Shown here piece after piece: positions 1-64,000 of a stretch of DNA of 64,000 bases (position 1 is the stretch's first letter; each line of letters starts with the position of its first letter). Origin of the DNA: Oceanicoccus sagamiensis. GTDB taxonomy: Bacteria > Pseudomonadota > Gammaproteobacteria > Pseudomonadales > Dasaniaceae. Made by a program: the position numbers and the translations under genes. The stretch spans positions 124,001 through 188,000 of the forward strand of contig NZ_CP019343.1 in NCBI RefSeq assembly GCF_002117105.1. Reading direction: 5' to 3'. The notes beneath the pieces are model-generated. The model saw only the letters and a program-made list of their open reading frames with translations. It did not search any database and was not told the DNA's origin.

Positions 1-1647
1 GGTCGTATTGCTATAGCGGGCGGTGGTCTTATCGACGGTATTTTCTACCGCCGGTAAGTTGCCGTCGCTATCGAGCTGTCGTTCCCCAGACCAGGCAATA
101 TCATAAACTTGTTCCTGGCTCTGGCCTTGATCGTCGATCCAGCCTTTGATGATTTGAACCCTATCCAGATTGGCACCGACGGGATCTTTGATCGCCTTTA
201 CCAGAAAGGCAGGAGAGCTGTTCAATGCCCCCAATTCCCCACCCATGGGTACGCCCCGTTGGTCACTATTTTCAGCCTTGAGGTCTGTGATGCCGAGATC
301 GCTGCCGGCAAAAAACTGCAGGCGAATACGGGGCCCGGTGGTGGCGTAAACCTCTTTGCGCTTCATCGCCGCCAGAATACTGCTGCGGGTATTTTCCTCT
401 GCCCAGACAGCCGTTAATCCGGAGGCCGACATACTCCAGCCAGTCACACGACGCTCGTCGCCATCGTCATTGCCCTGCTTATTGGCAGGAATAGAGTCCC
501 TGGGGAATTTGCCCTGGAAATTAGCTTCCTCGGCGGATGGCAGGGCGGTATGTACATCGGTGGAGCCGATAACACCAAACTGATAGGGGTTGGTACCGGT
601 TTGTTGCTCAATGGCCAAGCCCCGTTTTAACGCCGAGCGTATATAGTCACCGGGCCGGGCTTCGTAAGGCTGCCAAGAACGCTGGATATAATTGATATAG
701 GTTTCGAAGTCGGCAAAGGGGTCATCCGGTGACAGCAAGGGGTGTGTTTCCGAATCACCTTTTGTCTGGGTGACTTCGGCCAGGGGTTCCCACTTGATCC
801 GGCGCTCGGCATATTCCTGATCAATCGGCTCACCGCGTAAACTGGTCTCGCCAAACATAAAGCCTTTGGAAATATTGGAGTTATGGGGGATGGCAATAAA
901 ATCGGCTTCGGCTATCGGTGCCGTTTTTTCCAGCCATGCCCACAGGTCTTCGGGGTATTGGCTGTCGTTCAGGGAAAAGGGTTGGTAGCGCTGGGCGCTG
1001 TGTGCATCACCATCGGTGATAACCACGCGGTGAAGATTGCTGCCCCCCGGTAAGGAAGTCCACTCCCAACCGATCATCACGGTAAACTTGCCCGGGTTAT
1101 TGTGCTGATCGGCAAGGTTGGTGATTTTTCGCCAGCTATCAATCTGGGCTGGCATCATCTCGGGAATCAACGAGGCATTATCACTAAAGCCACTACTGGC
1201 CGCCGCTTCGGTGGCACTCATCGGCTCAGGTAAAGCCGCAACAAACAATGCACGATTGTTCTCCGATGCGAGACCGTAAGCCAGGACTTTTTCTACTAAC
1301 CAGGCCCTAACCGATTCGGCCATCCCCATACCGGTATAATCGACGCCCTCCAGATGTATGGTGCGGATAACGCCAAGCATTTCAGCATGGTCTGCGACCA
1401 CCAGAAAATCCAGCGGTGTTTCAATCTGTATCCTGGCTTGATGGTAGGGATGGACAACGGGTAAACCCCGCGCATAGCGATAGGCGGTATCGGGATCCGC
1501 GGTAAAATTAGTATTCATATAGGCATCGGATGAATAGGTGGTATGCACATGGGTATCGCCCCATAGCAGTTGTTTTTCCGAAGCTGTAGTAGAAGCTGTA
1601 GTAACCGTTGATAGAACAAAACCCAGTGTAAAAACTAAAAATCGCAT
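1..1647 (-). CDS. DUF3604 family protein, paralogue 1 (3' end beyond window)
   Basis: The frame is open from an ATG at 1647 to the window edge (549 codons), so the C-terminus is missing. The protein starts MRFLVFTLGF, a signal peptide, followed by WGDTHVHTTYSSDA, a PHP-like metal-binding H-x-H motif. DHAE and GSTDVHT motifs follow. DUF3604 proteins resemble metal-dependent phosphoesterases, but their substrate is not known. It is a tandem paralogue of the next gene, roughly 70 percent identical by eye along the whole visible length. An AGGTAGGGGG ribosome site precedes the ATG. It probably belongs to the minus-strand cluster that begins at the acyl-CoA dehydrogenase near 7.2 kb. Export to the periplasm is inferred from the signal peptide. 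Confidence 0.85.
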   Translation of the reverse strand, partial: MRFLVFTLGFVLSTVTTASTTASEKQLLWGDTHVHTTYSSDAYMNTNFTADPDTAYRYARGLPVVHPYHQARIQIETPLDFLVVADHAEMLGVIRTIHLEGVDYTGMGMAESVRAWLVEKVLAYGLASENNRALFVAALPEPMSATEAAASSGFSDNASLIPEMMPAQIDSWRKITNLADQHNNPGKFTVMIGWEWTSLPGGSNLHRVVITDGDAHSAQRYQPFSLNDSQYPEDLWAWLEKTAPIAEADFIAIPHNSNISKGFMFGETSLRGEPIDQEYAERRIKWEPLAEVTQTKGDSETHPLLSPDDPFADFETYINYIQRSWQPYEARPGDYIRSALKRGLAIEQQTGTNPYQFGVIGSTDVHTALPSAEEANFQGKFPRDSIPANKQGNDDGDERRVTGWSMSASGLTAVWAEENTRSSILAAMKRKEVYATTGPRIRLQFFAGSDLGITDLKAENSDQRGVPMGGELGALNSSPAFLVKAIKDPVGANLDRVQIIKGWIDDQGQSQEQVYDIAWSGERQLDSDGNLPAVENTVDKTTARYSNTT

Positions 1648-1725
1648 AACACCCCCTACCTGATAAAATCATCTAACTCGTGTGTTTGAATAGATTCCAC
1701 TATCACAAACTGATTGACGCGGGAT

Positions 1726-1788
1726 GGTGGATTAAAATCCACCCTACTTTTAAATCCGGCAACACCGTAGGGTGGAATAGATTCCACC
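1726..1788. repeat. Composite palindromic GGTGGATT repeat, copy A
   Basis: Two palindromic units face each other: GGTGGATTnnAATCCACC followed by CTAC at 1726-1747, and GTAG followed by GGTGGAATnnATTCCACC at 1767-1788, with a 19-base spacer. The same unit recurs at 12.7, 27.0, 31.1 and 33.8 kb. This copy is the most diverged. It lies between the two DUF3604 genes. Confidence 0.8.
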
Positions 1789-1848
1789 AACCCACACCGG
1801 TTAATCACGACTGAGCTTTACCATATTGGATCAGTAAACAGCCAAGAC

Positions 1849-1870
1849 CGCCCATCCGATAGGATGGGCG
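1849..1870. other. Perfect hairpin behind second DUF3604 gene
   Basis: CGCCCATCC at 1849-1857 pairs perfectly with GGATGGGCG at 1862-1870 around a 4-base GATA loop, about 30 bases behind the stop of the gene ending at 1900. There is no T run on the minus strand, so it may weaken or process the transcript between the two paralogues rather than act as a classic terminator. Confidence 0.5.
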
Positions 1871-1899
1871 TAAAATATCTTTTTTATCTGAAAATAATT

Positions 1900-3759
1900 T
1901 TATGGCTTATACCAAATAGCCGATGAATAGGCGCGCTCTTGAATCGTATCGGGAAAGCCATCAGCCTTTTCCCTTTCCAAGGCCACCGCGTCATACAACG
2001 AATGGCGCGGTGTTGGTATTTGCAAAACTCTCGCATAATAAAAAGCGGGGTGCGCCGGGTTAAAATCCGGGTCATACCATACGGCGGCCAATTGCGCTGC
2101 ACCTACAGAGTTTTCATACATGGCGGTTTTTGTATCCACTGTATTTTTTACCGCGGGTAATCTGCCGTCATCATCCAATTGTCGTTCATCTGACCAGACC
2201 ACATCATAAACCTTTTCTTGTGCTGCCCCTGTCTCGTCGACCCATCCCTTAACGATCTGAATGCGATCCAGATTGGCGTCAACCGGGTCTTTCATGGCTT
2301 GCACAACAAATGAAGGGGTGATTTTCTGAGCTGCAAAATCCCCTCCCCGTATTTCCCCACCCATAGGCACACCCTGCTTGGCCGCCTGCTGGTAAATACT
2401 TACCGTCGTCAGATCTAGTTCTTTGACATCTTTAATGGCAAAAAACTGCAAGCGAATTCGCGGGCCGGTAGTGGCGTATACTTCTTTACGTTTCATAGCA
2501 GCCAAAATACTGCTGCGTGTATTCTCTGTTGCCCAAACAGCCGTCAACCCAGATGCAGAATAATTCCACCCGCTTACACGGCTCTTTTTCGCACTGTTTA
2601 AATTATTGGCAGGGATGGAATTCGGTGAATGTTTGCCTTGGAAATTTCGTTCATTCGCTGTAGGCAAAGATGTATGTGCGTCGGTGGAACCTACTACGCC
2701 AAACTGATAAGGGTTGCTGCCTGCCCTTTGTTCGATCGTCAGGCCTCGCTTCAATGCTGAGCGCACATAGTCGCCGGGTTTAGCTTCGTATGGCCGCCAG
2801 TCACGCTGAATGTAATTCTCGTAGGCTTCAAAATCCGCAAACTCATCATCTGGAGACAATGATGGATGTGTTTCCGAATCGCCCTTGAATTGCGTTATCT
2901 CGACAATGGGTTCCCATTTCATACGCAGCTCCGCGTAATCTTTGTCAATCGCTTTGCCTCTCAGACTCGTCTCATCAAACATAAAGCCTTTGGAAATATT
3001 GGAATTGTGGGGAATAGCAATAAAATCAGCACCCGCCAACGGTGCCGTTTGCTCCAGCCATGCCCATAAGTCTTCTGGGTATTGACTGTCATAGAGGGAA
3101 AAAGGCTGATAACGCTGTGCACTTTCTGCATCACCGTCTGTAATCACAACTCGGTGCAAGTTGCTGCCACCGGGCAAGGGAGACCATTCCCAACCAATCA
3201 ATGCCGAAAATACGCCAGGCTCATTATGTTGGTCAGCCATATTAGTGATATCTTGCCAGGTATCACGTTGTGTCGACATCATCTCCGGTATCACCGACAC
3301 AGTATCGCTAAAGCTGGCGTCGCCCGCCGCTTCTCTTGCATCTTTTGCTTCTGGCAAACTAGCAGAAAACAGTGAACGTCCATCACCGGAATCAATGGCA
3401 TAACGTAAAACCATTTCGCTAACCCAGGCCTTCAACGAATCGATCAGGCCCAGGCCGGTGTAGTCCACTCCGTCGCGATGAATGGTACGTATGACTCCCA
3501 GTAATTCGGCATGATCGGTCACCACCAAAAAATCCAGCGGTGTTTCAATTTTCACCTTAGCTTGATGGTAAGGATGCAACACAGGCAAACCGCGCGCGTA
3601 GCGATAGGCCGTATTAGGATCAGCCGTCAGGTTACCGTTAGTATAGGCATCGGAGGAATAGGTAGTATGCAGATGCGTATCACCCCATAACAGCTGCTTT
3701 TCTTCGGCTGCACTTACCGACATGGAAAAATATACCAAGGTTAAAAGTAATGTACGCAT
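1900..3759 (-). CDS. DUF3604 family protein, paralogue 2
   Basis: About 619 residues from the preferred ATG at 3759 (MRTLLLTLVYF...), which aligns with the start of paralogue 1; an in-frame ATG at 3777 would add six residues. A signal peptide ends near the Ala-Ala at VSAAEE. WGDTHLHTTYSSDA gives the H-x-H metal motif, with TDHAE and GSTDAHT further on. The fold is expected to be PHP-like and metal-dependent; the substrate is unknown. The C-terminus (AYSSAIWYKP) is complete, which shows what paralogue 1 should look like beyond the window. It lies downstream of and co-directional with the ACAD-SDR-DsbA-like genes, suggesting a periplasmic step of the same catabolic programme. Confidence 0.87.
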   Translation of the reverse strand: MRTLLLTLVYFSMSVSAAEEKQLLWGDTHLHTTYSSDAYTNGNLTADPNTAYRYARGLPVLHPYHQAKVKIETPLDFLVVTDHAELLGVIRTIHRDGVDYTGLGLIDSLKAWVSEMVLRYAIDSGDGRSLFSASLPEAKDAREAAGDASFSDTVSVIPEMMSTQRDTWQDITNMADQHNEPGVFSALIGWEWSPLPGGSNLHRVVITDGDAESAQRYQPFSLYDSQYPEDLWAWLEQTAPLAGADFIAIPHNSNISKGFMFDETSLRGKAIDKDYAELRMKWEPIVEITQFKGDSETHPSLSPDDEFADFEAYENYIQRDWRPYEAKPGDYVRSALKRGLTIEQRAGSNPYQFGVVGSTDAHTSLPTANERNFQGKHSPNSIPANNLNSAKKSRVSGWNYSASGLTAVWATENTRSSILAAMKRKEVYATTGPRIRLQFFAIKDVKELDLTTVSIYQQAAKQGVPMGGEIRGGDFAAQKITPSFVVQAMKDPVDANLDRIQIVKGWVDETGAAQEKVYDVVWSDERQLDDDGRLPAVKNTVDTKTAMYENSVGAAQLAAVWYDPDFNPAHPAFYYARVLQIPTPRHSLYDAVALEREKADGFPDTIQERAYSSAIWYKP

Positions 3760-3814
3760 AACAATTTCCAGATTCATGTTTTATTTCTTTAAAGGACTAT
3801 CAACCGATAATTGG

Positions 3815-5167
3815 TTAAAGCGAGGCTCGACGACGAATCTCTGCCGCTACTAACCACAAACGGTCCTGCCCCCAGACTTCCAAATCCGGTTCACCGCCAG
3901 GGCCACAGAGTCGATAGGAAGGTACTCCCCAAAGCCCCATACCCTGCACCATTTCATCCTGGTATTGTTCAACCCAGGGTTTCCATTCGTCACCGCCCAG
4001 ATGTTTTTTCGCTTCCTGCCAATCCAGACCGACCGCTGCTACCGCCCGCCGGATATTTTTTTTGCGGTGCAGTCCCCTGCCTTCAGCAAAGGCATAACGC
4101 AAAAACGTGCTCAACAATGCGGTATCTTTACCCAGGGACTTTGCCCAGGGTAATAAGGAATAGCACTGCCTAACCGGTTCGCCAACAGGCGTTACGCTAT
4201 TGCCAAAGGGCACGCCGGCATAATCACCTTCACGTTTGGTATCGAGATAAATGTAGAAACCCTTGGCTGGGGTGGCGGCAACGCCGCGCATAATCATCGG
4301 CAAAACGGGCTTATGGTGGAAATTAATCTTGCAAGCCTTGCTCAGTTCAATAGTCCTGTCATAAATAATCGAGGTGTAGGGACTATTCAGGGACGGGAAA
4401 AAATGCAGATCCAGTCCGCTGGCATCAATATCGCTGACCTCAATTTCAGGCCGTGCCACCAGAAAGGATCGCTCAGCAGTTTTAGCCAATCCTAACTCAC
4501 GCAGGCGCTGCTCTAAATAAAATAAGCGGTCAACGCCCCAGTACCACTCGCCCTCGTAATAAAGCATGGCACCAGAGTAATGTCCTAATTCATTTAACCG
4601 TGCCGAACCGGCATCCAGTGTTGCATCAACCTCTGCCTGATGGGTATTAGTGCTATCAATAGCGTCACCCGACCACAGGCGAGTACTGATATCTGCCAGC
4701 TGCGCAATAAAATCCTTGCTACCCAGATGGGTCAAGGCAGCGTTAGCTGCCTGTTGCAACGCAGGCTCAGGGACAACACCGGCAGCTTCTGGAAAACTTA
4801 AACCATAGTGAGGTGCAATCAAACCGCAGTCACGGCGTCCCCATATCGCTAATTTATCCAGCTCCGGTTGATGGCGACCACCGGTTGCGCGAATAAGATG
4901 AGGAACAATGTCAATATTATAACGGGCCGCAAATTGTGCCAGCACCTGCGCCATCAAATGCGAGTAAGGATCGTCCACCTGATGAAAATATTCCACCACA
5001 TGCGCGCGCCCCTCTTGCTGGCGTTTCTTCTCCGCCACCATTCTTCTTTTGGCAATCTGCCTGGAATCGGTAAGGCGGCCAAACCGTTTCGCCAGCATAA
5101 AACGCATCAGGCGGGGTGGATCAATATAATAGGAGGGGTTCGGATTATTTTCAGGTTCCAACATCAA
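3815..5167 (-). CDS. Two-domain DsbA/2-hydroxychromene-2-carboxylate isomerase-like protein
   Basis: The 450-residue protein carries two thioredoxin-fold DsbA/HCCA-isomerase-like units. The first begins near residue 56 (VEYFHQVDDPYSHLMA). The second begins near residue 253 (LDLHFFPSLNSPYTS) and ends with GVPSYRL and VWGQDRLWL, the cis-proline and C-terminal helix signature of the family. Neither unit has a CxxC; DPYS and SPYT occupy that position, as in the serine-using HCCA isomerases and kappa GSTs. A glutathione-dependent isomerase or transferase role in aromatic or xenobiotic breakdown is therefore more likely than disulfide exchange. The typical family member is about 200 residues, so this is a fused or duplicated form. 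It follows the SDR gene by about 37 bases. Confidence 0.75.
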   Translation of the reverse strand: MMLEPENNPNPSYYIDPPRLMRFMLAKRFGRLTDSRQIAKRRMVAEKKRQQEGRAHVVEYFHQVDDPYSHLMAQVLAQFAARYNIDIVPHLIRATGGRHQPELDKLAIWGRRDCGLIAPHYGLSFPEAAGVVPEPALQQAANAALTHLGSKDFIAQLADISTRLWSGDAIDSTNTHQAEVDATLDAGSARLNELGHYSGAMLYYEGEWYWGVDRLFYLEQRLRELGLAKTAERSFLVARPEIEVSDIDASGLDLHFFPSLNSPYTSIIYDRTIELSKACKINFHHKPVLPMIMRGVAATPAKGFYIYLDTKREGDYAGVPFGNSVTPVGEPVRQCYSLLPWAKSLGKDTALLSTFLRYAFAEGRGLHRKKNIRRAVAAVGLDWQEAKKHLGGDEWKPWVEQYQDEMVQGMGLWGVPSYRLCGPGGEPDLEVWGQDRLWLVAAEIRRRASL

Positions 5168-5204
5168 ACGGTCTCTTATCGTTTTTGTACTTGATGCGCT
5201 GTTT

Positions 5205-5969
5205 TTAAATGGTCAAACCACCATCCACCACAATACACTCACCCGTGGTATAACTGCTGGCATCCGATACCAGATACAATACGGTGCCAGCCATTTCTTC
5301 AGGTTCGGCATGTCGGCCCATGGCAATATTGTTCACCGCCTGCTGGTAAATACCATCATCAGTAAACAGGGCCCCGGCAAATTTGGTTTTGGTAAAACCG
5401 GGCAACAGGGCGTTGCAACGTATACCGAAAGGTGCACATTCTTTGGCAAAGGTTTTTGTCATATTAACGACGGCGGCTTTGGTAATAGAGTAAATACCCT
5501 GCTTGTCGCCGGGCTGTAAGGCATTGATCGATGCGGTATTCACAATCGCACCGCCGCCGTTTTCTCGCATCAGTTTGCCGCCTTCAATCGACATAAAGAA
5601 ATAACCGCGCACATTCACATCGACGGTTTTTTCATAGGCCGCAAGGTCGGTATCCAGTACATGGCCAAAGTAGGGATTGGCCGCGGCATTATTGACCAGA
5701 ATATCGAGCTTGCCATGCTGGCTGCGAATATAGTCAAAGGTTTTGCTGATATCTTCCATCGAGCCTACATGACAACCCAGCGCCTCGGCACTGCCTCCGG
5801 CTGCGTTAATATCATCAGCCACTGTCTGACAGCCATCCACCTTGCGGCTGGAGACCATCACATGAGCACCCTGCTCGGCTAAAAGTTTTGCAATGGCCTC
5901 ACCAATACCACGGCTGGCGCCGGTGACCAGTGCAATTTTTCCGGTTAAATCAAACAGTGTTGTCGACAT
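5205..5969 (-). CDS. SDR family NAD(P)-dependent oxidoreductase
   Basis: The 254-residue protein is a classical short-chain dehydrogenase. It has the Rossmann TGASRGIG motif (residues 16-23), NNAAANP (93-99), and a catalytic triad read as Ser147 (NTAS), Tyr160 and Lys164 (YSITK). The C-terminus ends GECIVVDGGLTI, usual for the 3-ketoacyl reductase/3-hydroxyacyl dehydrogenase-like subgroup. It sits between an acyl-CoA dehydrogenase and the two-domain DsbA-like gene on the same strand, so a beta-oxidation-type step or oxidation of a side-chain alcohol is likely. The exact substrate cannot be read from the sequence. Confidence 0.88.
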   Translation of the reverse strand: MSTTLFDLTGKIALVTGASRGIGEAIAKLLAEQGAHVMVSSRKVDGCQTVADDINAAGGSAEALGCHVGSMEDISKTFDYIRSQHGKLDILVNNAAANPYFGHVLDTDLAAYEKTVDVNVRGYFFMSIEGGKLMRENGGGAIVNTASINALQPGDKQGIYSITKAAVVNMTKTFAKECAPFGIRCNALLPGFTKTKFAGALFTDDGIYQQAVNNIAMGRHAEPEEMAGTVLYLVSDASSYTTGECIVVDGGLTI

Positions 5970-6035
5970 ACTTAACTCTACCCTATTGATAATTTTCCCT
6001 CATCGAGTGTATTCACTTGAGACATAATGGCTGGC

Positions 6036-7247
6036 TTATTCGTAGCTTTTTGCCAAATTACGCCCCAGCTGCATCATATGCACCTGGTCCGGGCCATCGG
6101 CCAGACGCAGTATCCGTTGAACAGCAAACATATGCGCCAGCACCGTGTCCTGACTGACACCGGCACCACCGTAAATCTGGATAGTCCGGTCAATCACATC
6201 GAGGGCCATATTGGGAGCTACGATTTTGATCATGGCGATAATATCTTTGGCGGCCTTATTGCCTTCGGTATCCATTTTTTGCGCGGCCTTCAGCGTCAGC
6301 AAACGGGCCTGCTCAATCTGACAGGCGGAAAGCGCAATATCTTCACGGACAGACTGGTTTTTACTCAGTGGCTGACCAAAGGCAACCCGGCTGTTTGCCC
6401 GCTCGCACATCATCTCTAAAGCACGCTGTGCTGCGCCCACAGAACGCATACAGTGGTGAATGCGGCCGGGGCCTAAACGTCCCTGGGCAATTTCAAAACC
6501 GCGACCTTCACCCAGTAACATATTGGTGGCTGGCACGCGCACATTATCGAAGATCACTTCGGCGTGACCTTCCGGCGCATCGTCATAACCAAAGACGGTC
6601 ATGGGCCTGACAATATCAACACCCGGCGTATGGGTGGGTACCAGGATCATGGATTGCTGTAAGTAACGGTTAGGATTATCGGCATCGCTTTTACCCATTA
6701 CGATCAGAATTTCACACTCTTCGCGGCAGGCACCGCTGATATAAAATTTATGGCCGTTAATCACATAGTCGTCGCCATCGCGCACAATCGAGGTTTCGAT
6801 ATTGGTGGCATCACTGGAGGCAACTTTGGGTTCGGTCATCGCAAAGGCGGAGCGAATAGTGCCCTCCAGTAGTGGCTCCAGCCATTGTTTCTTTTGCTCT
6901 TCATTGCCGTATTTGGCCAGCACTTCCATATTGCCGGTATCCGGGGCGGAACAGTTAAAGACTTCCGAGGCCCAGTGGACCCGCCCCATTTCCTCCGCCA
7001 GCGGCGCGTACTCAAGATTGGTTAAACCGCCGCTGTATTCACCATAGCTGACAGGTAAAAAGAAATTCCACAGCCCCTGGGCTTTCGCCTTGGCCTTTAA
7101 TTGCTCCAAAATGGGCGGCGTACGCCAGCGGTTTTCGGCGAGCTGTTTATAGCAGGTTTCCTCATTGGGGATAATCTCTGTATCAATAAACTGTCGAACC
7201 TGCAGAACTAACTCCTGCACTTTTGGGCTGTATTCAAAATCCATCAT
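6036..7247 (-). CDS. Acyl-CoA dehydrogenase (ACAD10/11-like)
   Basis: The 403-residue flavoprotein has the FAD/acyl-CoA signatures [15 protein letters not shown] and the C-terminal domain with [13 protein letters not shown]. The end, [17 protein letters not shown], is the pattern of the ACAD10/11-like branch, where an Asp in ADGPD replaces the usual catalytic Glu region. It oxidises an acyl-CoA to the 2,3-enoyl-CoA; chain preference cannot be inferred. It is the first gene of a minus-strand series ACAD, SDR, DsbA-like, DUF3604, DUF3604. It is preceded by a copy of the shared upstream motif at 7328-7341 and a TATAAT box at 7299-7304, so it probably leads a regulated operon. Confidence 0.88.
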
Positions 7248-7298
7248 CGGCTCCTGATTGCGATAAGGCGGTAGGAATGTTTTATAGCGTTAGATTCG

Positions 7299-7341
7299 AT
7301 TATAGGGATTTAAACACAATGACTGGGGCCATCTTCGGCCA
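7299..7341 (-). promoter_or_regulatory. Shared-motif promoter in front of acyl-CoA dehydrogenase gene
   Basis: Read on the minus strand, TGGCCGAAGATGGC (7341-7328) lies 37 nt upstream of a perfect -10 box TATAAT (7304-7299). The string CTATAATCGA is shared exactly with the GST promoter at 17.55 kb. The motif would cover the -35 region, as class II activator sites do. Confidence 0.6.
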
Positions 7342-7394
7342 GATATAAGGTTTATTAGCTGCCAGTAAGAATATGGGAACGGTGTTACACAGAT

Positions 7395-8297
7395 TTAAAT
7401 CTGTGACGTGATATTCGACAATTGTTCCAGCATCCACTGGTGTCCCGGCGTTGATCCATGGCGCGGGTGCCATAAGATATCAACCTTAAATGCCCCAAGC
7501 CTCATCGGTAAGGGCAAGACCTTTACTGGCAGCAAGTGACAAAAATCGGCGGCAAAACGCTGGGGTAATACCAGCGCCAAATCCGTTTGCGCCACCACCA
7601 TGGCAGCGGTGCTGTAATTTGGCATAACAGAGACAATAGTGCGTTGACGCCCCTGCTCTTCCAGCCAACGATCCACCATGCCGCGCCGTTCATTACTGGA
7701 CACCCACACATGCCCCAAAGCCAGATATTGCTTCAGGGTAATACGCTGCTTGATCTGTGGGTGAGCTTTTCGCACCAGACAACATAGTTGCTCTTCCAGC
7801 CACAGCTTTTGTTTTAGCCTGGAACTGATATCAAAAAAGCGGCCCATAGCAAAATCGAATTCACCGGACTCCAGTGCGGCCTCAGGGTTTTCCGAACCAA
7901 AATTTTTGATGCGAACTTTAACCCCAGGGGCCTCACGTTCAAGCAGCCTGAGTAAACGCGGCATTAATAACTGAGCCACATAATCCGTCGCGGCAATCAC
8001 AAAAGACTGCTTGCTGCTGGCCGGGTCAAAGCTGGCGGGTTTAAGCAGACACTGGTCCAGTTCCATTAATGCCTGTTGTACCGGTGCAGAAATTTCCAGC
8101 GCCCGGGTTGTGGGCTCCATACCCTGCCGGGTACGCACCAGTAGCGGATCATCCAGCATCTCGCGCAATCGGCCAAGGGCATTGCTTACCGCAGGCTGTG
8201 TCAGGGACAGGGTCTGGGCGGCTTTGGATACACTGCGCTCACGCATCACTGCATCAAACACCACCAGTAAATTCAGGTCGAGTTTTCTTATATTCAT
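7395..8297 (-). CDS. LysR family transcriptional regulator
   Basis: The start at 8297 gives about 300 residues beginning MNIRKLDLNLLVVFDAVM, the standard LysR N-terminus; a longer in-frame start at 8375 would add 26 residues with no family support. The winged helix-turn-helix (SVSKAAQTLSLTQPAVSNALGRLRE) spans about residues 20-45 and the rest is the substrate-binding domain. It diverges from the iron alcohol dehydrogenase gene across about 93 bases, the usual arrangement for a LysR regulator and its target. Autoregulation from the shared intergenic region is inferred. The effector is unknown. Confidence 0.9.
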   Translation of the reverse strand: MNIRKLDLNLLVVFDAVMRERSVSKAAQTLSLTQPAVSNALGRLREMLDDPLLVRTRQGMEPTTRALEISAPVQQALMELDQCLLKPASFDPASSKQSFVIAATDYVAQLLMPRLLRLLEREAPGVKVRIKNFGSENPEAALESGEFDFAMGRFFDISSRLKQKLWLEEQLCCLVRKAHPQIKQRITLKQYLALGHVWVSSNERRGMVDRWLEEQGRQRTIVSVMPNYSTAAMVVAQTDLALVLPQRFAADFCHLLPVKVLPLPMRLGAFKVDILWHPRHGSTPGHQWMLEQLSNITSQI

Positions 8298-8390
8298 GGT
8301 TTGAATAGGCCGATTACAGATATAAATTATCAATATACAACTAATACAAGGAAAATACAGGGCTTTGTCACCCAAGATGCAAGAGCAATA

Positions 8391-9544
8391 ATGAATAGTT
8401 TTACCTTTACCACCAGCAAATGCATTATCAATGAACCCGGAGCCCTGGCACGCATTGGTGAGATCTGCCGCAACCAGGGTATCAGCCGCCCATTGATTGT
8501 GACTGACCCGGGTATTGTCAGTATTGGCCTGCTGGACAAACTGGAAGCAGCCCTTAAAGCGGCGGCTATGCCCTACAGTTGTTTTACCGATATTGTTGCC
8601 GACCCACCAGAGTCCATTGTGTTAGCAGCATTGGCACAAGCCAACAGAGAGCAGGTCGATGCGGTGATAGGATTTGGCGGCGGTAGTTCGATGGATACCG
8701 CCAAGCTGGTTGCCCTGATGGCCCGGTCCGGTGAAACCCTGCAACAGATTTACGGTGTTGACCAGGCCAAAGGCCAGCGCCTGCCCCTGATCCAGATCCC
8801 CACCACCGCCGGTACCGGTTCAGAGGTGACCGCGGTCGCTATTGTCACCACCGGTGAAACCACCAAAACTGGCGTGGTTGCCCCACAATTACTGCCCGAT
8901 ATTGCGTTGCTGGATGCCGAGCTGACGGTGGGCCTGCCGCCTGCGATTACCGCCGCCACGGGCATTGATGCCATGGTGCACGCCATTGAGGCCTATACCA
9001 GTGTGCATAAAAAGAATAGCTACTCCGATATGCTGGCCCGCCAGGCCCTGCAACTGATGGCCAGTCATATTGAGCAGGCCACCCATAATGGCACTGATCT
9101 TAAAGCTCGCCAGGGGATGCTGCTAGGCGCCTGCCTTGCAGGCCAGGCATTTGCTAATGCACCGGTGGCAGCCGTTCACGCTCTGGCTTACCCGCTGGGG
9201 GGCATTTCCATATTCCCCACGGTTTAAGTAATTCCCTGGTACTGCCACATGTGTTGCGCTTTAACGCCGAAGCCGCCTGTGAACAATACGCCGAATTAGC
9301 CGATGTAATACCGGGTATTAATAGCCAGGGGGGTGCGTTACAGAAAACCCACCAACTGATTCACTATCTGGAAGCGCTAATCACCAGGCTGAATCTTCCC
9401 ACACGCCTGCGCGATAGGGATATCGACCAGAAAGACCTGCCTATGCTGGCCAGTGATGCCATGCTGCAACAACGCCTGCTGATTAATAACCCGCGGGCAG
9501 TTTCCGAAACCGACGCTCTGGCAATTTACCAGGCGGCCTATTAA
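8391..9544 (+). pseudogene. Iron-containing alcohol dehydrogenase, broken by a one-base frameshift
   Basis: The gene starts at ATG 8391 (MNSFTFTTSK). The first frame reads GFGGGSSMDTAK and TTAGTGSE, the NAD- and metal-site motifs of group III Fe-ADHs, and DAMVHAIEAYT. It then stops at 9227. The second frame (to 9544) carries the rest, HGLSNSLVLPHVLRFN to AIYQAAY. The shift is in the G run 9197-9202: six G are present where seven would give LGGHFHIPHG and a normal protein of about 384 residues. The truncated product lacks the last iron-binding His. Family members include 4-hydroxybutyrate and lactaldehyde dehydrogenases. A neighbouring succinate-semialdehyde dehydrogenase remnant suggests a 4-hydroxybutyrate-type route, now decayed. 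A sequencing error is also possible. Confidence 0.85.
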
Positions 9545-9563
9545 TTCACCGAGAGAACTGACT

Positions 9564-9995
9564 ATGTCTGACTTACCCACACGCGATCACTATCGCTGGT
9601 TTTTGCCGATTAGTACCCGCTGGATGGATAACGATATCTACGGCCATATTAATAATGTGCACTATTACTCTTACTTTGACACCGTGGCCAATACCTACCT
9701 GATTGAGGAGGCGGGACTGGACATCCATCATGGCGATATTATCGGCTATATCGTTAACTCCCAGTGCAGTTATAAAAAAGCTATTGCCTTTCCTGAGAAA
9801 ATCGCAGGCGGTTTTCGTGTAAACCGTTTAGGCAATAGCTCGGTGGAATACGGTATAGCAATATTTAAAAACGACGAAAGTGATTGCTGTGCCTTTGGCA
9901 CCTTTACCCACGTGTTTGTGGACCGTAAAACCGAAAAACCGGTGCCTATTCCCGAACCCATGCGAACTGCACTGGCGTCCATGCTGGTCAACTAA
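9564..9995 (+). CDS. Acyl-CoA thioesterase (4HBT hotdog family)
   Basis: The 143-residue protein reads RWMDNDIYGHINNVHYYSYFDT in its first third, the D-x-x-x-H-x-N-N active-site pattern of 4-hydroxybenzoyl-CoA-thioesterase-like hotdog proteins, with the Asp as the expected catalytic residue. Its length is typical for the family. It would release a free acid from an acyl-CoA in the cytoplasm. It starts 19 bases behind the iron alcohol dehydrogenase frame, behind a GAGAG-type ribosome site, and appears intact although the genes on both sides are broken. Confidence 0.88.
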   Translation: MSDLPTRDHYRWFLPISTRWMDNDIYGHINNVHYYSYFDTVANTYLIEEAGLDIHHGDIIGYIVNSQCSYKKAIAFPEKIAGGFRVNRLGNSSVEYGIAIFKNDESDCCAFGTFTHVFVDRKTEKPVPIPEPMRTALASMLVN

Positions 9996-10037
9996 ACCCT
10001 GACGAAACAGCCAGTCGACGAAGCAAAGAGAAACTTC

Positions 10038-10221
10038 ATGCAACTGAACAACCCCGCGCTAATGTGCAGCCAATCCTATATTAACGGCCAGTGGATAGAC
10101 AGCGACAACGGTACCCACGTAGACGCACTCAACCCGGCTACAGGGTATCGGTAAAATTTTACGTATGGGTGAAGCGCTGGAATACGATATAGTCGGTATT
10201 AACCAAGGTATTATCTCTAAT
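10038..10221 (+). pseudogene. Aldehyde dehydrogenase remnant with large internal deletion
   Basis: ATG 10038 opens MQLNNPALMCSQSYINGQW and NPATG, the N-terminus of succinate-semialdehyde dehydrogenase (GabD)-type enzymes, and stops at TAA 10152-10154. In another frame the following bases read GIGKILRMGEALEYDIVGIN then QGIIS, which matches the C-terminal region RVAEALEYG-VGIN-GIIS of the same family. About 400 codons between these two ends are gone and the junction, near 10144, is out of frame. The two ends still have good similarity, so the deletion looks fairly recent. The neighbouring alcohol dehydrogenase is also broken, so a two-step alcohol-to-acid route seems lost here. Confidence 0.8.
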
Positions 10222-10248
10222 GATAGAGAGCGAACAGGAGAACAATCC

Positions 10249-11265
10249 ATGCCGGACAACAATGTTCGACTCAGTGTTTATAAGCAACTGATACTGGAAT
10301 TGAACGAGGCTGGCGTCAGTGAAGAGCAGCTGCATAAAGAGGCTGAACCCTTGATAGCGGCACTACCTGCCAGCTCTTCGGAACAAGCTGCCGCTCTTGA
10401 GGGCATGCTGCGGATGGAAACCGCTGTCAAACTCAGCGGCGACGATAGCCTGTTTTTAAAAGTGGGCCAACAGGTAGGCATTGACAGTTATGGCACCTTA
10501 GGTTTCGCTTTAATGAGCTGTGCCAATTTAAGGGAGGCCATTACACTACTGCTGCGCTATGCCAAGCTGTTTTTCCAACCCATCTGGACGCCTTATAAAA
10601 CTGACGGAGGCTTGCTACTGCGTTTAAATTTGGAGACAGGCTCCCCCAAACAACAGCAAGTATTTACCGAGCTGGCTTTCTCAATGTTGTCAAAAACATC
10701 CAGTGCACTTTATCGAGGACGGGTGGAAGGCGCTGAAATTCACCTGGCCTATCCCGCCCCGGCTCATAAGGCCTATTACCAGAAAGCCATTCTGGCGGAG
10801 ATCAGTTTTAATCGGGAATTTAGCCAACTGTATGTTCCAGACAGTGCTCTGGACATTCCGGTAAGAACGGCCAATATTTCTGAACATATTGTATTTCAAC
10901 AACAGTGTGAAGAAATGCTGCGAAGCTTAAACGAGGTGGGAGAAACCACCTCAGCGCTAAGACGAGTGTTGATTCAGTCCGCCGGTGATTTTCCCGATAT
11001 CACCCAGGTTGCCGAGCACCTTCATGTCAGCGAGCGCACGTTAAGACGTCGACTTAAAAATGAGGCCACCAGCTTTCGAGATATTTTAGATGAGATCAGA
11101 AATCTATTGGCCCGGGAGTATTTGGTAAAAACCTCCCTGACCGTGGCCGAGATCGCACATCTTTTAGATTTTAGCGAAGCCGTTCATTTTCGCCGAGCCT
11201 TTGTACGCTGGAATACTATTACCCCCGGCGACTATCGCCAAACGCAAACCCCTGAACAACAATAA
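10249..11265 (+). CDS. AraC family transcriptional regulator with arabinose-binding-type N-terminal domain
   Basis: The start at ATG 10249 (MPDNNVRLSVYKQL) is set by a GGAG at 10237-10240. An upstream in-frame ATG at 10165 belongs to the aldehyde dehydrogenase remnant. The protein has about 338 residues. The N-terminal two thirds look like the ArgR/OruR-type sensing domain (YGTLGFALMSCANLREAITLLLRY). The C-terminal AraC domain carries two helix-turn-helices (ITQVAEHLHVSERTLRRRLK; SLTVAEIAHLLDFSEAVHFR). It is a candidate activator for the shared motif found upstream of seven genes in this region, since those sites overlap the expected -35 position; this link is inference. Confidence 0.9.
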   Translation: MPDNNVRLSVYKQLILELNEAGVSEEQLHKEAEPLIAALPASSSEQAAALEGMLRMETAVKLSGDDSLFLKVGQQVGIDSYGTLGFALMSCANLREAITLLLRYAKLFFQPIWTPYKTDGGLLLRLNLETGSPKQQQVFTELAFSMLSKTSSALYRGRVEGAEIHLAYPAPAHKAYYQKAILAEISFNREFSQLYVPDSALDIPVRTANISEHIVFQQQCEEMLRSLNEVGETTSALRRVLIQSAGDFPDITQVAEHLHVSERTLRRRLKNEATSFRDILDEIRNLLAREYLVKTSLTVAEIAHLLDFSEAVHFRRAFVRWNTITPGDYRQTQTPEQQ

Positions 11266-11289
11266 GCCAGAGACTTCACCCTGCCAATA

Positions 11290-11321
11290 TCGCTTTAATC
11301 AGCCATGGTGCTGATAAGCGA
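11290..11321. terminator. Hairpin between convergent araC-type and MFS genes
   Basis: TCGCTT (11290-11295) plus ATCAGC (11298-11303) pair with GCTGAT (11310-11315) plus AAGCGA (11316-11321), leaving a two-base bulge and a six-base loop. It sits in the 60-base gap between two convergent genes. There is no clear T run, so it is only a possible bidirectional terminator. Confidence 0.4.
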
Positions 11322-11325
11322 GTGG

Positions 11326-12621
11326 TTAAACCTGTTGAGTCTGTTGTTGAATCTGTTGTTGAGCCTGTTGTTTTGCCAGCGCCCGACCACATAGCCATAC
11401 ATGGACAGAACCCCATAAACCCAGCAGCGAAAAATAAGCCAACGCCACGCCGAGGGAACCCTCGCCATAGTGGGGTTCCAGCAAGTCACTGAGAAGGCCC
11501 ACCAATATCGGCCCCAGCCCCATACCCACCAGGTTAATTAATAGCATTTTAATCGCCGAAGCCACCCCGCGCATATTGACTGGCGACAGGGTTTGTAACA
11601 TCGCCAGCATCGGCCCCATAGCATAGTTGGCGGCAAAGCCCGGAAGAATAAAAAACGCGATAGCAGTGGTAATGTCCTCTGCCAGCAGCCCCATAATAAA
11701 AAAGGGTATGGTAAAAAATGGCACCACCGCCAGCACCCACATACCATACTGGAAACCGCGAACGGCCAGCCGATCAAATACCTTACCGGCCAGCAGTGCG
11801 CCGATGGCTCCGGAAATACCAAACACCAGGGCCATCAACAGCCCCGTCTGTGACTGGCTAAGCTCATGGGTGCGGATAAAAAATGTCGGCATCCATGAGG
11901 TCAGACCATAAGAAATTAATCCGACTATCATGGAAGCGGCAACCAGGTGACGCAGTGCCTGGTTATTCCACATCATCACCGCCGTTGTTTTTATCGGCGG
12001 TGGTGGCTCGGGCGTCTGTGTTTCAAACGTGCCCCGCCCCGGTTCTTTAATCCATTTGGCCATCAGCAGCGCCAGCAACAGACCGGGTACTCCAACTGAT
12101 ACCAGAGCCATACGCCAACCGTAGGCCTGGGCAATAAATCCACCACCCACAAAACCGAACATCATCCCGACACTGCCACCGAGCATCAATACCGACATCG
12201 CAAACCCCCGGCGATGGGGAGGAAAATAATCGGCAATCAGGGACTGGCTGGCGGGGCCTACTCCGGCCTCACCAATACCGACACCTATACGAAATAACAA
12301 CAGGCTGATAAAGCCGGCCGCCGTACCGCCGAGTGCAGTCATCATCGAGAAAATCACAATACTGGCGATAATAATGCGCTTGCGACTGTATTGGTCCGAA
12401 AGCCTGGCAATAGGCAGCCCCAGGGTCGCGTAAAACAGGGCAAAAGAAAGACCGCCCAACAGGCCCAGTTGCAGATCCGTTAAATCAAACTCCGCTTTAA
12501 TATCCGGGAACAGAATCGACAGAATCATGCGGTCGCAAATCGACAAGGCATAGGCCAGCATCATCAGAGTCAATAAACGGCGGTGCCCCGGTAACGGCTG
12601 GCTGGCTGTCGGTTGATTCAT
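11326..12621 (-). CDS. MFS transporter, spinster-like
   Basis: The 431-residue protein has about twelve membrane segments. The loop RLSDQYSRKRII is the MFS signature between segments 2 and 3. GVGIGEAGVGPASQSLIADYFP is the signature of the spinster-like branch often found next to steroid, terpene and aromatic catabolic genes. A substrate importer or exporter for the surrounding pathway is likely; the substrate is not known. The last 20 or so residues are almost only Gln with Ala, Thr and Ile, encoded by a degenerate CTGTTG-type repeat at about 11326-11378. This looks like slippage-derived sequence rather than a conserved domain. Confidence 0.88.
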   Translation of the reverse strand: MNQPTASQPLPGHRRLLTLMMLAYALSICDRMILSILFPDIKAEFDLTDLQLGLLGGLSFALFYATLGLPIARLSDQYSRKRIIIASIVIFSMMTALGGTAAGFISLLLFRIGVGIGEAGVGPASQSLIADYFPPHRRGFAMSVLMLGGSVGMMFGFVGGGFIAQAYGWRMALVSVGVPGLLLALLMAKWIKEPGRGTFETQTPEPPPPIKTTAVMMWNNQALRHLVAASMIVGLISYGLTSWMPTFFIRTHELSQSQTGLLMALVFGISGAIGALLAGKVFDRLAVRGFQYGMWVLAVVPFFTIPFFIMGLLAEDITTAIAFFILPGFAANYAMGPMLAMLQTLSPVNMRGVASAIKMLLINLVGMGLGPILVGLLSDLLEPHYGEGSLGVALAYFSLLGLWGSVHVWLCGRALAKQQAQQQIQQQTQQV

Positions 12622-12711
12622 AGTGAGTCCTGTTTATTGCGGGATTATTGTGAGACGGTGCTGTCAGCGGCCTGGCCGCCAGTACACCATCCCGTACTGA
12701 CAATCAAAGCC

Positions 12712-12733
12712 GGTGGATTACAATCCACCCTAC
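12712..12733. repeat. Palindromic GGTGGATT repeat, copy B, supplying a stop codon
   Basis: The unit GGTGGATTnnAATCCACC followed by CTAC spans 12712-12733. On the minus strand its GTAGGG end contributes the TAG stop (12732-12730) of the DUF2147-like gene. It is a solo unit; a possible half-unit (GGTGGAATCC) lies inside the gene's last codons at 12742-12751. Confidence 0.8.
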
Positions 12734-13143
12734 TCTTGTGCGGTGGAATCCGCAGGCAGCCATTCTACTGTTCGGCTAAAAAAACCCACCTTGCCTGTGA
12801 GCTGCATCGTGCCACTGTCGGAGAGGGTAATTTCCACCGTTTTGAATGCTTCCAGTTTGTGGATATAGGCAAGACCCGTCCAGGCGTCCTGTTTCGCTGT
12901 AATCTCCTTGATAAAAACCTGCCCTTCCCGCTCCGGGAATTTGTTATTGCGAACGACAATACCTTCACCCTGGTCCAGCCGAATCTCAATCCAGACCGGC
13001 ATCTCGGCATGCTTCCAGGTACCGGCAATATCGGTGGCTGTTGCTTTGCTACTGGCTATAGAAGCAAGCGATAACACCCATAATAGAAAAACCGTTTGGA
13101 TGCTTTTCCCGACAGCATGCCGGTGATAAAAATTATTGCTCAT
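12730..13143 (-). CDS. DUF2147-like secreted small protein
   Basis: The 137-residue protein has an N-terminal signal or membrane segment (VFLLWVLSLASIASS). It is followed by AGTWKHAEMPVWIEI and, near the end, LTGKVGFFSRTVEW, which resemble the GxWK start and the G-GF--R-x-x-W end of DUF2147 periplasmic proteins. The assignment rests on pattern only. It overlaps the sulfatase stop by 11 bases (13133-13143), so the two are translated in a coupled way. The stop codon comes from a palindromic repeat. It is probably the last gene of the PfpI-membrane protein-sulfatase operon. Confidence 0.65.
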   Translation of the reverse strand: MSNNFYHRHAVGKSIQTVFLLWVLSLASIASSKATATDIAGTWKHAEMPVWIEIRLDQGEGIVVRNNKFPEREGQVFIKEITAKQDAWTGLAYIHKLEAFKTVEITLSDSGTMQLTGKVGFFSRTVEWLPADSTAQE

Positions 13144-14971
13144 CAGTCGATACCTTTTTCATTCGCCAGGCCACATAAAAGGGCAATAGCAGCAACACCG
13201 TCAACAGCAACACCAGGATACCGTCTCGATTGGTTAACAGACCATTCTGAACCAGTTGTTTAATCTGGGTATAACCTGGCGGCACGGGCACCACTTTATT
13301 ATCCACGGTGTATTGATGATAGGCCGACAGCATACGCTGGAAACGCACTGTGTCAGCCCCGGATAAATCCTTAGTCTCACCCGGGTCGGTGACAATATTA
13401 AATAAACGCCATTGACCATCTCCACGGGGCGGCTGGTTAACCACCAGCTTATAGTCACCCTGAAATAACACACCGTGGTCGGTCAGCTCGTAACCCACGG
13501 GATCATCAGGGCCATAAACCCTTGCAGCGGAGGCAGAAAGCAAGGGTGTTAGATCCCGGCCAGTCATCGGCAGTATCGGGCGTCCCGCAAAGCGATCCCC
13601 GGGTGCTGCTACACCGCTTAGTGACAAAATGGTTGGCGTAATATCGGTGGCCCAGGCAAAGGCCCTGGTCAGTGACGACGGATCGGCAACCGGTTTACCG
13701 CTAATAATCAGGGGCACACGCATACCGCCTTCACCGGCATGGAATTTATAGTAAGCCAATGGACTGACAGCGGCGCTGGAAAAGCTGGGACCTATGGTAC
13801 CGTAGCTGCCTTTAAGGCCAAGGGTTTCGTAGTCAACGTTATAACCGAGACTGTGTGGGCCCAATCGCTGTGGAAACCCTCGCGGATCATCGGGGCCATT
13901 GGCTTCACTGCCATTATCCGAGGTAAAAATAAAAATCGTATTATCGTATTGACCGCGCTGTTTAAGAAACTCAACCAGCCGGCCAATATGGAAATCCATG
14001 GCCTCAATCATGCCGGCATAAACCGCCATACGTTTTGACTGGTAGCGCCGGTCCTCATCACTAAGTGCATCCCAGTCTATGGTGGTATGCATTCTTACCA
14101 TGGGTGTATTTTCTGGAACAATACCCAGCGCTTCTGCCCGTTCCTTACGCTGCTCACGCAGCACATCCCAGCCGGAATCATAGACACCCATATAGCGGTC
14201 GATATAGTGTTGCGGAGCCTGTACAGGGGAATGCACTGCCATAAAAGGGAGATAGGCAAAGAAGGGTTTTTCATCCTGTAAATTGCTGTCGATAAACTCA
14301 ATCATTTTATCGACTAAAAAACGCGAAGAATAAAAATCTTCCGGCAGCGTATAACGCTCACCATCAGCAAACCAGTTAGCCTGGTCATACAGTGGAAGAT
14401 AAGGACGCTGCTCCCAATTATCGGCACCTGAATCCATCATTGCCATGGTACGCTGAAAACCACGTCGACTGGGTCGTTTATCCGGGTCCATGCCCAAATG
14501 CCATTTACCCGCCATATAAGTGTGGTAACCGGCTTCTTCTAACAGTGTTGCCACGGTAACTACATCGCTACCGAGTACACCTTGATAGTTAGCGTGCTTG
14601 CGTTGCTCGGGCGCTAACATTTCAGGAATATTGGGAACCCCGGCCAGATGGCTATCCACGCCGGTGAGCAACATAGCCCTGGCAGGCGCGCAATTGGCGG
14701 CGGTGTGGAAGTTGGTAAAGCTGACACCCTGCTCCGCCAATGCCGTTAGAGAGGGTGTATTGACTTCACTGCCATAGGACGCGATATCGGTATAACCCAG
14801 ATCATCGGCGAGGATAAAAACGATGTTGGGACGTACTCTATATGCAGAACTCTGCGCCTCAGTGTCTACAACGGTATTCGCTGATGCTTCAATCCCAAAC
14901 ACGCTGCTACTCACAACGCTTAAACACAGGCATGCGCCACAAAAAATCTGAGGTAAAGAAAAACGTCTCAC
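13133..14971 (-). CDS. Sulfatase (arylsulfatase-like, Cys-type)
   Basis: The GTG at 14971 begins four bases behind the upstream gene's stop and gives a 612-residue protein with a clean signal peptide (VRRFSLPQIFCGACLCLSVV). An ATG at 15007 is in frame but overlaps the preceding gene by 32 bases. NIVFILADDLGYTD holds the metal Asp pair (about 56-57). NCAPARAMLLTG holds Cys94 in the C-x-P-x-R motif that is converted to formylglycine. A transmembrane helix (ILVLLLTVLLLLPFYVAW) with a short basic tail closes the protein, so it is probably anchored in the inner membrane and faces the periplasm. It would hydrolyse a sulfate ester; the substrate is unknown. No formylglycine-generating enzyme is adjacent. 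Confidence 0.88.
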   Translation of the reverse strand: MRRFSLPQIFCGACLCLSVVSSSVFGIEASANTVVDTEAQSSAYRVRPNIVFILADDLGYTDIASYGSEVNTPSLTALAEQGVSFTNFHTAANCAPARAMLLTGVDSHLAGVPNIPEMLAPEQRKHANYQGVLGSDVVTVATLLEEAGYHTYMAGKWHLGMDPDKRPSRRGFQRTMAMMDSGADNWEQRPYLPLYDQANWFADGERYTLPEDFYSSRFLVDKMIEFIDSNLQDEKPFFAYLPFMAVHSPVQAPQHYIDRYMGVYDSGWDVLREQRKERAEALGIVPENTPMVRMHTTIDWDALSDEDRRYQSKRMAVYAGMIEAMDFHIGRLVEFLKQRGQYDNTIFIFTSDNGSEANGPDDPRGFPQRLGPHSLGYNVDYETLGLKGSYGTIGPSFSSAAVSPLAYYKFHAGEGGMRVPLIISGKPVADPSSLTRAFAWATDITPTILSLSGVAAPGDRFAGRPILPMTGRDLTPLLSASAARVYGPDDPVGYELTDHGVLFQGDYKLVVNQPPRGDGQWRLFNIVTDPGETKDLSGADTVRFQRMLSAYHQYTVDNKVVPVPPGYTQIKQLVQNGLLTNRDGILVLLLTVLLLLPFYVAWRMKKVSTDEQ

Positions 14972-14975
14972 TGGT

Positions 14976-15367
14976 TCAGCCTTGTTTTGGCAAGCGGCGG
15001 GATGCAAGCAGCAAAATAATGGCCACGACCACTTCTGTCATGATCTGACTAACGGCCAATGTGGCATCGTGCAACAGCCAGGCGACAATTCGCCCCAAGG
15101 CTGTGATCGCCAGTAACATCATGGGGGGTAGTACCAGCTTCGATGCCCACTGATCAGGGCGATCAACATACAACTGCCCAGCACCAGAAAGAAGCCAGCC
15201 ATATTACCGATTTGGGAGCTGAGTCCGAGGCCGTCACTCAGCGTCAGGCCAAAGTTAGGTGCTACGCCAGCCGGTGCCACCAGCCAGCGAACCCCCATAA
15301 CCACAAACAGAATCGCAGGTATCAGTACCAATAACTTTACAATAATACTGATTGGGCTCACCTTCAT
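14976..15367 (-). pseudogene. DUF4345-like membrane protein, one-base frameshift
   Basis: The frame from ATG 15367 reads MKVSPISIIVKLLVLIPAI and WLVAPAGVAPNFGLTL and ends HRSWYYPP at a stop at 15119. The adjacent frame continues MMLLAITALGRIVAWLLHD to LLLASRRLPKQG (stop 14976). Joined, they make one small four-helix membrane protein of about 130 residues. The shift lies in the G run 15123-15128 (six present, seven needed). The gene begins two bases behind the PfpI-like gene and ends four bases before the sulfatase start, so it is an operon member. It may be intact in the cell if the lost G is a sequencing error. The family name is a tentative match. Confidence 0.75.
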
Positions 15368-15369
15368 TT

Positions 15370-16224
15370 TTATTGATCCCTTTCGGCAATGACTTGCATC
15401 ATTTTGTGTGCCGTCTCCAACCCTGAGTTTTGGTTCTGGCCGGTCACAAATCGCCTCTCTTGATCAATCACCACATGGGTAGCAAACACATCACGGAAAG
15501 CCGTTTGGCTTTCGTAAAGCGCACCGGCTTTACGCAGTTCGGTTTCCGGGTGTTGCGGGGTAATTTCAATCTTTAGCTCTTTAATTTGCTTGTCACTAAC
15601 CCCGGTCATGGCTCGTCCAGCGATCAGCAAATTGCCCTGAGTGTCTTTTACATTGATAAAACCCAACACTCCGTGACATACGCCGCCGAGAACAGGTTTG
15701 TGTTCCGCATAAAAGGCGTCGCCAATTTTCTGTGCCAGAATGTCTGAGTAACCCAGATCATAGGCTGCACCCCATCCACCGGCGAGAAAGATCAGGTCGT
15801 ACTCGCTGAAATCGACATCATCAATTTTTATTGACTTCTGAGCTTTCGCGGTAAAAACAGGATCGGCAAGGAAACGCTCATCGAGAGGGCTTATCGACAC
15901 TCGACCAAGGCTATCAGGGGCGATAGGAATTTCACCGCCTTTAATACTGGCTACATCGACCGACATACCGCCGTCTAAAAACGTGTAATAAGGGTGTGTC
16001 ATTTCAGATGCGGCAACACCGGTAGCCGGACCCTCGGTTTCACCCGGCGCCGCCAATACGCTATGACTGGTGGTAATAATCAGTGCACGCTTACCCGCCA
16101 GTTCAAATTCAGGGCCATGATACTCAGGGTGCAACCCCAACTTGTGCACCAAGGTCGGTAACGCCAGTACAACGATGACGGCAAATGCGACAAGGGCAGC
16201 CAAAACTTTCATTATTTTGCTCAT
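15370..16224 (-). CDS. DJ-1/PfpI family protein (Hsp31-like glutamine amidotransferase fold)
   Basis: The 284-residue protein starts with one membrane segment (about 6-25, VLAALVAFAVIVVLALP), so it is membrane-anchored or exported. The DJ-1/PfpI domain follows, with the nucleophile elbow GGVCHGVLGF (Cys183, His184) and Glu74 in SEMTHPYY, the catalytic arrangement of the Hsp31/glyoxalase III-like group. Glyoxalase, deglycase or chaperone roles are known in this family; which applies here is open. It is the first gene of an operon continuing into the membrane protein, sulfatase and DUF2147-like genes. A copy of the shared upstream motif lies 71 bases before its start. Confidence 0.87.
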   Translation of the reverse strand: MSKIMKVLAALVAFAVIVVLALPTLVHKLGLHPEYHGPEFELAGKRALIITTSHSVLAAPGETEGPATGVAASEMTHPYYTFLDGGMSVDVASIKGGEIPIAPDSLGRVSISPLDERFLADPVFTAKAQKSIKIDDVDFSEYDLIFLAGGWGAAYDLGYSDILAQKIGDAFYAEHKPVLGGVCHGVLGFINVKDTQGNLLIAGRAMTGVSDKQIKELKIEITPQHPETELRKAGALYESQTAFRDVFATHVVIDQERRFVTGQNQNSGLETAHKMMQVIAERDQ

Positions 16225-16264
16225 GGATTCAAATCTCTCTGTACATTTATTTCAAATATTTCAA

Positions 16265-16308
16265 ATTTTATTCCGCCGCCAATGCCCCTGGCGTATCATT
16301 TCCGGACA
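16265..16308 (-). promoter_or_regulatory. Shared-motif promoter of the PfpI-sulfatase operon
   Basis: On the minus strand TGTCCGGAAATGAT (16308-16295) lies 38 nt before a -10-like TAAAAT (16270-16265), and the PfpI-like gene starts at 16224. The match to the shared consensus TGrCCGAawATGAT is 12 of 14. Confidence 0.55.
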
Positions 16309-16433
16309 AATGGCGTATTAAGCCATATCCATAACTCTGGCTTCGGCCTTGAGAAGGGAGTTAGTCAACGCCCTCTCTCTGATCGTTACCAGCACGCAGT
16401 AATCTGGCCCGCGACAAAGGCCGGCCTATGGAT

Positions 16434-17489
16434 TTAATGCGGTGCCAGCAAAGCCTCACAGCCGGTTCCGGTTATCAATCGATCAACGCGCTGCTTATCG
16501 CTTTGCGATAAATTCTGGTATTCCTCATTAATCCACTGAAGACACTTACCCTGATAAGGGAAGCTTTGCTGGGACCATAAGCCACCATCGATCTCTGTTT
16601 GCCATTGCTTCTCACCGGCTTGCAGCGCTTTGGCGTTAGCCAGTAAGGCGGGGACATAAGTTCTGCCGATTTCTGTAAGTATGTTCTTCAATGTTGCAGG
16701 AACGGTTTCCAACGAGGTCCAGTTTTTTTCCTCAGATTCCAGTCCACTCTGATCTTCCAGTGTACTCACCCAGGCGATGGTACGAGGCGAGACTTTATGG
16801 GCAATAGCTCGGGGGGTAGGGTCAAAACCGATAAGCTGGCTAAGCTGACCAAACAAGGCAAAGTCTCCAGAACCCGGCTTATCGCCAAGCAAGAAAGGCT
16901 GGTTCTTGAAGTGCTCTTCCAGTAGCGACAGCAAGCGACGATAACTGGCATCTATAATGGGGGCTGTGGTGTCGTTGGAACCCACATAACCCAGGCGTCC
17001 AGTCTGACGGTCAGCAAAAAACGTTTTCACTTGCTGCAAGGCTTCTTCTCCCATCGTAACATCCATAATCAAAGGGAGCTGGGTGCCAGCGTTGTCGGCA
17101 TCTTCAGAAAAATACCAGCGATAGTGGAACATAAATTTTGTACACCATTCGTCGCCGAAATCCTCCAGCAGAAAATTGATAAACGCCAGCGCAGGATCAT
17201 CGGGAATCACCGAGCGAGGTGTAAAAAGCTTCTCCAGACGGTGAATGATCGGGGTGGAATCGCAAACGGCTTCACTCTCACCGCTATCATCTTTGAAGAT
17301 AAAGGTAGGCAAAAAAGTGATTTTGGGTTTGCTAATACCTAAACCATCCAGCGCCGCTGCCGGATCTGCCCATATCATGGCATGCGGAATACGGCGATAT
17401 CTCAGCAGTGATAACATTTTTCGCGTATAGGGTGATCCAGTAGCGCCAATAAGACGCAGAGGGTTGTCTGTGGTATACGTTGTTGACAC
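16434..17489 (-). CDS. Glutathione S-transferase family protein
   Basis: The 351-residue protein has an N-terminal thioredoxin-like GST domain (RLIGATGSPYTRKMLSLLRYR, with SPYTRK at the glutathione site), then an insert and a C-terminal helical domain (GDKPGSGDFALFGQLSQL). It is longer than ordinary GSTs (about 210 residues), like the GST-fold proteins found in marine catabolic clusters. Glutathione conjugation or isomerisation of a cluster intermediate is inferred. It diverges from the LCAD-type gene across a 320-base region, and both promoters carry the shared motif. Confidence 0.82.
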   Translation of the reverse strand: MSTTYTTDNPLRLIGATGSPYTRKMLSLLRYRRIPHAMIWADPAAALDGLGISKPKITFLPTFIFKDDSGESEAVCDSTPIIHRLEKLFTPRSVIPDDPALAFINFLLEDFGDEWCTKFMFHYRWYFSEDADNAGTQLPLIMDVTMGEEALQQVKTFFADRQTGRLGYVGSNDTTAPIIDASYRRLLSLLEEHFKNQPFLLGDKPGSGDFALFGQLSQLIGFDPTPRAIAHKVSPRTIAWVSTLEDQSGLESEEKNWTSLETVPATLKNILTEIGRTYVPALLANAKALQAGEKQWQTEIDGGLWSQQSFPYQGKCLQWINEEYQNLSQSDKQRVDRLITGTGCEALLAPH

Positions 17490-17553
17490 GGTACATTCCT
17501 TATTAATTTTGTTAGCTGGTGGAATAGACTCAATTTAACCGGCTGGTAAATCG

Positions 17554-17596
17554 ATTATAGTGAGTGCCGGCCACCTTACGGGATCATTTTCGGCCA
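17554..17596 (-). promoter_or_regulatory. Shared-motif promoter of the GST gene
   Basis: On the minus strand TGGCCGAAAATGAT (17596-17583), the best consensus copy, lies exactly 37 nt before TATAAT (17559-17554). The -10 context CTATAATCGA is the same as at the acyl-CoA dehydrogenase promoter near 7.3 kb. Confidence 0.65.
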
Positions 17597-17638
17597 ACCT
17601 CGTTTTGTTAGCCGTAATTTCATTTCTGGACAGGCTAC

Positions 17639-17683
17639 TGGCCGATAATGATTCCAGTGACTTATCGAAGAGCTGATTACATT
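17639..17683 (+). promoter_or_regulatory. Shared-motif promoter of the LCAD-type gene
   Basis: TGGCCGATAATGAT at 17639-17652, followed by TCCA, points toward the acyl-CoA dehydrogenase at 17810. The best -10 candidate is TACATT (17678-17683), 39 nt downstream of the first T. The motif is strong; the -10 call is weak. Confidence 0.5.
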
Positions 17684-17809
17684 ACGTTTTAAAATAGTAA
17701 AACTGTCTCAACTATGATGAAATTTCTTAAACGACAGTTCCCGCTGTTAGCCTCACCGCAAACAACGACTAACGCCAAACTTACCTGACAAGCTATCCTG
17801 GAGTTCCCC

Positions 17810-18946
17810 ATGGACAATGAAGAATTAACCCTGTTCCGCGATATGGCGCGCCGCGCTTTCGAGCAGGAAATCCAACCCCATTATGAAAGCTGGGAAGAAC
17901 AGCATATTGTGCCGCGCGAGTTGTGGAACACACTGGGCGCTGCAGGCCTGCTATGCCCGGATATGCCGGAGGAATACGGCGGCGCAGGCACATCACCTCA
18001 TGTGTGTCTGGCCATGATGGAGGAAATGTCACGGATGGGCTTTGGCGGATTGACCACTGGTTACAGTATTCACAGTAATATCGTCGCGCCCTATATTAAT
18101 CACTTTGGCACCGAGGACCAGAAGCAACAGTGGCTGCCCGGCATGGTCACCGGTGACATTGTGGGCGCACTGGCTATGACCGAGCCCGGCGCCGGCTCCG
18201 ACGTACAGGGCATTCGCACCACAGCCGTACGCGATGGTGACGAGTGGGTACTTAACGGCTCCAAGATTTTTATTACCAACGGTATCCACGCTGACCTGGT
18301 GATTGTTGCGGCGCTTACCGACCCCGGCAAAGGCGCCAAGGGCACCTCGCTATTTCTGGTGGATGCTTCCCTGCCCGGCTTTGAAAAAGGCAATAAGATC
18401 GAAAAGATTGGCCAGCATACCTCCGACACGGCGGAATTATTTTTCCAGGATGTACGCTTGCCCACTAACGCGCTGCTTGGCGAAGAAAACAAGGGCTTCG
18501 CCATTATGATGCAAGAGCTGCCGCGGGAACGTCTGGGTATTGCCGCCCAGGCTATAGCCGCTGCTGAAGGTGCTATGGATATCACTGTCGAGTACGTTAT
18601 GGAGCGTAAGGCCTTTGGCCAGACGGTGGCGTCTTTCCAGAACACCCGCTTTACCCTGGCGGAAGTCAAAACCGAAATCGCACTCAACCGGGCACTGTAC
18701 GAGAAGTGTGCCGACCAGTACGCCCGCAATGAGTTGACCGTTGACGATGCGGCGATGCTTAAGTACGCCAGTACGGAAATGCAGTGCAGTACCATTGACC
18801 AGTGCCTGCAATTGTTTGGCGGCTACGGCTATACCGCCGAGTACCCAATCTCGCGCTACTATACCGATGCCCGTATCCAGCGTATCTACGGTGGAACTTC
18901 TGAGATTATGCGCGAGCTGGTAGCGCGCTCTATCCTCGGCCGCTGA
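17810..18946 (+). CDS. Long-chain-type acyl-CoA dehydrogenase
   Basis: The 378-residue flavoprotein has the ACAD signatures ALAMTEPGAGSDVQGIRT and YGGTSEIMRELVARSIL. The usual MCAD-type catalytic Glu in YEGT is Gly here. QELPRERLGIAAQA (Glu240) matches the long-chain (LCAD) and isovaleryl-CoA dehydrogenase position for the catalytic base. It would introduce the alpha,beta double bond in a long or branched acyl-CoA. The start at 17810 is supported by a CCTGGAG ribosome site at 17799-17805. Its stop overlaps the convergent DUF1145 gene by 17 bases. Regulation by the shared motif is inferred. Confidence 0.9.
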   Translation: MDNEELTLFRDMARRAFEQEIQPHYESWEEQHIVPRELWNTLGAAGLLCPDMPEEYGGAGTSPHVCLAMMEEMSRMGFGGLTTGYSIHSNIVAPYINHFGTEDQKQQWLPGMVTGDIVGALAMTEPGAGSDVQGIRTTAVRDGDEWVLNGSKIFITNGIHADLVIVAALTDPGKGAKGTSLFLVDASLPGFEKGNKIEKIGQHTSDTAELFFQDVRLPTNALLGEENKGFAIMMQELPRERLGIAAQAIAAAEGAMDITVEYVMERKAFGQTVASFQNTRFTLAEVKTEIALNRALYEKCADQYARNELTVDDAAMLKYASTEMQCSTIDQCLQLFGGYGYTAEYPISRYYTDARIQRIYGGTSEIMRELVARSILGR

Positions 18947-19205
18947 TCCTGATCGTCTTCAACTGCAAGGCACCAAACAACATCGTTAACAAGTAATCCC
19001 CGGGGCCGCGCATTCTTTTATGAAACAGTAGAATCTCAATCATATGAGAAACCACCAGAAAAACACCGAGCCACTGAAACGCCTGTGGAAATGGCACCAG
19101 CAAAGGCTCTATCACAGAGACCAGAATAAGCAACCAAACTATAGAGACAATAACCTTTAAAATTTTTAAGCGTTGAATGGCATGCATCATAAGTGCTTTT
19201 CTCAA
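18930..19205 (-). CDS. DUF1145 family small membrane protein
   Basis: The 91-residue protein has two to three hydrophobic helices (VIVSIVWLLILVSVIEPLL and WLGVFLVVSHMIEILLF) followed by a polar C-terminus. This matches the size and the HMIE motif of DUF1145 inner-membrane proteins, whose function is unknown. A start at MMHAI (19190) is equally possible. It converges on the acyl-CoA dehydrogenase gene with a 17-base overlap and has its own copy of the shared promoter motif. Confidence 0.7.
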   Translation of the reverse strand: MRKALMMHAIQRLKILKVIVSIVWLLILVSVIEPLLVPFPQAFQWLGVFLVVSHMIEILLFHKRMRGPGDYLLTMLFGALQLKTIRISGRG

Positions 19206-19276
19206 TTATCGTGCTATGAGTTTGGCTAATCATTTCAGCGACTGAATAAACTTTATGTTAAACCGCCAGTCAATCG

Positions 19277-19319
19277 ATTGTAGCGAACGTTGAAGACAGG
19301 ACAGAACCCTTCTCGGCCA
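19277..19319 (-). promoter_or_regulatory. Shared-motif promoter of the DUF1145 gene
   Basis: On the minus strand TGGCCGAGAAGGGT (19319-19306) lies 37 nt before TACAAT (19282-19277), whose context CTACAATCGATT matches the GST promoter context CTATAATCGATT. Confidence 0.5.
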
Positions 19320-19375
19320 TTCGGATTGATCTTGACAAAACCCCAGCAGCAAACAGTTAGCCTACAGGAATAAGC

Positions 19376-19419
19376 TGACCGAATATGATTCCATAATACG
19401 GTTTTCACCACTCTATATT
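19376..19419 (+). promoter_or_regulatory. Shared-motif promoter of the SDR gene at 19487
   Basis: TGACCGAATATGAT (19376-19389), followed by TCCA, lies 38 nt before TATATT (19414-19419). The SDR gene begins 68 bases further on. Confidence 0.55.
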
Positions 19420-19486
19420 CGCTCATCACAATCACCAACTCTAATGATGACCTGCCTGCATTATTGAATATCGGAGTGCCTGCTAA

Positions 19487-20362
19487 ATGAAACGTATTGT
19501 TATTACCGGAGCCGCCAGTGGCTTGGGGCTTGCCCTGGCGAAAAAATATGCCAGTGAAGGCTGGTCTGTTTGTCTTGCTGATATTCAGGATAAAGAGGGA
19601 ATCAGGATTGCCTCGCAACTAAGTGCCATCTATAGCAACGATTGTTTTTTCCAACACCTGGATATCACCAGTGATGCCCAGTGGCAGGAGCTGGTGGCTA
19701 TCATTACTGAGCGATGGCAAGGGCTGGATGCCTTAGTCAATAATGCCGGTGTGGCTGCGGCCGGCGATATCGATACTTTTTCGCTAAAAGACTTTCAGTG
19801 GGCTTTGGATATCAATTTAATGGGGGCTGTAAAAGGCTGCCACGCCTGCGTGCCACTCTTAAAAGAAACTAAAGGCTTTCTTATCAATGTAGCGTCTATG
19901 GCTGGGCTATTACATATGGGGTCGATGTCTGCCTATAACGTCTCAAAAGCAGGCATGGTCGCCCTGTCGGAAGGTTTGCTGAGTGAACTTGATCCTTATG
20001 AGGTAAACGTGTCTGTGGTATGCCCGACTTTCTTTCAAAGCAATCTGGCCAAGAGTATGCGCAGCGACAACCCCAAAGCGGCCAAAATAGCGGCCAAGCT
20101 ACACGCCAAAACAGGGATTACCGCAGACAGTATTGCGACAACCGTTTACGACAATGCCCAAAAGGGTAAGCACTATATCCTTGCAGGGACTCGACTTAGC
20201 GACAGAATCATGTGGCGGATAAAGCGTTATCTTCCCCCCGTCTATCTCAATATGATGAAAAGCAATGCGCGGTTACAGTATGCTGATAAATACCCTTCTT
20301 CAGCCAAGGAAGGATTATCCGCACGCGTGGGGCGTTTTATAAGAAGCAAGGTATTAGACTAA
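19487..20362 (+). CDS. SDR family oxidoreductase
   Basis: The 291-residue classical short-chain dehydrogenase has the nucleotide-binding motif TGAASGLG (7-14), NNAG (85-88), Ser137, and the Tyr150-x-x-x-Lys154 pair in YNVSK. A basic C-terminal stretch (SDRIMWRIKRYLPPVYLNMM) extends beyond the core fold, as in SDRs acting on lipophilic substrates near membranes. The substrate is unknown. It stands alone on the plus strand behind a shared-motif promoter and converges with the second GST-like gene. Confidence 0.88.
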   Translation: MKRIVITGAASGLGLALAKKYASEGWSVCLADIQDKEGIRIASQLSAIYSNDCFFQHLDITSDAQWQELVAIITERWQGLDALVNNAGVAAAGDIDTFSLKDFQWALDINLMGAVKGCHACVPLLKETKGFLINVASMAGLLHMGSMSAYNVSKAGMVALSEGLLSELDPYEVNVSVVCPTFFQSNLAKSMRSDNPKAAKIAAKLHAKTGITADSIATTVYDNAQKGKHYILAGTRLSDRIMWRIKRYLPPVYLNMMKSNARLQYADKYPSSAKEGLSARVGRFIRSKVLD

Positions 20363-20525
20363 GACGCCAATGGCCTAACCGGGGAAGCCATGAATATTTC
20401 CTGGCTTGCTTCGCTTTGAACCGGCCAGATATGCAGCGTCAGCTCAAGCTGATACATTGAACAGTCAGTTTCTAAATGGTTTTTTAAACTGCTTTCTTCA
20501 TTAGGGTGCGAGCTGTTTGCTGATG

Positions 20526-21443
20526 CTATGCGATAGAATATCCGGACCTCGGGAAGTGAACGTGTAAGCGCCCAAATTGAGAGGTGTCGCGGGCGAGAAT
20601 AATACGATTTGAGTTAATCGATACTAACTCGCCATTGACGGGAATGACTGCATAGTCCTCGGGTGAGACACTGACAGATTGCCCCACCTTGAAACTGTCA
20701 TGATCCTCGCTGCTCGGTACTGCCCGTGGTGATGTCCTACTGGCTAATTCGAAGGCTTCAGCTTGTGTTATTTCTTCTCTCGGGCCCTGGCCAATTGCGC
20801 TCACGGAACTGTACCACCGTTGCACATTCGGGCCCGCGGCGAGTGGCTTCCTATTAAAACTGACGTGCAGCCACAACACGTGATAAACGCTGAAGTCAGC
20901 CAGAGAAGGTAAGTCCCCGGCTATCCAGGTCGAGTGATTTAAATGTGATTCTAAATCATCGATTAAAGCTGCGAGAATATGTTGAGCTTTTTTCGGATGT
21001 ACGCCTTTCTTAGTCCCCCCCTCCAGCATACCCTTGCGGTCTTTAATAAAGGGGATAATTTGCAGGAGACCAAGTTTCATCCACATGGTAGTTAGCAATC
21101 GCAATGGGGGTACCGCGGCTATTGCAGAGAAAAAAGCCTCTTGCTCTGCGCGATTCACTAGCTCGAGTGCTCTTCCTTCAAGGTTTTGAGGCTGCAGTTT
21201 CTGATTGCTGGTTATTTCCGCGACCTCTTCTGCGATCAAGGCGGTATCACAGATAATATCTGCCCCCAGCTGCAAAACCGGAATACGCCGGTAGCCACCG
21301 GTTAAGGGATCCAGATTGGGTCTGGGTGGCCTTGCCGGTGAGGGTAGCGACTTCCATGGTGTATTGGTTAAACCGAACATGAGTCTAATTTTTTCTGCAT
21401 AGGGTGAAGCGTCGTAGTGATGCAAAATGATCGGTGTGGACAC
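20526..21443 (-). CDS. Glutathione S-transferase family protein
   Basis: The 305-residue protein opens IILHHYDASPYAEKIRLMFGLTNTPW, a GST N-terminal thioredoxin domain with SPYAEK at the glutathione site. A C-terminal helical domain (WIAGDLPSLADFSVYHVLWL) follows. The last 80 or so residues (SVSPEDYAVIPVNGELVSINSNRIILAR) form an extra beta-rich tail not found in ordinary GSTs. It is related in architecture to the GST at 16.4 kb. A motif copy and a -10 box lie just upstream. Confidence 0.82.
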   Translation of the reverse strand: MSTPIILHHYDASPYAEKIRLMFGLTNTPWKSLPSPARPPRPNLDPLTGGYRRIPVLQLGADIICDTALIAEEVAEITSNQKLQPQNLEGRALELVNRAEQEAFFSAIAAVPPLRLLTTMWMKLGLLQIIPFIKDRKGMLEGGTKKGVHPKKAQHILAALIDDLESHLNHSTWIAGDLPSLADFSVYHVLWLHVSFNRKPLAAGPNVQRWYSSVSAIGQGPREEITQAEAFELASRTSPRAVPSSEDHDSFKVGQSVSVSPEDYAVIPVNGELVSINSNRIILARDTSQFGRLHVHFPRSGYSIA

Positions 21444-22062
21444 AGATTCTGCTCCTTCTGTTCTATCGGGTTATCTCTATTATGCTTGCTTTCGAATATA
21501 CCACGCTATGATTGGATTCGGTCATAAATACAGTCACAATTAGGTAACAGCTCAAGGTCATAACCACCCTCTCAACCTCATTCAGCACCGAACTTTCAAA
21601 CCGGACATATGCGTAGCTTTTACTTTGTACTATCTGACAATGAAGTGACCTTAGAATCCCAAGGACCATTTTCTCTACCCTGAGAGAAATAGCCTCTCAC
21701 TAGAATCTCTATATTATTCTTATTCGACTACTTCAATATCATTGGACTATAAACGTATTCTAACAACAAGCACTACAAGACACCCCCAACTTTATTGTAC
21801 CTACAAGTAAGTTGTACCCATACCGAGCTCAACATCCCCCCCTAAAAAACACTCTCAGAAGAAAATCTCGAAAAATGATAATTCTGTGCGCCTCACGCGC
21901 GCCGTATACAGCAATTTTCCGAGAAAAAGACCTCCGTGTTTTAATTTTCTGCCTTTTCCTGTTCATGCCTGAAAATTCTGACAATACTCCCCTTAACCAA
22001 TTATTTTTAAAAGTTAAAACGGTGTATTTGAACAAATGTAAAAAATCAAACAAGGGTAAAAG
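21444..22062. other. AT-rich gene-free left flank of the integrative element
   Basis: These 619 bases hold the GST promoter at the left end. An imperfect inverted repeat spans about 21867-21924 (TCTCGAAAAAT against ATTTTCCGAGA, around a GTGCGCCTCACGCGCGCC core) some 140 bases before the AlpA-type gene; it could be a regulator or recombinase binding region. The octamer TACCTACA at 21798-21805 recurs beside the integrase start at 23756-23763. An 84-codon frame at 21812-22066 has no family support and was not called. Confidence 0.5.
21479..21524 (-). promoter_or_regulatory. Shared-motif promoter of the second GST-like gene
   Basis: On the minus strand TGACCGAATCCAAT (21524-21511) shares the nine bases TGACCGAAT with the SDR promoter. 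A CATAAT -10 candidate (21484-21479) lies 40 nt downstream. This is the weakest copy in its distal half. Confidence 0.4.
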
Positions 22063-22269
22063 ATGATGTGTGTAAACCAAGATGAAGACCGAATGCTGAC
22101 AGAGACAGAAGTCACCGCCATGATTTCCATCAGCCCTTCCAGCTTAAGACGCTGGGTGGCTAAATCCTCCTTCCCTGCACCGGTCACTCTGGAAGGCTCA
22201 AGATATAAGCGGTGGTTAATGAGCGATGTCCAGCAATGGATTCAGTCAAAGAGAAATACATCCACTTAG
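22063..22269 (+). CDS. AlpA family phage-type transcriptional regulator
   Basis: The 68-residue protein reads MLTETEVTAMISISPSSLRR then RYKRWLMSDVQQWIQ, the small MerR/AlpA-like winged helix that controls excision in P4-like and other integrative elements. The AAGGG at 22050-22054 supports the start at 22063; an internal start at 22093 is also possible. It converges on the broken integrase and no other cargo gene lies between them. Confidence 0.8.
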   Translation: MMCVNQDEDRMLTETEVTAMISISPSSLRRWVAKSSFPAPVTLEGSRYKRWLMSDVQQWIQSKRNTST

Positions 22270-22304
22270 GAAAGATAAAACGAGCTCTATTTACCGCTAT
22301 CAAA

Positions 22305-23658
22305 TTAAGACATCAATGCATCCAAATGGTCTGCCCACTTCTGCAACCAAACCTTACATTCTGACTCATATTCGTAGAGGTTATATACCCTCTATCCCCC
22401 TTTTGGAATGCCCGACTATGGCTTCAGCCACGTCACCAGGGCAACCAAGACGAGCCAAACCTGTTCTAACTGTCCTGCGAAGGTCGTGAGGTGCCCAATC
22501 GTCAACAGCATCCAACCACACCTGCCTCTCGGTATAACGTCTGCGGTTTGTGATTTTCTCTGGGTTTTTAAGTTGCCATTTCGTTTCTGACAAGCTCTTT
22601 TGTTGGATAGGTTTCCCCGTTCTTGTGGAAGGAAATACATAGATCTCGGTAGATAGCTTTAATTGTTCTAGAAATTTTACTGCCTGCCGAGGAAGCTGGA
22701 CGCTCTGCCCAACCCCGGTTTTGCTCTTTGAAGCCGGTACAAATAGCGTGCCTTTGGCTAAATCAACCTCACTCCATTCAACCCTACAGACGGTTCCGGT
22801 TCTTAAACCTGTCCATAAGGTTAAGCGCATGACATTTTTCTGTGTCGTCGAGAAGCCGCTTCCAGGTAGCCACTTGAGCAACTTAACTAACTCTGCATCG
22901 TCAAGAAATCTCCCTCTGGGCTTTGAGCTTAGCCGAACCTTGGTTCGCTTGAGCCGCTCTTTCGCCTGCAATGCAGGATTACTAAATTCATCGGGGAATC
23001 GCTCCATACCAATGGAGTATTCATAAGCAGCAACCAGCTCTCGCAGCACATTACCCGCCTGGACCTCTGACCCACGCTGGATAATAGCGCTAATCAAATC
23101 AACGATATCTCGCCTCGTGACTTCAACTGCAGGGTGACTGCCCAGCACCCTGACTGCATCAGCCTCTAATGTTCTGCGGCATTCTCGCTGGGCTTTCTTG
23201 TTTCTAGCACCAGGGATTTTTCGGCCCTCTATATACCGATCTTCAATATACTCCTCTAGGTAACGATCGATCATTGTTGTGACCGTAAAGTTGGTATTGA
23301 GAAGCTTTCTAGACTCCGCCTGCCTTTCCTCCTCCTCTTGGCGCCTTTTATGATCACGCTCAGCCTTAGGACAGCGGCCGGCCTTTCGAACAGACTTTAG
23401 CCCCTGAAACTCCACCCTTGCCTCTGCCAGGCTAATATCCGGGTAATGGCCAAAGGTCATCGAGGTTGTTTTGGACTTATTGAGAGGGCTCCTATAACGG
23501 TAATAAAAGGCCCGATTGCCTTTAGAACCGATAGAGACTCTTAACCCTGCGTTCTCCGCAGTATCTGATAGATCCTTATCACCCGGCTTCATGGATTTTA
23601 TTGCCATGTCGGATAGTTGTTTCCTTACCCTTTTGATATGCTGATCCTCTTTTGTCAT
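22305..23658 (-). pseudogene. Tyrosine recombinase integrase (P4-like, DUF4102), truncated at the catalytic Tyr
   Basis: The open frame (425 codons, 23658-22381) begins with the DUF4102 N-terminal domain (LRVSIGSKGNRAFYYRY). It has the catalytic WTGLRTGTV and PHDLRRTVRTGL and stops at GHSKRGIEGI. The next residue should be the nucleophile Tyr, nine after the His of GHS. The codon region reads ATA TAA CCT; two more bases (TA) would give ATA TAT AAC and continue NLYEYESECKVWLQKW to a stop at 22305. The lost TA lies in a short TATATA tract (22382-22387). As sequenced, the protein cannot form the covalent DNA link. The element is therefore probably immobile, unless this is a read error. Confidence 0.85.
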
Positions 23659-23692
23659 AGCTGGATTACCAACCCAGCGATGTATTGTTTAA

Positions 23693-23766
23693 AAGTGTAG
23701 GTAGCTGCTTTCTTACTATCAGAGTACCCCAACTTTTTAATTTTACTAGCACTTTTACCTACACTT
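23693..23766. repeat. Inverted repeat upstream of the integrase gene
   Basis: AAGTGTAGGTA (23693-23703) and TACCTACACTT (23756-23766) are perfect inverted repeats separated by 52 bases, directly upstream of the integrase start. They could be integrase arm or core binding sites marking the right end of the element. No duplicated attachment site next to a tRNA gene was seen. Confidence 0.45.
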
Positions 23767-23866
23767 ATTTATGGCCTTGTGTGGAAACCTATGACACAAC
23801 ATGACACGTCACGACATAACAAAAACCAAGTAAAACCCTTAAATATCAAGGATTTAAAGTTAAGAA

Positions 23867-26476
23867 ATGGGAAGTAACGCACAAAATACCGAAGCCCAGA
23901 AACCTGCTCACACACCTATGATGCAGCAATACCTCAAGATCAAGGCAGAACACCCCAATGAACTGGTGTTTTACCGGATGGGGGATTTTTACGAGTTGTT
24001 TTATGACGATGCCAAAAAGGCCGCGGAGTTAATGGGTATTACCCTGACTGCCAGGGGTAAATCCAATGGTGACCCGATCCCTATGGCGGGTATTCCCTTC
24101 CATTCGGCGGATAGTTATTTAGCCAAGCTGGTCAAGTTTGGGGAGTCGGTGGCTATCTGTGAACAGGTGGGCGACCCGGCAACCACCAAAGGGCCGGTAG
24201 AGCGTAAAGTGATGCGGGTGGTTACGCCCGGTACGATTAGTGATGAAGCGCTATTGGAAGAACACCGCGATAATATTCTGCTGGCTATTAATCATGTTGA
24301 CGGTCGCTTTGGTTTATCGACTCTGGATATTGGCAGCGGCCGCTTTCAAGTCTTTGAAGTGGATTCCATTGAAGCCGTTATGAGCGAGCTACAGCGTTTG
24401 GACCCTGCCGAAGTATTGGTCCATGAAGAGCTTAATAATGAAGAGATTCTCGCCCGCAAAGGCCTGCGCCGTCGCCCGCCCTGGGAATTTGAATTAGAAA
24501 CCGCAGAGCGATTGCTAACACAGCAATTCAATACTAAAGATTTAACCGGTTTTGGCTGTGCGGACCTAACACTGGCCATTGCCGCAGCTGGCTGCTTGTT
24601 AGGCTATGCCAAAGAAACCCAACGCACTGCCCTGCCCCATATTCGCAGCCTGATTCATGAGCGCCGTGAAGACAGCGTGATCCTTGATGCCGCAACGCGC
24701 CGCAATTTGGAAATTGATACCAACCTGACCGGCGGTGAGCAATTTACTTTGCAGTGGGTATTGGATAAAACCAAAACCGCAATGGGTGGACGCTTATTGC
24801 GCCGCTGGTTAAATCGCCCGCTGAATAATCAGCAAGTGTTAGAGCAAAGACAGGCGGCCATAAAAGCCTTACTAAAAGATTTTCAGTTTGAAGCGTTCCG
24901 TGAAAGTTTAAAACCTGTTGGCGATATGGAGCGGATTTTAGCGCGAGTAGCTTTGCGCTCGGCACGGCCCAGAGATTTATCTCGCCTGGCACAGTCACTT
25001 AATGTTTTACCCGAGTTACAACCACAGTGCACTCAACTAAATGCTGAATTGATTAGCTCTCTGGCGGTTAAAGCCGGTGAATATCCAGAGCTCACTGCGT
25101 TATTGGAACGAGCCATTATTGAAAACCCGCCGGTGGTTATTCGTGATGGCGGCGTTATTGCCGAAGGCTATGATGCCGAGCTGGATGAGTTAAGAAATAT
25201 CAGCAGCAATGCTGGCCAGTTTTTAGTCGACCTTGAAAACCAGGAAAGGGAACGTACCGGCATTAATACGTTAAAAGTCGGCTATAACCGAGTGCACGGT
25301 TACTATATTGAAATTAGCCGCGCGCAGTCCGATAAGGCACCGGTTGAATATATTCGTCGGCAAACTTTAAAAAATGCTGAGCGCTTTATCACTCCCGAAT
25401 TAAAAACCTTTGAAGATAAAGCACTCAGTGCCAAGAGCCGCGCCTTAAGCCGCGAGAAGGCACTCTATGAAGAATTAGTAGAAACCCTTAACCTGCAGCT
25501 TGCCGAGCTACAGGGGACCGCCAGTGCGCTCTCAGAACTGGATGTGCTGGCCAATTTAGCCGAGCGTGCAGATGTTTTAAATTTAAGCCAACCTTCTTTC
25601 TGTGCAGAGCCCGGGATTAATATCGAGCAAGGCCGACACTTAGTGGTTGAGCAAGTATTGAATGAACCCTTTATTCCCAACGATGTAAACTTTAATGACC
25701 AGCGCCGTATGCTGATTGTGACTGGCCCGAATATGGGCGGTAAATCGACGTATATGCGTCAGACGGCGGTGATTGTTTTACTGGCTCATATCGGCAGCTA
25801 TGTCCCGGCTATAGCCGCACAATTAAGTTTGGTCGACCAGATCTTTACCCGTATCGGTTCCTCCGATGATTTGGCTGGCGGGCGCTCAACCTTTATGGTG
25901 GAAATGACCGAGACAGCTAATATTCTTCACAATGCTACGGATAAAAGTCTGGTCTTGATGGATGAAATTGGCCGCGGTACCAGCACCTTTGACGGTCTGT
26001 CTTTGGCCTGGGCCAGCGCGGTATATTTAGCCAGCAAAGTAAAAGCCTATACGTTATTTGCTACCCATTATTTTGAATTAACCGCTTTGCCTGAGGATTA
26101 CCCCCAAGCCCACAATATCCATTTGGATGCCACCGAGCATAATGACCATATTGTGTTTCTCCATAGTATTCAGGAAGGCCCAGCCAGTAAAAGCTATGGT
26201 TTGCAGGTAGCCAAGCTGGCAGGTATTCCCGACTCAGTGGTTGCAGCGGCAAAAACCAAGCTGGCCAGCCTTGAGAATGCAGAACCGGCCACAATTAGCG
26301 AAAAATCCGCCAATTTGGCCGCATCGGTGGCCACTGATCCGGTTTCGCCACAGCAACCGGATATGTTTTCTGCACCACACCCGGCTATCGGTAAACTGAG
26401 TGATATTAATCCGGATGATTTAAGCCCCAGAGAGGCGCTGGAACTACTGTATACCCTAAAAAATATGACCAATTAA
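23867..26476 (+). CDS. mutS: DNA mismatch repair protein MutS
   Basis: The 869-residue protein has the mismatch-reading FYE motif (41-43, in MGDFYELF) and the Walker [11 protein letters not shown] (619-628). The Walker B-type [24 protein letters not shown] and the C-terminal beta-clamp/MutL region are also present. Length and order match gammaproteobacterial MutS (E. coli about 853). It recognises base mismatches and starts methyl-directed or related repair. In pseudomonads mutS is usually followed by recA-side genes on the far side of fdxA and rpoS. Here the far side is occupied by the decayed integrase and the catabolic region. Confidence 0.98.
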
Positions 26477-26571
26477 CAATCATTTAGCCAAAAAACACTC
26501 TACAGCGTTTTGGGTTGGTGATAGACTACGCGCCGTTAGTAATTAGGATCAAATCAAGAGGCTAGAACGAC

Positions 26572-26895
26572 ATGACATTTGTAGTTGGGGAACAGTGCAT
26601 TAAGTGTAAACATACTGACTGTGTGGAAGTATGCCCCGTTGACTGTTTTTATGAAGGTCCCAATTTTCTGGTTATCCACCCTGACGAGTGTATTGATTGC
26701 GCTTTATGTGAGCCTGAGTGCCCTGTTGATGCGATTTACTCGGAGGATGAGCTACCTGAAGACCAGCAAGTCTTTATGGAGCTAAACGCCGAATTAGCCG
26801 AAGTATGGCCCTGCATCACTGAGATGAAAGAAGCGCCTGCGGATGCTGAAGAATGGGCGAATAAGCCTGATAAATTGGCGCTGCTTGAGCGTTAA
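26572..26895 (+). CDS. fdxA: 7Fe ferredoxin FdxA
   Basis: The 107-residue protein has the two-cluster pattern C9-x2-C12, C17, C21-P ([14 protein letters not shown]) and C40-x2-C43-x2-C46-x3-C50-P ([12 protein letters not shown]). This is the pattern of Azotobacter FdI-type ferredoxins with one 3Fe-4S and one 4Fe-4S cluster. The C-terminal DUF3470-like extension ([13 protein letters not shown]) is present. It carries electrons at low potential in the cytoplasm. Linkage to mutS and rpoS is conserved in Pseudomonas-like genomes. A good intrinsic terminator follows. Confidence 0.96.
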
Positions 26896-26914
26896 TAGAA
26901 AAGACATAACGATA

Positions 26915-26943
26915 AAGGCGACGTGTTGAGTCGCCTTTTTTTT
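26915..26943 (+). terminator. Rho-independent terminator of fdxA
   Basis: AAGGCGAC (26915-26922) pairs with GTCGCCTT (26930-26937) around a seven-base loop, and eight T follow (26936-26943). Confidence 0.85.
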
Positions 26944-26965
26944 GCCAGAAATTTGTACAGCACGC

Positions 26966-27032
26966 GATGGTGGATTGTAATCCACCCTACTGGAGCCCGA
27001 CATAACTGTAGGGTGGATTACAATCCACCATC
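26966..27032. repeat. Composite palindromic GGTGGATT repeat, copy C (perfect inverted pair)
   Basis: A 25-base arm (26966-26990) and its exact reverse complement (27008-27032) flank a 17-base spacer, and each arm itself contains the palindrome GGTGGATTnnAATCCACC. It lies between the fdxA and rpoS terminators, so it is not needed to end either transcript. This is the best preserved composite copy. Confidence 0.9.
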
Positions 27033-27041
27033 CCACCCAAT

Positions 27042-27067
27042 AAAAAAGGCCGCCATTCGGCAGCCTT
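27042..27067 (-). terminator. Rho-independent terminator of rpoS
   Basis: On the minus strand AAGGCTGCC (27067-27059) pairs with GGCGGCCTT (27054-27046), including one G-T pair, around a four-base loop. A T run follows on the minus strand (27047-27042). Confidence 0.8.
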
Positions 27068-27092
27068 CTTAAATATTATATTGAGCTAGTGG

Positions 27093-28220
27093 TTAAGTAA
27101 AAACAGACTCGCTACTCAAACCCTGCTTCTCCAAAATATCACGAAGACGCTTCAAAGCTTCAACCTGAATCTGGCGAACACGCTCACGAGTCAAACCAAT
27201 TTCACGGCCCACCTCTTCCAGTGTGCTGGTCTCATAACCTCTAAGACCAAAACGACGCGCTACCACTTCGCGCTGCTTTTCAGTCAGCTCACCCAACCAC
27301 TCACCAATACTCGCACGCATATCGTCATCCTGAAGCATTTCAGCCGGATCAGAGACATGGATATCAGGAATCGTGTCTAGTAAAGATTTATCAGAGTCAG
27401 GGCCTAACGGCGTATCAACGGATGCAACGCGCTCATTTAAGCCGAGCATACGTTTAACATCAGATACTGGCTTATCTAATAGCTCAGCAATTTCTTCGGC
27501 AGAGGGCTCATGGTCAAGCTTCTGGGTCAGTTCGCGAGCAGCACGCAGATAAACATTTAATTCTTTAACCACATGAATCGGCAAACGGATTGTCCGTGTT
27601 TGATTCATAATCGCACGCTCGATGGTTTGACGAATCCACCAGGTTGCGTAGGTTGAAAAACGGAAGCCGCGCTCTGGGTCAAATTTTTCAACTGCGCGAA
27701 TCAGACCGAGGTTACCCTCTTCAATAAGATCTAATAACGACAGACCGCGATTGACATAGCGGCGCGCTATTTTAACCACAAGGCGCAGGTTACTTTCGAT
27801 CATGCGCTTGCGGCCCGCTTCTTCACCGCGCATAGCCATGCGCGCGTAATACACTTCTTCTTCAGGAGTGAGCAGCGGAGAAAAACCAATTTCATTTAAA
27901 TATAACTGGGTGGCATCCAAGGTCTTCTGGAAACGATCGCCAGTAGCCTTTTTTGTTGTTTCTTTAGCAGCTGCGGCTTTAGTCGTTTTAGCCTTAGTTG
28001 CTTTGGTCGCCTTGGCAGCTTTTGCCGGCTTTTCAGCCTTGGCAGTTTTTGCTGTTTTGGCGGTAGCCGCTTTTTTACGGGAAGGTTTCTTCTTAGTGGC
28101 AGCCTGCTCTTGCTTAGCATTGGCCTCCATCTCAAGAGTCTCTACATCCAAATCAAGATCAGCTCCCAACATCTTGTCGAAGTCGGCACCACTTACTTTC
28201 TCTTCAGTATGAACTTCCAT
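27093..28220 (-). CDS. rpoS: RNA polymerase sigma factor RpoS with Lys/Ala-rich N-terminal tail
   Basis: The 375-residue protein is the stationary-phase and general-stress sigma factor. Region 1.2 begins near residue 102 ([21 protein letters not shown]). Region 2 has [20 protein letters not shown] and region 4 ends with [20 protein letters not shown]. The usual length is about 330; the extra lies at residues 36-93, a run of Lys, Ala and Thr in repeated KAxKA and TAKTA units, like histone H1 or AlgP tails. An acidic N-terminus (GADLDLDVE) precedes it. Synteny (nlpD-rpoS-fdxA-mutS) confirms identity. The tail could bind DNA or alter turnover; this is inference. Confidence 0.96.
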
Positions 28221-28426
28221 AGGTATTACCTTTATTTTTTTCGGAAGACTCTGCTACACAAAACTTTTTAGTACTCTCAGTATCAGTACCCTTTAATCGT
28301 TTTATTATGTAGCGCCCCAGCATTACGATTTACTGCTCATTTAAGCGAAAAGTCCATAGGGACTTATACTTAAAACTCGGCACCTTGTACTTACTCATAA
28401 CACTTAATAGAAGTACTTTTTGGCAC
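28221..28426 (-). other. rpoS leader region
   Basis: The 206 bases between nlpD and rpoS hold a short stem (AAGTCC and GGACTT around 28349-28365) and are otherwise AT-rich. In relatives the main rpoS promoter lies inside nlpD, so a long leader is expected. No riboswitch or known sRNA was recognised. Confidence 0.4.
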
Positions 28427-29212
28427 CTACCCCTTGGGCAGTAAACCCAGCGGGTTAACCGGCTTACCATCCCGACGAATTTCAAAGTGAAGTTTCACTT
28501 TATCGGTTCCGGTATCACCAAACTCGGCAATCTTTTGTCCCACCTTGACCAACTCACCTTCTTTTACGAGTAAACGACTGTTGTGGCCGTAAGCACTCAA
28601 GTACTGCTCGTTGTGTTTGATGATCAATAAATTGCCATAACCCACTAAACCGCTACCAGCGTATACAACTTTGCCGCTGTTAGCTGCATGTACAGGTTCC
28701 CCCAACTTGCCTTTAAGATCAATACCCTTGTGAACAGCACTGCCGGAGGTATAACGACGAATGACTTTACCTTTGGCGGGCCATTTCCAACGAAACGGGT
28801 AACTGGAACGGTTTAACGCCACGGTGCTTGAGACTGATTTTGCAGTGGACTGGGTTTTAGTACTGGAAGCCGTCTTTTTTGTCGTTTTGGCTTTGGCCGA
28901 AGGTGTTACGGATCGACTCTTAGTCTTGGCCTGGGTGTTACCGCTGCCCGAATCTTTTAAGCGGATAAGCTGGTTGGGGTAGATGGTATAAGGCGCCTTG
29001 ATGCCGTTAGTGCGCGCTAACCCCTTAAAGTCCAGATTATAACGCCATGCAATGGAATAAAGGGTGTCACCGCGGGCCACTTTGTGGCTATCTGACGCTA
29101 CTGAAACACGCTCCTGGCGCTCAACAACCGGGGCGTAATTACCGCCGCCAAAGCAGCCCGCCAGCAGTAACACACTGATAAAAACGCTACTTTTCGTTAA
29201 TAATTTGAGCAT
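28427..29212 (-). CDS. nlpD: NlpD-like LysM/M23 lipoprotein, amidase activator
   Basis: The 261-residue protein has a lipobox (SVLLLAGC), one LysM domain (YKVARGDTLYSIAWRYN-type, about 43-87), a Ser/Thr/Lys-rich linker and a C-terminal M23/LytM domain. E. coli NlpD is enzymatically dead and activates AmiC at the septum. Here HKGIDL keeps the first zinc His and Asp, YGHNS keeps a catalytic His and LHFEIR keeps the last zinc His. The first His of the H-x-H pair is Lys (VKLHF). Activity is therefore probably absent, but the site is less degenerate than in E. coli. It precedes rpoS as in related genomes. Confidence 0.92.
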   Translation of the reverse strand: MLKLLTKSSVFISVLLLAGCFGGGNYAPVVERQERVSVASDSHKVARGDTLYSIAWRYNLDFKGLARTNGIKAPYTIYPNQLIRLKDSGSGNTQAKTKSRSVTPSAKAKTTKKTASSTKTQSTAKSVSSTVALNRSSYPFRWKWPAKGKVIRRYTSGSAVHKGIDLKGKLGEPVHAANSGKVVYAGSGLVGYGNLLIIKHNEQYLSAYGHNSRLLVKEGELVKVGQKIAEFGDTGTDKVKLHFEIRRDGKPVNPLGLLPKG

Positions 29213-29424
29213 AAAAAACTGAACACTTTATAACCAATTAGGCTTCTAATTTACCGCGGATTAATCATCATCTTTATTAAGTTTAGCTCTTAATACTATG
29301 ATTTCATTTAAAAAAATTATAAACCCCAATTTTGAGATGAGCGTTTTTTAACCTTGTTTTAATCCTTATTACGTATAAGTAAGAATACTTATATTCCAAA
29401 ACAATCTAATAAAATAACAATTAA

Positions 29425-30381
29425 TTAACTGTTTTTGCTTGCTAAGGCTTCTTTTTGACCAATTTTCTCCAGTAAAAAAACTAAAAATACGCCAAAAACC
29501 ATCAGTGCCAGGCAAAAAAGTGTTTGCGGATCGACTCCGGCAAGGCTTTGGTAAGCCGAAGGCAGGACATTTTGCTGCTCTAAAGCGAGCTGCTCACCAT
29601 GACGATTCTGGTAATAGGTCAAAGTTTGCTTCCAGGGCCAGACCAGATTGAGGGAGCCGATTAAAAAGCCGGTCAATAACCCCAGGGTCTGGTTGTGGAA
29701 GCGCTTAAAAAGCCAGGACAGCAAATGCGAGAAGCTTAACAAGCCAATACCACAGCCAGCGGCAAAGGCTGCCAGGGTGATTAGCTGTAGATCTTTAACC
29801 GCAACCAGCACATGGCCGTACATCCCCATCAGCACCAGGATAAAGCTGCCGGAGATGCCGGGTAAAATCATCGCGCAAATAGCAATAGCGCCAGCACCAA
29901 AGAAGATCAGTAAATCAGGGGACAACTCTGAGGGTTTCATTTCACCAATGGTATAGGCCGCTATAGCGCCCACCACCATGGCGACCACGGTCGTTACTCG
30001 CCAGGCGGTCAGCTGTTTGATCATATGGATTGAGGAAGCCAGGATTAAACCAAAGAAGAATGACCAGACTAATAAGGGATGATGATCCAGCAAATAGCTA
30101 ATACCTCGGGCCAGGGAGGCTACGCTGGTTAATATGCCCAACATTAATACCAACAGGAAAGTCCCGTTGATATGCTGCCACGCCGCCTGCGGCCCCTGAT
30201 TAAATAGCAGCTTGAGGGCTGTAATATTGACCGATTGGATAGAGCGCAAAAGCTCTTCGTAGATACCCGTGATAAAGGCGACAGTACCGCCGGAGACGCC
30301 AGGCACAACATCGGCAGCGCCCATAGCGATACCGCGACAATACACTCCCAGTAATCGCTGCTTATTATTGCTCTCTGTCAT
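29425..30381 (-). CDS. DUF368 family polyprenyl-phosphate transporter (PopT-like)
   Basis: The 318-residue protein has about eight membrane helices and the two family signatures ADVVPGVSGGTVAFITGIYEEL (near residue 21) and MILPGISGSFILVLMGMYGHV. DUF368 members such as PopT have been shown to recycle undecaprenyl phosphate across the inner membrane for envelope synthesis. It starts 8 bases behind pcm, so it is translated in the same operon. It lies between pcm and nlpD, a place where Pseudomonas has no gene. Confidence 0.88.
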   Translation of the reverse strand: MTESNNKQRLLGVYCRGIAMGAADVVPGVSGGTVAFITGIYEELLRSIQSVNITALKLLFNQGPQAAWQHINGTFLLVLMLGILTSVASLARGISYLLDHHPLLVWSFFFGLILASSIHMIKQLTAWRVTTVVAMVVGAIAAYTIGEMKPSELSPDLLIFFGAGAIAICAMILPGISGSFILVLMGMYGHVLVAVKDLQLITLAAFAAGCGIGLLSFSHLLSWLFKRFHNQTLGLLTGFLIGSLNLVWPWKQTLTYYQNRHGEQLALEQQNVLPSAYQSLAGVDPQTLFCLALMVFGVFLVFLLEKIGQKEALASKNS

Positions 30382-30389
30382 CTTGGGTC

Positions 30390-31055
30390 CTAACGAATAA
30401 TGCCGGATTTTAACGGCACAAAAAAAGCGGGCTCAACCACGGTGGTGATCACCCGGTCTTCGGTTTTTTCTACCAGAGTCAGCTCCTGTGATTGATTATC
30501 CCCTATAGGGATCACCAAACGCCCCCCTACTGCCAGCTGTTCAACCAGTTCCTCTGGAATCTGCTCCGGCGCTGCGGTAGAGATAATGCCGTCAAAGGGG
30601 CCTTTTTCTGGCCAGCCAAAACCGCCATCGGCATGTTTTAGGTGAACATTTCTGGCGCCCAATACCCGGAAACGCTCACGGGCTTTTTCCTGCAGGGGTT
30701 TGATACGCTCAACACTATAGACACGGTCAACCAATTGGGCCAATACCGTGGTTTGAAAACCCGAGCCGGTACCCACTTCCAGTACCCGTTTTAAAGGGCC
30801 GCCGGCCAGCAGTAACTCGGTCATCCGCGCAACGGTATAGGGCTGGGAAAGTGTCTGTTGAAAGCCTATCGGTAAAGCATCGTCTTCATAGGCACGATGG
30901 GCCAACGCTTCATCAAGAAACAGGTGCCGCGGGGTCGTGCGCATCACATCCAGCACTTCATAGTTGCTAATGCCCTGGTCGCAAAGACGCTGGACTAGTC
31001 GGTCACGGGTTCGCTGGGAGGTCATTCCCACACCCGTGAAATTTAACTTGCTCAC
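30390..31055 (-). CDS. pcm: Protein-L-isoaspartate O-methyltransferase
   Basis: The 221-residue protein has the SAM-binding motif [18 protein letters not shown] and the substrate-site [22 protein letters not shown] typical of PCMT. It methylates L-isoaspartyl residues in aged proteins to start their repair. The position between truD and nlpD is the usual gammaproteobacterial one, but surE, normally between truD and pcm, is missing and a palindromic repeat pair occupies that gap. The preceding AGGAGTGGTAAG gives the ribosome site. Confidence 0.96.
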
Positions 31056-31091
31056 TTACCACTCCTAACTTGTTATTATCTGCCCGGCCCA

Positions 31092-31155
31092 GTAGGGTGG
31101 ATTTCAATCCACCCTTACCGCATGCTGGGGGTTGGTGGATTGCAATCCACCCTAC
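31092..31155. repeat. Composite palindromic GGTGGATT repeat, copy D, abutting truD stop
   Basis: Two inverted units (31092-31113 and 31134-31155) face each other across a 20-base spacer. The outer GTAGGG end on the minus strand begins at the base directly after the truD TAA stop (31158-31156). It fills the gap where surE stands in related genomes. Confidence 0.88.
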
Positions 31156-32196
31156 TTAATGGCGATAGGTCTTATAGTTTACTAATTCTCGCACAACTGC
31201 GGTCGCGAAACAGCCACTGTCTAGTGAGAAACTTAACTCAATCTGTTGCTTATCGATATGCCAGCTTATATTTTGCGCGACTGAACGCAGGGAACGACGC
31301 TCGGCTTTTAAACCCTCCTGCTCTAAGCCATCCAGTAATTCAGGATACGCCGACAGTATACTGCGCTCCAATTCGGCAACCTCACCCTCACAACCAAGAC
31401 TGGATGCCTTGCCGTACATCGGGCCGGTCAAGTGGATGTCGGCGGTGGATAAACGCTGCTCTAAATCCTCTTCGTCATGCTGCAAAAAGACACTATGAGA
31501 GCCAGCCAACATCAGCAACTCACCCCCTAACAGACTATTCCAGTTTTGTGCGCTGACGCGACGGGCCAATAACTGGTTAAATAAGTAGGCCCGGGCGGCG
31601 GATAGATAGATGCCCCGCTGATGCCGTTTGGCTTTAAAGCTACCAGCAAACAGCTGCTGGGCTTTAATCAGGTTTGCACCATCAAAACCGAAACGCTGTT
31701 CGCCAAAATAATTGGGGACCCCCTGCTGAGCGATATTATCCAGCGTCTGCTCTAACCCGGTGGTATCCCCCTCAAGCTCAGTCACTCGAAGGCTAAAGCG
31801 GTTAGCCTTATGCACACCTCTGCGTAATTTTCTCAGGTGACGTACGGCTTTTAATACCTTAACTTGAGTATCTGCCAATTGCTGCCAATCAAGTTCTTTA
31901 TTACCGGGCAGGTGCACACTAAACCATTGGCGGGTAACCGCATTGCGATCTTTCATTCCGGAGTAACTGATTTGGCGCGCCGGTAGTTTGGCCAGTCTGG
32001 CGATTCTGTCCGCCACTTGCTGGGTATTTAAGCCGGTTTTTTCTATCCATAAAAAAACATGTTCACCCTCACCTTCCGGTTCAAAGCCCAGTATTTCTTC
32101 GACGATAAAATCTTCCGGCTGCCGGCGTAGCACCCCTGTTAGGGAAGGCTGCTCACTATAGGCATAGGGGAGTGGCGTTAATAACAACTCAGTCAT
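31156..32196 (-). CDS. truD: tRNA pseudouridine(13) synthase TruD
   Basis: The 346-residue protein has the TruD catalytic motif YSGMKDRNAVTRQWFSV with Asp83 (E. coli Asp80) and NYFGEQRFGFDGANL. It converts U13 of tRNA-Glu to pseudouridine. The start overlaps the ispF stop by one base (TAATG), so translation is coupled. It closes the ftsB-ispD-ispF-truD run. Confidence 0.96.
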   Translation of the reverse strand: MTELLLTPLPYAYSEQPSLTGVLRRQPEDFIVEEILGFEPEGEGEHVFLWIEKTGLNTQQVADRIARLAKLPARQISYSGMKDRNAVTRQWFSVHLPGNKELDWQQLADTQVKVLKAVRHLRKLRRGVHKANRFSLRVTELEGDTTGLEQTLDNIAQQGVPNYFGEQRFGFDGANLIKAQQLFAGSFKAKRHQRGIYLSAARAYLFNQLLARRVSAQNWNSLLGGELLMLAGSHSVFLQHDEEDLEQRLSTADIHLTGPMYGKASSLGCEGEVAELERSILSAYPELLDGLEQEGLKAERRSLRSVAQNISWHIDKQQIELSFSLDSGCFATAVVRELVNYKTYRH

Positions 32197-32669
32197 TAGG
32201 CGGGCTGCAATAACACAAGTGCATAAACAGCGATGCCTTCTTTACGCCCGGCAAAGCCGAGATATTCAGTGGTGGTTGCCTTGACGTTAACCTGGTCAAT
32301 GGCCACCTGTAAATCACTGGCGATATTGCTACAGATAGCGCTGATATGCGGGGCCATTTTTGGGGCCTGGGCTACAACAGTAATATCGGTATTACCAAGG
32401 CTATATCCCTGGCCCTTAACCAACTGGTAAACATGACGTAATAATTCGCGGCTATCGATATTGGCATACTGTTGGTCGGTATCAGGAAAGTGTTTGCCAA
32501 TATCACCCAGTGCACAGGCACCTAATAACGCATCGCATAAGGCATGCAATACCACATCGCCATCGGAATGCGCTACCAGACCCTGGTCGTAGGGAATGCG
32601 GACACCCCCCATCATAATATGATCGCCTTCACCAAAGCGGTGAACATCGTAACCCTGCCCTATACGCAT
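32196..32669 (-). CDS. ispF: 2-C-methyl-D-erythritol 2,4-cyclodiphosphate synthase
   Basis: The 157-residue protein begins [16 protein letters not shown], with the metal ligands Asp8 and His10 of IspF, and ends with the family pattern [11 protein letters not shown]. It forms the cyclodiphosphate in the non-mevalonate isoprenoid pathway, the step after IspE and downstream of IspD. The gene starts two bases behind ispD and overlaps truD by one base. Confidence 0.97.
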
Positions 32670-32671
32670 GA

Positions 32672-33379
32672 TCAGCTTTCCTTCTTTAAATAATGCTCGG
32701 CCAGAGCGAGGTCTTCCGGCCGGGTAATTTTAATATTGGCAGACATAGCCTCCACCACCTCGGCCTGATAACCGGCCAACTCTATTGCTGAAGCTTCATC
32801 GGTAATGGACAGGCCCTGTTCGATACCTGCTGACAAACTCTCCAGGAGTAATTGATAACGAAACATTTGAGGGGTTTGTGCCCGCCATAACAGGCTGCGA
32901 TCAACAGTGGAAGTAATCGTCTTGCCATCAACCTGTTTAACGGTATCACTCATCGGCACCGCTAAAATACCACCAACAGCATGGCTCGATAAGTCGGCTA
33001 TTAATTGTTTAATATCACTACCAGCAATACAGGGCCTGGCCACATCATGCACCAATACCCAATCCTCTTTATTGGCCTGACTGGAGAGATGTTGCAAGCC
33101 ATTCAACACGGAATGGCAGCGCTCTGCACCACCGGCGACGACGTCGATACGGGGATCACTCAGTAAAGCCAGTGAGCGCCAGCGATTATCTTCCGGGCTG
33201 GTAGTCACGATAATTCGTTCTAATAAGGGTTCGGCCAATAAGGTGGTCAGGGTATATTCAATAACGGTTTTACCCAATAGCGGTAAATACTGTTTGGGGG
33301 TATCGCTGCCCATACGTTTGCCCACACCGGCGGCGGGGACTACAGCGAAAAAGCGTGACGGGTTATGGGCTGAGCTCAT
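32672..33379 (-). CDS. ispD: 2-C-methyl-D-erythritol 4-phosphate cytidylyltransferase
   Basis: The 235-residue protein has the nucleotidyltransferase start [20 protein letters not shown] and the substrate loop VHDVARPCI. It attaches CMP to methylerythritol phosphate in the isoprenoid pathway. It overlaps the ftsB stop by four bases (ATGA) and is followed after two bases by ispF, the usual ftsB-ispD-ispF order. Confidence 0.97.
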
Positions 33380-33663
33380 GGCCTTTTCTTCTCTTTATCA
33401 ATCAACAGGTAAAATGTTTCGCCCTCTTTGATTAAACCCAGTTCAGAACGTGCACGCTCTTCCACACTCTCCAGGCCATTCTTTAAATCCCTGACTTCAT
33501 TTTCAAGTACCTGGTTTCTGTCGCGCAGGCGCTGGTTGACCAAATGCTGCTGCTCCAACTCGCGTTCCAGCGAAACGATTTGCTCCCAGCTGCCCTGGCC
33601 AAACCACAGGCGGTACTGCAGGCCTATTAAAATAACAACGAGTAACGTTAAGATCCAGCGCAT
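33376..33663 (-). CDS. ftsB: Cell division protein FtsB
   Basis: The 95-residue protein has one N-terminal transmembrane helix (MRWILTLLVVILIGLQYRLW). A coiled coil (LERELEQQHLVNQRLRDRNQ onward) and the short C-terminal part ARSELGLIKEGETFYLL complete it. This matches FtsB, the partner of FtsL and FtsQ in the divisome. Its place between eno and ispD is conserved. It overlaps ispD by four bases. Confidence 0.95.
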   Translation of the reverse strand: MRWILTLLVVILIGLQYRLWFGQGSWEQIVSLERELEQQHLVNQRLRDRNQVLENEVRDLKNGLESVEERARSELGLIKEGETFYLLIDKEKKRP

Positions 33664-33734
33664 AGCAATAACCGCTTAGGGGCGGCCACCTTACAATAAG
33701 AAATAATCAAGCTAGCACTAGTATAGAGGAGGAT

Positions 33735-33765
33735 AAAAAAAAGGGAGAGATTAATCCTCTCCCTT
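33735..33765 (-). terminator. Rho-independent terminator of eno
   Basis: On the minus strand AAGGGAGAG (33765-33757) pairs with CTCTCCCTT (33749-33741) around a seven-base loop, then a run of T (33742-33735). Confidence 0.88.
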
Positions 33766-33786
33766 TCTAGAAGGTCCAGCCTTGCT

Positions 33787-33808
33787 GGTGGATTGTAATC
33801 CACCCTAC
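33787..33808. repeat. Palindromic GGTGGATT repeat, copy E, abutting eno stop
   Basis: A solo unit GGTGGATTnnAATCCACC followed by CTAC. On the minus strand GTAGGG starts at the base directly after the eno TGA stop (33811-33809). It stands between the stop and the true terminator. Confidence 0.88.
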
Positions 33809-35098
<1,290 letters not shown>

Positions 35099-35130
35099 TC
35101 AGTTTTTACTCCGTAACTCTTATATAGTAC

Positions 35131-37670
<2,540 letters not shown>

Positions 37671-37851
37671 TCAGAGTTAGCAGCATGCCTTGAGAAGCCA
37701 ATACTGGGCTCTGGATGGAAGGATTTAGGCAATTAAAAAGCGATCGACAGGACCCTTCCGAGATGGGACGCCAGTTTAGCAGGGTTGACCGCAAGCCTCA
37801 ATAATAATCATGCCTCCACCGGATGCTTACAGGAGGCGCTATCTTGCTGAT

Positions 37852-38172
37852 TTAAGTGGGATTTGAGGGGTACGCCTGCCAGCGCTGGATACGCATACAG
37901 AATTCCCGGGTATCTTCCTCGGGAGTCTTCATCTCTGAATACCAATCCTCCAGAACAAATAGCATAAATTTGGCCTGTTCCTTGTCCTTTTTGGGGTTAT
38001 TGAGGTTTTCCATCAATTGCGACTTCATTTCACCATAGCTGGGCAGGTCATCCTCCAGCAGTTGGTTATAGACATATTGATAACGGGCGCAAAAGTGCTC
38101 GTTATCAGACTCACACGCTGCCAGTAATATAACCGCCATTAACAACAGGCCTTTGAGAAGTAATCTATACAT
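37852..38172 (-). CDS. Small lipoprotein of unknown function
   Basis: The start at 38172 gives MYRLLLKGLLLMAVILLAAC, a lipoprotein signal with a LAAC lipobox; in-frame starts at 38193 and 38232 would place extra polar residues before it. The mature part (about 86 residues) is acidic and helical (CARYQYVYNQLLEDDLPSYG), with Cys in CARY and FCMR that could form a disulfide. It is unrecognised. It lies between pyrG and a cardiolipin synthase-like gene, all on the minus strand. Confidence 0.7.
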   Translation of the reverse strand: MYRLLLKGLLLMAVILLAACESDNEHFCARYQYVYNQLLEDDLPSYGEMKSQLMENLNNPKKDKEQAKFMLFVLEDWYSEMKTPEEDTREFCMRIQRWQAYPSNPT

Positions 38173-38268
38173 GGCGTTATTCACCCTTATCATTATGTCG
38201 TTATTTGAACATGGATGGACTTGGCAAACCATCGCTTAATCACTCTCAACGCTCCCCCCTATAAACCA

Positions 38269-39378
38269 CTACATCCAATAACGCAGCGCTCGCAATAACC
38301 AGCCAAACCAAAACCGCCGACTCATCACCGACAGATCATCGAGGGACGCCCTGACAGAGTCGGCCATATCCTGCTCAATAAGCTCTGTCACGGTCGCCAC
38401 AGACTGCGGGCTGGCCAGCAGTACATCCAACTCCAGATCATGGTAAAAACTGCGGTGGTTCAGGTTGCTGCTCCCCATCACACACTCGTCATCAATCAAC
38501 ACAGCCTTGGCATGCAAAATACCGGCTTGATAGGCATAGATCGCCACTCCCATCGTCATTAAATCCGCATAGTAGGTGGCACTTAAACTGGGAAAGACAG
38601 TGATATCTGACCGGTCTGCCACTACCACTCGGACATCCATACCCGCCTGCCGCGCTCTTTTTAGTGCCCGGATAACCTCGCCTGACGGGGAGAAATAGGC
38701 ACTGACTATCCAGACGCGCTCTCGAGCCAGGCGAATCCGCTGCACCAATAAACGGTTACGCATACGGCGCAGTTTGCGGCTGTTATTACAGCGTAAAAAC
38801 CTAAAATCATGGGGCGTTATAACGGAGGGACGTCGCTCCCAAACGGCGTAAAAATTATCCCGCAGCAATGCCACCGCAAAGCCCGTTAGCCTGACACCGT
38901 AATCACGCCAGGGAGGGGTTTTCGCTAAATGATCAGCGCAAAGATTAAAACTACCGCACCAGGCCAACTGCTTATCGATAACGCAGAATTTACGGTGATC
39001 ACGGCGATTGAGGGAAAGGATAAAATGAGCAAGTTTGCCAGCAAAGCTACCCGGAGTCACCGACCAGCGGTAAGCGCTTAAGTACCAGGGCAGCGGATGG
39101 TAGATACGACAGTCGATATTCTCTCGAGCAAAGCTGGCCGCCAAAGTTTCGCCATCGTCAACAGAACCAATGCCATCAACCTGCACACAGACCCGAACAC
39201 CTCGCCCGGCGGCACCCACCAACGCATCAAAAAAGCGCTGCCCCAGGGTATCCAGAGTGAAGATATAAACGGCTAACTCAATCGTTTGGGTGGCATTATT
39301 GATATCGAGTAAGAGAGCACGGTAATATGCCTCCGGGCTACTATAGACCGACTCGGACTCCCAACCCAAGGACGTCAC
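38269..39378 (-). CDS. Phospholipase D-like / cardiolipin synthase (ClsB-type)
   Basis: The 369-residue protein has two H-K-D catalytic motifs: HRKFCVIDKQLAWCGSFN and HAKAVLIDDECVMGSSN. These are the signature of PLD-superfamily phosphatidyltransferases. It lacks N-terminal membrane helices, which fits the soluble-start ClsB/YbhO type rather than ClsA. It would make cardiolipin or a related phospholipid at the inner membrane. It is followed by a coiled-coil gene and a universal stress gene on the same strand. Confidence 0.85.
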   Translation of the reverse strand: MTSLGWESESVYSSPEAYYRALLLDINNATQTIELAVYIFTLDTLGQRFFDALVGAAGRGVRVCVQVDGIGSVDDGETLAASFARENIDCRIYHPLPWYLSAYRWSVTPGSFAGKLAHFILSLNRRDHRKFCVIDKQLAWCGSFNLCADHLAKTPPWRDYGVRLTGFAVALLRDNFYAVWERRPSVITPHDFRFLRCNNSRKLRRMRNRLLVQRIRLARERVWIVSAYFSPSGEVIRALKRARQAGMDVRVVVADRSDITVFPSLSATYYADLMTMGVAIYAYQAGILHAKAVLIDDECVMGSSNLNHRSFYHDLELDVLLASPQSVATVTELIEQDMADSVRASLDDLSVMSRRFWFGWLLRALRYWM

Positions 39379-39390
39379 CCGCTGAAGAGG

Positions 39391-39657
39391 CTAACTTAAC
39401 AGACGCTTGATGCGGTGATAGCCATCTTTCAGGTCTTGGGCCAATTCCGTTAAGTCTTCTTGTACCTCTTCGGCAACCTCTTTGGCCTCATCGATCACCA
39501 CCTCACTGCGGGCATTAAACTGCTGCCATTGTTGCTCCAGCGCCTGCCACTCATCTTTAACATCAGCTTTGGCCAAATGTATTTTAACCGCCAGCGTATC
39601 GCGCTGGGTTTTTAGTGCTTGCGTAACTACCGCTAAATCATCGTTCAGTGAAGTCAT
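39391..39657 (-). CDS. Small coiled-coil protein
   Basis: An AGGAG seven bases before the ATG at 39657 sets the start (MTSLNDDLAVVTQALKTQRD); a longer frame to 39678 includes that ribosome site. The 88-residue product is almost wholly helical with heptad patterns and many Glu and Lys residues (EAKEVAEEVQEDLTELAQDL). No family is recognised with certainty. It lies 12 bases before the cardiolipin synthase-like gene and 29 bases behind the universal stress gene, so these three are probably cotranscribed. Confidence 0.72.
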   Translation of the reverse strand: MTSLNDDLAVVTQALKTQRDTLAVKIHLAKADVKDEWQALEQQWQQFNARSEVVIDEAKEVAEEVQEDLTELAQDLKDGYHRIKRLLS

Positions 39658-39686
39658 AAGCTTCTCCTGTTGCATCAATCGGAGGG

Positions 39687-40142
39687 TTACTGTTCGATAG
39701 TTTCTCTTACTCTAACTGCCAATACATCACAATTGGCATGGTGCAAAACACCATTGGCGGTAGAGCCCAGCAATAATTGAATACCATGACGGCCATGGCT
39801 ACCGATAACAATCAGGTCACACTGATGTTCATCAGAACGCTCAACAATAGCATCAATCGAACGCCCCAGATCGATGGTTATCAGCTCCCGACTTAAACCC
39901 ACATTCTCAACTGTTCTGGCTAGCTGGGCAAAAATCGATTCCTTGATTTCAGCCGCGCTAACCGGCGCCGAAAATTCTGGAAACTGGCTATAAGGTGATA
40001 CCGGGTTATCCGCGACATGCAGAACAAACAGCTCAGCCTGGTTGGCCTCGGCAATATCGGCAGCGGTTTGCAGCACTTGCTCTGCTTCTTCAGATAAATC
40101 TACAGCGACCAGAATTTTTCGGTAAGTCGACATGGTGGACAC
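39687..40142 (-). CDS. Universal stress protein family (UspA-like)
   Basis: The 151-residue protein has the Usp start ILVAVDLSEEAEQVLQTAADI and the ATP-binding end VIGSHGRHGIQLLLGSTANG (G-x2-G-x9-GS pattern), followed by CDVLAVRV. Stress survival is the known role of the family; the trigger is unknown. A GGAGGTGTCC upstream gives a strong ribosome site. It heads a three-gene run with the coiled-coil and PLD-like genes. Confidence 0.92.
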   Translation of the reverse strand: MSTMSTYRKILVAVDLSEEAEQVLQTAADIAEANQAELFVLHVADNPVSPYSQFPEFSAPVSAAEIKESIFAQLARTVENVGLSRELITIDLGRSIDAIVERSDEHQCDLIVIGSHGRHGIQLLLGSTANGVLHHANCDVLAVRVRETIEQ

Positions 40143-40250
40143 CTCCAGTGAGCGGGAATATTGACAGTATTATAGAAAGCCAGCGCAACAACATTGACTG
40201 GGGTCAAAAAGGGCTAATTATCTTATCGGTTATGGCTGAGAATGCGCTAC

Positions 40251-41957
40251 TTAGGCGAGTAACTCAAGCACGGCCTGAGGCTGGGAGTTAGCCTGGGACA
40301 ACACCGAAAAGGCGGCCTGCTGAATAATCTGACTTCTAACCAGCACCCCAGTCTCACGGGCATAGTCAGCATCCAGTACTCTGGAGCGACTGGCCGAGAC
40401 ATTTTCCGAGGTCCCTTTAAGATTGGCAATGGTCGATTGCAAGCGGTTTTGAACCGCCCCTAAATCGGCGCGGGTACTGCTGATATAAGACAGCGCATCA
40501 TCAATAATACTCAGGGCTGAATTTGGGTCGACACTCACATCAATATCCGCAACCCCCAGCGTTTCTGCGCTGGCACCACCGACGGAGGCGGTAATCGTTT
40601 CATTGGCCTGAGCACCCACCTGATACTCTACCGAGGTGGCAGCCAGGGTAGACTCGGTATTAAAAATGACATTGATATTGTCCAGCGGCTGCTCTTCATA
40701 GGCCAGTACATTGGGCAGAACAGACTCTGCGGTTAATTCACTGCCGCCAATATCGAAATCAGCATCGAGGCCACCAATAGCACCGGTATCGTCATTCAGC
40801 AAATCCATGGCAGCAACAAAGTTCTCACCGTCCGTACCCATAAAATTGGTTTCGAAGTCAGCCAGACCGGTATAGCTGGTGTTATTGTTAATCGCCGTAT
40901 CGAGGCTATCACCGGCAACCAGTGCCGCCATAATATCCGCCAGCCCGTTACCACCCTGCGTTTTGACCTCGTCATGCATAAAGGCGACCGCAGCATAGCC
41001 CGCAGCATAGACCCCATTAATGCTATCCGAGGCCAGCTGATCGACCAGATTGGCCACGCCACCCTCGGCGGTTATTGCAGCACTTAAACGCTCATCGGCA
41101 CCGTGAATAAACTCGGCAGCGCCTTCCAAAAACCAACTACCCACATCACCTGAGCCGACTATCGTATCGGTACGGATCTGGCTGGCATCCATGGTCCGGT
41201 ACATGATCGCATGGACCATTTCATGGGCGATAACCCGGTCACTGTAGTTATTTAAAAACGCATCTTTACCATTGGGTAATTCCACCGGGGCAAAGTCATC
41301 AACATCAATCACTAAAGATTGCTCGACCAGCTCACCAGCGGGCACAGTCACGGCACTCTGAACATAGGCCACACTGGCATCACCACTGGTAAATTCCACC
41401 GTTAAATCCGGCCCACCCGCAGCCACATCCAAACCGTAATAGGTACTGATGCGATCCTGCGCCTCACCCAACCAGTAGTTTTTTAGGCCGGTTACAATAT
41501 CCTGTTGGTCGGCATCGACGATATTACCGGTCACGCCGGAAAACAACTTTTGCTGGCCAAAGCTGGTGGTATCGGCAATACGGTCAATTTCCTGGATAAG
41601 CTGGGTCACTTCTTTCTGGATATTCTGCTTATCCTGATCCGACAAGGCGCCGTCATTAGCCGCCTGAATAGACAGCTCACGCATACGCTGTAAATTATTG
41701 GTGACCTCACCAAAAGCACCCTCGGCCACTTGCAGGAAAGATATCGCATCATTGGCATTGCGGGAGGCCTGATCCAGGCCACGGATTTGGGAGGTAAAAC
41801 GGTTGGCAATAGCCAGCCCGGCAGCATCATCCTTGGCACTATTAATGCGAAGCCCGGAGCTCAGGCGCTCTAAACTCGTACTCAACGCCGAGCTATTGCC
41901 ATTCAGCTGCCGCTGGGCATTGATCGAGCTTAGATTGGTGTTGATGACTAACGCCAA
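40251..41957 (-). CDS. Flagellinolysin: flagellin with internal zinc metallopeptidase domain
   Basis: The 568-residue protein has the conserved flagellin D0/D1 ends: residues 1-140 ([20 protein letters not shown] onward, [20 protein letters not shown]) and about 475-568. Between them, replacing the variable surface domain, is a gluzincin-like peptidase: HEMVH (245-249) and EGAAEF with Glu278, 29 residues after the second His. That spacing fits the third zinc ligand of M9-type collagenases. Flagellinolysins of this design make the filament proteolytic in other bacteria. The start is TTG at 41957, required for the flagellin N-terminus. A sigma-28-type promoter precedes it. No flagellar assembly gene is near. 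Confidence 0.92.
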
Positions 41958-41992
41958 GGCGCAACTTCCCTAATTAAGGTTCTATAGTCACG

Positions 41993-42019
41993 CTAGCGGC
42001 AGATAGTAAGCATTCTTTA
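41993..42019 (-). promoter_or_regulatory. Sigma-28 (FliA)-type promoter of the flagellinolysin gene
   Basis: On the minus strand TAAAGAAT (42019-42012), eleven bases, then GCCGCTAG (42000-41993). The FliA consensus is TAAAGTTT, eleven bases, GCCGATAA; spacing is exact and 12 of 16 bases match. The start codon lies about 36 bases downstream of the -10. Confidence 0.75.
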
Positions 42020-42035
42020 GCATTTTTTTCAGGCC

Positions 42036-42061
42036 AAAAAAAAGCGAGCACATTGGCTCGC
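42036..42061 (-). terminator. Rho-independent terminator of ald
   Basis: On the minus strand GCGAGC (42061-42056) pairs with GCTCGC (42049-42044) around a six-base loop, followed by eight T (42043-42036). It separates ald from the flagellinolysin promoter. Confidence 0.85.
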
Positions 42062-42089
42062 CTAAACTACTTTTGAGACCTGGAATCCA

Positions 42090-43229
42090 TTAGGCGGATT
42101 GCTTTAAATCACCGCTGGCAAGTGCCACTTCAGGCTTCACATAGGCATAACCCAAAGCCTGAGCCACCGCCTCCACCGTCACCATGCCACGATAAACATT
42201 TAAGCCATTGAGCAGGTGATTGTCCTCCGCCATAGCCTGACAGGGGCCCTTGTCTGCCAGGGCCAGCACATAGGGCAAGGTGGCATTGGTCAAGGCCAGC
42301 GTTGAGGTACGCGCCACGCCGCCGGGCATATTCGCCACACAATAATGAATAATGCCATCAACGATATAGGTGGGGTTTTCATGGGTGGTGGCTTTGCTGG
42401 TTTCAAAACACCCCCCTTGATCGATCGCCACATCCACCAGCACAGAGCCCGGCTTCATCAACTTAAGCATCTCCCGTGTGACCAGCTTGGGAGCCGCGGC
42501 ACCGGGGATTAACACCGCACCAATCACGACATCCGCCAGCGCCAACTGTTTTTCTATGGCATCGGTGGTGGAATATAAGGTGGTCAGGCGGTCGCCATAC
42601 AATTCATCAATACTTTTTAAACGGGGCAGTGAACGGTCCATAATGGTCACTTTAGCGCCCATGCCCATCGCAATACGGGCGGCATTTAAACCAACGACAC
42701 CACCGCCAATCACTAAAACATTGGCCGCTTCCACGCCGGGCACGCCACCCATCAACATACCGCTGCCACCCTGAGCCTTTTCTAAACAATAGGCGCCTTC
42801 CTGAATCGACATCCGCCCGGCCACTTCACTCATGGGCGCTAATAACGGCAGACCTCGATTGGCATCAGTCACGGTTTCGTAAGCAATACAGGTAGCACCG
42901 GAGGCAAGCAGTAATTCGGTTTGCCCTGGATCAGGCGCCAGGTGCAAATAAGTAAATAAGGTCTGGCCTTCACGCAGCATGGTGCACTCAATCGGCTGAG
43001 GTTCTTTTACTTTCACAATCATTTCTGAGCGGGCGAAAATTTCCTCCGCTGAGTCAACCACCTCCGCCCCTGCCTGACGATAATCCTCATCACTAAAACC
43101 AACCGCTACACCGCCCTGGTGCTGCACCAACACCTGGTGACCGCGACCAACCAGTTCTTTAACACCGGCTGGGGTCATACCAATACGGTACTCGTGATTT
43201 TTAATCTCTTTTGGCACACCTACTAACAT
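42090..43229 (-). CDS. ald: Alanine dehydrogenase
   Basis: The 379-residue protein has the AlaDH/PNT signatures [20 protein letters not shown] at the start, the catalytic Lys and His regions (VKVKEPQ; TYLHLAP), and the NAD-binding [40 protein letters not shown] follows in the C-terminal half. It interconverts alanine and pyruvate with ammonia and NADH. The length is typical (about 371-378). It is monocistronic, with a terminator behind and a long gene-free region upstream. Confidence 0.96.
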
Positions 43230-43573
43230 GGCAATCTCTCCTTATAAGTTAAGGCCGCTTGAAGAAGTAGGCATAATAGAGAAAATAATTCAGCGTTTTA
43301 TCTTTAAAAAACAAAATAAGCAGTGAATATATCTATTATTATTCATATACTAGGAAAATAAGTGGCTATAAAGTAACAAATGACAGTGACTACCACTTAA
43401 AAACTCGATCACAGCGGACCACCGCCCTATTCCTGACACAAGCCAACTGAACGAAACTTAAAGAGAAACAGTGAATCAATATAAACTCACCGCAACAATG
43501 TTTGCTAAACTGCGCTGCAACAGGACTTCAGCGGCGAAGTTGCGCCACCACCACACACTTGAATGGATAAGCT
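43230..43573. other. Divergent gene-free region between ald and the DUF3014 gene
   Basis: The 344 bases are AT-rich near ald (TATATCTATTATTATTCATA around 43326-43345, a likely promoter or Lrp-type regulatory zone) and GC-balanced near the DUF3014 gene. No RNA gene or long repeat was seen. Confidence 0.4.
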
Positions 43574-44398
43574 ATGACTAACAAAACCATGCCGGGCATG
43601 ATTCTTGGCACTATGGCAGTGGTGATTATTGCCGCCGTTATTTTTGTCTATAACACCAACCAGGATAATACCGCCATAGAAGTTGTCCCTGTCACCAAAG
43701 CCCCTGTTGTTAGAGAGCCGGTTAAGCCCACTCCCCAGCCGCTGCCCGACCCAAGCCCGGTAGCGCCACCTGAAGTTCTGACACCGACTGAAGCAGCCCC
43801 CGAACTGCCCGCTATCGTTAACGCCCCCATCACGCTGGACAATAGCGATGCCAGCGTCTTAATGGCAGCGCGGGACCTGACCCCCACACTGACCAAATGG
43901 CTATTACCCAAAGAACAAATTCGTAAATGGGTGCTAGCCGTGGACCTGATGGCCGATGGCAAGCTCCCCAAACGTTACCGCCCGGTTGACTACCCGATGG
44001 CCAAATTTAAAACCCAGGCCAGCGGTCTGGATGAGGTGACGTCGGATGAAAATTATCAGCGGATGAACGCGATGATCGAAACCGTGACCAGTATCGATCA
44101 GGCCACTCTGGTGCGCTATTACCAGGAATGGCTGCCACTGCTGGAAAAGGCCTATCGTGAACAAGGCAAACCCGACACCTTTAACCAACGCTTTTTACAA
44201 ACCATCAGTCAGGTATTGGCTGTTTCGCCACTGGAGCAACAACCGGCATTAACCCGCCCCAGCGTACTCTACCAATTTGAAAGCCAGGAATACGAAAGCG
44301 CAACCGATGTTGAAAAACTCTTATGGCGCATGGGCCCGGATAATGCCGAGGCGCTGCAAGCGTTCTTAAGAGAACTGCGCTACCAATTACAACAATAA
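43574..44398 (+). CDS. DUF3014 domain-containing membrane-anchored protein
   Basis: The 274-residue protein has one N-terminal membrane helix (GMILGTMAVVIIAAVIFVY), a Pro-rich spacer (about 42-80) and a periplasmic domain. That domain reads LLPKEQIRKWVLAVDLMADG then KRYRPVDYPMAKF, the DUF3014 core. The function is unknown in the literature I recall. It is followed after 23 bases by a HAD phosphatase and then hrpB with a one-base overlap, so the three form an operon. Confidence 0.85.
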   Translation: MTNKTMPGMILGTMAVVIIAAVIFVYNTNQDNTAIEVVPVTKAPVVREPVKPTPQPLPDPSPVAPPEVLTPTEAAPELPAIVNAPITLDNSDASVLMAARDLTPTLTKWLLPKEQIRKWVLAVDLMADGKLPKRYRPVDYPMAKFKTQASGLDEVTSDENYQRMNAMIETVTSIDQATLVRYYQEWLPLLEKAYREQGKPDTFNQRFLQTISQVLAVSPLEQQPALTRPSVLYQFESQEYESATDVEKLLWRMGPDNAEALQAFLRELRYQLQQ

Positions 44399-44421
44399 CC
44401 CAGCCGCTGGAAAAACAAACC

Positions 44422-45165
44422 ATGCTAAAAGCCCTCTTCCTTGATATGGATGAAACGCTTTGCGATACCGTCGCCGCTAATCAACAGGCACAACAAAAGA
44501 TGGCGCAGCAAATAGCTGCGCTTTATCCATCCCTGGTGAATACACCGGCCATTGCCGAGCGGTATGTAACAGGCATGTACCGCGAATGGAGCTCAGAACA
44601 ATACCAGCGCTATATGCCGATTATTGAACAACAGGGCGAAGGCGCTTTTAGGGTGCAACTGGTGATTGATTTACTCAGCCAGCAGGGTGCGCAAGCGGTG
44701 AGCGAAAGCACTGCGCAACAGCTGCAACAGCAATTTGACCAAGATCGTATTGAAGCCTTTGACTTCTACCCCGGTATCACCGACTTTTTAGCCGAAGCTC
44801 GCAAACTATTTACTCTGGTGGTGATTACTAATGGGCCGGAGTTTTCACAAATCCCCAAGGTTGAACGTATCCAGCTAAAAGACCATGTTGACCATATTAT
44901 TATTGGTGGACAGGAGCCCGAACAAAAACCGGCCCGCTCTATTTTTGATAAAGCCCTGGCGCTGGCCCAATGTGAGCCCCACGAAGCCATTCATGTGGGC
45001 GATAGCTTGGCCTCGGATATTGCCGGTGCCCATAATAGCGGGATCACTTCTGTCTGGATTCAACACCAGCAACCATTGGATGCCGAACTGGGGATTAACC
45101 CGCATCATACCGTTATGCACCCTTCCGAAATTCCCGCACTGATTAAAAACCTGCACCAACGCTAA
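44422..45165 (+). CDS. HAD family hydrolase (phosphatase-like)
   Basis: The 247-residue protein opens MLKALFLDMDETLCDT, with the nucleophile Asp8 and acid/base Asp10 of HAD motif I. Motif II is VVITNG and motif III/IV is IHVGDSLASDIAGA. A helical cap lies between. It is most like the YjjG/N-acylneuraminate-9-phosphatase group of small-molecule phosphatases; the substrate is unknown. Its stop shares one base with the hrpB start (TAATG). Confidence 0.88.
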   Translation: MLKALFLDMDETLCDTVAANQQAQQKMAQQIAALYPSLVNTPAIAERYVTGMYREWSSEQYQRYMPIIEQQGEGAFRVQLVIDLLSQQGAQAVSESTAQQLQQQFDQDRIEAFDFYPGITDFLAEARKLFTLVVITNGPEFSQIPKVERIQLKDHVDHIIIGGQEPEQKPARSIFDKALALAQCEPHEAIHVGDSLASDIAGAHNSGITSVWIQHQQPLDAELGINPHHTVMHPSEIPALIKNLHQR

Positions 45166-47771
45166 TGACAGCCCTGCCATCATTACCGATCACTGATGTC
45201 TTAGACGACATCAAGCAAGGTATCGCACAGCACCAGCAACTGGTACTGGAAGCACCTCCCGGCGCCGGTAAAACCACTCTGGTTCCCCTGGCGCTATTAT
45301 CGGCAGAGTGGCTGGGGCAGCAGCGTATTATTATGTTAGAACCACGCCGAATGGCAGCACGCAGTGCCGCCCAGCGAATGGCATCTTTATTGGGTGAGCC
45401 GGTTGGCCAAACAGTGGGCTACCGAGTCAGGCAAGAAACGAAAGTCAGCAAGCAGACACGGATTGAAGTGATTACCGAAGGGATTCTCACTCGCATGTTA
45501 TTGCAAGACCCCAGCCTTGATGGTGTCGGGCTACTCATCTTTGATGAATTCCACGAGCGCAGTATTGATGCAGACTTTGGTTTGGCATTAGCTTTACAAG
45601 GCCGGGAAATTTTTCGCGATGCCGATACCCCGCTTCGCCTTATGGTAATGTCCGCCACTTTGGATGGCGACACCATCGCCTCATTATTAACCACCGATAA
45701 CGACACTGTCCCCATAATCCGCAGTCAGGGTAAAATGTTCCCCGTCGATATTCTCTATGGCAAAGCAAAACGCTATGACGAGAATATTATCGAGCGAGTT
45801 AGTCAGGCAGCCATCAGCGCCCTGCAACAACATAGCGGCAGCCAGTTAGTGTTTTTACCGGGCCAAGGTGAAATTAATAAAGTTCTGCAACGGCTTAAAC
45901 GCCACCTCGCGGATAACGGTATCACTGATACCGTGGTACTACCGTTATATGGCGCACTGCCCTTTCGCGAACAACAGCGAGCTATTGAACCCTTGGCCAA
46001 AGATGGCCCGCAACGAAAAATTGTCTTGGCCACCGATATTGCTGAAACCAGCTTAACCATTGAAGGGATTAATGTCGTTATTGATGCGGGGCTTTGCCGT
46101 GAACCCTGCTTTGACCCCGCCACCGGTATGACACGCTTGCAAACCCGCCGGATTAGCCAGGACTCCAGTGTGCAACGGATGGGGCGAGCCGGGCGATTAA
46201 CCGAAGGGGTTTGCTACCGCCTCTGGAGTGAAGAGCAACAACAGCAACTGCCCAGACAAAGCACCCCACAAATTTTACAGGCGGACCTGGCGCCACTGTT
46301 GTTACAAATACTCGTATGGGGCATTGATGATATTCATGAATTGCACTGGCTGGACGCACCGCCCAGCGGCCCACTCAGCCAGGCCCGAGACTTACTCCAC
46401 AGCTTAGGCGCTATCAGCGGTACGACAATATCGACAGAGCAACCGTTGCAGGGCTGGACATTAACCCCCCACGGCGAGCAAATGGCCGCGATGCCGACCC
46501 ACCCAAGATTGGCACATATGCTGATTAGCAGTGCAGGTTTTAACCTGAGCAAGCAAGCCTGTGCATTAGCAGCGGTACTGGCAGACCGTCACCCTTTGTC
46601 ACGGGACTATGGCGCTGATCTGGCTGCCGTGGTTGCCACGGTAAGCGGCGAGAGAGCCTGTCACAGCCAACATCAAGCCTGGCTAAAACGCACACAGCAA
46701 CAGGCCAAGACATTTCAGCAACTATTAAATAAATATCATCGGCAGCCAACACAAACCGCACCGCTTAAAGAACAACAGCAGACAGGTTTTCTGTTAGCCA
46801 GCGCCTACCCTGACCGTATCGCCAGAAAAAAGACCGGCAGCCATAATAACTATCAGCTTAGCAATGGCCGGGCAGCCACCTTAGATAACGCCGATAAACT
46901 GAGCAATCACACCTGGTTGGCCGTCGCGGAGTTAGGGGGTAGCGTCAATCATGTCGGCCAAAAGTCCACCGATAGAATTTATTCCGCCTGTGAGTTTGAT
47001 GCTGAATTATTTCAACAGGCACTAGCGCCTTTAACCACAGAAAAAACAACGCTCGAATGGGACGATAGTGTCGAACGTTTTATTGCCGAGCAAGTCACTG
47101 CTGTCGGTAAGTTAGCGATCAAAAGCCAGCGCATTGAAAAAATACCCGCAGAAGAAAAACGTCAGGCACTGTTGGCATTGATACAAAAACGAGGCTTGAG
47201 TCTATTACCCTGGGATAAGCCGACCAGACAATGGCAAGCCCGAGTCGAACTATTACGCCAACATCACAGCGGCAAGCAGGAGTGGCCCAATGTTTCTGAC
47301 CAGCATTTGCTCAACACCTTGGAGCTATGGTTAGCGCCCTATTTGGAGAATATCAATAAACTGGGGGACTTTAAAAAAATCAAATTGCAGGAAGTGCTTA
47401 GTCATTTATTGCCCTGGCCACTACCGCAACAACTGAATGAATTAGCCCCGATAAAAATCAGCGTTCCCTCTGGCTCCCAGATCAGCATTGACTATAGCCA
47501 GAATCCACCGGTATTAAGTGTCAAACTGCAAGAGATGTTTGGCTGTGCCGATACGCCCAGCATTGCCAATGGCCAGATAAAATTAATGCTGCATTTATTA
47601 TCACCGGCGCAACGGCCGTTACAGGTTACGCAGGATTTGGCGGGGTTTTGGAGCAGTAGTTACTTTGAAGTACAAAAAGAAATGAAAGGACGATACCCAA
47701 AACACCCATGGCCGGACAAGCCACAAGAGGCCGCTGCCACTAAATATACCAAACACCGGCCCAAAAAATAA
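45165..47771 (+). CDS. hrpB: ATP-dependent RNA helicase HrpB
   Basis: The 868-residue protein is a DEAH-family helicase: Walker A APPGAGKTT (32-38), the D-E-x-H box LLIFDEFHERS, SAT in VMSATLD, and motif VI QRMGRAGRL. The HrpB-specific C-terminal region (ELAPIKISVPSGSQISIDYS) is present. Function beyond RNA/ribosome-associated helicase activity is not well defined. It is the last gene of the DUF3014-HAD-HrpB operon and ends one base before the convergent RND outer-membrane gene. Confidence 0.95.
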   Translation: MTALPSLPITDVLDDIKQGIAQHQQLVLEAPPGAGKTTLVPLALLSAEWLGQQRIIMLEPRRMAARSAAQRMASLLGEPVGQTVGYRVRQETKVSKQTRIEVITEGILTRMLLQDPSLDGVGLLIFDEFHERSIDADFGLALALQGREIFRDADTPLRLMVMSATLDGDTIASLLTTDNDTVPIIRSQGKMFPVDILYGKAKRYDENIIERVSQAAISALQQHSGSQLVFLPGQGEINKVLQRLKRHLADNGITDTVVLPLYGALPFREQQRAIEPLAKDGPQRKIVLATDIAETSLTIEGINVVIDAGLCREPCFDPATGMTRLQTRRISQDSSVQRMGRAGRLTEGVCYRLWSEEQQQQLPRQSTPQILQADLAPLLLQILVWGIDDIHELHWLDAPPSGPLSQARDLLHSLGAISGTTISTEQPLQGWTLTPHGEQMAAMPTHPRLAHMLISSAGFNLSKQACALAAVLADRHPLSRDYGADLAAVVATVSGERACHSQHQAWLKRTQQQAKTFQQLLNKYHRQPTQTAPLKEQQQTGFLLASAYPDRIARKKTGSHNNYQLSNGRAATLDNADKLSNHTWLAVAELGGSVNHVGQKSTDRIYSACEFDAELFQQALAPLTTEKTTLEWDDSVERFIAEQVTAVGKLAIKSQRIEKIPAEEKRQALLALIQKRGLSLLPWDKPTRQWQARVELLRQHHSGKQEWPNVSDQHLLNTLELWLAPYLENINKLGDFKKIKLQEVLSHLLPWPLPQQLNELAPIKISVPSGSQISIDYSQNPPVLSVKLQEMFGCADTPSIANGQIKLMLHLLSPAQRPLQVTQDLAGFWSSSYFEVQKEMKGRYPKHPWPDKPQEAAATKYTKHRPKK

Positions 47772-49205
47772 TTACAGGCCGGCCATATCTGCGGCAGTGA
47801 TATCCACCGGTACATCCTCCGGCTGCCACCCCCCGCCTAAAGCCCGGTACAATTCCACCACACTCTTTAGTTGTATTTCTTTGGATTCATTCACTGATAA
47901 TTCAGCATCCAATAATTTACGCTGGGCATCTAATACATCAATATAAGCCAGCACACCATTGCGGTAGCGCTTAATGGCCAAAATCAGATAAGCGCGGGAG
48001 GCTTCTTCCAGTACTTCTCTTTCCGATAAACGCCGCTGCGAAAGGTGGTAGCGGTTTAATGCTACGGATACTTCATTTAAGGAGTCTAATAAGGTCTGCT
48101 GATAATCCAGCCCTGCCTGCTCCAACGCCAACTGGGCAATTTTATCTTCAGCGCGGATACGGCCAGCATTAAATAGCGGCGTTAATAATTCGCCACCCAC
48201 TAACCACTTCTGGCCATCGCTATCTAACAGGTCGCTAAATTCTTCCGTTTCAAAACCCAGTTCGCCAGTAATATTTAAGCGCGGATAATAGGCGGCCTTG
48301 GCTATACCCAACCTCGCCGTGGCTTCCTGCAAAGCTTGTTCTGCCTGCATCATATCCGGGCGATTTTTTAGTATAGAGACGGGTACACCGGCCACCAAAC
48401 CCTCTGGCAACTCCTGATCCAGCAATGAACTGGTAATACCAAAAGCTTGCGGTTCTTCCCCCAGTAAAATAGACAGGCGACTTTGCAGCTGGAAAATATC
48501 CTGCTCGATATCAACAATACCGGCACGGGCCTCTGCTAACTCAACACGGGATTGCTGAACTTCGAGCTTGGAGGTTAGGCCACCCTGAAACCGTTTATCC
48601 GCTATCACCAAAGCTCGCTCTCTGGCAAAGACCGTATTTTCCCGGATTTGCAATCGACCCTTGGCCGCTAATATACCGATATAGGTATCTGCCACTTCTG
48701 AAATTAAAGAAAGCTGGGTGCCTACCAGAGCATAGCTGGAGGATAAATAAATCGCATTGGCCGCTTCATTGGCGCGCCGCCTAGCGCCCCATAAGTCCAC
48801 TTCCCAAGCAATATTGAACCGCAGCTCCTGAGTATTGGAGATACTGTCATTACCATCAGTGAGTAGCGATGAATTCTCTCGCTCCGAGCCCAGAAACAAA
48901 TCGACGGTGGGAAATAAATTGGACCGCTCAATACCATAGCGGGCGCGAGCGGTTTCCACCGCCACCAAAGCCCCTTTAACATCCAGATTATTTTTTAAGG
49001 CAGTATCAATCAGTGATTGCAATTGCGGGTCTTGAAATAATTCCCACCAGGCCAGCTCTTCCAGAGTGCGGCCACCACCCTGCGCATTCTCAGTACTGCT
49101 ATAAAACTCCGCTGGCATATCCGGTTCGGGCGATTCAAAATCAGGCCCGACCATACAAGATGATACTAATAATGCTAAAGCTATCAGGCTAAGGCGCTGC
49201 ATCAT
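47772..49205 (-). CDS. RND efflux outer membrane lipoprotein, NodT/OprM family
   Basis: The 477-residue protein has a lipobox (LALLVSSC) followed by MVGPDFESPEP, the standard start of NodT/OprM factors. Two OEP domains (WWELFQDPQLQSLIDTALKN and the related second half, AYYPRLNITGELGFE) follow. It forms the outer-membrane channel of the tripartite pump encoded with it. Its start overlaps the permease stop by four bases. It converges with hrpB with no gap. Confidence 0.93.
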   Translation of the reverse strand: MMQRLSLIALALLVSSCMVGPDFESPEPDMPAEFYSSTENAQGGGRTLEELAWWELFQDPQLQSLIDTALKNNLDVKGALVAVETARARYGIERSNLFPTVDLFLGSERENSSLLTDGNDSISNTQELRFNIAWEVDLWGARRRANEAANAIYLSSSYALVGTQLSLISEVADTYIGILAAKGRLQIRENTVFARERALVIADKRFQGGLTSKLEVQQSRVELAEARAGIVDIEQDIFQLQSRLSILLGEEPQAFGITSSLLDQELPEGLVAGVPVSILKNRPDMMQAEQALQEATARLGIAKAAYYPRLNITGELGFETEEFSDLLDSDGQKWLVGGELLTPLFNAGRIRAEDKIAQLALEQAGLDYQQTLLDSLNEVSVALNRYHLSQRRLSEREVLEEASRAYLILAIKRYRNGVLAYIDVLDAQRKLLDAELSVNESKEIQLKSVVELYRALGGGWQPEDVPVDITAADMAGL

Positions 49206-52200
49206 CGGGGCACCTCGCTGCTATCCAGCGGTTTCTCCGAGCTACTAAATCGCGCCTTTAGTTGTTCACTAAAATTAATCACGGTAACAAAAAACAAGGG
49301 CACAAAAATAATTCCCAGTGTTGTTGCCAATAACATCCCACCCAGTATCGCCGTTGACATAGACTGCCTTGCCAAAGCACCGGGGCCGGTTGATAACACC
49401 AGCGGCAATACGCCGAGGATAAAAGAAACCGCGGTCATCATAATGGGGCGGAAACGTAATTTGGCCGCCTCTACCGCCGCATCAAAGGGCTTCATTCCGT
49501 CGTTATAAAGTTGCCGACAAAACTCTACAATTAATATCGAGTTTTTTGCCGCCAAACCAATTAAGGCAATAAATGCAATTTGGAAAAATAAATTATTTTC
49601 CAAACCTCGCAACCACATGGCCATTAGCGCACCCATCATGGCAATAGGGGCGATTAATAAAACCGCCACCGGAATAGTCCAGCTTTCATATAAGGCCGCC
49701 AGAAATAGAAAGACAAAAATTAACGCCATCGACAGCGCTACGGTGGTTTGCCCTGCTGAGCGAATTTCCTGAAAGGTCAGGCCACTCCATTCATAACCCA
49801 TACCCGGTGGCAACAGCGGTTTGGCCTCGCGTTCAATGGCCTTTATCACATCACCGGTGGAATAACCGGGGGCAGGGTCAGCGGAAATACTGGCACTGGT
49901 AAACATATTATGCCGCACAATGGCAGCGGGACCGGTGGTGGTGCTTAATTCGGCCAGCACATTGATGGGTACAATGGCACCGGAATTGGCCCGAACATAG
50001 TAGCTATTAAGTGCATCGGGGCGATCGCGAAATTCCGCCTCGGCCTGAACATTGACCCGATATACCCGGCCAAACATATTAAAGTCATTGGCACTGGTAG
50101 CCCCGGTAAAAACTTTAGTGGTGCTATAAATATCCGCCAGAGGCACCCCCAGAGCTTTGGCTTTGGCTCTATCAACCTCGAGTTTTAACAGCGGGATTTC
50201 TTCTTTTAGATCGGTAGAAATAGAGGCCACCGCTGGATCGCGACTAACACGGTAGATCAGTTCATCCGCGATATCCGCAAGGCCGGCAAAGTTATTGCCA
50301 CTGCGGTCCTGCAATTCCATTTCAACACCGCCACCGCTGCCCAAACCCGCTACCGCGGAAGGCTTAAATACACGCAGGGTCACTTCTAACAGGGGCTTTA
50401 AATCAGCCCGGACATCTTCCATTACACTATCGACAGTGGCATTATTTTTTTGCCGCAGGTCCCAGTCTTCCAGTATCACTTCCAAGCTTACGGCCGCATC
50501 GTTGGCGCCGGAACGTTTGCTTTCTCCGGTTAAGCTAAACACATGTTTTACGGCGGGGTGCCGCTGAATCATATAACGGGCACGTTCGCCGATCACTCTA
50601 GAGCGAACCACAGACTGACCATCCGGCAATTCCAAATCTACAAAAAAGCGGCCCTGATCTTCCACCGGCATAAAGGAGGCCGGTAAATATTTAAATAATA
50701 GCCAGGTGCTTAGCATAATTATAAAAAAGCCCAACCAGGCACGGCGATGCTGTTTAAGTAAAGCCACCACCGCCTGGCTATAACGCCCTGCTCCAAGTTC
50801 CAGCCAGCGATTCATTTTGCCAAAAACGGTACCCAGCCAACCCCCATGGGGTTGGTCGGTGGCAGGCTTTAATAATAAAGCACACAGTGCCGGGCTTAAG
50901 GTTAAAGCCACCACGGTTGAAATTAATACCGCCACAGTAATTGATAGCGCAAACTCCCGGTACATAATGCCGGTAATTCCCGCCAAAAAAGAGACCGGCA
51001 CAAACACGGCGGCAAGTACTAAGGAGGTTGCCACCAAGGCACCGGTTAGCTCCTTCATCGCCTCCCGCGTTGCCTCGACCGCTGACAGGGCTTTTTCTGC
51101 CATTAAGCGCTCCACATTTTCCACCACTACAATGGCATCATCCACCACAATGCCAATGGCCAGTACCAGTGCTAACAGATTGACTGTATTGATGGTAAAG
51201 CCAAACATAGCCATGGTGGCAAAGGTGCCAATAATAGATACGGGGACTGCCAGGGCAGGAATTAATGTGGCGCGCCAGTTTTGTAAAAATAAATAGACGA
51301 CTAAAATCACCAGAATCAAGGCTTCAATCAGAGTAATTAATACTTCGTAAATCGCTGAGCGGATAAACGTTGAGCTGTCATACCAAACCGTGGTTTCAAT
51401 ACCCCTGGGGAAGGTTTCTGACAAGGTAAACAGTGTCTCTTTAACCTTGCTGGCCACTTCCAGAGCATTAGCCCCCGGTAATAAATAGACCTGCAAGATA
51501 GCGGTATCTTTGCCATCCAATTTTGATTCAAGGCGATACGCTTTGGCCCCCAACTCAGCACGGCCAATATCCCGTAACCGAATCATCGAACCATCACTAT
51601 GGGCCCGCACAATAATATTATTAAACTCATCAGCACTTTGCAGCCGGCCGGAGGTACTGATAGCCGAGGTTAGCGCAACATCACTGCCACCGGGCTGGGC
51701 ACCTAATGTACCCGCGGCGGACTCGGTATTTTGTTCTTTAATCGCAGCGATTATATCGGAGGTGGTTAAACCGTAGGAGGCCATCCGGTCGGGGCGCAAC
51801 CAGATACGCATAGAATAGGTTCTGGCGCCGGTATTACGGGTGCGGCCTACACCGGGAATACGGCGCACCGCCGAGGCAATATTGATGGCGACAAAATTAC
51901 TGAGATAAACATCATCGTATTTTTTATCAGTGGCGGTTAAACCAATTTTTAGTAATTCAACGGCGGCCTCCTGCTCTACTGACACCCCCTCCTGCATCAC
52001 ATCAACAGGTAAACTGGCATCCGCCTGTTTAGCACTATTTTGAACATCAACCGCTGCCAGACCGGGATCGGTGCCCACATCAAAGGTGATGGTGATATTA
52101 ACACCGCCATCTTTTTTACTTTGTGAGCGCATATAGAGCATATTGGGCACACCGTTGAGCTCTTCTTCCAACGGGGTAGAAACGGATTCAGCGGCGGTAA

Positions 52201-52366
52201 TGGCAGTAGCACCCGGAAACGAGGTGGAGACCTTAACAGTCGGAGGACTGATATACGGGTATTGGTCAATCGGCAGGCTTAGCAATGACAAGGCACCTAC
52301 CAGGCTAATCACAATAGAGATAACCGCAGCAAACACCGGGCGCCCAATAAAGAACTGAGGGATCAT
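49202..52366 (-). CDS. RND efflux permease, hydrophobe/amphiphile family (HAE1)
   Basis: The 1054-residue protein begins MIPQFFIGRPVFAAVISIVI and has twelve membrane helices with two large periplasmic loops. The proton-relay Asp pair is in GIVVDDAIVVVENVERL. FSITV-type and SLTGESKRSG substrate-pocket segments are typical of AcrB/MexB relatives. It exports drugs, detergents or other amphiphiles using the proton gradient. It lies between the adaptor (three-base gap) and outer-membrane genes, so the pump is complete. The BaeSR-like system 5 kb away may control it; this is inference. Confidence 0.95.
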   Translation of the reverse strand: MIPQFFIGRPVFAAVISIVISLVGALSLLSLPIDQYPYISPPTVKVSTSFPGATAITAAESVSTPLEEELNGVPNMLYMRSQSKKDGGVNITITFDVGTDPGLAAVDVQNSAKQADASLPVDVMQEGVSVEQEAAVELLKIGLTATDKKYDDVYLSNFVAINIASAVRRIPGVGRTRNTGARTYSMRIWLRPDRMASYGLTTSDIIAAIKEQNTESAAGTLGAQPGGSDVALTSAISTSGRLQSADEFNNIIVRAHSDGSMIRLRDIGRAELGAKAYRLESKLDGKDTAILQVYLLPGANALEVASKVKETLFTLSETFPRGIETTVWYDSSTFIRSAIYEVLITLIEALILVILVVYLFLQNWRATLIPALAVPVSIIGTFATMAMFGFTINTVNLLALVLAIGIVVDDAIVVVENVERLMAEKALSAVEATREAMKELTGALVATSLVLAAVFVPVSFLAGITGIMYREFALSITVAVLISTVVALTLSPALCALLLKPATDQPHGGWLGTVFGKMNRWLELGAGRYSQAVVALLKQHRRAWLGFFIIMLSTWLLFKYLPASFMPVEDQGRFFVDLELPDGQSVVRSRVIGERARYMIQRHPAVKHVFSLTGESKRSGANDAAVSLEVILEDWDLRQKNNATVDSVMEDVRADLKPLLEVTLRVFKPSAVAGLGSGGGVEMELQDRSGNNFAGLADIADELIYRVSRDPAVASISTDLKEEIPLLKLEVDRAKAKALGVPLADIYSTTKVFTGATSANDFNMFGRVYRVNVQAEAEFRDRPDALNSYYVRANSGAIVPINVLAELSTTTGPAAIVRHNMFTSASISADPAPGYSTGDVIKAIEREAKPLLPPGMGYEWSGLTFQEIRSAGQTTVALSMALIFVFLFLAALYESWTIPVAVLLIAPIAMMGALMAMWLRGLENNLFFQIAFIALIGLAAKNSILIVEFCRQLYNDGMKPFDAAVEAAKLRFRPIMMTAVSFILGVLPLVLSTGPGALARQSMSTAILGGMLLATTLGIIFVPLFFVTVINFSEQLKARFSSSEKPLDSSEVPR

Positions 52367-52369
52367 CGT

Positions 52370-53626
52370 TTAAGACTCCCCGTCACTGGGTGCTGCCTGT
52401 TCCTCTAAGCGGGCCTTTTCCTCGGCTTCCAGCCTTTCTTTATACTGCTGCTGGTTTAGGGCCACTACGCGCTGGCCATGCTGTACGCGATGCATCCCTT
52501 CGGTAATCACCTGTTCACCCGCATCAAGGCCTGAAGAAATAACCACCCGTCCTTCACGCTGTGGCCCGGGCACAATAAAGCGTCGCTCAACGGTCTTGTC
52601 AGGCATAACCACCATCACATAGCTGCCGCCCTGCTCGATGCGAATGGAGGTTTCATCAACCACAACGGCATCGGGGATGGTTTCCAACTCCAGCCTTGCC
52701 CGAGTAAACTGGCCGGGCAATAATTCACGGTCAGGATTGGGAACAACGGCTCTAACGGCAAAGGTACCGGTTTCCGGGTTAACCTGAGGGTCGGTAAAGC
52801 TCACATCCCCCCAGTAACGATAATCCGTATCATCCGCCAGAGTAATTCTAACAAAGCCTTCTACCGCTTTACCTTCCGCATCGGCTTTGCGTTTTTCTTC
52901 ATAACTGTTTTTGCGGCGCTGGGCATCCAGATAATCCAGCGTGCTCATATGAAATTCGATAAACATGGGGTCGACTTGTTTGACGGTGGTTAGCAATGAT
53001 TGGCCACCGGAACCCACCAGTGCTCCCACATCCACCTGCGAGGCCCCCACCAAACCGGCAATCGGTGAACTGACCTTGGTATAACTCAACTCCAACTCCG
53101 CTTCCTGCAGCTCGGCTTGTTTGGCTTGTACATCCGCGGCAGCCGTCTCCTGCGCCGACAGAGCATTGTCCAGGTCTAACTGGCTGGCTGCATCCTCTTC
53201 AAATAAGGGCCGCAGGCGCTTTACGTCACGGCCCGCCTTCGCCAGGCTGGCTTTGGCACTATTCAGCAGTGCCGTTAAGCGCTTAACCTTGGCTTCATAG
53301 GGCCGCGCATCAATACGGTACAAGGGGTCGCCCTGCTTCACCAGGCTACCCTCTTTAAAATCGACGTGCTCAACAAAGCCATCCACCCTGGCCCGCACTT
53401 CCACATCCAGAGAGGGCATGGCCATAGCAATATATTCACCATAAACGGGGAAATAACTTTGTTCGGCTGGCTGTATAACCACTTCGGTAAGTTCTACCGG
53501 CACCGGTTTACCACAGGCAACCAATAGCGATAACAGCAATAAACACCCTGTCCTGCGACTGGCTGAATAGGCTTGTAAGAGCTGTAGAAAATACATTGAC
53601 GACGGGCCCCTTGGTGTTCGATCCAT
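52370..53626 (-). CDS. RND efflux periplasmic adaptor (MFP)
   Basis: The 418-residue protein has a lipobox (LLSLLVACGKP) near residue 38. A barrel-sandwich region (VRARVDGFVEHVDFKEGSLV), an alpha hairpin (KRLTALLNSAKASLAKAGRD), a beta-barrel (DPQVNPETGTFAVRAVVPNP) and a charged tail follow. This is the HlyD/AcrA adaptor that joins permease and outer-membrane channel. The real start may be at MYFLQLLQAY (53593), as the first eleven residues lie before the signal sequence. First gene of the pump operon. Confidence 0.93.
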   Translation of the reverse strand: MDRTPRGPSSMYFLQLLQAYSASRRTGCLLLLSLLVACGKPVPVELTEVVIQPAEQSYFPVYGEYIAMAMPSLDVEVRARVDGFVEHVDFKEGSLVKQGDPLYRIDARPYEAKVKRLTALLNSAKASLAKAGRDVKRLRPLFEEDAASQLDLDNALSAQETAAADVQAKQAELQEAELELSYTKVSSPIAGLVGASQVDVGALVGSGGQSLLTTVKQVDPMFIEFHMSTLDYLDAQRRKNSYEEKRKADAEGKAVEGFVRITLADDTDYRYWGDVSFTDPQVNPETGTFAVRAVVPNPDRELLPGQFTRARLELETIPDAVVVDETSIRIEQGGSYVMVVMPDKTVERRFIVPGPQREGRVVISSGLDAGEQVITEGMHRVQHGQRVVALNQQQYKERLEAEEKARLEEQAAPSDGES

Positions 53627-53756
53627 TTTGTTGGTATTTTTATTCGTTTTTTATCCGTTAAGCGCTGTTAGCCACTAGGCGTTTAGCTAACGAGTGTGAA
53701 ACAATAACTCGCTGACACTGATTAGTATAGTAACAATAGAGGCATCTCAGAGCATT

Positions 53757-54221
53757 ATGGAACAAGACTGGACTGAACTCCCCTGGCAAACTCAAACCTA
53801 TAGCGGCGCTAAAGATGCCCATGGTAATGCGACTGAAGGGGTGATTTATTCCTACCGCTGTGAAGACAATGAGGACGTGGCCATCCGCAAGGTCATTAAC
53901 CAGTCTATCGATAAGGCCGTCAGCCTCTTTCACCGCAATGTTTGGGACCAGTCCCGCTATGTTATCTTTGGCTGGGACAGGGAGAGCAAAGTATTGAGCA
54001 TCGCTGTTAGCGATGATAGTAAAACCGTCGACTCTCCCGACACTGTGCAGTGTGAGATCGCCCACTACCTAACATCAGGACAAGGTCAGGATTTAGACCA
54101 GCAAGCCGATAATATCCAATACTGGATAAGAGACCACCTGACCACCTGTGGGGAATTTTTTAGCTATTCCCTGATTGCTGTCTTTCATCGTCAATCCAGG
54201 GATAAAACCGTCTTACTTTGA
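53757..54221 (+). CDS. Hypothetical protein
   Basis: The 154-residue product (MEQDWTELPWQTQTYSGAKD) has no signal peptide or membrane segment and matches no family I recognise. The mid part, YVIFGWDRESKVLSIAVSDD, looks like a beta-strand pair and the C-terminus is mixed. It stands alone on the plus strand, divergent from the RND operon. The reverse frame at 53658-54065 is less protein-like, so the plus reading was chosen. Confidence 0.6.
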   Translation: MEQDWTELPWQTQTYSGAKDAHGNATEGVIYSYRCEDNEDVAIRKVINQSIDKAVSLFHRNVWDQSRYVIFGWDRESKVLSIAVSDDSKTVDSPDTVQCEIAHYLTSGQGQDLDQQADNIQYWIRDHLTTCGEFFSYSLIAVFHRQSRDKTVLL

Positions 54222-54527
54222 GCCGTCAAGCTGCCAACAATCAAACAACCAGGTTTCCTAAACTCTGCCTGCGTAAGCAAACAGTTAGGATGGATTGAAA
54301 AGTCCTGACAGTAGGTATAACCTGAAATCTGGATAAAGCGTTAGAAAAAATATTATGTGTAAGGTTCTCAAATAATCACAGGGAGCTTCGCCCAAGAACT
54401 ATAATCACGAACGACAATCAAGAACTGCAACAAGGAACGACAACAAAGAACAACAACGCCTGGCTATATCACTAATAGGGATTTTTAACTTTTTAAGGAC
54501 AGGAAACTGACGAGCTTAAGCTATGCT
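54222..54527. other. Gene-free region with degenerate 13-base tandem repeat
   Basis: The 306 bases between two plus-strand hypothetical genes are low in GC and hold no supported frame. Their main feature is the five-unit array at 54394-54457, described separately. Confidence 0.6.
54394..54457 (+). repeat. Five degenerate tandem units of about 13 bases (AAGAACnnCAAyC)
   Basis: Units start at 54394, 54407, 54420, 54432 and 54445, each 13 bases except the third (12): AAGAACTATAATC, ACGAACGACAATC, AAGAACTGCAAC, AAGGAACGACAAC, AAAGAACAACAAC. The array ends about 70 bases before the next gene start. Close to one and a quarter helix turns per unit, it could be a repeated protein-binding or unstructured leader region. 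Confidence 0.65.
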
Positions 54528-55277
54528 ATGAATGTGTTAACCGTATTTCTAATCACCCTCTTCCCCTTTATTAGCCTACTAGCCCACGCCGACAACCAAG
54601 CACCGCGCTCGTTTTGGGATTGGTCTACAGAGTGGAGCGAAAAGAAATTTATCAAGCAAGCCAAAAAGCACGATAAAGCCGTGAGCAAGCGACAATGGAA
54701 GAAGTCTATTGAACTGGGTGAAACCGCCCTGGAAGGTTGCCTGACGCTATACCATCCACTAGACCAACGCTGCATTATCATTATGAAGAATAATGTAACC
54801 GCCTATGCAAGAACCCAGCAAACACTCAGTCATCGTACTGAAATTACTCAGGCTTATCAGGCGGCTACCGAGGCGGTTGGCAAAAAGCATTTTTCCACGA
54901 TTATCATCCGCGATATATACCGCGCCATGCTGCTAGATCTGGAACGCTATGAAGATGCGGTGCCGGTTTTTATTGAATCGATTGAAGTAGAAAGGGCTAT
55001 GCAGAATGATGAATTTAAAATTTTAAATTATGAAATTTATCTTTACGCCCTTTATCTAGTGACCGAGCAACCTCAATACGAAGAACCCACGCTATTAAGA
55101 ATGATGGCGCTGACAGAAAAGATAATGGGTGTTGAAAGCGATGACTTTTACCGCATGGTCTCCACCCTTGCAGAAACCTATTGCGCCAGAAAACAATATA
55201 ATGAATTTTTTGATGTGATTGGCAAATATAAACTGGATACCAAATGTCTTTCTAAAGACCAACATACATCTAGCTAG
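54528..55277 (+). CDS. Exported TPR-like hypothetical protein
   Basis: The 249-residue protein has a signal peptide (MNVLTVFLITLFPFISLLAH) and then mostly helical sequence with TPR-like pairs (AVSKRQWKKSIELGETALEG; RAMLLDLERYEDAVPVFIES). Four Cys residues (in GCLTL, RCIII, YCARK, KCLSK) could form periplasmic disulfides. Function unknown. It converges with the next minus-strand gene with an 8-base overlap. Confidence 0.65.
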   Translation: MNVLTVFLITLFPFISLLAHADNQAPRSFWDWSTEWSEKKFIKQAKKHDKAVSKRQWKKSIELGETALEGCLTLYHPLDQRCIIIMKNNVTAYARTQQTLSHRTEITQAYQAATEAVGKKHFSTIIIRDIYRAMLLDLERYEDAVPVFIESIEVERAMQNDEFKILNYEIYLYALYLVTEQPQYEEPTLLRMMALTEKIMGVESDDFYRMVSTLAETYCARKQYNEFFDVIGKYKLDTKCLSKDQHTSS

Positions 55278-55563
55278 AAGGATAGACCGGTGCTCGGCGC
55301 ATCATAACCGGTATCATAATGCGATGCCTGGCCGACTCGGGAAAAGGTTCCGTCAGGGTATTTTCCCAGACCGACTGAATCAGACGTTTGGCCTGATCTT
55401 CGCTCAGTAAACCCAAGGCACAGCCCGCTTCAATAAACCCCTCCAGACGAAACAGGGTGGCGGGCGCTACACTGCTGTTGTCCTGATAGGCTTTAAATAC
55501 CGCGGATACCCTGGTCTCGATATCCGCAATAAAAGCTGCTCTATCGTTTAGTGCTGTCATCAT
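55270..55563 (-). CDS. Small hypothetical protein
   Basis: The 97-residue product (MMTALNDRAAFIADIETRVS) is soluble and helical with ATLFRLEGFIEAGCALGLLS in the middle. I do not recognise the family. Its start overlaps the SUMF1-type gene's end by 23 bases and its end overlaps the convergent TPR-like gene by 8 bases. It is therefore coupled to the SUMF1-type gene. Confidence 0.65.
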   Translation of the reverse strand: MMTALNDRAAFIADIETRVSAVFKAYQDNSSVAPATLFRLEGFIEAGCALGLLSEDQAKRLIQSVWENTLTEPFPESARHRIMIPVMMRRAPVYPSS

Positions 55564-56446
55564 CTCGAACCAGGCGAAAACCTAAAGTGACACTTTTATC
55601 TAACTCATTACCATAAGCCCGGTAGGATAAACGCGCTTCTTCAGAACCATAAAACCAGGAGCCACCGCGCTGGCCATGTTTGCTGCAACTATCATCCCCC
55701 AGCGGCCGGCTATGGGCGGGAGCCCTGTTGTAATTTTTCTGCCAGCAATCATCCAGCCATTCCCAAACATTGCCATGCATATCATATAACCCCAAAGCAT
55801 TGGGTTTAAAGCTACCTACCGGGGCCGTGGTGTTAAAATTATCATTGCAGTGTTTATTACGCCAACCAATCGTGGTGCTTTGATCTGCAATATTGGCGTA
55901 CTCGCATAAGTTTTTATCGTCGTTGCCAAAGCTATAATCGTTGTCACTACCGGCCCGCGCGGCATACTCCCATTCAGCCTCAGTCGGCAAGCGGTAGGTT
56001 TGACCGGTAATTTCAGACAGCCAATCAGCAAAATCAACGGCATCGTACCAGGTCACATCAATAACCGGGCGCCGGCCTCTACCCCAGCGATCTTTTGGCA
56101 ATTCATTGCCGGTCATTTTGCTAAATAAATCGTATTGCTCAAAGGTGACTTCATAGCGACTGATGGCAAAGGCACTAACAGCCACCGTATGCACCGGCAA
56201 TTCATCATCAGCACCGCTGCCGCGAATATCACCCATAGAAAAACTACCGGGCGCTATATCCACAAAATCATTTAATAGCTGGTCAATAATGGCTTGCTCG
56301 GCGGCGGTTAAGGTGTGTGGTATAGCAGGTTCATCTGCTATCTGATCAACCTTGCCTGGGCTGCTACAGCCTGCCAGCAAAGTGAGTAATAGACATGATA
56401 AAAAAAACCGGGCGTAAGAAAAACTTAGCGTCATAGTAAGTTCCAA
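55541..56446 (-). CDS. SUMF1/formylglycine-generating-enzyme-domain lipoprotein
   Basis: The 301-residue protein has a lipobox (LTLLAGC at about 20-26) followed by a formylglycine-generating-enzyme-type (C-type-lectin-like) domain. That domain shows PGSFSMGD, ISRYEVTFEQYDLF, VTWYDAVDFADWLS, LPTEAEWEYAARAG, GLYDMHGNVWEW and RGGSWF. True FGEs activate sulfatases through a cysteine pair near RxxCxxxxC. Here CW and SCSKHGQRGG are the nearest candidates and do not clearly fit. As an outer-membrane or envelope lipoprotein, it more likely has a structural or binding role. A link to the sulfatase at 13-15 kb is possible but weak. Confidence 0.88.
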   Translation of the reverse strand: MELTMTLSFSYARFFLSCLLLTLLAGCSSPGKVDQIADEPAIPHTLTAAEQAIIDQLLNDFVDIAPGSFSMGDIRGSGADDELPVHTVAVSAFAISRYEVTFEQYDLFSKMTGNELPKDRWGRGRRPVIDVTWYDAVDFADWLSEITGQTYRLPTEAEWEYAARAGSDNDYSFGNDDKNLCEYANIADQSTTIGWRNKHCNDNFNTTAPVGSFKPNALGLYDMHGNVWEWLDDCWQKNYNRAPAHSRPLGDDSCSKHGQRGGSWFYGSEEARLSYRAYGNELDKSVTLGFRLVRDDDSTKR

Positions 56447-56456
56447 AGCAACTGGC

Positions 56457-56858
56457 TTATAAAGGTTGTACTATTTCCTGAACTAATACCCATGGGGCTA
56501 CCACAACTGCCCATAAGGTGGCTTGCTGCTCAAACCATTGTGCAGCTTGTTGATCATCGACTTTTACCATGGCGCCTGAAGTCAGCCACTGCTCTACGGC
56601 TTCTTTATTATCCAGACTGAACTGACAAGCAACCTCAATCAGGTCATTGCCATTGGCCACAGCAATTACAGCCCCGCTGGCATAATGGCGCTGCAATTCT
56701 TGCCAATTGATTTTGGCCGTTTCTTTATTGAGTTTGGTTTTTAGCGCTTGATAGCTATCAGTAGCGGTATTGCCGGGGGCTGATATGTTGGGGGGCTGTT
56801 CCAATGGCTTAACCTTTCCGTTGCAGCTTAGGGGGTGATTGCCGGTGGATTCTAACAT
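56457..56858 (-). CDS. DUF2288 family protein
   Basis: The core LKTKLNKETAKINWQELQRH, VIAVANGNDLIEVACQFSLDN and LWAVVVAPWVLVQE matches the pattern of DUF2288, a small family of unknown function in proteobacteria. The first 35 or so residues are outside the family core, and a start at a later codon is possible. No signal peptide. It lies between an MFS gene and the SUMF1-type gene on the same strand. Confidence 0.75.
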   Translation of the reverse strand: MLESTGNHPLSCNGKVKPLEQPPNISAPGNTATDSYQALKTKLNKETAKINWQELQRHYASGAVIAVANGNDLIEVACQFSLDNKEAVEQWLTSGAMVKVDDQQAAQWFEQQATLWAVVVAPWVLVQEIVQPL

Positions 56859-56890
56859 AAGTAATTTACTGCAACACCACCGGTGTTTAG

Positions 56891-58192
56891 CTATTGTGCG
56901 GCACTGGCCATTGTCTTTTTAACCCTGAGGGCCACCACCATGACGGCTAAATTGACCGCGGCCATAAATAGAAAGGGGCCTGCCGGTAAAACCGCAAATA
57001 GCATACCGCCAAAGACTGATGCGGCAAATATGCCACAGCCGCCCAGTACCGTAAATACACCCAATACCACTCCCCGCTGTCTGATAGGGGCAGATTCACC
57101 AACCAGAGCATTGCCCGCCATAATCGTACTGGTCTCGGCAAAGCCCAGTAAAACCACCGAAACCCACATCAGGCCACCACGAGGATCATCGACCATAATC
57201 AGCGAAGTGTAAGCGATGGTGGCAATAATCATCGCCAGGATAATGCCATTGATACGGTCAATACGATCAAGAATAAGTCCCATAAAAGGCGCCCAGGCCA
57301 AAGCGACCACCTGAATTGCGCCAAAGCGGGCGTAAAAATCCCCAATACCTGCCCCGGTATCCACTGTGGTCTGGGTAAACCACAGCGACATAAACAACGT
57401 AATCACCGCAAAATCGCCTCGGGTAGCAAAGGCAGTAAGGTAGGACAAACCAATGGCGGGCTGGCTTTTGGCGAGTTGAAAGCCCTCTTTCAACATGGGC
57501 ATCAACTCAACCCTCTGTTCTGAAGACGTAGCCAGACCGGGTTTTAATAGAAAGGCCGTTAACAGAGCATTAAACAGACACAGTACGGACACCGTCCAGA
57601 AAGTCATTTTGCCGGTCGTCACCGGATCGTAACCGGCACCGGCATACCAGCTAGCTAACTGCCCCAATACGGGCCTGGCAAAAAGGAATATCGCCATACC
57701 GGTGACCACCACTTGCAGGGCTAAAAACTTACCCCTATCACTATTGCGGGGGTAATCCACCGCCAGCGAAGCCAAAGCAACGGCATAGCAGGAAATACCA
57801 ATGGCAAAGATAAAACGCACCAGATAGAGCCATTCCACACTGGTGACCAACGGATAGCAGAAAAAGCCGAAAGCCAAAATGGTATAGCCCACAGCATAAA
57901 TACTGCGGCGGGGTAATCGATCAGACCAAACCCCCAATGGGCCAGCAGTCAGGATAACAATCACTTCCTGAAACCCCGATAGACGCCCGGCCAGTGGGCC
58001 CTGTTCCTGCTTGGGGATATGCAGTAATTCCGTCAGTAAATAGGGCTGGGCAGAATTTAAAAAGGTAACAATACAGACCCCAAAAAAGGCCGCGAGATAA
58101 AACACCAGCACATGCCGTGGCAGTACCTGGTCAGCCAGGGTAATAGGGCCAAAACGGTTTACTAGCGAAGCTTTGGACATGGAGGATCTCAA
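56891..58192 (-). CDS. MFS transporter
   Basis: The 433-residue protein has about twelve membrane helices. The loop GPLGVWSDRLPRRSIYAVGY is the MFS signature between helices 2 and 3. The start may be the second Met (MSKASLVNRFG, 58183). The substrate is unknown. It diverges from the histidine kinase gene across about 190 bases, so it could be a target of that system; this is inference. Confidence 0.87.
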   Translation of the reverse strand: MRSSMSKASLVNRFGPITLADQVLPRHVLVFYLAAFFGVCIVTFLNSAQPYLLTELLHIPKQEQGPLAGRLSGFQEVIVILTAGPLGVWSDRLPRRSIYAVGYTILAFGFFCYPLVTSVEWLYLVRFIFAIGISCYAVALASLAVDYPRNSDRGKFLALQVVVTGMAIFLFARPVLGQLASWYAGAGYDPVTTGKMTFWTVSVLCLFNALLTAFLLKPGLATSSEQRVELMPMLKEGFQLAKSQPAIGLSYLTAFATRGDFAVITLFMSLWFTQTTVDTGAGIGDFYARFGAIQVVALAWAPFMGLILDRIDRINGIILAMIIATIAYTSLIMVDDPRGGLMWVSVVLLGFAETSTIMAGNALVGESAPIRQRGVVLGVFTVLGGCGIFAASVFGGMLFAVLPAGPFLFMAAVNLAVMVVALRVKKTMASAAQ

Positions 58193-58383
58193 ACCAGTAT
58201 TTATTGTTATGGTGGCATCTTACCGTTAATTACCGCCAATAAACACTCCCCCCTCATATTCGCTATACCCTGCTTAAGCGTACTCAATTAGGGAATAAAT
58301 GTGTAAACGCCAGCAATGGCTGGCACCGCCCACTGAATAAGGCTAGGATTTATCGATACACCGCCAGGGGCCCCAAGACCAAC

Positions 58384-59811
58384 GTGCGTATCCAGAATAA
58401 ATTATTTTTTATTATCCTGCTTTATAGCAGCGCACTGATTGGCATGATGTTTTTGCTGATGCAGTGGAGTATTGACCGCGGCATGCTGGATTATGTCAAT
58501 ACCAAAGAGGCCGAGGCCGTGCAGCCGGTGGTGGCTGGCCTGGCCGCTATTTATGCGCAACAACAGAGCTGGGATAATTTAAAAGACAATAAGCGGCAAT
58601 TTCGCGACCTGTTACGCCAACATAATATCGAACGCTTACTACCGCCTCCTTCCCGAAAAAATCGCAACAGAGAGAAGCCCAATAATAGACGGCCGCCACC
58701 AAAAAATATTGCGGTACTGGATAAGCAGCTGCAACCGGTGCTGGGCAGAATCAGTCACAACGCCCTCACTGATAGCGAAATGAAAGTTAACCAGATTGCT
58801 ATTGTTCACAACAGCCAAACCGTAGGCTGGCTGATATTGCCCAAAAGAAAAGAAATTACCGAAGGCTTTGAGCTACAGTTTTTAGAGCAGCAAAGAGAGG
58901 CCTTTATTGCTATCAGCCTGTTACTGATTGTACTGGCCATTATTATTGCCTTCCCTCTGGCCAGGCATTTTGTCCAGCCGGTTAACCGCTTGGCCGCAGG
59001 CACCCTGGCGTTAACTCAGGGGGATTATAAAGTCTCCCTGCCTCTGGATCGTCGGGATGAGCTAGGCCAACTGGCAAGGGACTTTAATGAACTTGCCACC
59101 ACACTGGATAACAATGAACATAGCCGGAAACGCTGGCTGGCTGATATTTCCCATGAGCTACGCACCCCGCTGGCGATCCTTCGCGGCGAACTGGAAGCCA
59201 TTATCGATGGTATTCGTACACCCAGCGATGAGCATATTCGCTCTATGCAACAGGAGGTTATCCACTTAAGCAAACTGATCGATGATCTCTACCAACTCAG
59301 CAATACGGATATAGGCGGTTTGCGCTATAACAAAAGCCTGGTCAATATCAGCCAGCTTATTGAGCGCCAGCTTAACCATCACCAACCGGGGCTGAAGACG
59401 GAGCAATTACATATTGAGTTACACCCGGCCAAAACGGCTATCAAGCTCTGGGGTGATGAAACACGCCTCTGCCAACTGATTGATAATCTACTTAACAATA
59501 GCCGCAAATATACCAACCCCGCGGGTACCGTGCGAGTGACGCTGGATAAAGATGATGACAATATGTATATCACCATTGAAGACAGCGCCCCGGGTGTCCC
59601 CGACAACGCCTTGGGGCAACTCTTTGACCATCTTTACCGAGTGGATAATTCCCGCAATCGCAGCACCGGCGGCTCGGGTTTAGGGCTGGCTATTTGCCAA
59701 CAAATTGTCGAAGCCCACGGTGGTCATATCAGTGCCCAACACTCTGAACTGGGTGGCCTGGCTATTCGGTTTAGTCTTCCGCTTGATAAAGTGACAACGG
59801 GTTGGCGTTAA
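58384..59811 (+). CDS. Sensor histidine kinase, BaeS-like
   Basis: The 475-residue protein starts at GTG 58384. Membrane helices lie at about 7-28 and 174-195, and the periplasmic sensor part between them has a Pro/Arg/Lys-rich patch at about 86-108 (PPPSRKNRNREKPNNRRPPP). HAMP follows (about 196-248), then the H box ADISHELRTPL with His257 and the ATPase domain with N box (LCQLIDNLLNNSRKYTNP) and GSGLGLAICQQIVEAHGG. It pairs with the response regulator 34 bases downstream. An envelope stress signal is inferred from the Spy-like gene that follows. Confidence 0.92.
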   Translation: MRIQNKLFFIILLYSSALIGMMFLLMQWSIDRGMLDYVNTKEAEAVQPVVAGLAAIYAQQQSWDNLKDNKRQFRDLLRQHNIERLLPPPSRKNRNREKPNNRRPPPKNIAVLDKQLQPVLGRISHNALTDSEMKVNQIAIVHNSQTVGWLILPKRKEITEGFELQFLEQQREAFIAISLLLIVLAIIIAFPLARHFVQPVNRLAAGTLALTQGDYKVSLPLDRRDELGQLARDFNELATTLDNNEHSRKRWLADISHELRTPLAILRGELEAIIDGIRTPSDEHIRSMQQEVIHLSKLIDDLYQLSNTDIGGLRYNKSLVNISQLIERQLNHHQPGLKTEQLHIELHPAKTAIKLWGDETRLCQLIDNLLNNSRKYTNPAGTVRVTLDKDDDNMYITIEDSAPGVPDNALGQLFDHLYRVDNSRNRSTGGSGLGLAICQQIVEAHGGHISAQHSELGGLAIRFSLPLDKVTTGWR

Positions 59812-59845
59812 CGATCATGCAACAAAGTCACCACAGGTAACAACG

Positions 59846-60541
59846 ATGAGCGAAGCGAGTATATTAATTGTTGAGGACGAATTAAAAATAGCCTCGTTGC
59901 TGGAGGACTATTTTACTCAGTCTGGCTATGACTGCCATTGTATTGATCATGGTGACAAAGTCATTAGCCGAGTCAAAAACCAGCCACCGGATATTATACT
60001 GTTGGATATTATGCTACCTGGCAAAGACGGAATCACGCTGTGCAAAGAGATCCGGACATTTTCTGACCTACCAATTATTATGGTCACCGCCAAGGTGGAT
60101 GAAATCGATCGTTTACTCGGTTTGGAATTGGGTGCCGATGATTATATTTGCAAGCCCTTTAGCCCCCGGGAAGTCGTCGCCAGAACCAAAGCAGTACTGA
60201 GAAGAAGCCTGCTTGGAAAAAGCCCCACGGTGGCTAATTCTCCGGATAACTTTAGCCTGGACGAGGCCCGCCAACAGGTTGTTTTCCAGCAACAGCAGAT
60301 TGAACTCACCACGGTAGAGTACCAACTATTAAACTTACTCAGTAGCGACCCCGGCAGAATTTTTTCACGCAACCAGCTAATGGATGCCATGTATAGCGAC
60401 CACCGTATTGTCAGCGACCGCACCATCGATAGCCATATCAAAAAAATCAGGAAAAAGCTGCATAGTTTTTTCCCTGATACCGAATTTATTCATTCCATCT
60501 ATGGCGCCGGTTATAAATTTGATATCGATACCGTGCCATAA
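59846..60541 (+). CDS. Response regulator, OmpR/BaeR-like
   Basis: The 231-residue protein has a receiver domain with phosphorylation Asp54 (LLDIMLPG), acidic pocket Glu10/Asp11, Thr81 and Lys103 (CKPF). A winged-helix OmpR domain follows (FSRNQLMDAMYSD; DRTIDSHIKKIRKKL; IHSIYGAGYKF). It is the partner of the upstream kinase. By similarity to BaeSR, likely targets are the downstream Spy-like gene and perhaps the nearby RND pump. Confidence 0.93.
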   Translation: MSEASILIVEDELKIASLLEDYFTQSGYDCHCIDHGDKVISRVKNQPPDIILLDIMLPGKDGITLCKEIRTFSDLPIIMVTAKVDEIDRLLGLELGADDYICKPFSPREVVARTKAVLRRSLLGKSPTVANSPDNFSLDEARQQVVFQQQQIELTTVEYQLLNLLSSDPGRIFSRNQLMDAMYSDHRIVSDRTIDSHIKKIRKKLHSFFPDTEFIHSIYGAGYKFDIDTVP

Positions 60542-60649
60542 ACGGCTTTTTATTACTTAAAGCCTCCACAATGCTTACACATTTCAGGCTTATGCTTTAG
60601 GCGTCAATAAGTTTTACCTGTTTTTATCATCGACTATTTGGAGAACATT

Positions 60650-60976
60650 ATGAAGTTGTTAATTAGCGCCATCCTGATTGCCCTGTTTAGCCTGTCTGCA
60701 GTAGCGGGCAGCCATAGCGACAAATCGGGTGATCACCGGATGGAAAAAATGATCAAAAAGCTGGACCTTAACGAGCAACAAGAGCAGCAAGTAAGGGCAA
60801 TCATGGACAGTAACAAAGCCGAGCGCAAAGCAATCCGGGAGCAAATGCAGGCGCTGCGTGACAAAACTAACCAGGAGCTCTCAAAAGTGCTGACTGGCGA
60901 GCAAATGGATAAACTGACCCGCATGCAAGAGAAAAGAAAGGACAAAAAGAAGGACAAGAAGAAAGATAAACACTAA
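60650..60976 (+). CDS. Spy/CpxP-like periplasmic protein with polybasic tail
   Basis: ATG 60650 with GGAG at 60640-60643 is the start; a TTG at 60638 is in frame but overlaps that ribosome site. The 108-residue protein has a signal peptide (MKLLISAILIALFSLSAVAG) and a helical core (KKLDLNEQQEQQVRAIMDSN; EQMDKLTRMQEKR) typical of Spy/CpxP LTxxQ proteins. It ends in KDKKKDKKKDKH, a repeated Lys-rich tail. In E. coli Spy is a periplasmic chaperone controlled by BaeSR and Cpx. The placement directly behind the BaeSR-like pair supports the same logic. Confidence 0.85.
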   Translation: MKLLISAILIALFSLSAVAGSHSDKSGDHRMEKMIKKLDLNEQQEQQVRAIMDSNKAERKAIREQMQALRDKTNQELSKVLTGEQMDKLTRMQEKRKDKKKDKKKDKH

Positions 60977-61007
60977 ACCCATCTTACTTCCTATGCCCTT
61001 TATCTGG

Positions 61008-61029
61008 CACCAGCCTCCCCTGGCTGGTG
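61008..61029 (+). other. Hairpin behind the Spy-like gene
   Basis: CACCAGCC (61008-61015) pairs with GGCTGGTG (61022-61029) around a six-base loop, about 30 bases behind the stop. No T run follows, so it is an mRNA 3' structure or weak terminator. Confidence 0.4.
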
Positions 61030-61134
61030 TCAAAACTGTGAAGCAGTTGAAAAATCTCTGTGGGGTAGCTATCAGTATTACGGTGAATAGTTGTCTAAGA
61101 TAATCTCCACCCTGGACAGACCGAGATAGTGTTA

Positions 61135-62186
61135 ATGACTACTGCCGATCAAGATCCCCTTACCTTTATCAAACCGTTTAGCCCCATCAACCAGATCGAC
61201 AGGAAATATCACAGCCAACTGGCCCACCATCTGCAGCTGCAATCTTTTGCTAAAGACGAACTGATTATCCGTAAGTCTGGCAGCCCGAAACTGATGCATT
61301 TTTTAGTGACAGGCAGCGTAGAAATTCGTGAGTCTTTTGATAAACGCTATCTCTATAGCGCCGACCAGAGTGATAACAATGCACCGCTTGAAAACCGCTT
61401 ATCAGCCAGTTGCAATGTTAAAGCCAGTGATGATTGTCTGGTATTAGTCGCCAATACCGAACCGGTTGACCAGCTGCTAACCTGGGGACAGGACTACACT
61501 ATTTTCTATCTGGATGAAGGGGATGTCTCCATCGCCGATGACGATATGATCGACGATAATTATCAGGAAGACTGGGACAATGTATTTATTCGCTCGAATC
61601 TGGCGTCAAACTTATCCAACAGCGTTATTCATCAAATTATGTCGCAACTCGACGATATCAGTGTTGCCAAGGGCGAGCCGATTGTCAAAGCCAATACCTT
61701 TGGCGATTATTTTTATGTGATTAAACAAGGCCGCGCCATTGTCGAGACGGCAAAAGACGGCCCGTTTAAGGGGAACGCTTTGCGCTCAACCCCGGCCATT
61801 ACTTTGGTGATGAGGCCCTGGTGGCGGAAACCACCCGCAATGCCACAGTTAGCATGACAACAGACGGGGTATTGGGCAGGTTGAATATTGAGTTGTTTAA
61901 CCAGTTAATTAAACAACATGTGGTCAGTACCATCAGCGAACAGTTTGAGTCCGAGCAGGAAGAGATACGAATTATTGATGTGCGCCATCCGGTGGAATAC
62001 CAGCAGGGTCATATCCATGGTAGTGACAATATTCCCATCAGTTTTTTACGCCAGAAAATGACCGATTTTAAGCAATCACTGATGTATGTTGTCACCCCCG
62101 CCAATGACCGTCGCGCCGAGCTGGCAACGTATATTATGCGCCAGGCCGGTTTTAAGGCCTATCACCTGAGTGATGTGCCCTCCTGA
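61135..62186 (+). pseudogene. Cyclic-nucleotide-binding plus rhodanese protein, one-base frameshift
   Basis: The first frame (ATG 61135; GTG 61129 also possible) carries cNMP-binding-like segments (FVAKDELIIRKSG-type; ISVAKGEPIVKANTFGDYFYVIKQGRAIV). It then runs out of family at 61773 and stops at 61857. The second frame resumes ERFALNPGHYFGDEALVAET and continues through a rhodanese domain (IRIIDVRHPVEYQQGHIHG) to 62186. The break is in the G run 61770-61773 (four present, five needed). The joined protein is about 350 residues. The rhodanese active-site Cys is absent (YVVTPANDRR), so that domain would only bind. Error or real disruption cannot be told apart. Confidence 0.82.
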
Positions 62187-62380
62187 TACTGGCTCATATA
62201 AATACCGCCCTCGTTGACATGGCGCAGATACAACATCAGCTCCATTTCTGCTTCGTCTTTATTTTGAAACGGGCCGACTTGTAAATCTTCACGGGTGGAA
62301 AAAAACCACTCGCCACTAATACAAAAATAACGCTCCGCTCGGTAATGCTGTGCTGACTTCTCGCCTTGACGATACTCCAT
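62162..62380 (-). CDS. DUF6316 family small protein
   Basis: The start at ATG 62380 (MEYRQGEKSAQHYRAERYFC) is fixed by GGAGGTGACT directly upstream; a longer frame to 62470 is unsupported. The 72-residue protein has the small-family pattern WFFSTREDLQVGPFQNKDEA then MLYLRHV. Its function is unknown. Its 3' end overlaps the convergent cNMP/rhodanese gene by 25 bases. Confidence 0.72.
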   Translation of the reverse strand: MEYRQGEKSAQHYRAERYFCISGEWFFSTREDLQVGPFQNKDEAEMELMLYLRHVNEGGIYMSQYQEGTSLR

Positions 62381-62683
62381 AGTCACCTCCGGTATAGAAC
62401 TCAATCTGGGCAACAGCCTGATGGCCGTTAAACCGCTCAGTACGAGTGTTAGTGTACCCGCCTTAAGCAACTATCCGGTATATTGTTTTGGCATATCAAT
62501 AGCACGTCCCGGCTACCAAATAATCTCGATATCCGATTGCTTTATCAGCCCCGAGGGACTAAGCAGCCGCTATTTAAAGTTTGTTTAAGATAGTGGCTTG
62601 CAGCCCCCGCTATCAGTACAATTTGGCCCAAATAACTGGAACATCCACCCTCTTAACCACATATTAACTACAGGTCAACGACG

Positions 62684-63709
62684 ATGAAGGCAGAACGCTT
62701 ACAGTTCCCCGAATATGGCAACCCCAGTGATGTACTGAGCTGGAATGAACACGAACTCCCCGAACCCGGTGCAGGTCAGGCGATTGTTAAAATCACTGCC
62801 GTGGGTATGAACCGTTCAGAACTTAACTACACTATGGGCAAATATGTTCCCGCCCGCGAATTCCCTAGCTGTGTAGGCCAGGAAGCTGTTGGTGAGATTG
62901 TTGCTCTTGGCGCCCCCGCCAGCGACGGCCCACAGCCTATTGCCGGTACCAAGCTGGAAGTCGGTTCCCGTGTTGCCATTTTACCTGGCCGTGTTGATAT
63001 GTGCGGTATGGGTACCTATAGAACAGCCGGTCTATACGATCAGGCAGCACTGGCGCCAATCCCTGATGGCTTTAGTGATGAAGAAGGCGCAGCTTACTGG
63101 ATGGGTATCCTGACCATGGGTGGCTGTTTGGAACTGGCCGGCCTTAACCCTGAAAACTCAGCGGGCAAGCGGGTACTGATTACAGCCGCTTCCAGCAGCA
63201 TGGGTATTATCGCCCTGAAACTGGCTAAAGCCTGGGGCGCAGAAACTATCGCCACTACTCGTAGCCAGGATAAAGCTGATGAGCTAAAAGCCATTGCTGA
63301 CCATGTTGTGGTTTGCGGTGATAGCGACGCCCTGATAGCGGGCGTTAACGCCACCGGCGACAAAGGTATTGATGTAGCCCTTGACCCTGTGGGCGAGGCC
63401 TTCTACTCAGGCCTGATTGCTGTTGCTGCCAACGGTGCCAATATTGTTAGCTATGAAATGATGACCGGCCCTGCCCCCACCATTTCACTACCTACAGTCA
63501 TGATTAAAGACTTATCCTTAAAAGGCTTTACCATTTTCCGCTGTTACGCCAAGCCCGGCCTGTTAGACACATTGATTGAGCAAGGTATGAAGTACAGCGA
63601 ACAGGTTCGCCCGATTGTGTCACAAACCTTCCCGCTAAAAGAAGCAGCGGCAGCGTTGGATACACTGGCCACTTCTAACCATATTGGTAAGCTGGTGTTA
63701 AAGCCTTAA
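62684..63709 (+). CDS. Zinc-type MDR alcohol dehydrogenase/quinone oxidoreductase-like
   Basis: The 341-residue protein is a medium-chain reductase: an N-terminal GroES-like domain (IVKITAVGMNRSELNYTMGK), then a Rossmann domain with KRVLITAASSSMGIIALKLA and AETIATTRSQDK for NADP. It lacks the four-Cys structural zinc lobe, so the quinone oxidoreductase/2-enoyl reductase group is more likely than a zinc alcohol dehydrogenase. The substrate is unknown. It is followed after 72 bases by an SDR gene on the same strand. Confidence 0.87.
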   Translation: MKAERLQFPEYGNPSDVLSWNEHELPEPGAGQAIVKITAVGMNRSELNYTMGKYVPAREFPSCVGQEAVGEIVALGAPASDGPQPIAGTKLEVGSRVAILPGRVDMCGMGTYRTAGLYDQAALAPIPDGFSDEEGAAYWMGILTMGGCLELAGLNPENSAGKRVLITAASSSMGIIALKLAKAWGAETIATTRSQDKADELKAIADHVVVCGDSDALIAGVNATGDKGIDVALDPVGEAFYSGLIAVAANGANIVSYEMMTGPAPTISLPTVMIKDLSLKGFTIFRCYAKPGLLDTLIEQGMKYSEQVRPIVSQTFPLKEAAAALDTLATSNHIGKLVLKP

Positions 63710-63719
63710 TCTACCCTTC

Positions 63720-63745
63720 GCTTGGCCGGCACCGCTCGGCCAAGC
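63720..63745 (+). other. Intercistronic hairpin
   Basis: GCTTGGCCG (63720-63728) pairs perfectly with CGGCCAAGC (63737-63745) around an eight-base loop between the MDR and SDR genes. No T run follows, so it may stabilise the upstream mRNA end rather than terminate. Confidence 0.45.
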
Positions 63746-63781
63746 ACTCCTCCACTGACTAATAATTAGAAAGAGGTCACT

Positions 63782-64000
63782 ATGTCCAATATGCAGGGAA
63801 AAACCGTTTTAATCACTGGCGCGAATAGCGGCATTGGCTTAGCGACCGCAGCCGAGCTGGCGAAACAGGGCGCTACCGTGGTCATTACCTCCAGAGACAT
63901 CAGCAAGGGCCAGCAAGCCGTTGCCCGGATCAAGCAAGACAGCGGCGTAGACGTTGATATGCTGCAACTGGACCTGGCTTCTTTTGCCTCGATTAAGCAA
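63782..64000 (+). CDS. SDR family oxidoreductase, retinol-dehydrogenase-like (3' end beyond window)
   Basis: ATG 63782 opens MSNMQGKTVLITGANSGIGL, with the Rossmann TGANSGIG motif, then TSRDISKGQQAV and LQLDLASFASI. This is the retinol dehydrogenase/DHRS-like branch of SDRs. The 73 visible codons are only the first quarter of the gene. An AGAGG ribosome site lies seven bases upstream. It probably forms an operon with the MDR gene. Confidence 0.88.
   Translation, partial: MSNMQGKTVLITGANSGIGLATAAELAKQGATVVITSRDISKGQQAVARIKQDSGVDVDMLQLDLASFASIKQ

Follow-up and report, generated by a model that had tools for sequence, protein, structure and literature searches.

The window analyzed here, a 64,000-nt stretch of the Oceanicoccus sagamiensis genome, carries a series of genes preceded by copies of a 17-nt motif, TGRCCGAAWATGATYCC. 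Genes were taken as ORFs from a simple caller, so that start positions are uncertain, and the families named are from Pfam. On the minus strand, a copy at 7325..7341 (TGGCCGAAGATGGCCCC) lies before a run spanning 1900..7247 that encodes an ACAD (6036-7247), an SDR (5205-5969), a DsbA-like protein (3815-5167) and a DUF3604 protein (1900-3777), presumably as an operon; a LysR-type regulator gene occupies 7395..8375 of the same strand. The plus-strand gene at 10249..11265 encodes an AraC-type protein with PF12625 and HTH_18 domains, hereafter AraC4 (the start at 10249 was picked by alignment with relatives; the caller had placed it at 10165). A second minus-strand copy, at 16292..16308 (TGTCCGGAAATGATACG), precedes a putative operon (11326..16224, minus) of genes for a PfpI protein (15370-16224), an 82-aa ORF (15119-15367), a sulfatase (13133-15007), a 137-aa ORF (12730-13143) and an MFS carrier (11326-12621). 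Two oppositely oriented copies follow: TGGCCGAAAATGATCCC (17580..17596, minus), with a gene for a GST-like protein downstream (16434..17489, minus), and TGGCCGATAATGATTCC (17639..17655, plus), with an acyl-CoA dehydrogenase gene at 17810..18946 (plus). A second such arrangement consists of the weaker, probable site TGGCCGAGAAGGGTTCT (19303..19319, minus), upstream of a 91-aa ORF (18930..19205, minus) that the preliminary description called a DUF1145 protein, and TGACCGAATATGATTCC (19376..19392, plus), with an SDR gene at 19487..20362 (plus). A gene for a tyrosine integrase with an arm-DNA-binding domain (22381..23658, minus) lies after the last site.

The motif proved to be clustered in 57 kb of the 4.47-Mb genome (one contig), mostly upstream of the window. 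This block held 14 of the 18 genome matches with at most two mismatches, and the remaining four, outside it, all lay within ORFs; another 76 matches had three mismatches, and the one-by-one ORF check covered those with at most two. In total we recognized 17 good sites, 12 in the 37 kb preceding the window and five in the window. All of them (17/17) were oriented toward a gene on the same strand, at a distance of 9-295 nt (78-171 nt in 14/17; site 87571 is 9 nt ahead of a called start), and 16/17 were outside called ORFs, the seventeenth (109963) lying in what is probably a spurious 5' extension of another AraC-type gene, araC3. Frequent occurrence in coding sequence or in the wrong orientation, which would have spoken against a regulon, was therefore not what we found.

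Within the window, 50 matches with at most three mismatches were detected, as compared with 29.7 (sd 5.7) expected, and none of 100 shuffles reached this number. The preliminary description had listed seven sites in this region, and all seven strings are present at the places and in the orientations that it gave. A matrix built from the 12 outside sites alone returned five of these as the five best matches of the window (scores 26.7, 26.7, 25.5, 17.3 and 14.6; the top match in each of 20 shuffled windows scored 11.8-17.9). Three of the five stand by score alone, and the sites at 16.3 and 7.3 kb stand by score and position together: the former was accepted because, besides its score, the PfpI orthologues of 4/8 relatives have a site, and the latter, whose score of 14.6 ranks fifth and is within the range of the shuffled windows, because of a perfect TATAAT at the expected distance. 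The 19.3-kb site scored 10.2 (ninth in the window); it is supported by a box at 37 and, from outside, by a site (score 21.3) preceding one of the two orthologues of its gene (locus L087 but not L091). The seventh listed site (21508..21524, minus), before a GST-like gene (20526-21443), scored 3.2 (rank 122), showed no good box at 37 or 38 by eye and is not supported. The motif is thus real, and it extends beyond the window.

We next describe the arrangement of the site relative to the promoter, using in addition the loci of AraC3 relatives. Across loci of the AraC3 clade and more distant ones, 1,154,506 bases in all, a matrix built on the 17 own sites gave 86 matches with a score of at least 16, as compared with 3, 0, 2, 2, 0 and 2 for six permuted matrices. 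Some loci are represented more than once among these 86; after exclusion of sites near locus ends and merging of identical contexts, 78 distinct sites remained, 17 of them own, and dropping five for similarity left a thinned set of 73. In 64/73 of these the distance between the first T of the motif and the start of the best TATAAT-like box was 37 or 38 nt, as it was in 15/17 own sites. In the window the distance was 37 for the sites at 7.3 kb (TATAAT), 17.6 kb on the minus strand (TATAAT) and 19.3 kb (TACAAT), and 38 at 16.3 kb (TAAAAT) and on the plus strand at 19.4 kb (TATATT); the plus-strand site at 17.6 kb has no good box at either distance, its best one being at 51. These spacings agree with those described previously, except that the 37 nt had been counted to the C of CTAyAAT, which is at 36, rather than to the first T of TAyAAT.

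The site therefore covers about -50 to -33, and the -10 box, of the sigma-70 type, lies 20-21 nt past the motif end. The conserved columns of the motif, 0-5 and 9-16, form two boxes whose starts are 10 bp apart. No TTGACA-like hexamer was evident at the -35 place (at offset 14, on average 1.87 of the 6 positions matched, versus 1.56 overall). With its single orientation, its constant spacing to the -10 box and its overlap with the -35 place, the site shows the geometry of class II activation, as had been proposed. A tandem copy at -22, as XylS would lead one to expect, scored above zero in 5/73 sites; tandem dimer operators are thus rare here and were not seen as the rule. The position of the site would also suit a repressor that blocks polymerase at the -35 place, and the conserved site before AraC3-clade genes might likewise repress the AraC gene. 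However, the missing hexamer and a spacing fixed to within 1 nt are both usual in activator-dependent promoters, making repression improbable. It is also very unlikely that the promoters form no regulon and were simply copied along with duplicated genes: the block does contain paralogous DUF3604, GST, ACAD and AraC genes, but the target genes belong to unrelated families, and the likeness is limited to the 17-mer and the -10 box (all other columns from -45 to +59 carry at most 0.28 bits each).

The regulator is very probably an AraC protein of the PF12625 type, judging from the genes that accompany the site. We consider the best candidate to be AraC3, encoded outside the window at 110.0-111.0 kb of the genome, 14 kb before the window, and exceeding the curated cut-offs for PF12625 (95.6 bits) and HTH_18 (65.1 bits). 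A site adjoining the AraC gene (defined as a match scoring at least 18, on the opposite strand, 46-116 nt ahead of the match start) was present at 17/20 distinct genes from outside this genome that matched AraC3 with 324 bits or more, from 14 genomes, but at 3/27 of the next genes (145-283 bits) and 0/26 of weaker ones; same-contig duplicates and five partial matches (L107, L108, L113, L115 and L116) were left out of the 20 and 27. Four of these five partial matches have a site just downstream. On a tree of 47 rows chosen from the AraC-relative searches, the site and no-site labels required five changes, as compared with 15.4 when shuffled, and none of 500 shuffles was as low. The second helix-turn-helix (HTH) carried VNF in 18/21 site-bearing and 0/25 site-less proteins. 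The site rows are related, so that these counts are not independent. In addition, a relative in which this helix reads SDAANF (genome G163) had GAC in all three AraC-near sites, each with its box at 37.

The association has exceptions. AraC4 and L093-L095 belong to the clade and have no site, L114, L155 and L157 have one though they are outside the core clade, and helix and box changes are uncoupled in L157 and L086. G163 had two pattern matches, not above the 0-2 matches in nine family members that lack AraC3. Genome G204 holds a perfect 16-mer, yet no AraC3 relative at 1e-40.

The preliminary description had favored AraC4, the protein encoded at 10.2 kb, as regulator. This AraC3 paralogue is in the block and in the right clade (53% identity to AraC3; PF12625 94.9 bits and HTH_18 70.3 bits, both over curated cut-offs) and keeps the first recognition helix, ERTLRRR. 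However, it lacks an adjoining site, its second HTH reads EAVHF where 18/21 site-bearing relatives have VNF, its branch is longer (0.60 versus 0.29 for AraC3) and the ORFs neighboring it look broken by eye. We therefore rejected it as first choice, and it is unlikely to be the true regulator, either by itself or sharing the sites with AraC3. Less likely still is that AraC1 or AraC2 reads the motif, or that the LysR protein or a sigma factor does so. The genes for AraC1 and AraC2 are preceded by sites and the LysR gene is within the block, but a site occurred near 0/19 of the nearest relatives of AraC1 and 1/19 of those of AraC2 (the best 19 outside loci per search of many more matches, about 4 kb each, most relatives being merely 26-46% identical), and a sigma-70-type -10 box at 20-21 nt from the motif end is ill-suited to a -35 element.

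Conservation before the target genes was partial. Among orthologues of at least 45% identity and with 150 nt of upstream sequence, a site scoring at least 16 was found before 22/98 first-gene target orthologues and 7/62 other genes, a difference that was not significant (p = 0.09); the two weak window sites were taken as target sites in this comparison. In addition to the PfpI orthologues mentioned above, 6/8 MFS orthologues in relatives had a site of their own; a site preceded 1/13 orthologues of each of the DUF3604 genes at 97442 and 121765, and 0/6 orthologues of the GST-like gene at 16434..17489. The expected recurrence in relatives thus holds for several genes, but not for all. None of the 32 AraC3 relatives in this test had a site on its own strand, and autoactivation is therefore not conserved.

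A similar arrangement was previously reported for the Pm promoter of the TOL plasmid. According to passages of PMC4225500 and PMC5481539, XylS, an AraC-type protein with two HTHs that controls a catabolic pathway, reads TGCA-N6-GGNTA and binds as a dimer to two direct repeats, the promoter-near copy of which overlaps the -35 box by two bases. Compared with these passages, the present system shares the two-box site, the two HTHs, the -35 overlap and the catabolic setting. It differs in its boxes, in the PF12625 sensor, in the use of one copy as the rule (with a second copy at -22 in the 5/73 noted above), and in its spread over about 17 promoters in one block. APR1 of Acinetobacter venetianus, an AraC/XylS-type protein of about 335 aa, regulates a hydrocarbon gene and requires both HTHs to bind its own and its target promoter (PMC11784139); the passages of that paper that we searched do not give its operator sequence, and the likeness to AraC3 is drawn from this description. 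The best curated matches of AraC3, nearly full length, are the NCBIfam families QhpR, CypR and GliR, and since it falls far below all three cut-offs (154.7 of 250, 153.4 of 500 and 112.4 of 570 bits, respectively), it is none of these. A solved AraC-family structure, 5chh_A, gave a distant profile match over residues 69-332 (E = 2.7e-26). We found no report of an AraC3 regulon among the matches listed from the open-licence literature searched.

Taken together, the block of about 57 kb with its degradation-type genes very probably has the site of one AraC-type activator at about 17 promoters, which agrees with the single regulon and AraC/XylS-family regulator proposed before. We put at roughly 75% the probability that TGRCCGAAWATGATYCC is the operator through which a member of the AraC3 clade of AraC/XylS-type proteins switches these promoters on. 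In the mechanism that we infer, each recognition helix of an AraC3-type protein, with its PF12625 sensor domain and two HTHs, would read one box, TGRCCG or TGATTCC, one helical turn apart. The site would reach 2-3 bp into a -35 place that has no consensus hexamer, so that the bound protein would replace the missing -35 contact and bring sigma-70 polymerase to a -10 box of the ordinary kind. The predicted targets encode two TonB receptors, MFS carriers, a PQQ-propeller protein, a flavin monooxygenase, a metallo-hydrolase, DUF3604 proteins, a CoA ligase, acyl-CoA dehydrogenases, SDRs, GST-like proteins and a sulfatase; they also include the AraC1 and AraC2 genes, a possible second tier of control. 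The most likely substrate of the block is an organic compound, hydrophobic or sulfated, and the inducer would be an intermediate of its degradation.

This kind of control is already known, and the block is a clear new example that would place several genes whose function is unknown under a common switch. For an uncharacterized set of marine catabolic genes, this defines the operator (17 bp), the promoter geometry and the clade of the regulator, and screening with a single reporter strain could reveal the inducer and, through it, the substrate. DUF3604 gains a pathway context (our literature search on this domain gave just a paper on a Chlamydia transposon). As a marker of the regulon it was rejected, five of its ten genome matches being in the block and five elsewhere. 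The variants in G163, L088 and Henriciella offer a test of box choice by the second AraC helix.

No tRNA was found in the window or in the 54 kb before it, and GC content showed no sharp edge at the integrase by eye. The integrase gene lies at one edge of the block, possibly marking the edge of an acquired island, and presence in the genus is patchy: the PQQ-propeller gene occurs in 2/7 genus genomes, the same two that have AraC3-clade genes and sites. More tentatively, AraC3, its operator and the block may together make up a catabolic regulon complete in itself, which has spread between Spongiibacteraceae, Halieaceae (OM60/NOR5) and SAR92 and has also reached alphaproteobacteria, there with an altered helix. 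On this view, DUF3604 proteins would be central enzymes in a degradation pathway not yet described, and the regulator's second helix would have been changing in step with box B, yielding a natural specificity series.

The motif strings reported in the preliminary description for seven promoters in the window are all present at the positions it gave. Lengthened by three bases they form the 17-mer TGRCCGAAWATGATYCC, a predicted operator comprising two boxes whose starts are 10 bp apart. We searched the complete genome (a single contig of 4,472,079 bases, of which the window is 124001-188000); with up to 3 mismatches this pattern gave 94 matches as compared with 82 for a reversed control pattern, and most of these are therefore chance occurrences. 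With at most 2 mismatches, 14/18 matches fall in 86.9-143.4 kb, and the remaining four all lie within ORFs. The motif-bearing block is about 57 kb long, starting 37 kb ahead of the window and reaching ~19 kb into it. Judged from sequence, the whole block would represent a genuine AraC regulon of class II geometry, ordinary in kind and, as far as the literature searched extends, new as a case.

A matrix scan over genome positions 70001-188000 yielded 17 good sites (leave-one-out scores 13.9 to 27.1), every one facing a same-strand ORF, at 78-171 nt from the called start in 14 cases and at 9, 39 and 295 nt in the other three. Sixteen are outside called ORFs, and site 109963 lies inside a probably false 5’ extension of the AraC3 ORF. 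Five divergent regions (91.8, 99.6, 103.2, 121.6 and 141.6 kb) carry outward-facing site pairs, the plus-strand site of the 99.6 kb pair being weak and having no nearby plus-strand gene. With a matrix built from 12 sites outside the window, five of the seven previously described sites are the window's top five, and the one at window position 19303 ranks ninth; the latter was retained as probable, because it has a box at offset 37 and one of its two orthologues (L087) also has a good site. The site at 21508 ranked 122nd and was dropped. Sites 109771(+) and 109963(-) (3771 and 3963 in locus L033) face each other, such that the promoters of AraC3 and of the haemolysin-III-like gene would converge and cross; only the minus-strand site is repeated in relatives.

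Promoter geometry was examined in 73 thinned sites from this genome and relatives (5/78 were removed for their similarity). Sought among offsets 25-51 from the first T of the site, the best TATAAT-like hexamer occurred at 37 in 32/73 sites and at 38 in another 32; 15 of the 17 own sites, all but 141639 (window 17639) and 87571, have the box at one of these offsets. Taking the -10 hexamer as -12 to -7, the site spans approximately -50 to -33. At the -35 position a mean of 1.87 of 6 bases match TTGACA, versus 1.56 overall, and a consensus -35 is therefore absent. According to a study of XylS at Pm (PMC4225500), the promoter-near site shares two bases with the -35 box, and this overlap is essential. 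A second motif copy 22 bp upstream scored above zero at 5/73 sites; tandem operators exist, yet are not the rule.

By Pfam, the block's gene mix is catabolic. Ahead of the window it contains AraC1 (85.6 kb), a metallo-hydrolase and a PQQ-propeller protein (88.6-91.8 kb), two TonB receptors (92.0 and 100.9 kb), an alpha/beta hydrolase, a flavin monooxygenase and a DUF3604 protein (95.0-99.5 kb), an MFS carrier (99.6 kb), AraC2 (103.4 kb), a haemolysin-III-like protein (109.0 kb), AraC3 (~110.0 kb), a CoA ligase (111.3 kb), and an enoyl-CoA hydratase, GST, DUF1254/1214, SDR and two DUF3604 proteins (113.9-123.8 kb). Within the window follow an ACAD-SDR-DsbA-like-DUF3604 run, a LysR-type regulator, AraC4, a run including PfpI, sulfatase and MFS carrier genes, a GST-like protein, an acyl-CoA dehydrogenase, a 91-aa ORF and an SDR. 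Sites precede AraC1 (with an 81-aa ORF in between) and AraC2, and the location of both genes downstream of sites suggests a regulatory cascade. Another AraC1-like gene, with 58% identity, is located well away from the block (4210602-4211615, +), and behind AraC2 a protein of 941 aa (104555-107380, +) contains numerous DSDGDGVGDNADAFP-type repeats. DUF3604 has ten matches in this genome, five in the block and five outside, and none in 14 control genomes.

The block encodes four PF12625 AraC regulators and one LysR, and linkage of sites to regulator genes points to the AraC3 clade. In G005, a genome of the same genus with 10 pattern matches, an AraC of the AraC3/AraC4 clade adjoins sites on each of the three contigs with perfect matches. 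To sample the clade's relatives, 70 loci were fetched by name and 390 genomes of the order were searched, 16 of which, own included, had a match at 1e-60. Their loci (1,154,506 bases, some repeated) contain 86 matches scoring 16 or more, versus 3, 0, 2, 2, 0 and 2 for six permuted matrices. When distinct outside genes were ranked by bits to AraC3 (site score 18), 17/20 genes with at least 324 bits, in 14 genomes, had an opposite-strand site 46-116 nt ahead of the match start; the other three are from Henriciella and Geminicoccus MAGs. Sites accompanied 3/27 genes at 145-283 bits (L114, L155, L157) and 0/26 weaker ones. At score 16, a site was found at 0/19 of the nearest outside AraC1 relatives and 1/19 for AraC2 (17.6), an imperfect control in that most of these are just 26-46% identical. 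Within family f41, the AraC3-bearing genomes G242, G279 and G163 have 8, 5 and 2 pattern matches and nine others 0-2 each, so that G163 does not stand out by count alone; one of the nine, G204, has a perfect match yet lacks an AraC3 relative at 1e-40. The AraC3 clade is a well-supported candidate for the regulator of the block's sites.

The second recognition helix reads VNF in 18/21 site-bearing and 0/25 site-less proteins, rows that are related rather than 46 independent cases. The site-bearing exceptions are L088 (VSF), whose sole site has GTT, and L151 and L157 (ANF). The T of GAT is conserved in 68/73 sites; near the AraC of L151 (genome G163) all three sites have GAC, each with its box at 37. 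Against a strict helix-box link, one of the two L157 sites reads GATTCC, and in L086 the helix is unchanged but one box is variant. Proteins from Henriciella and Geminicoccus are nested in the site-bearing clade with helix EPSSF and no adjacent site. These AraC3-clade genes (L093-L095) come from MAGs labelled as alphaproteobacteria, and their placement within a gammaproteobacterial clade would reflect transfer or misbinning. The preliminary description had favoured the AraC at 10.2 kb of the window (AraC4; 10249-11265, +), which is probably the wrong paralogue: because its helix reads EAVHF and no site lies beside the gene, we rank AraC3 as first candidate and AraC4 second.

Conservation upstream of orthologues, named as a test in the preliminary description, is partial. 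A site precedes 5/9 orthologues of the PQQ-propeller gene, 5/7 of DUF3604 119489, 4/8 of PfpI, 2/2 of the CoA ligase, and 6/8 of the MFS gene at window 11326-12621, which in this genome belongs to the run downstream of the 16.3 kb site; it is rare before orthologues of DUF3604 97442 and DUF3604 121765 (1/13 each) and precedes 0/6 of the GST-like gene. Overall, 22/98 first-gene targets had a site as compared with 7/62 other genes, a non-significant difference (p = 0.09); the 98 include 32 AraC3 relatives, all lacking an own-strand site. Sites in relatives also occur upstream of genes from other families, namely PQQ dehydrogenases, MFS_2 carriers, acetoacetate-decarboxylase-like proteins, a PF10118 hydrolase, an alpha/beta hydrolase and an acyl-CoA dehydrogenase.

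The PQQ-propeller gene is found in 2/7 genus genomes, this one and G005, also the two in which AraC3-clade genes bear sites. An integrase lies downstream of the last site, followed by a mutS-like gene (by eye). The block is a putative acquired island. Between last site and integrase, a short ORF (window ~22062-22270, +) resembles by eye an AlpA-type excisionase. The genes around AraC4 (window 8301-10250) look decayed: a nearby iron-ADH gene is broken into two ORFs (8301-9227 and 9251-9544), and aldehyde dehydrogenase-like remnants (by eye) lie upstream of the AraC4 start.
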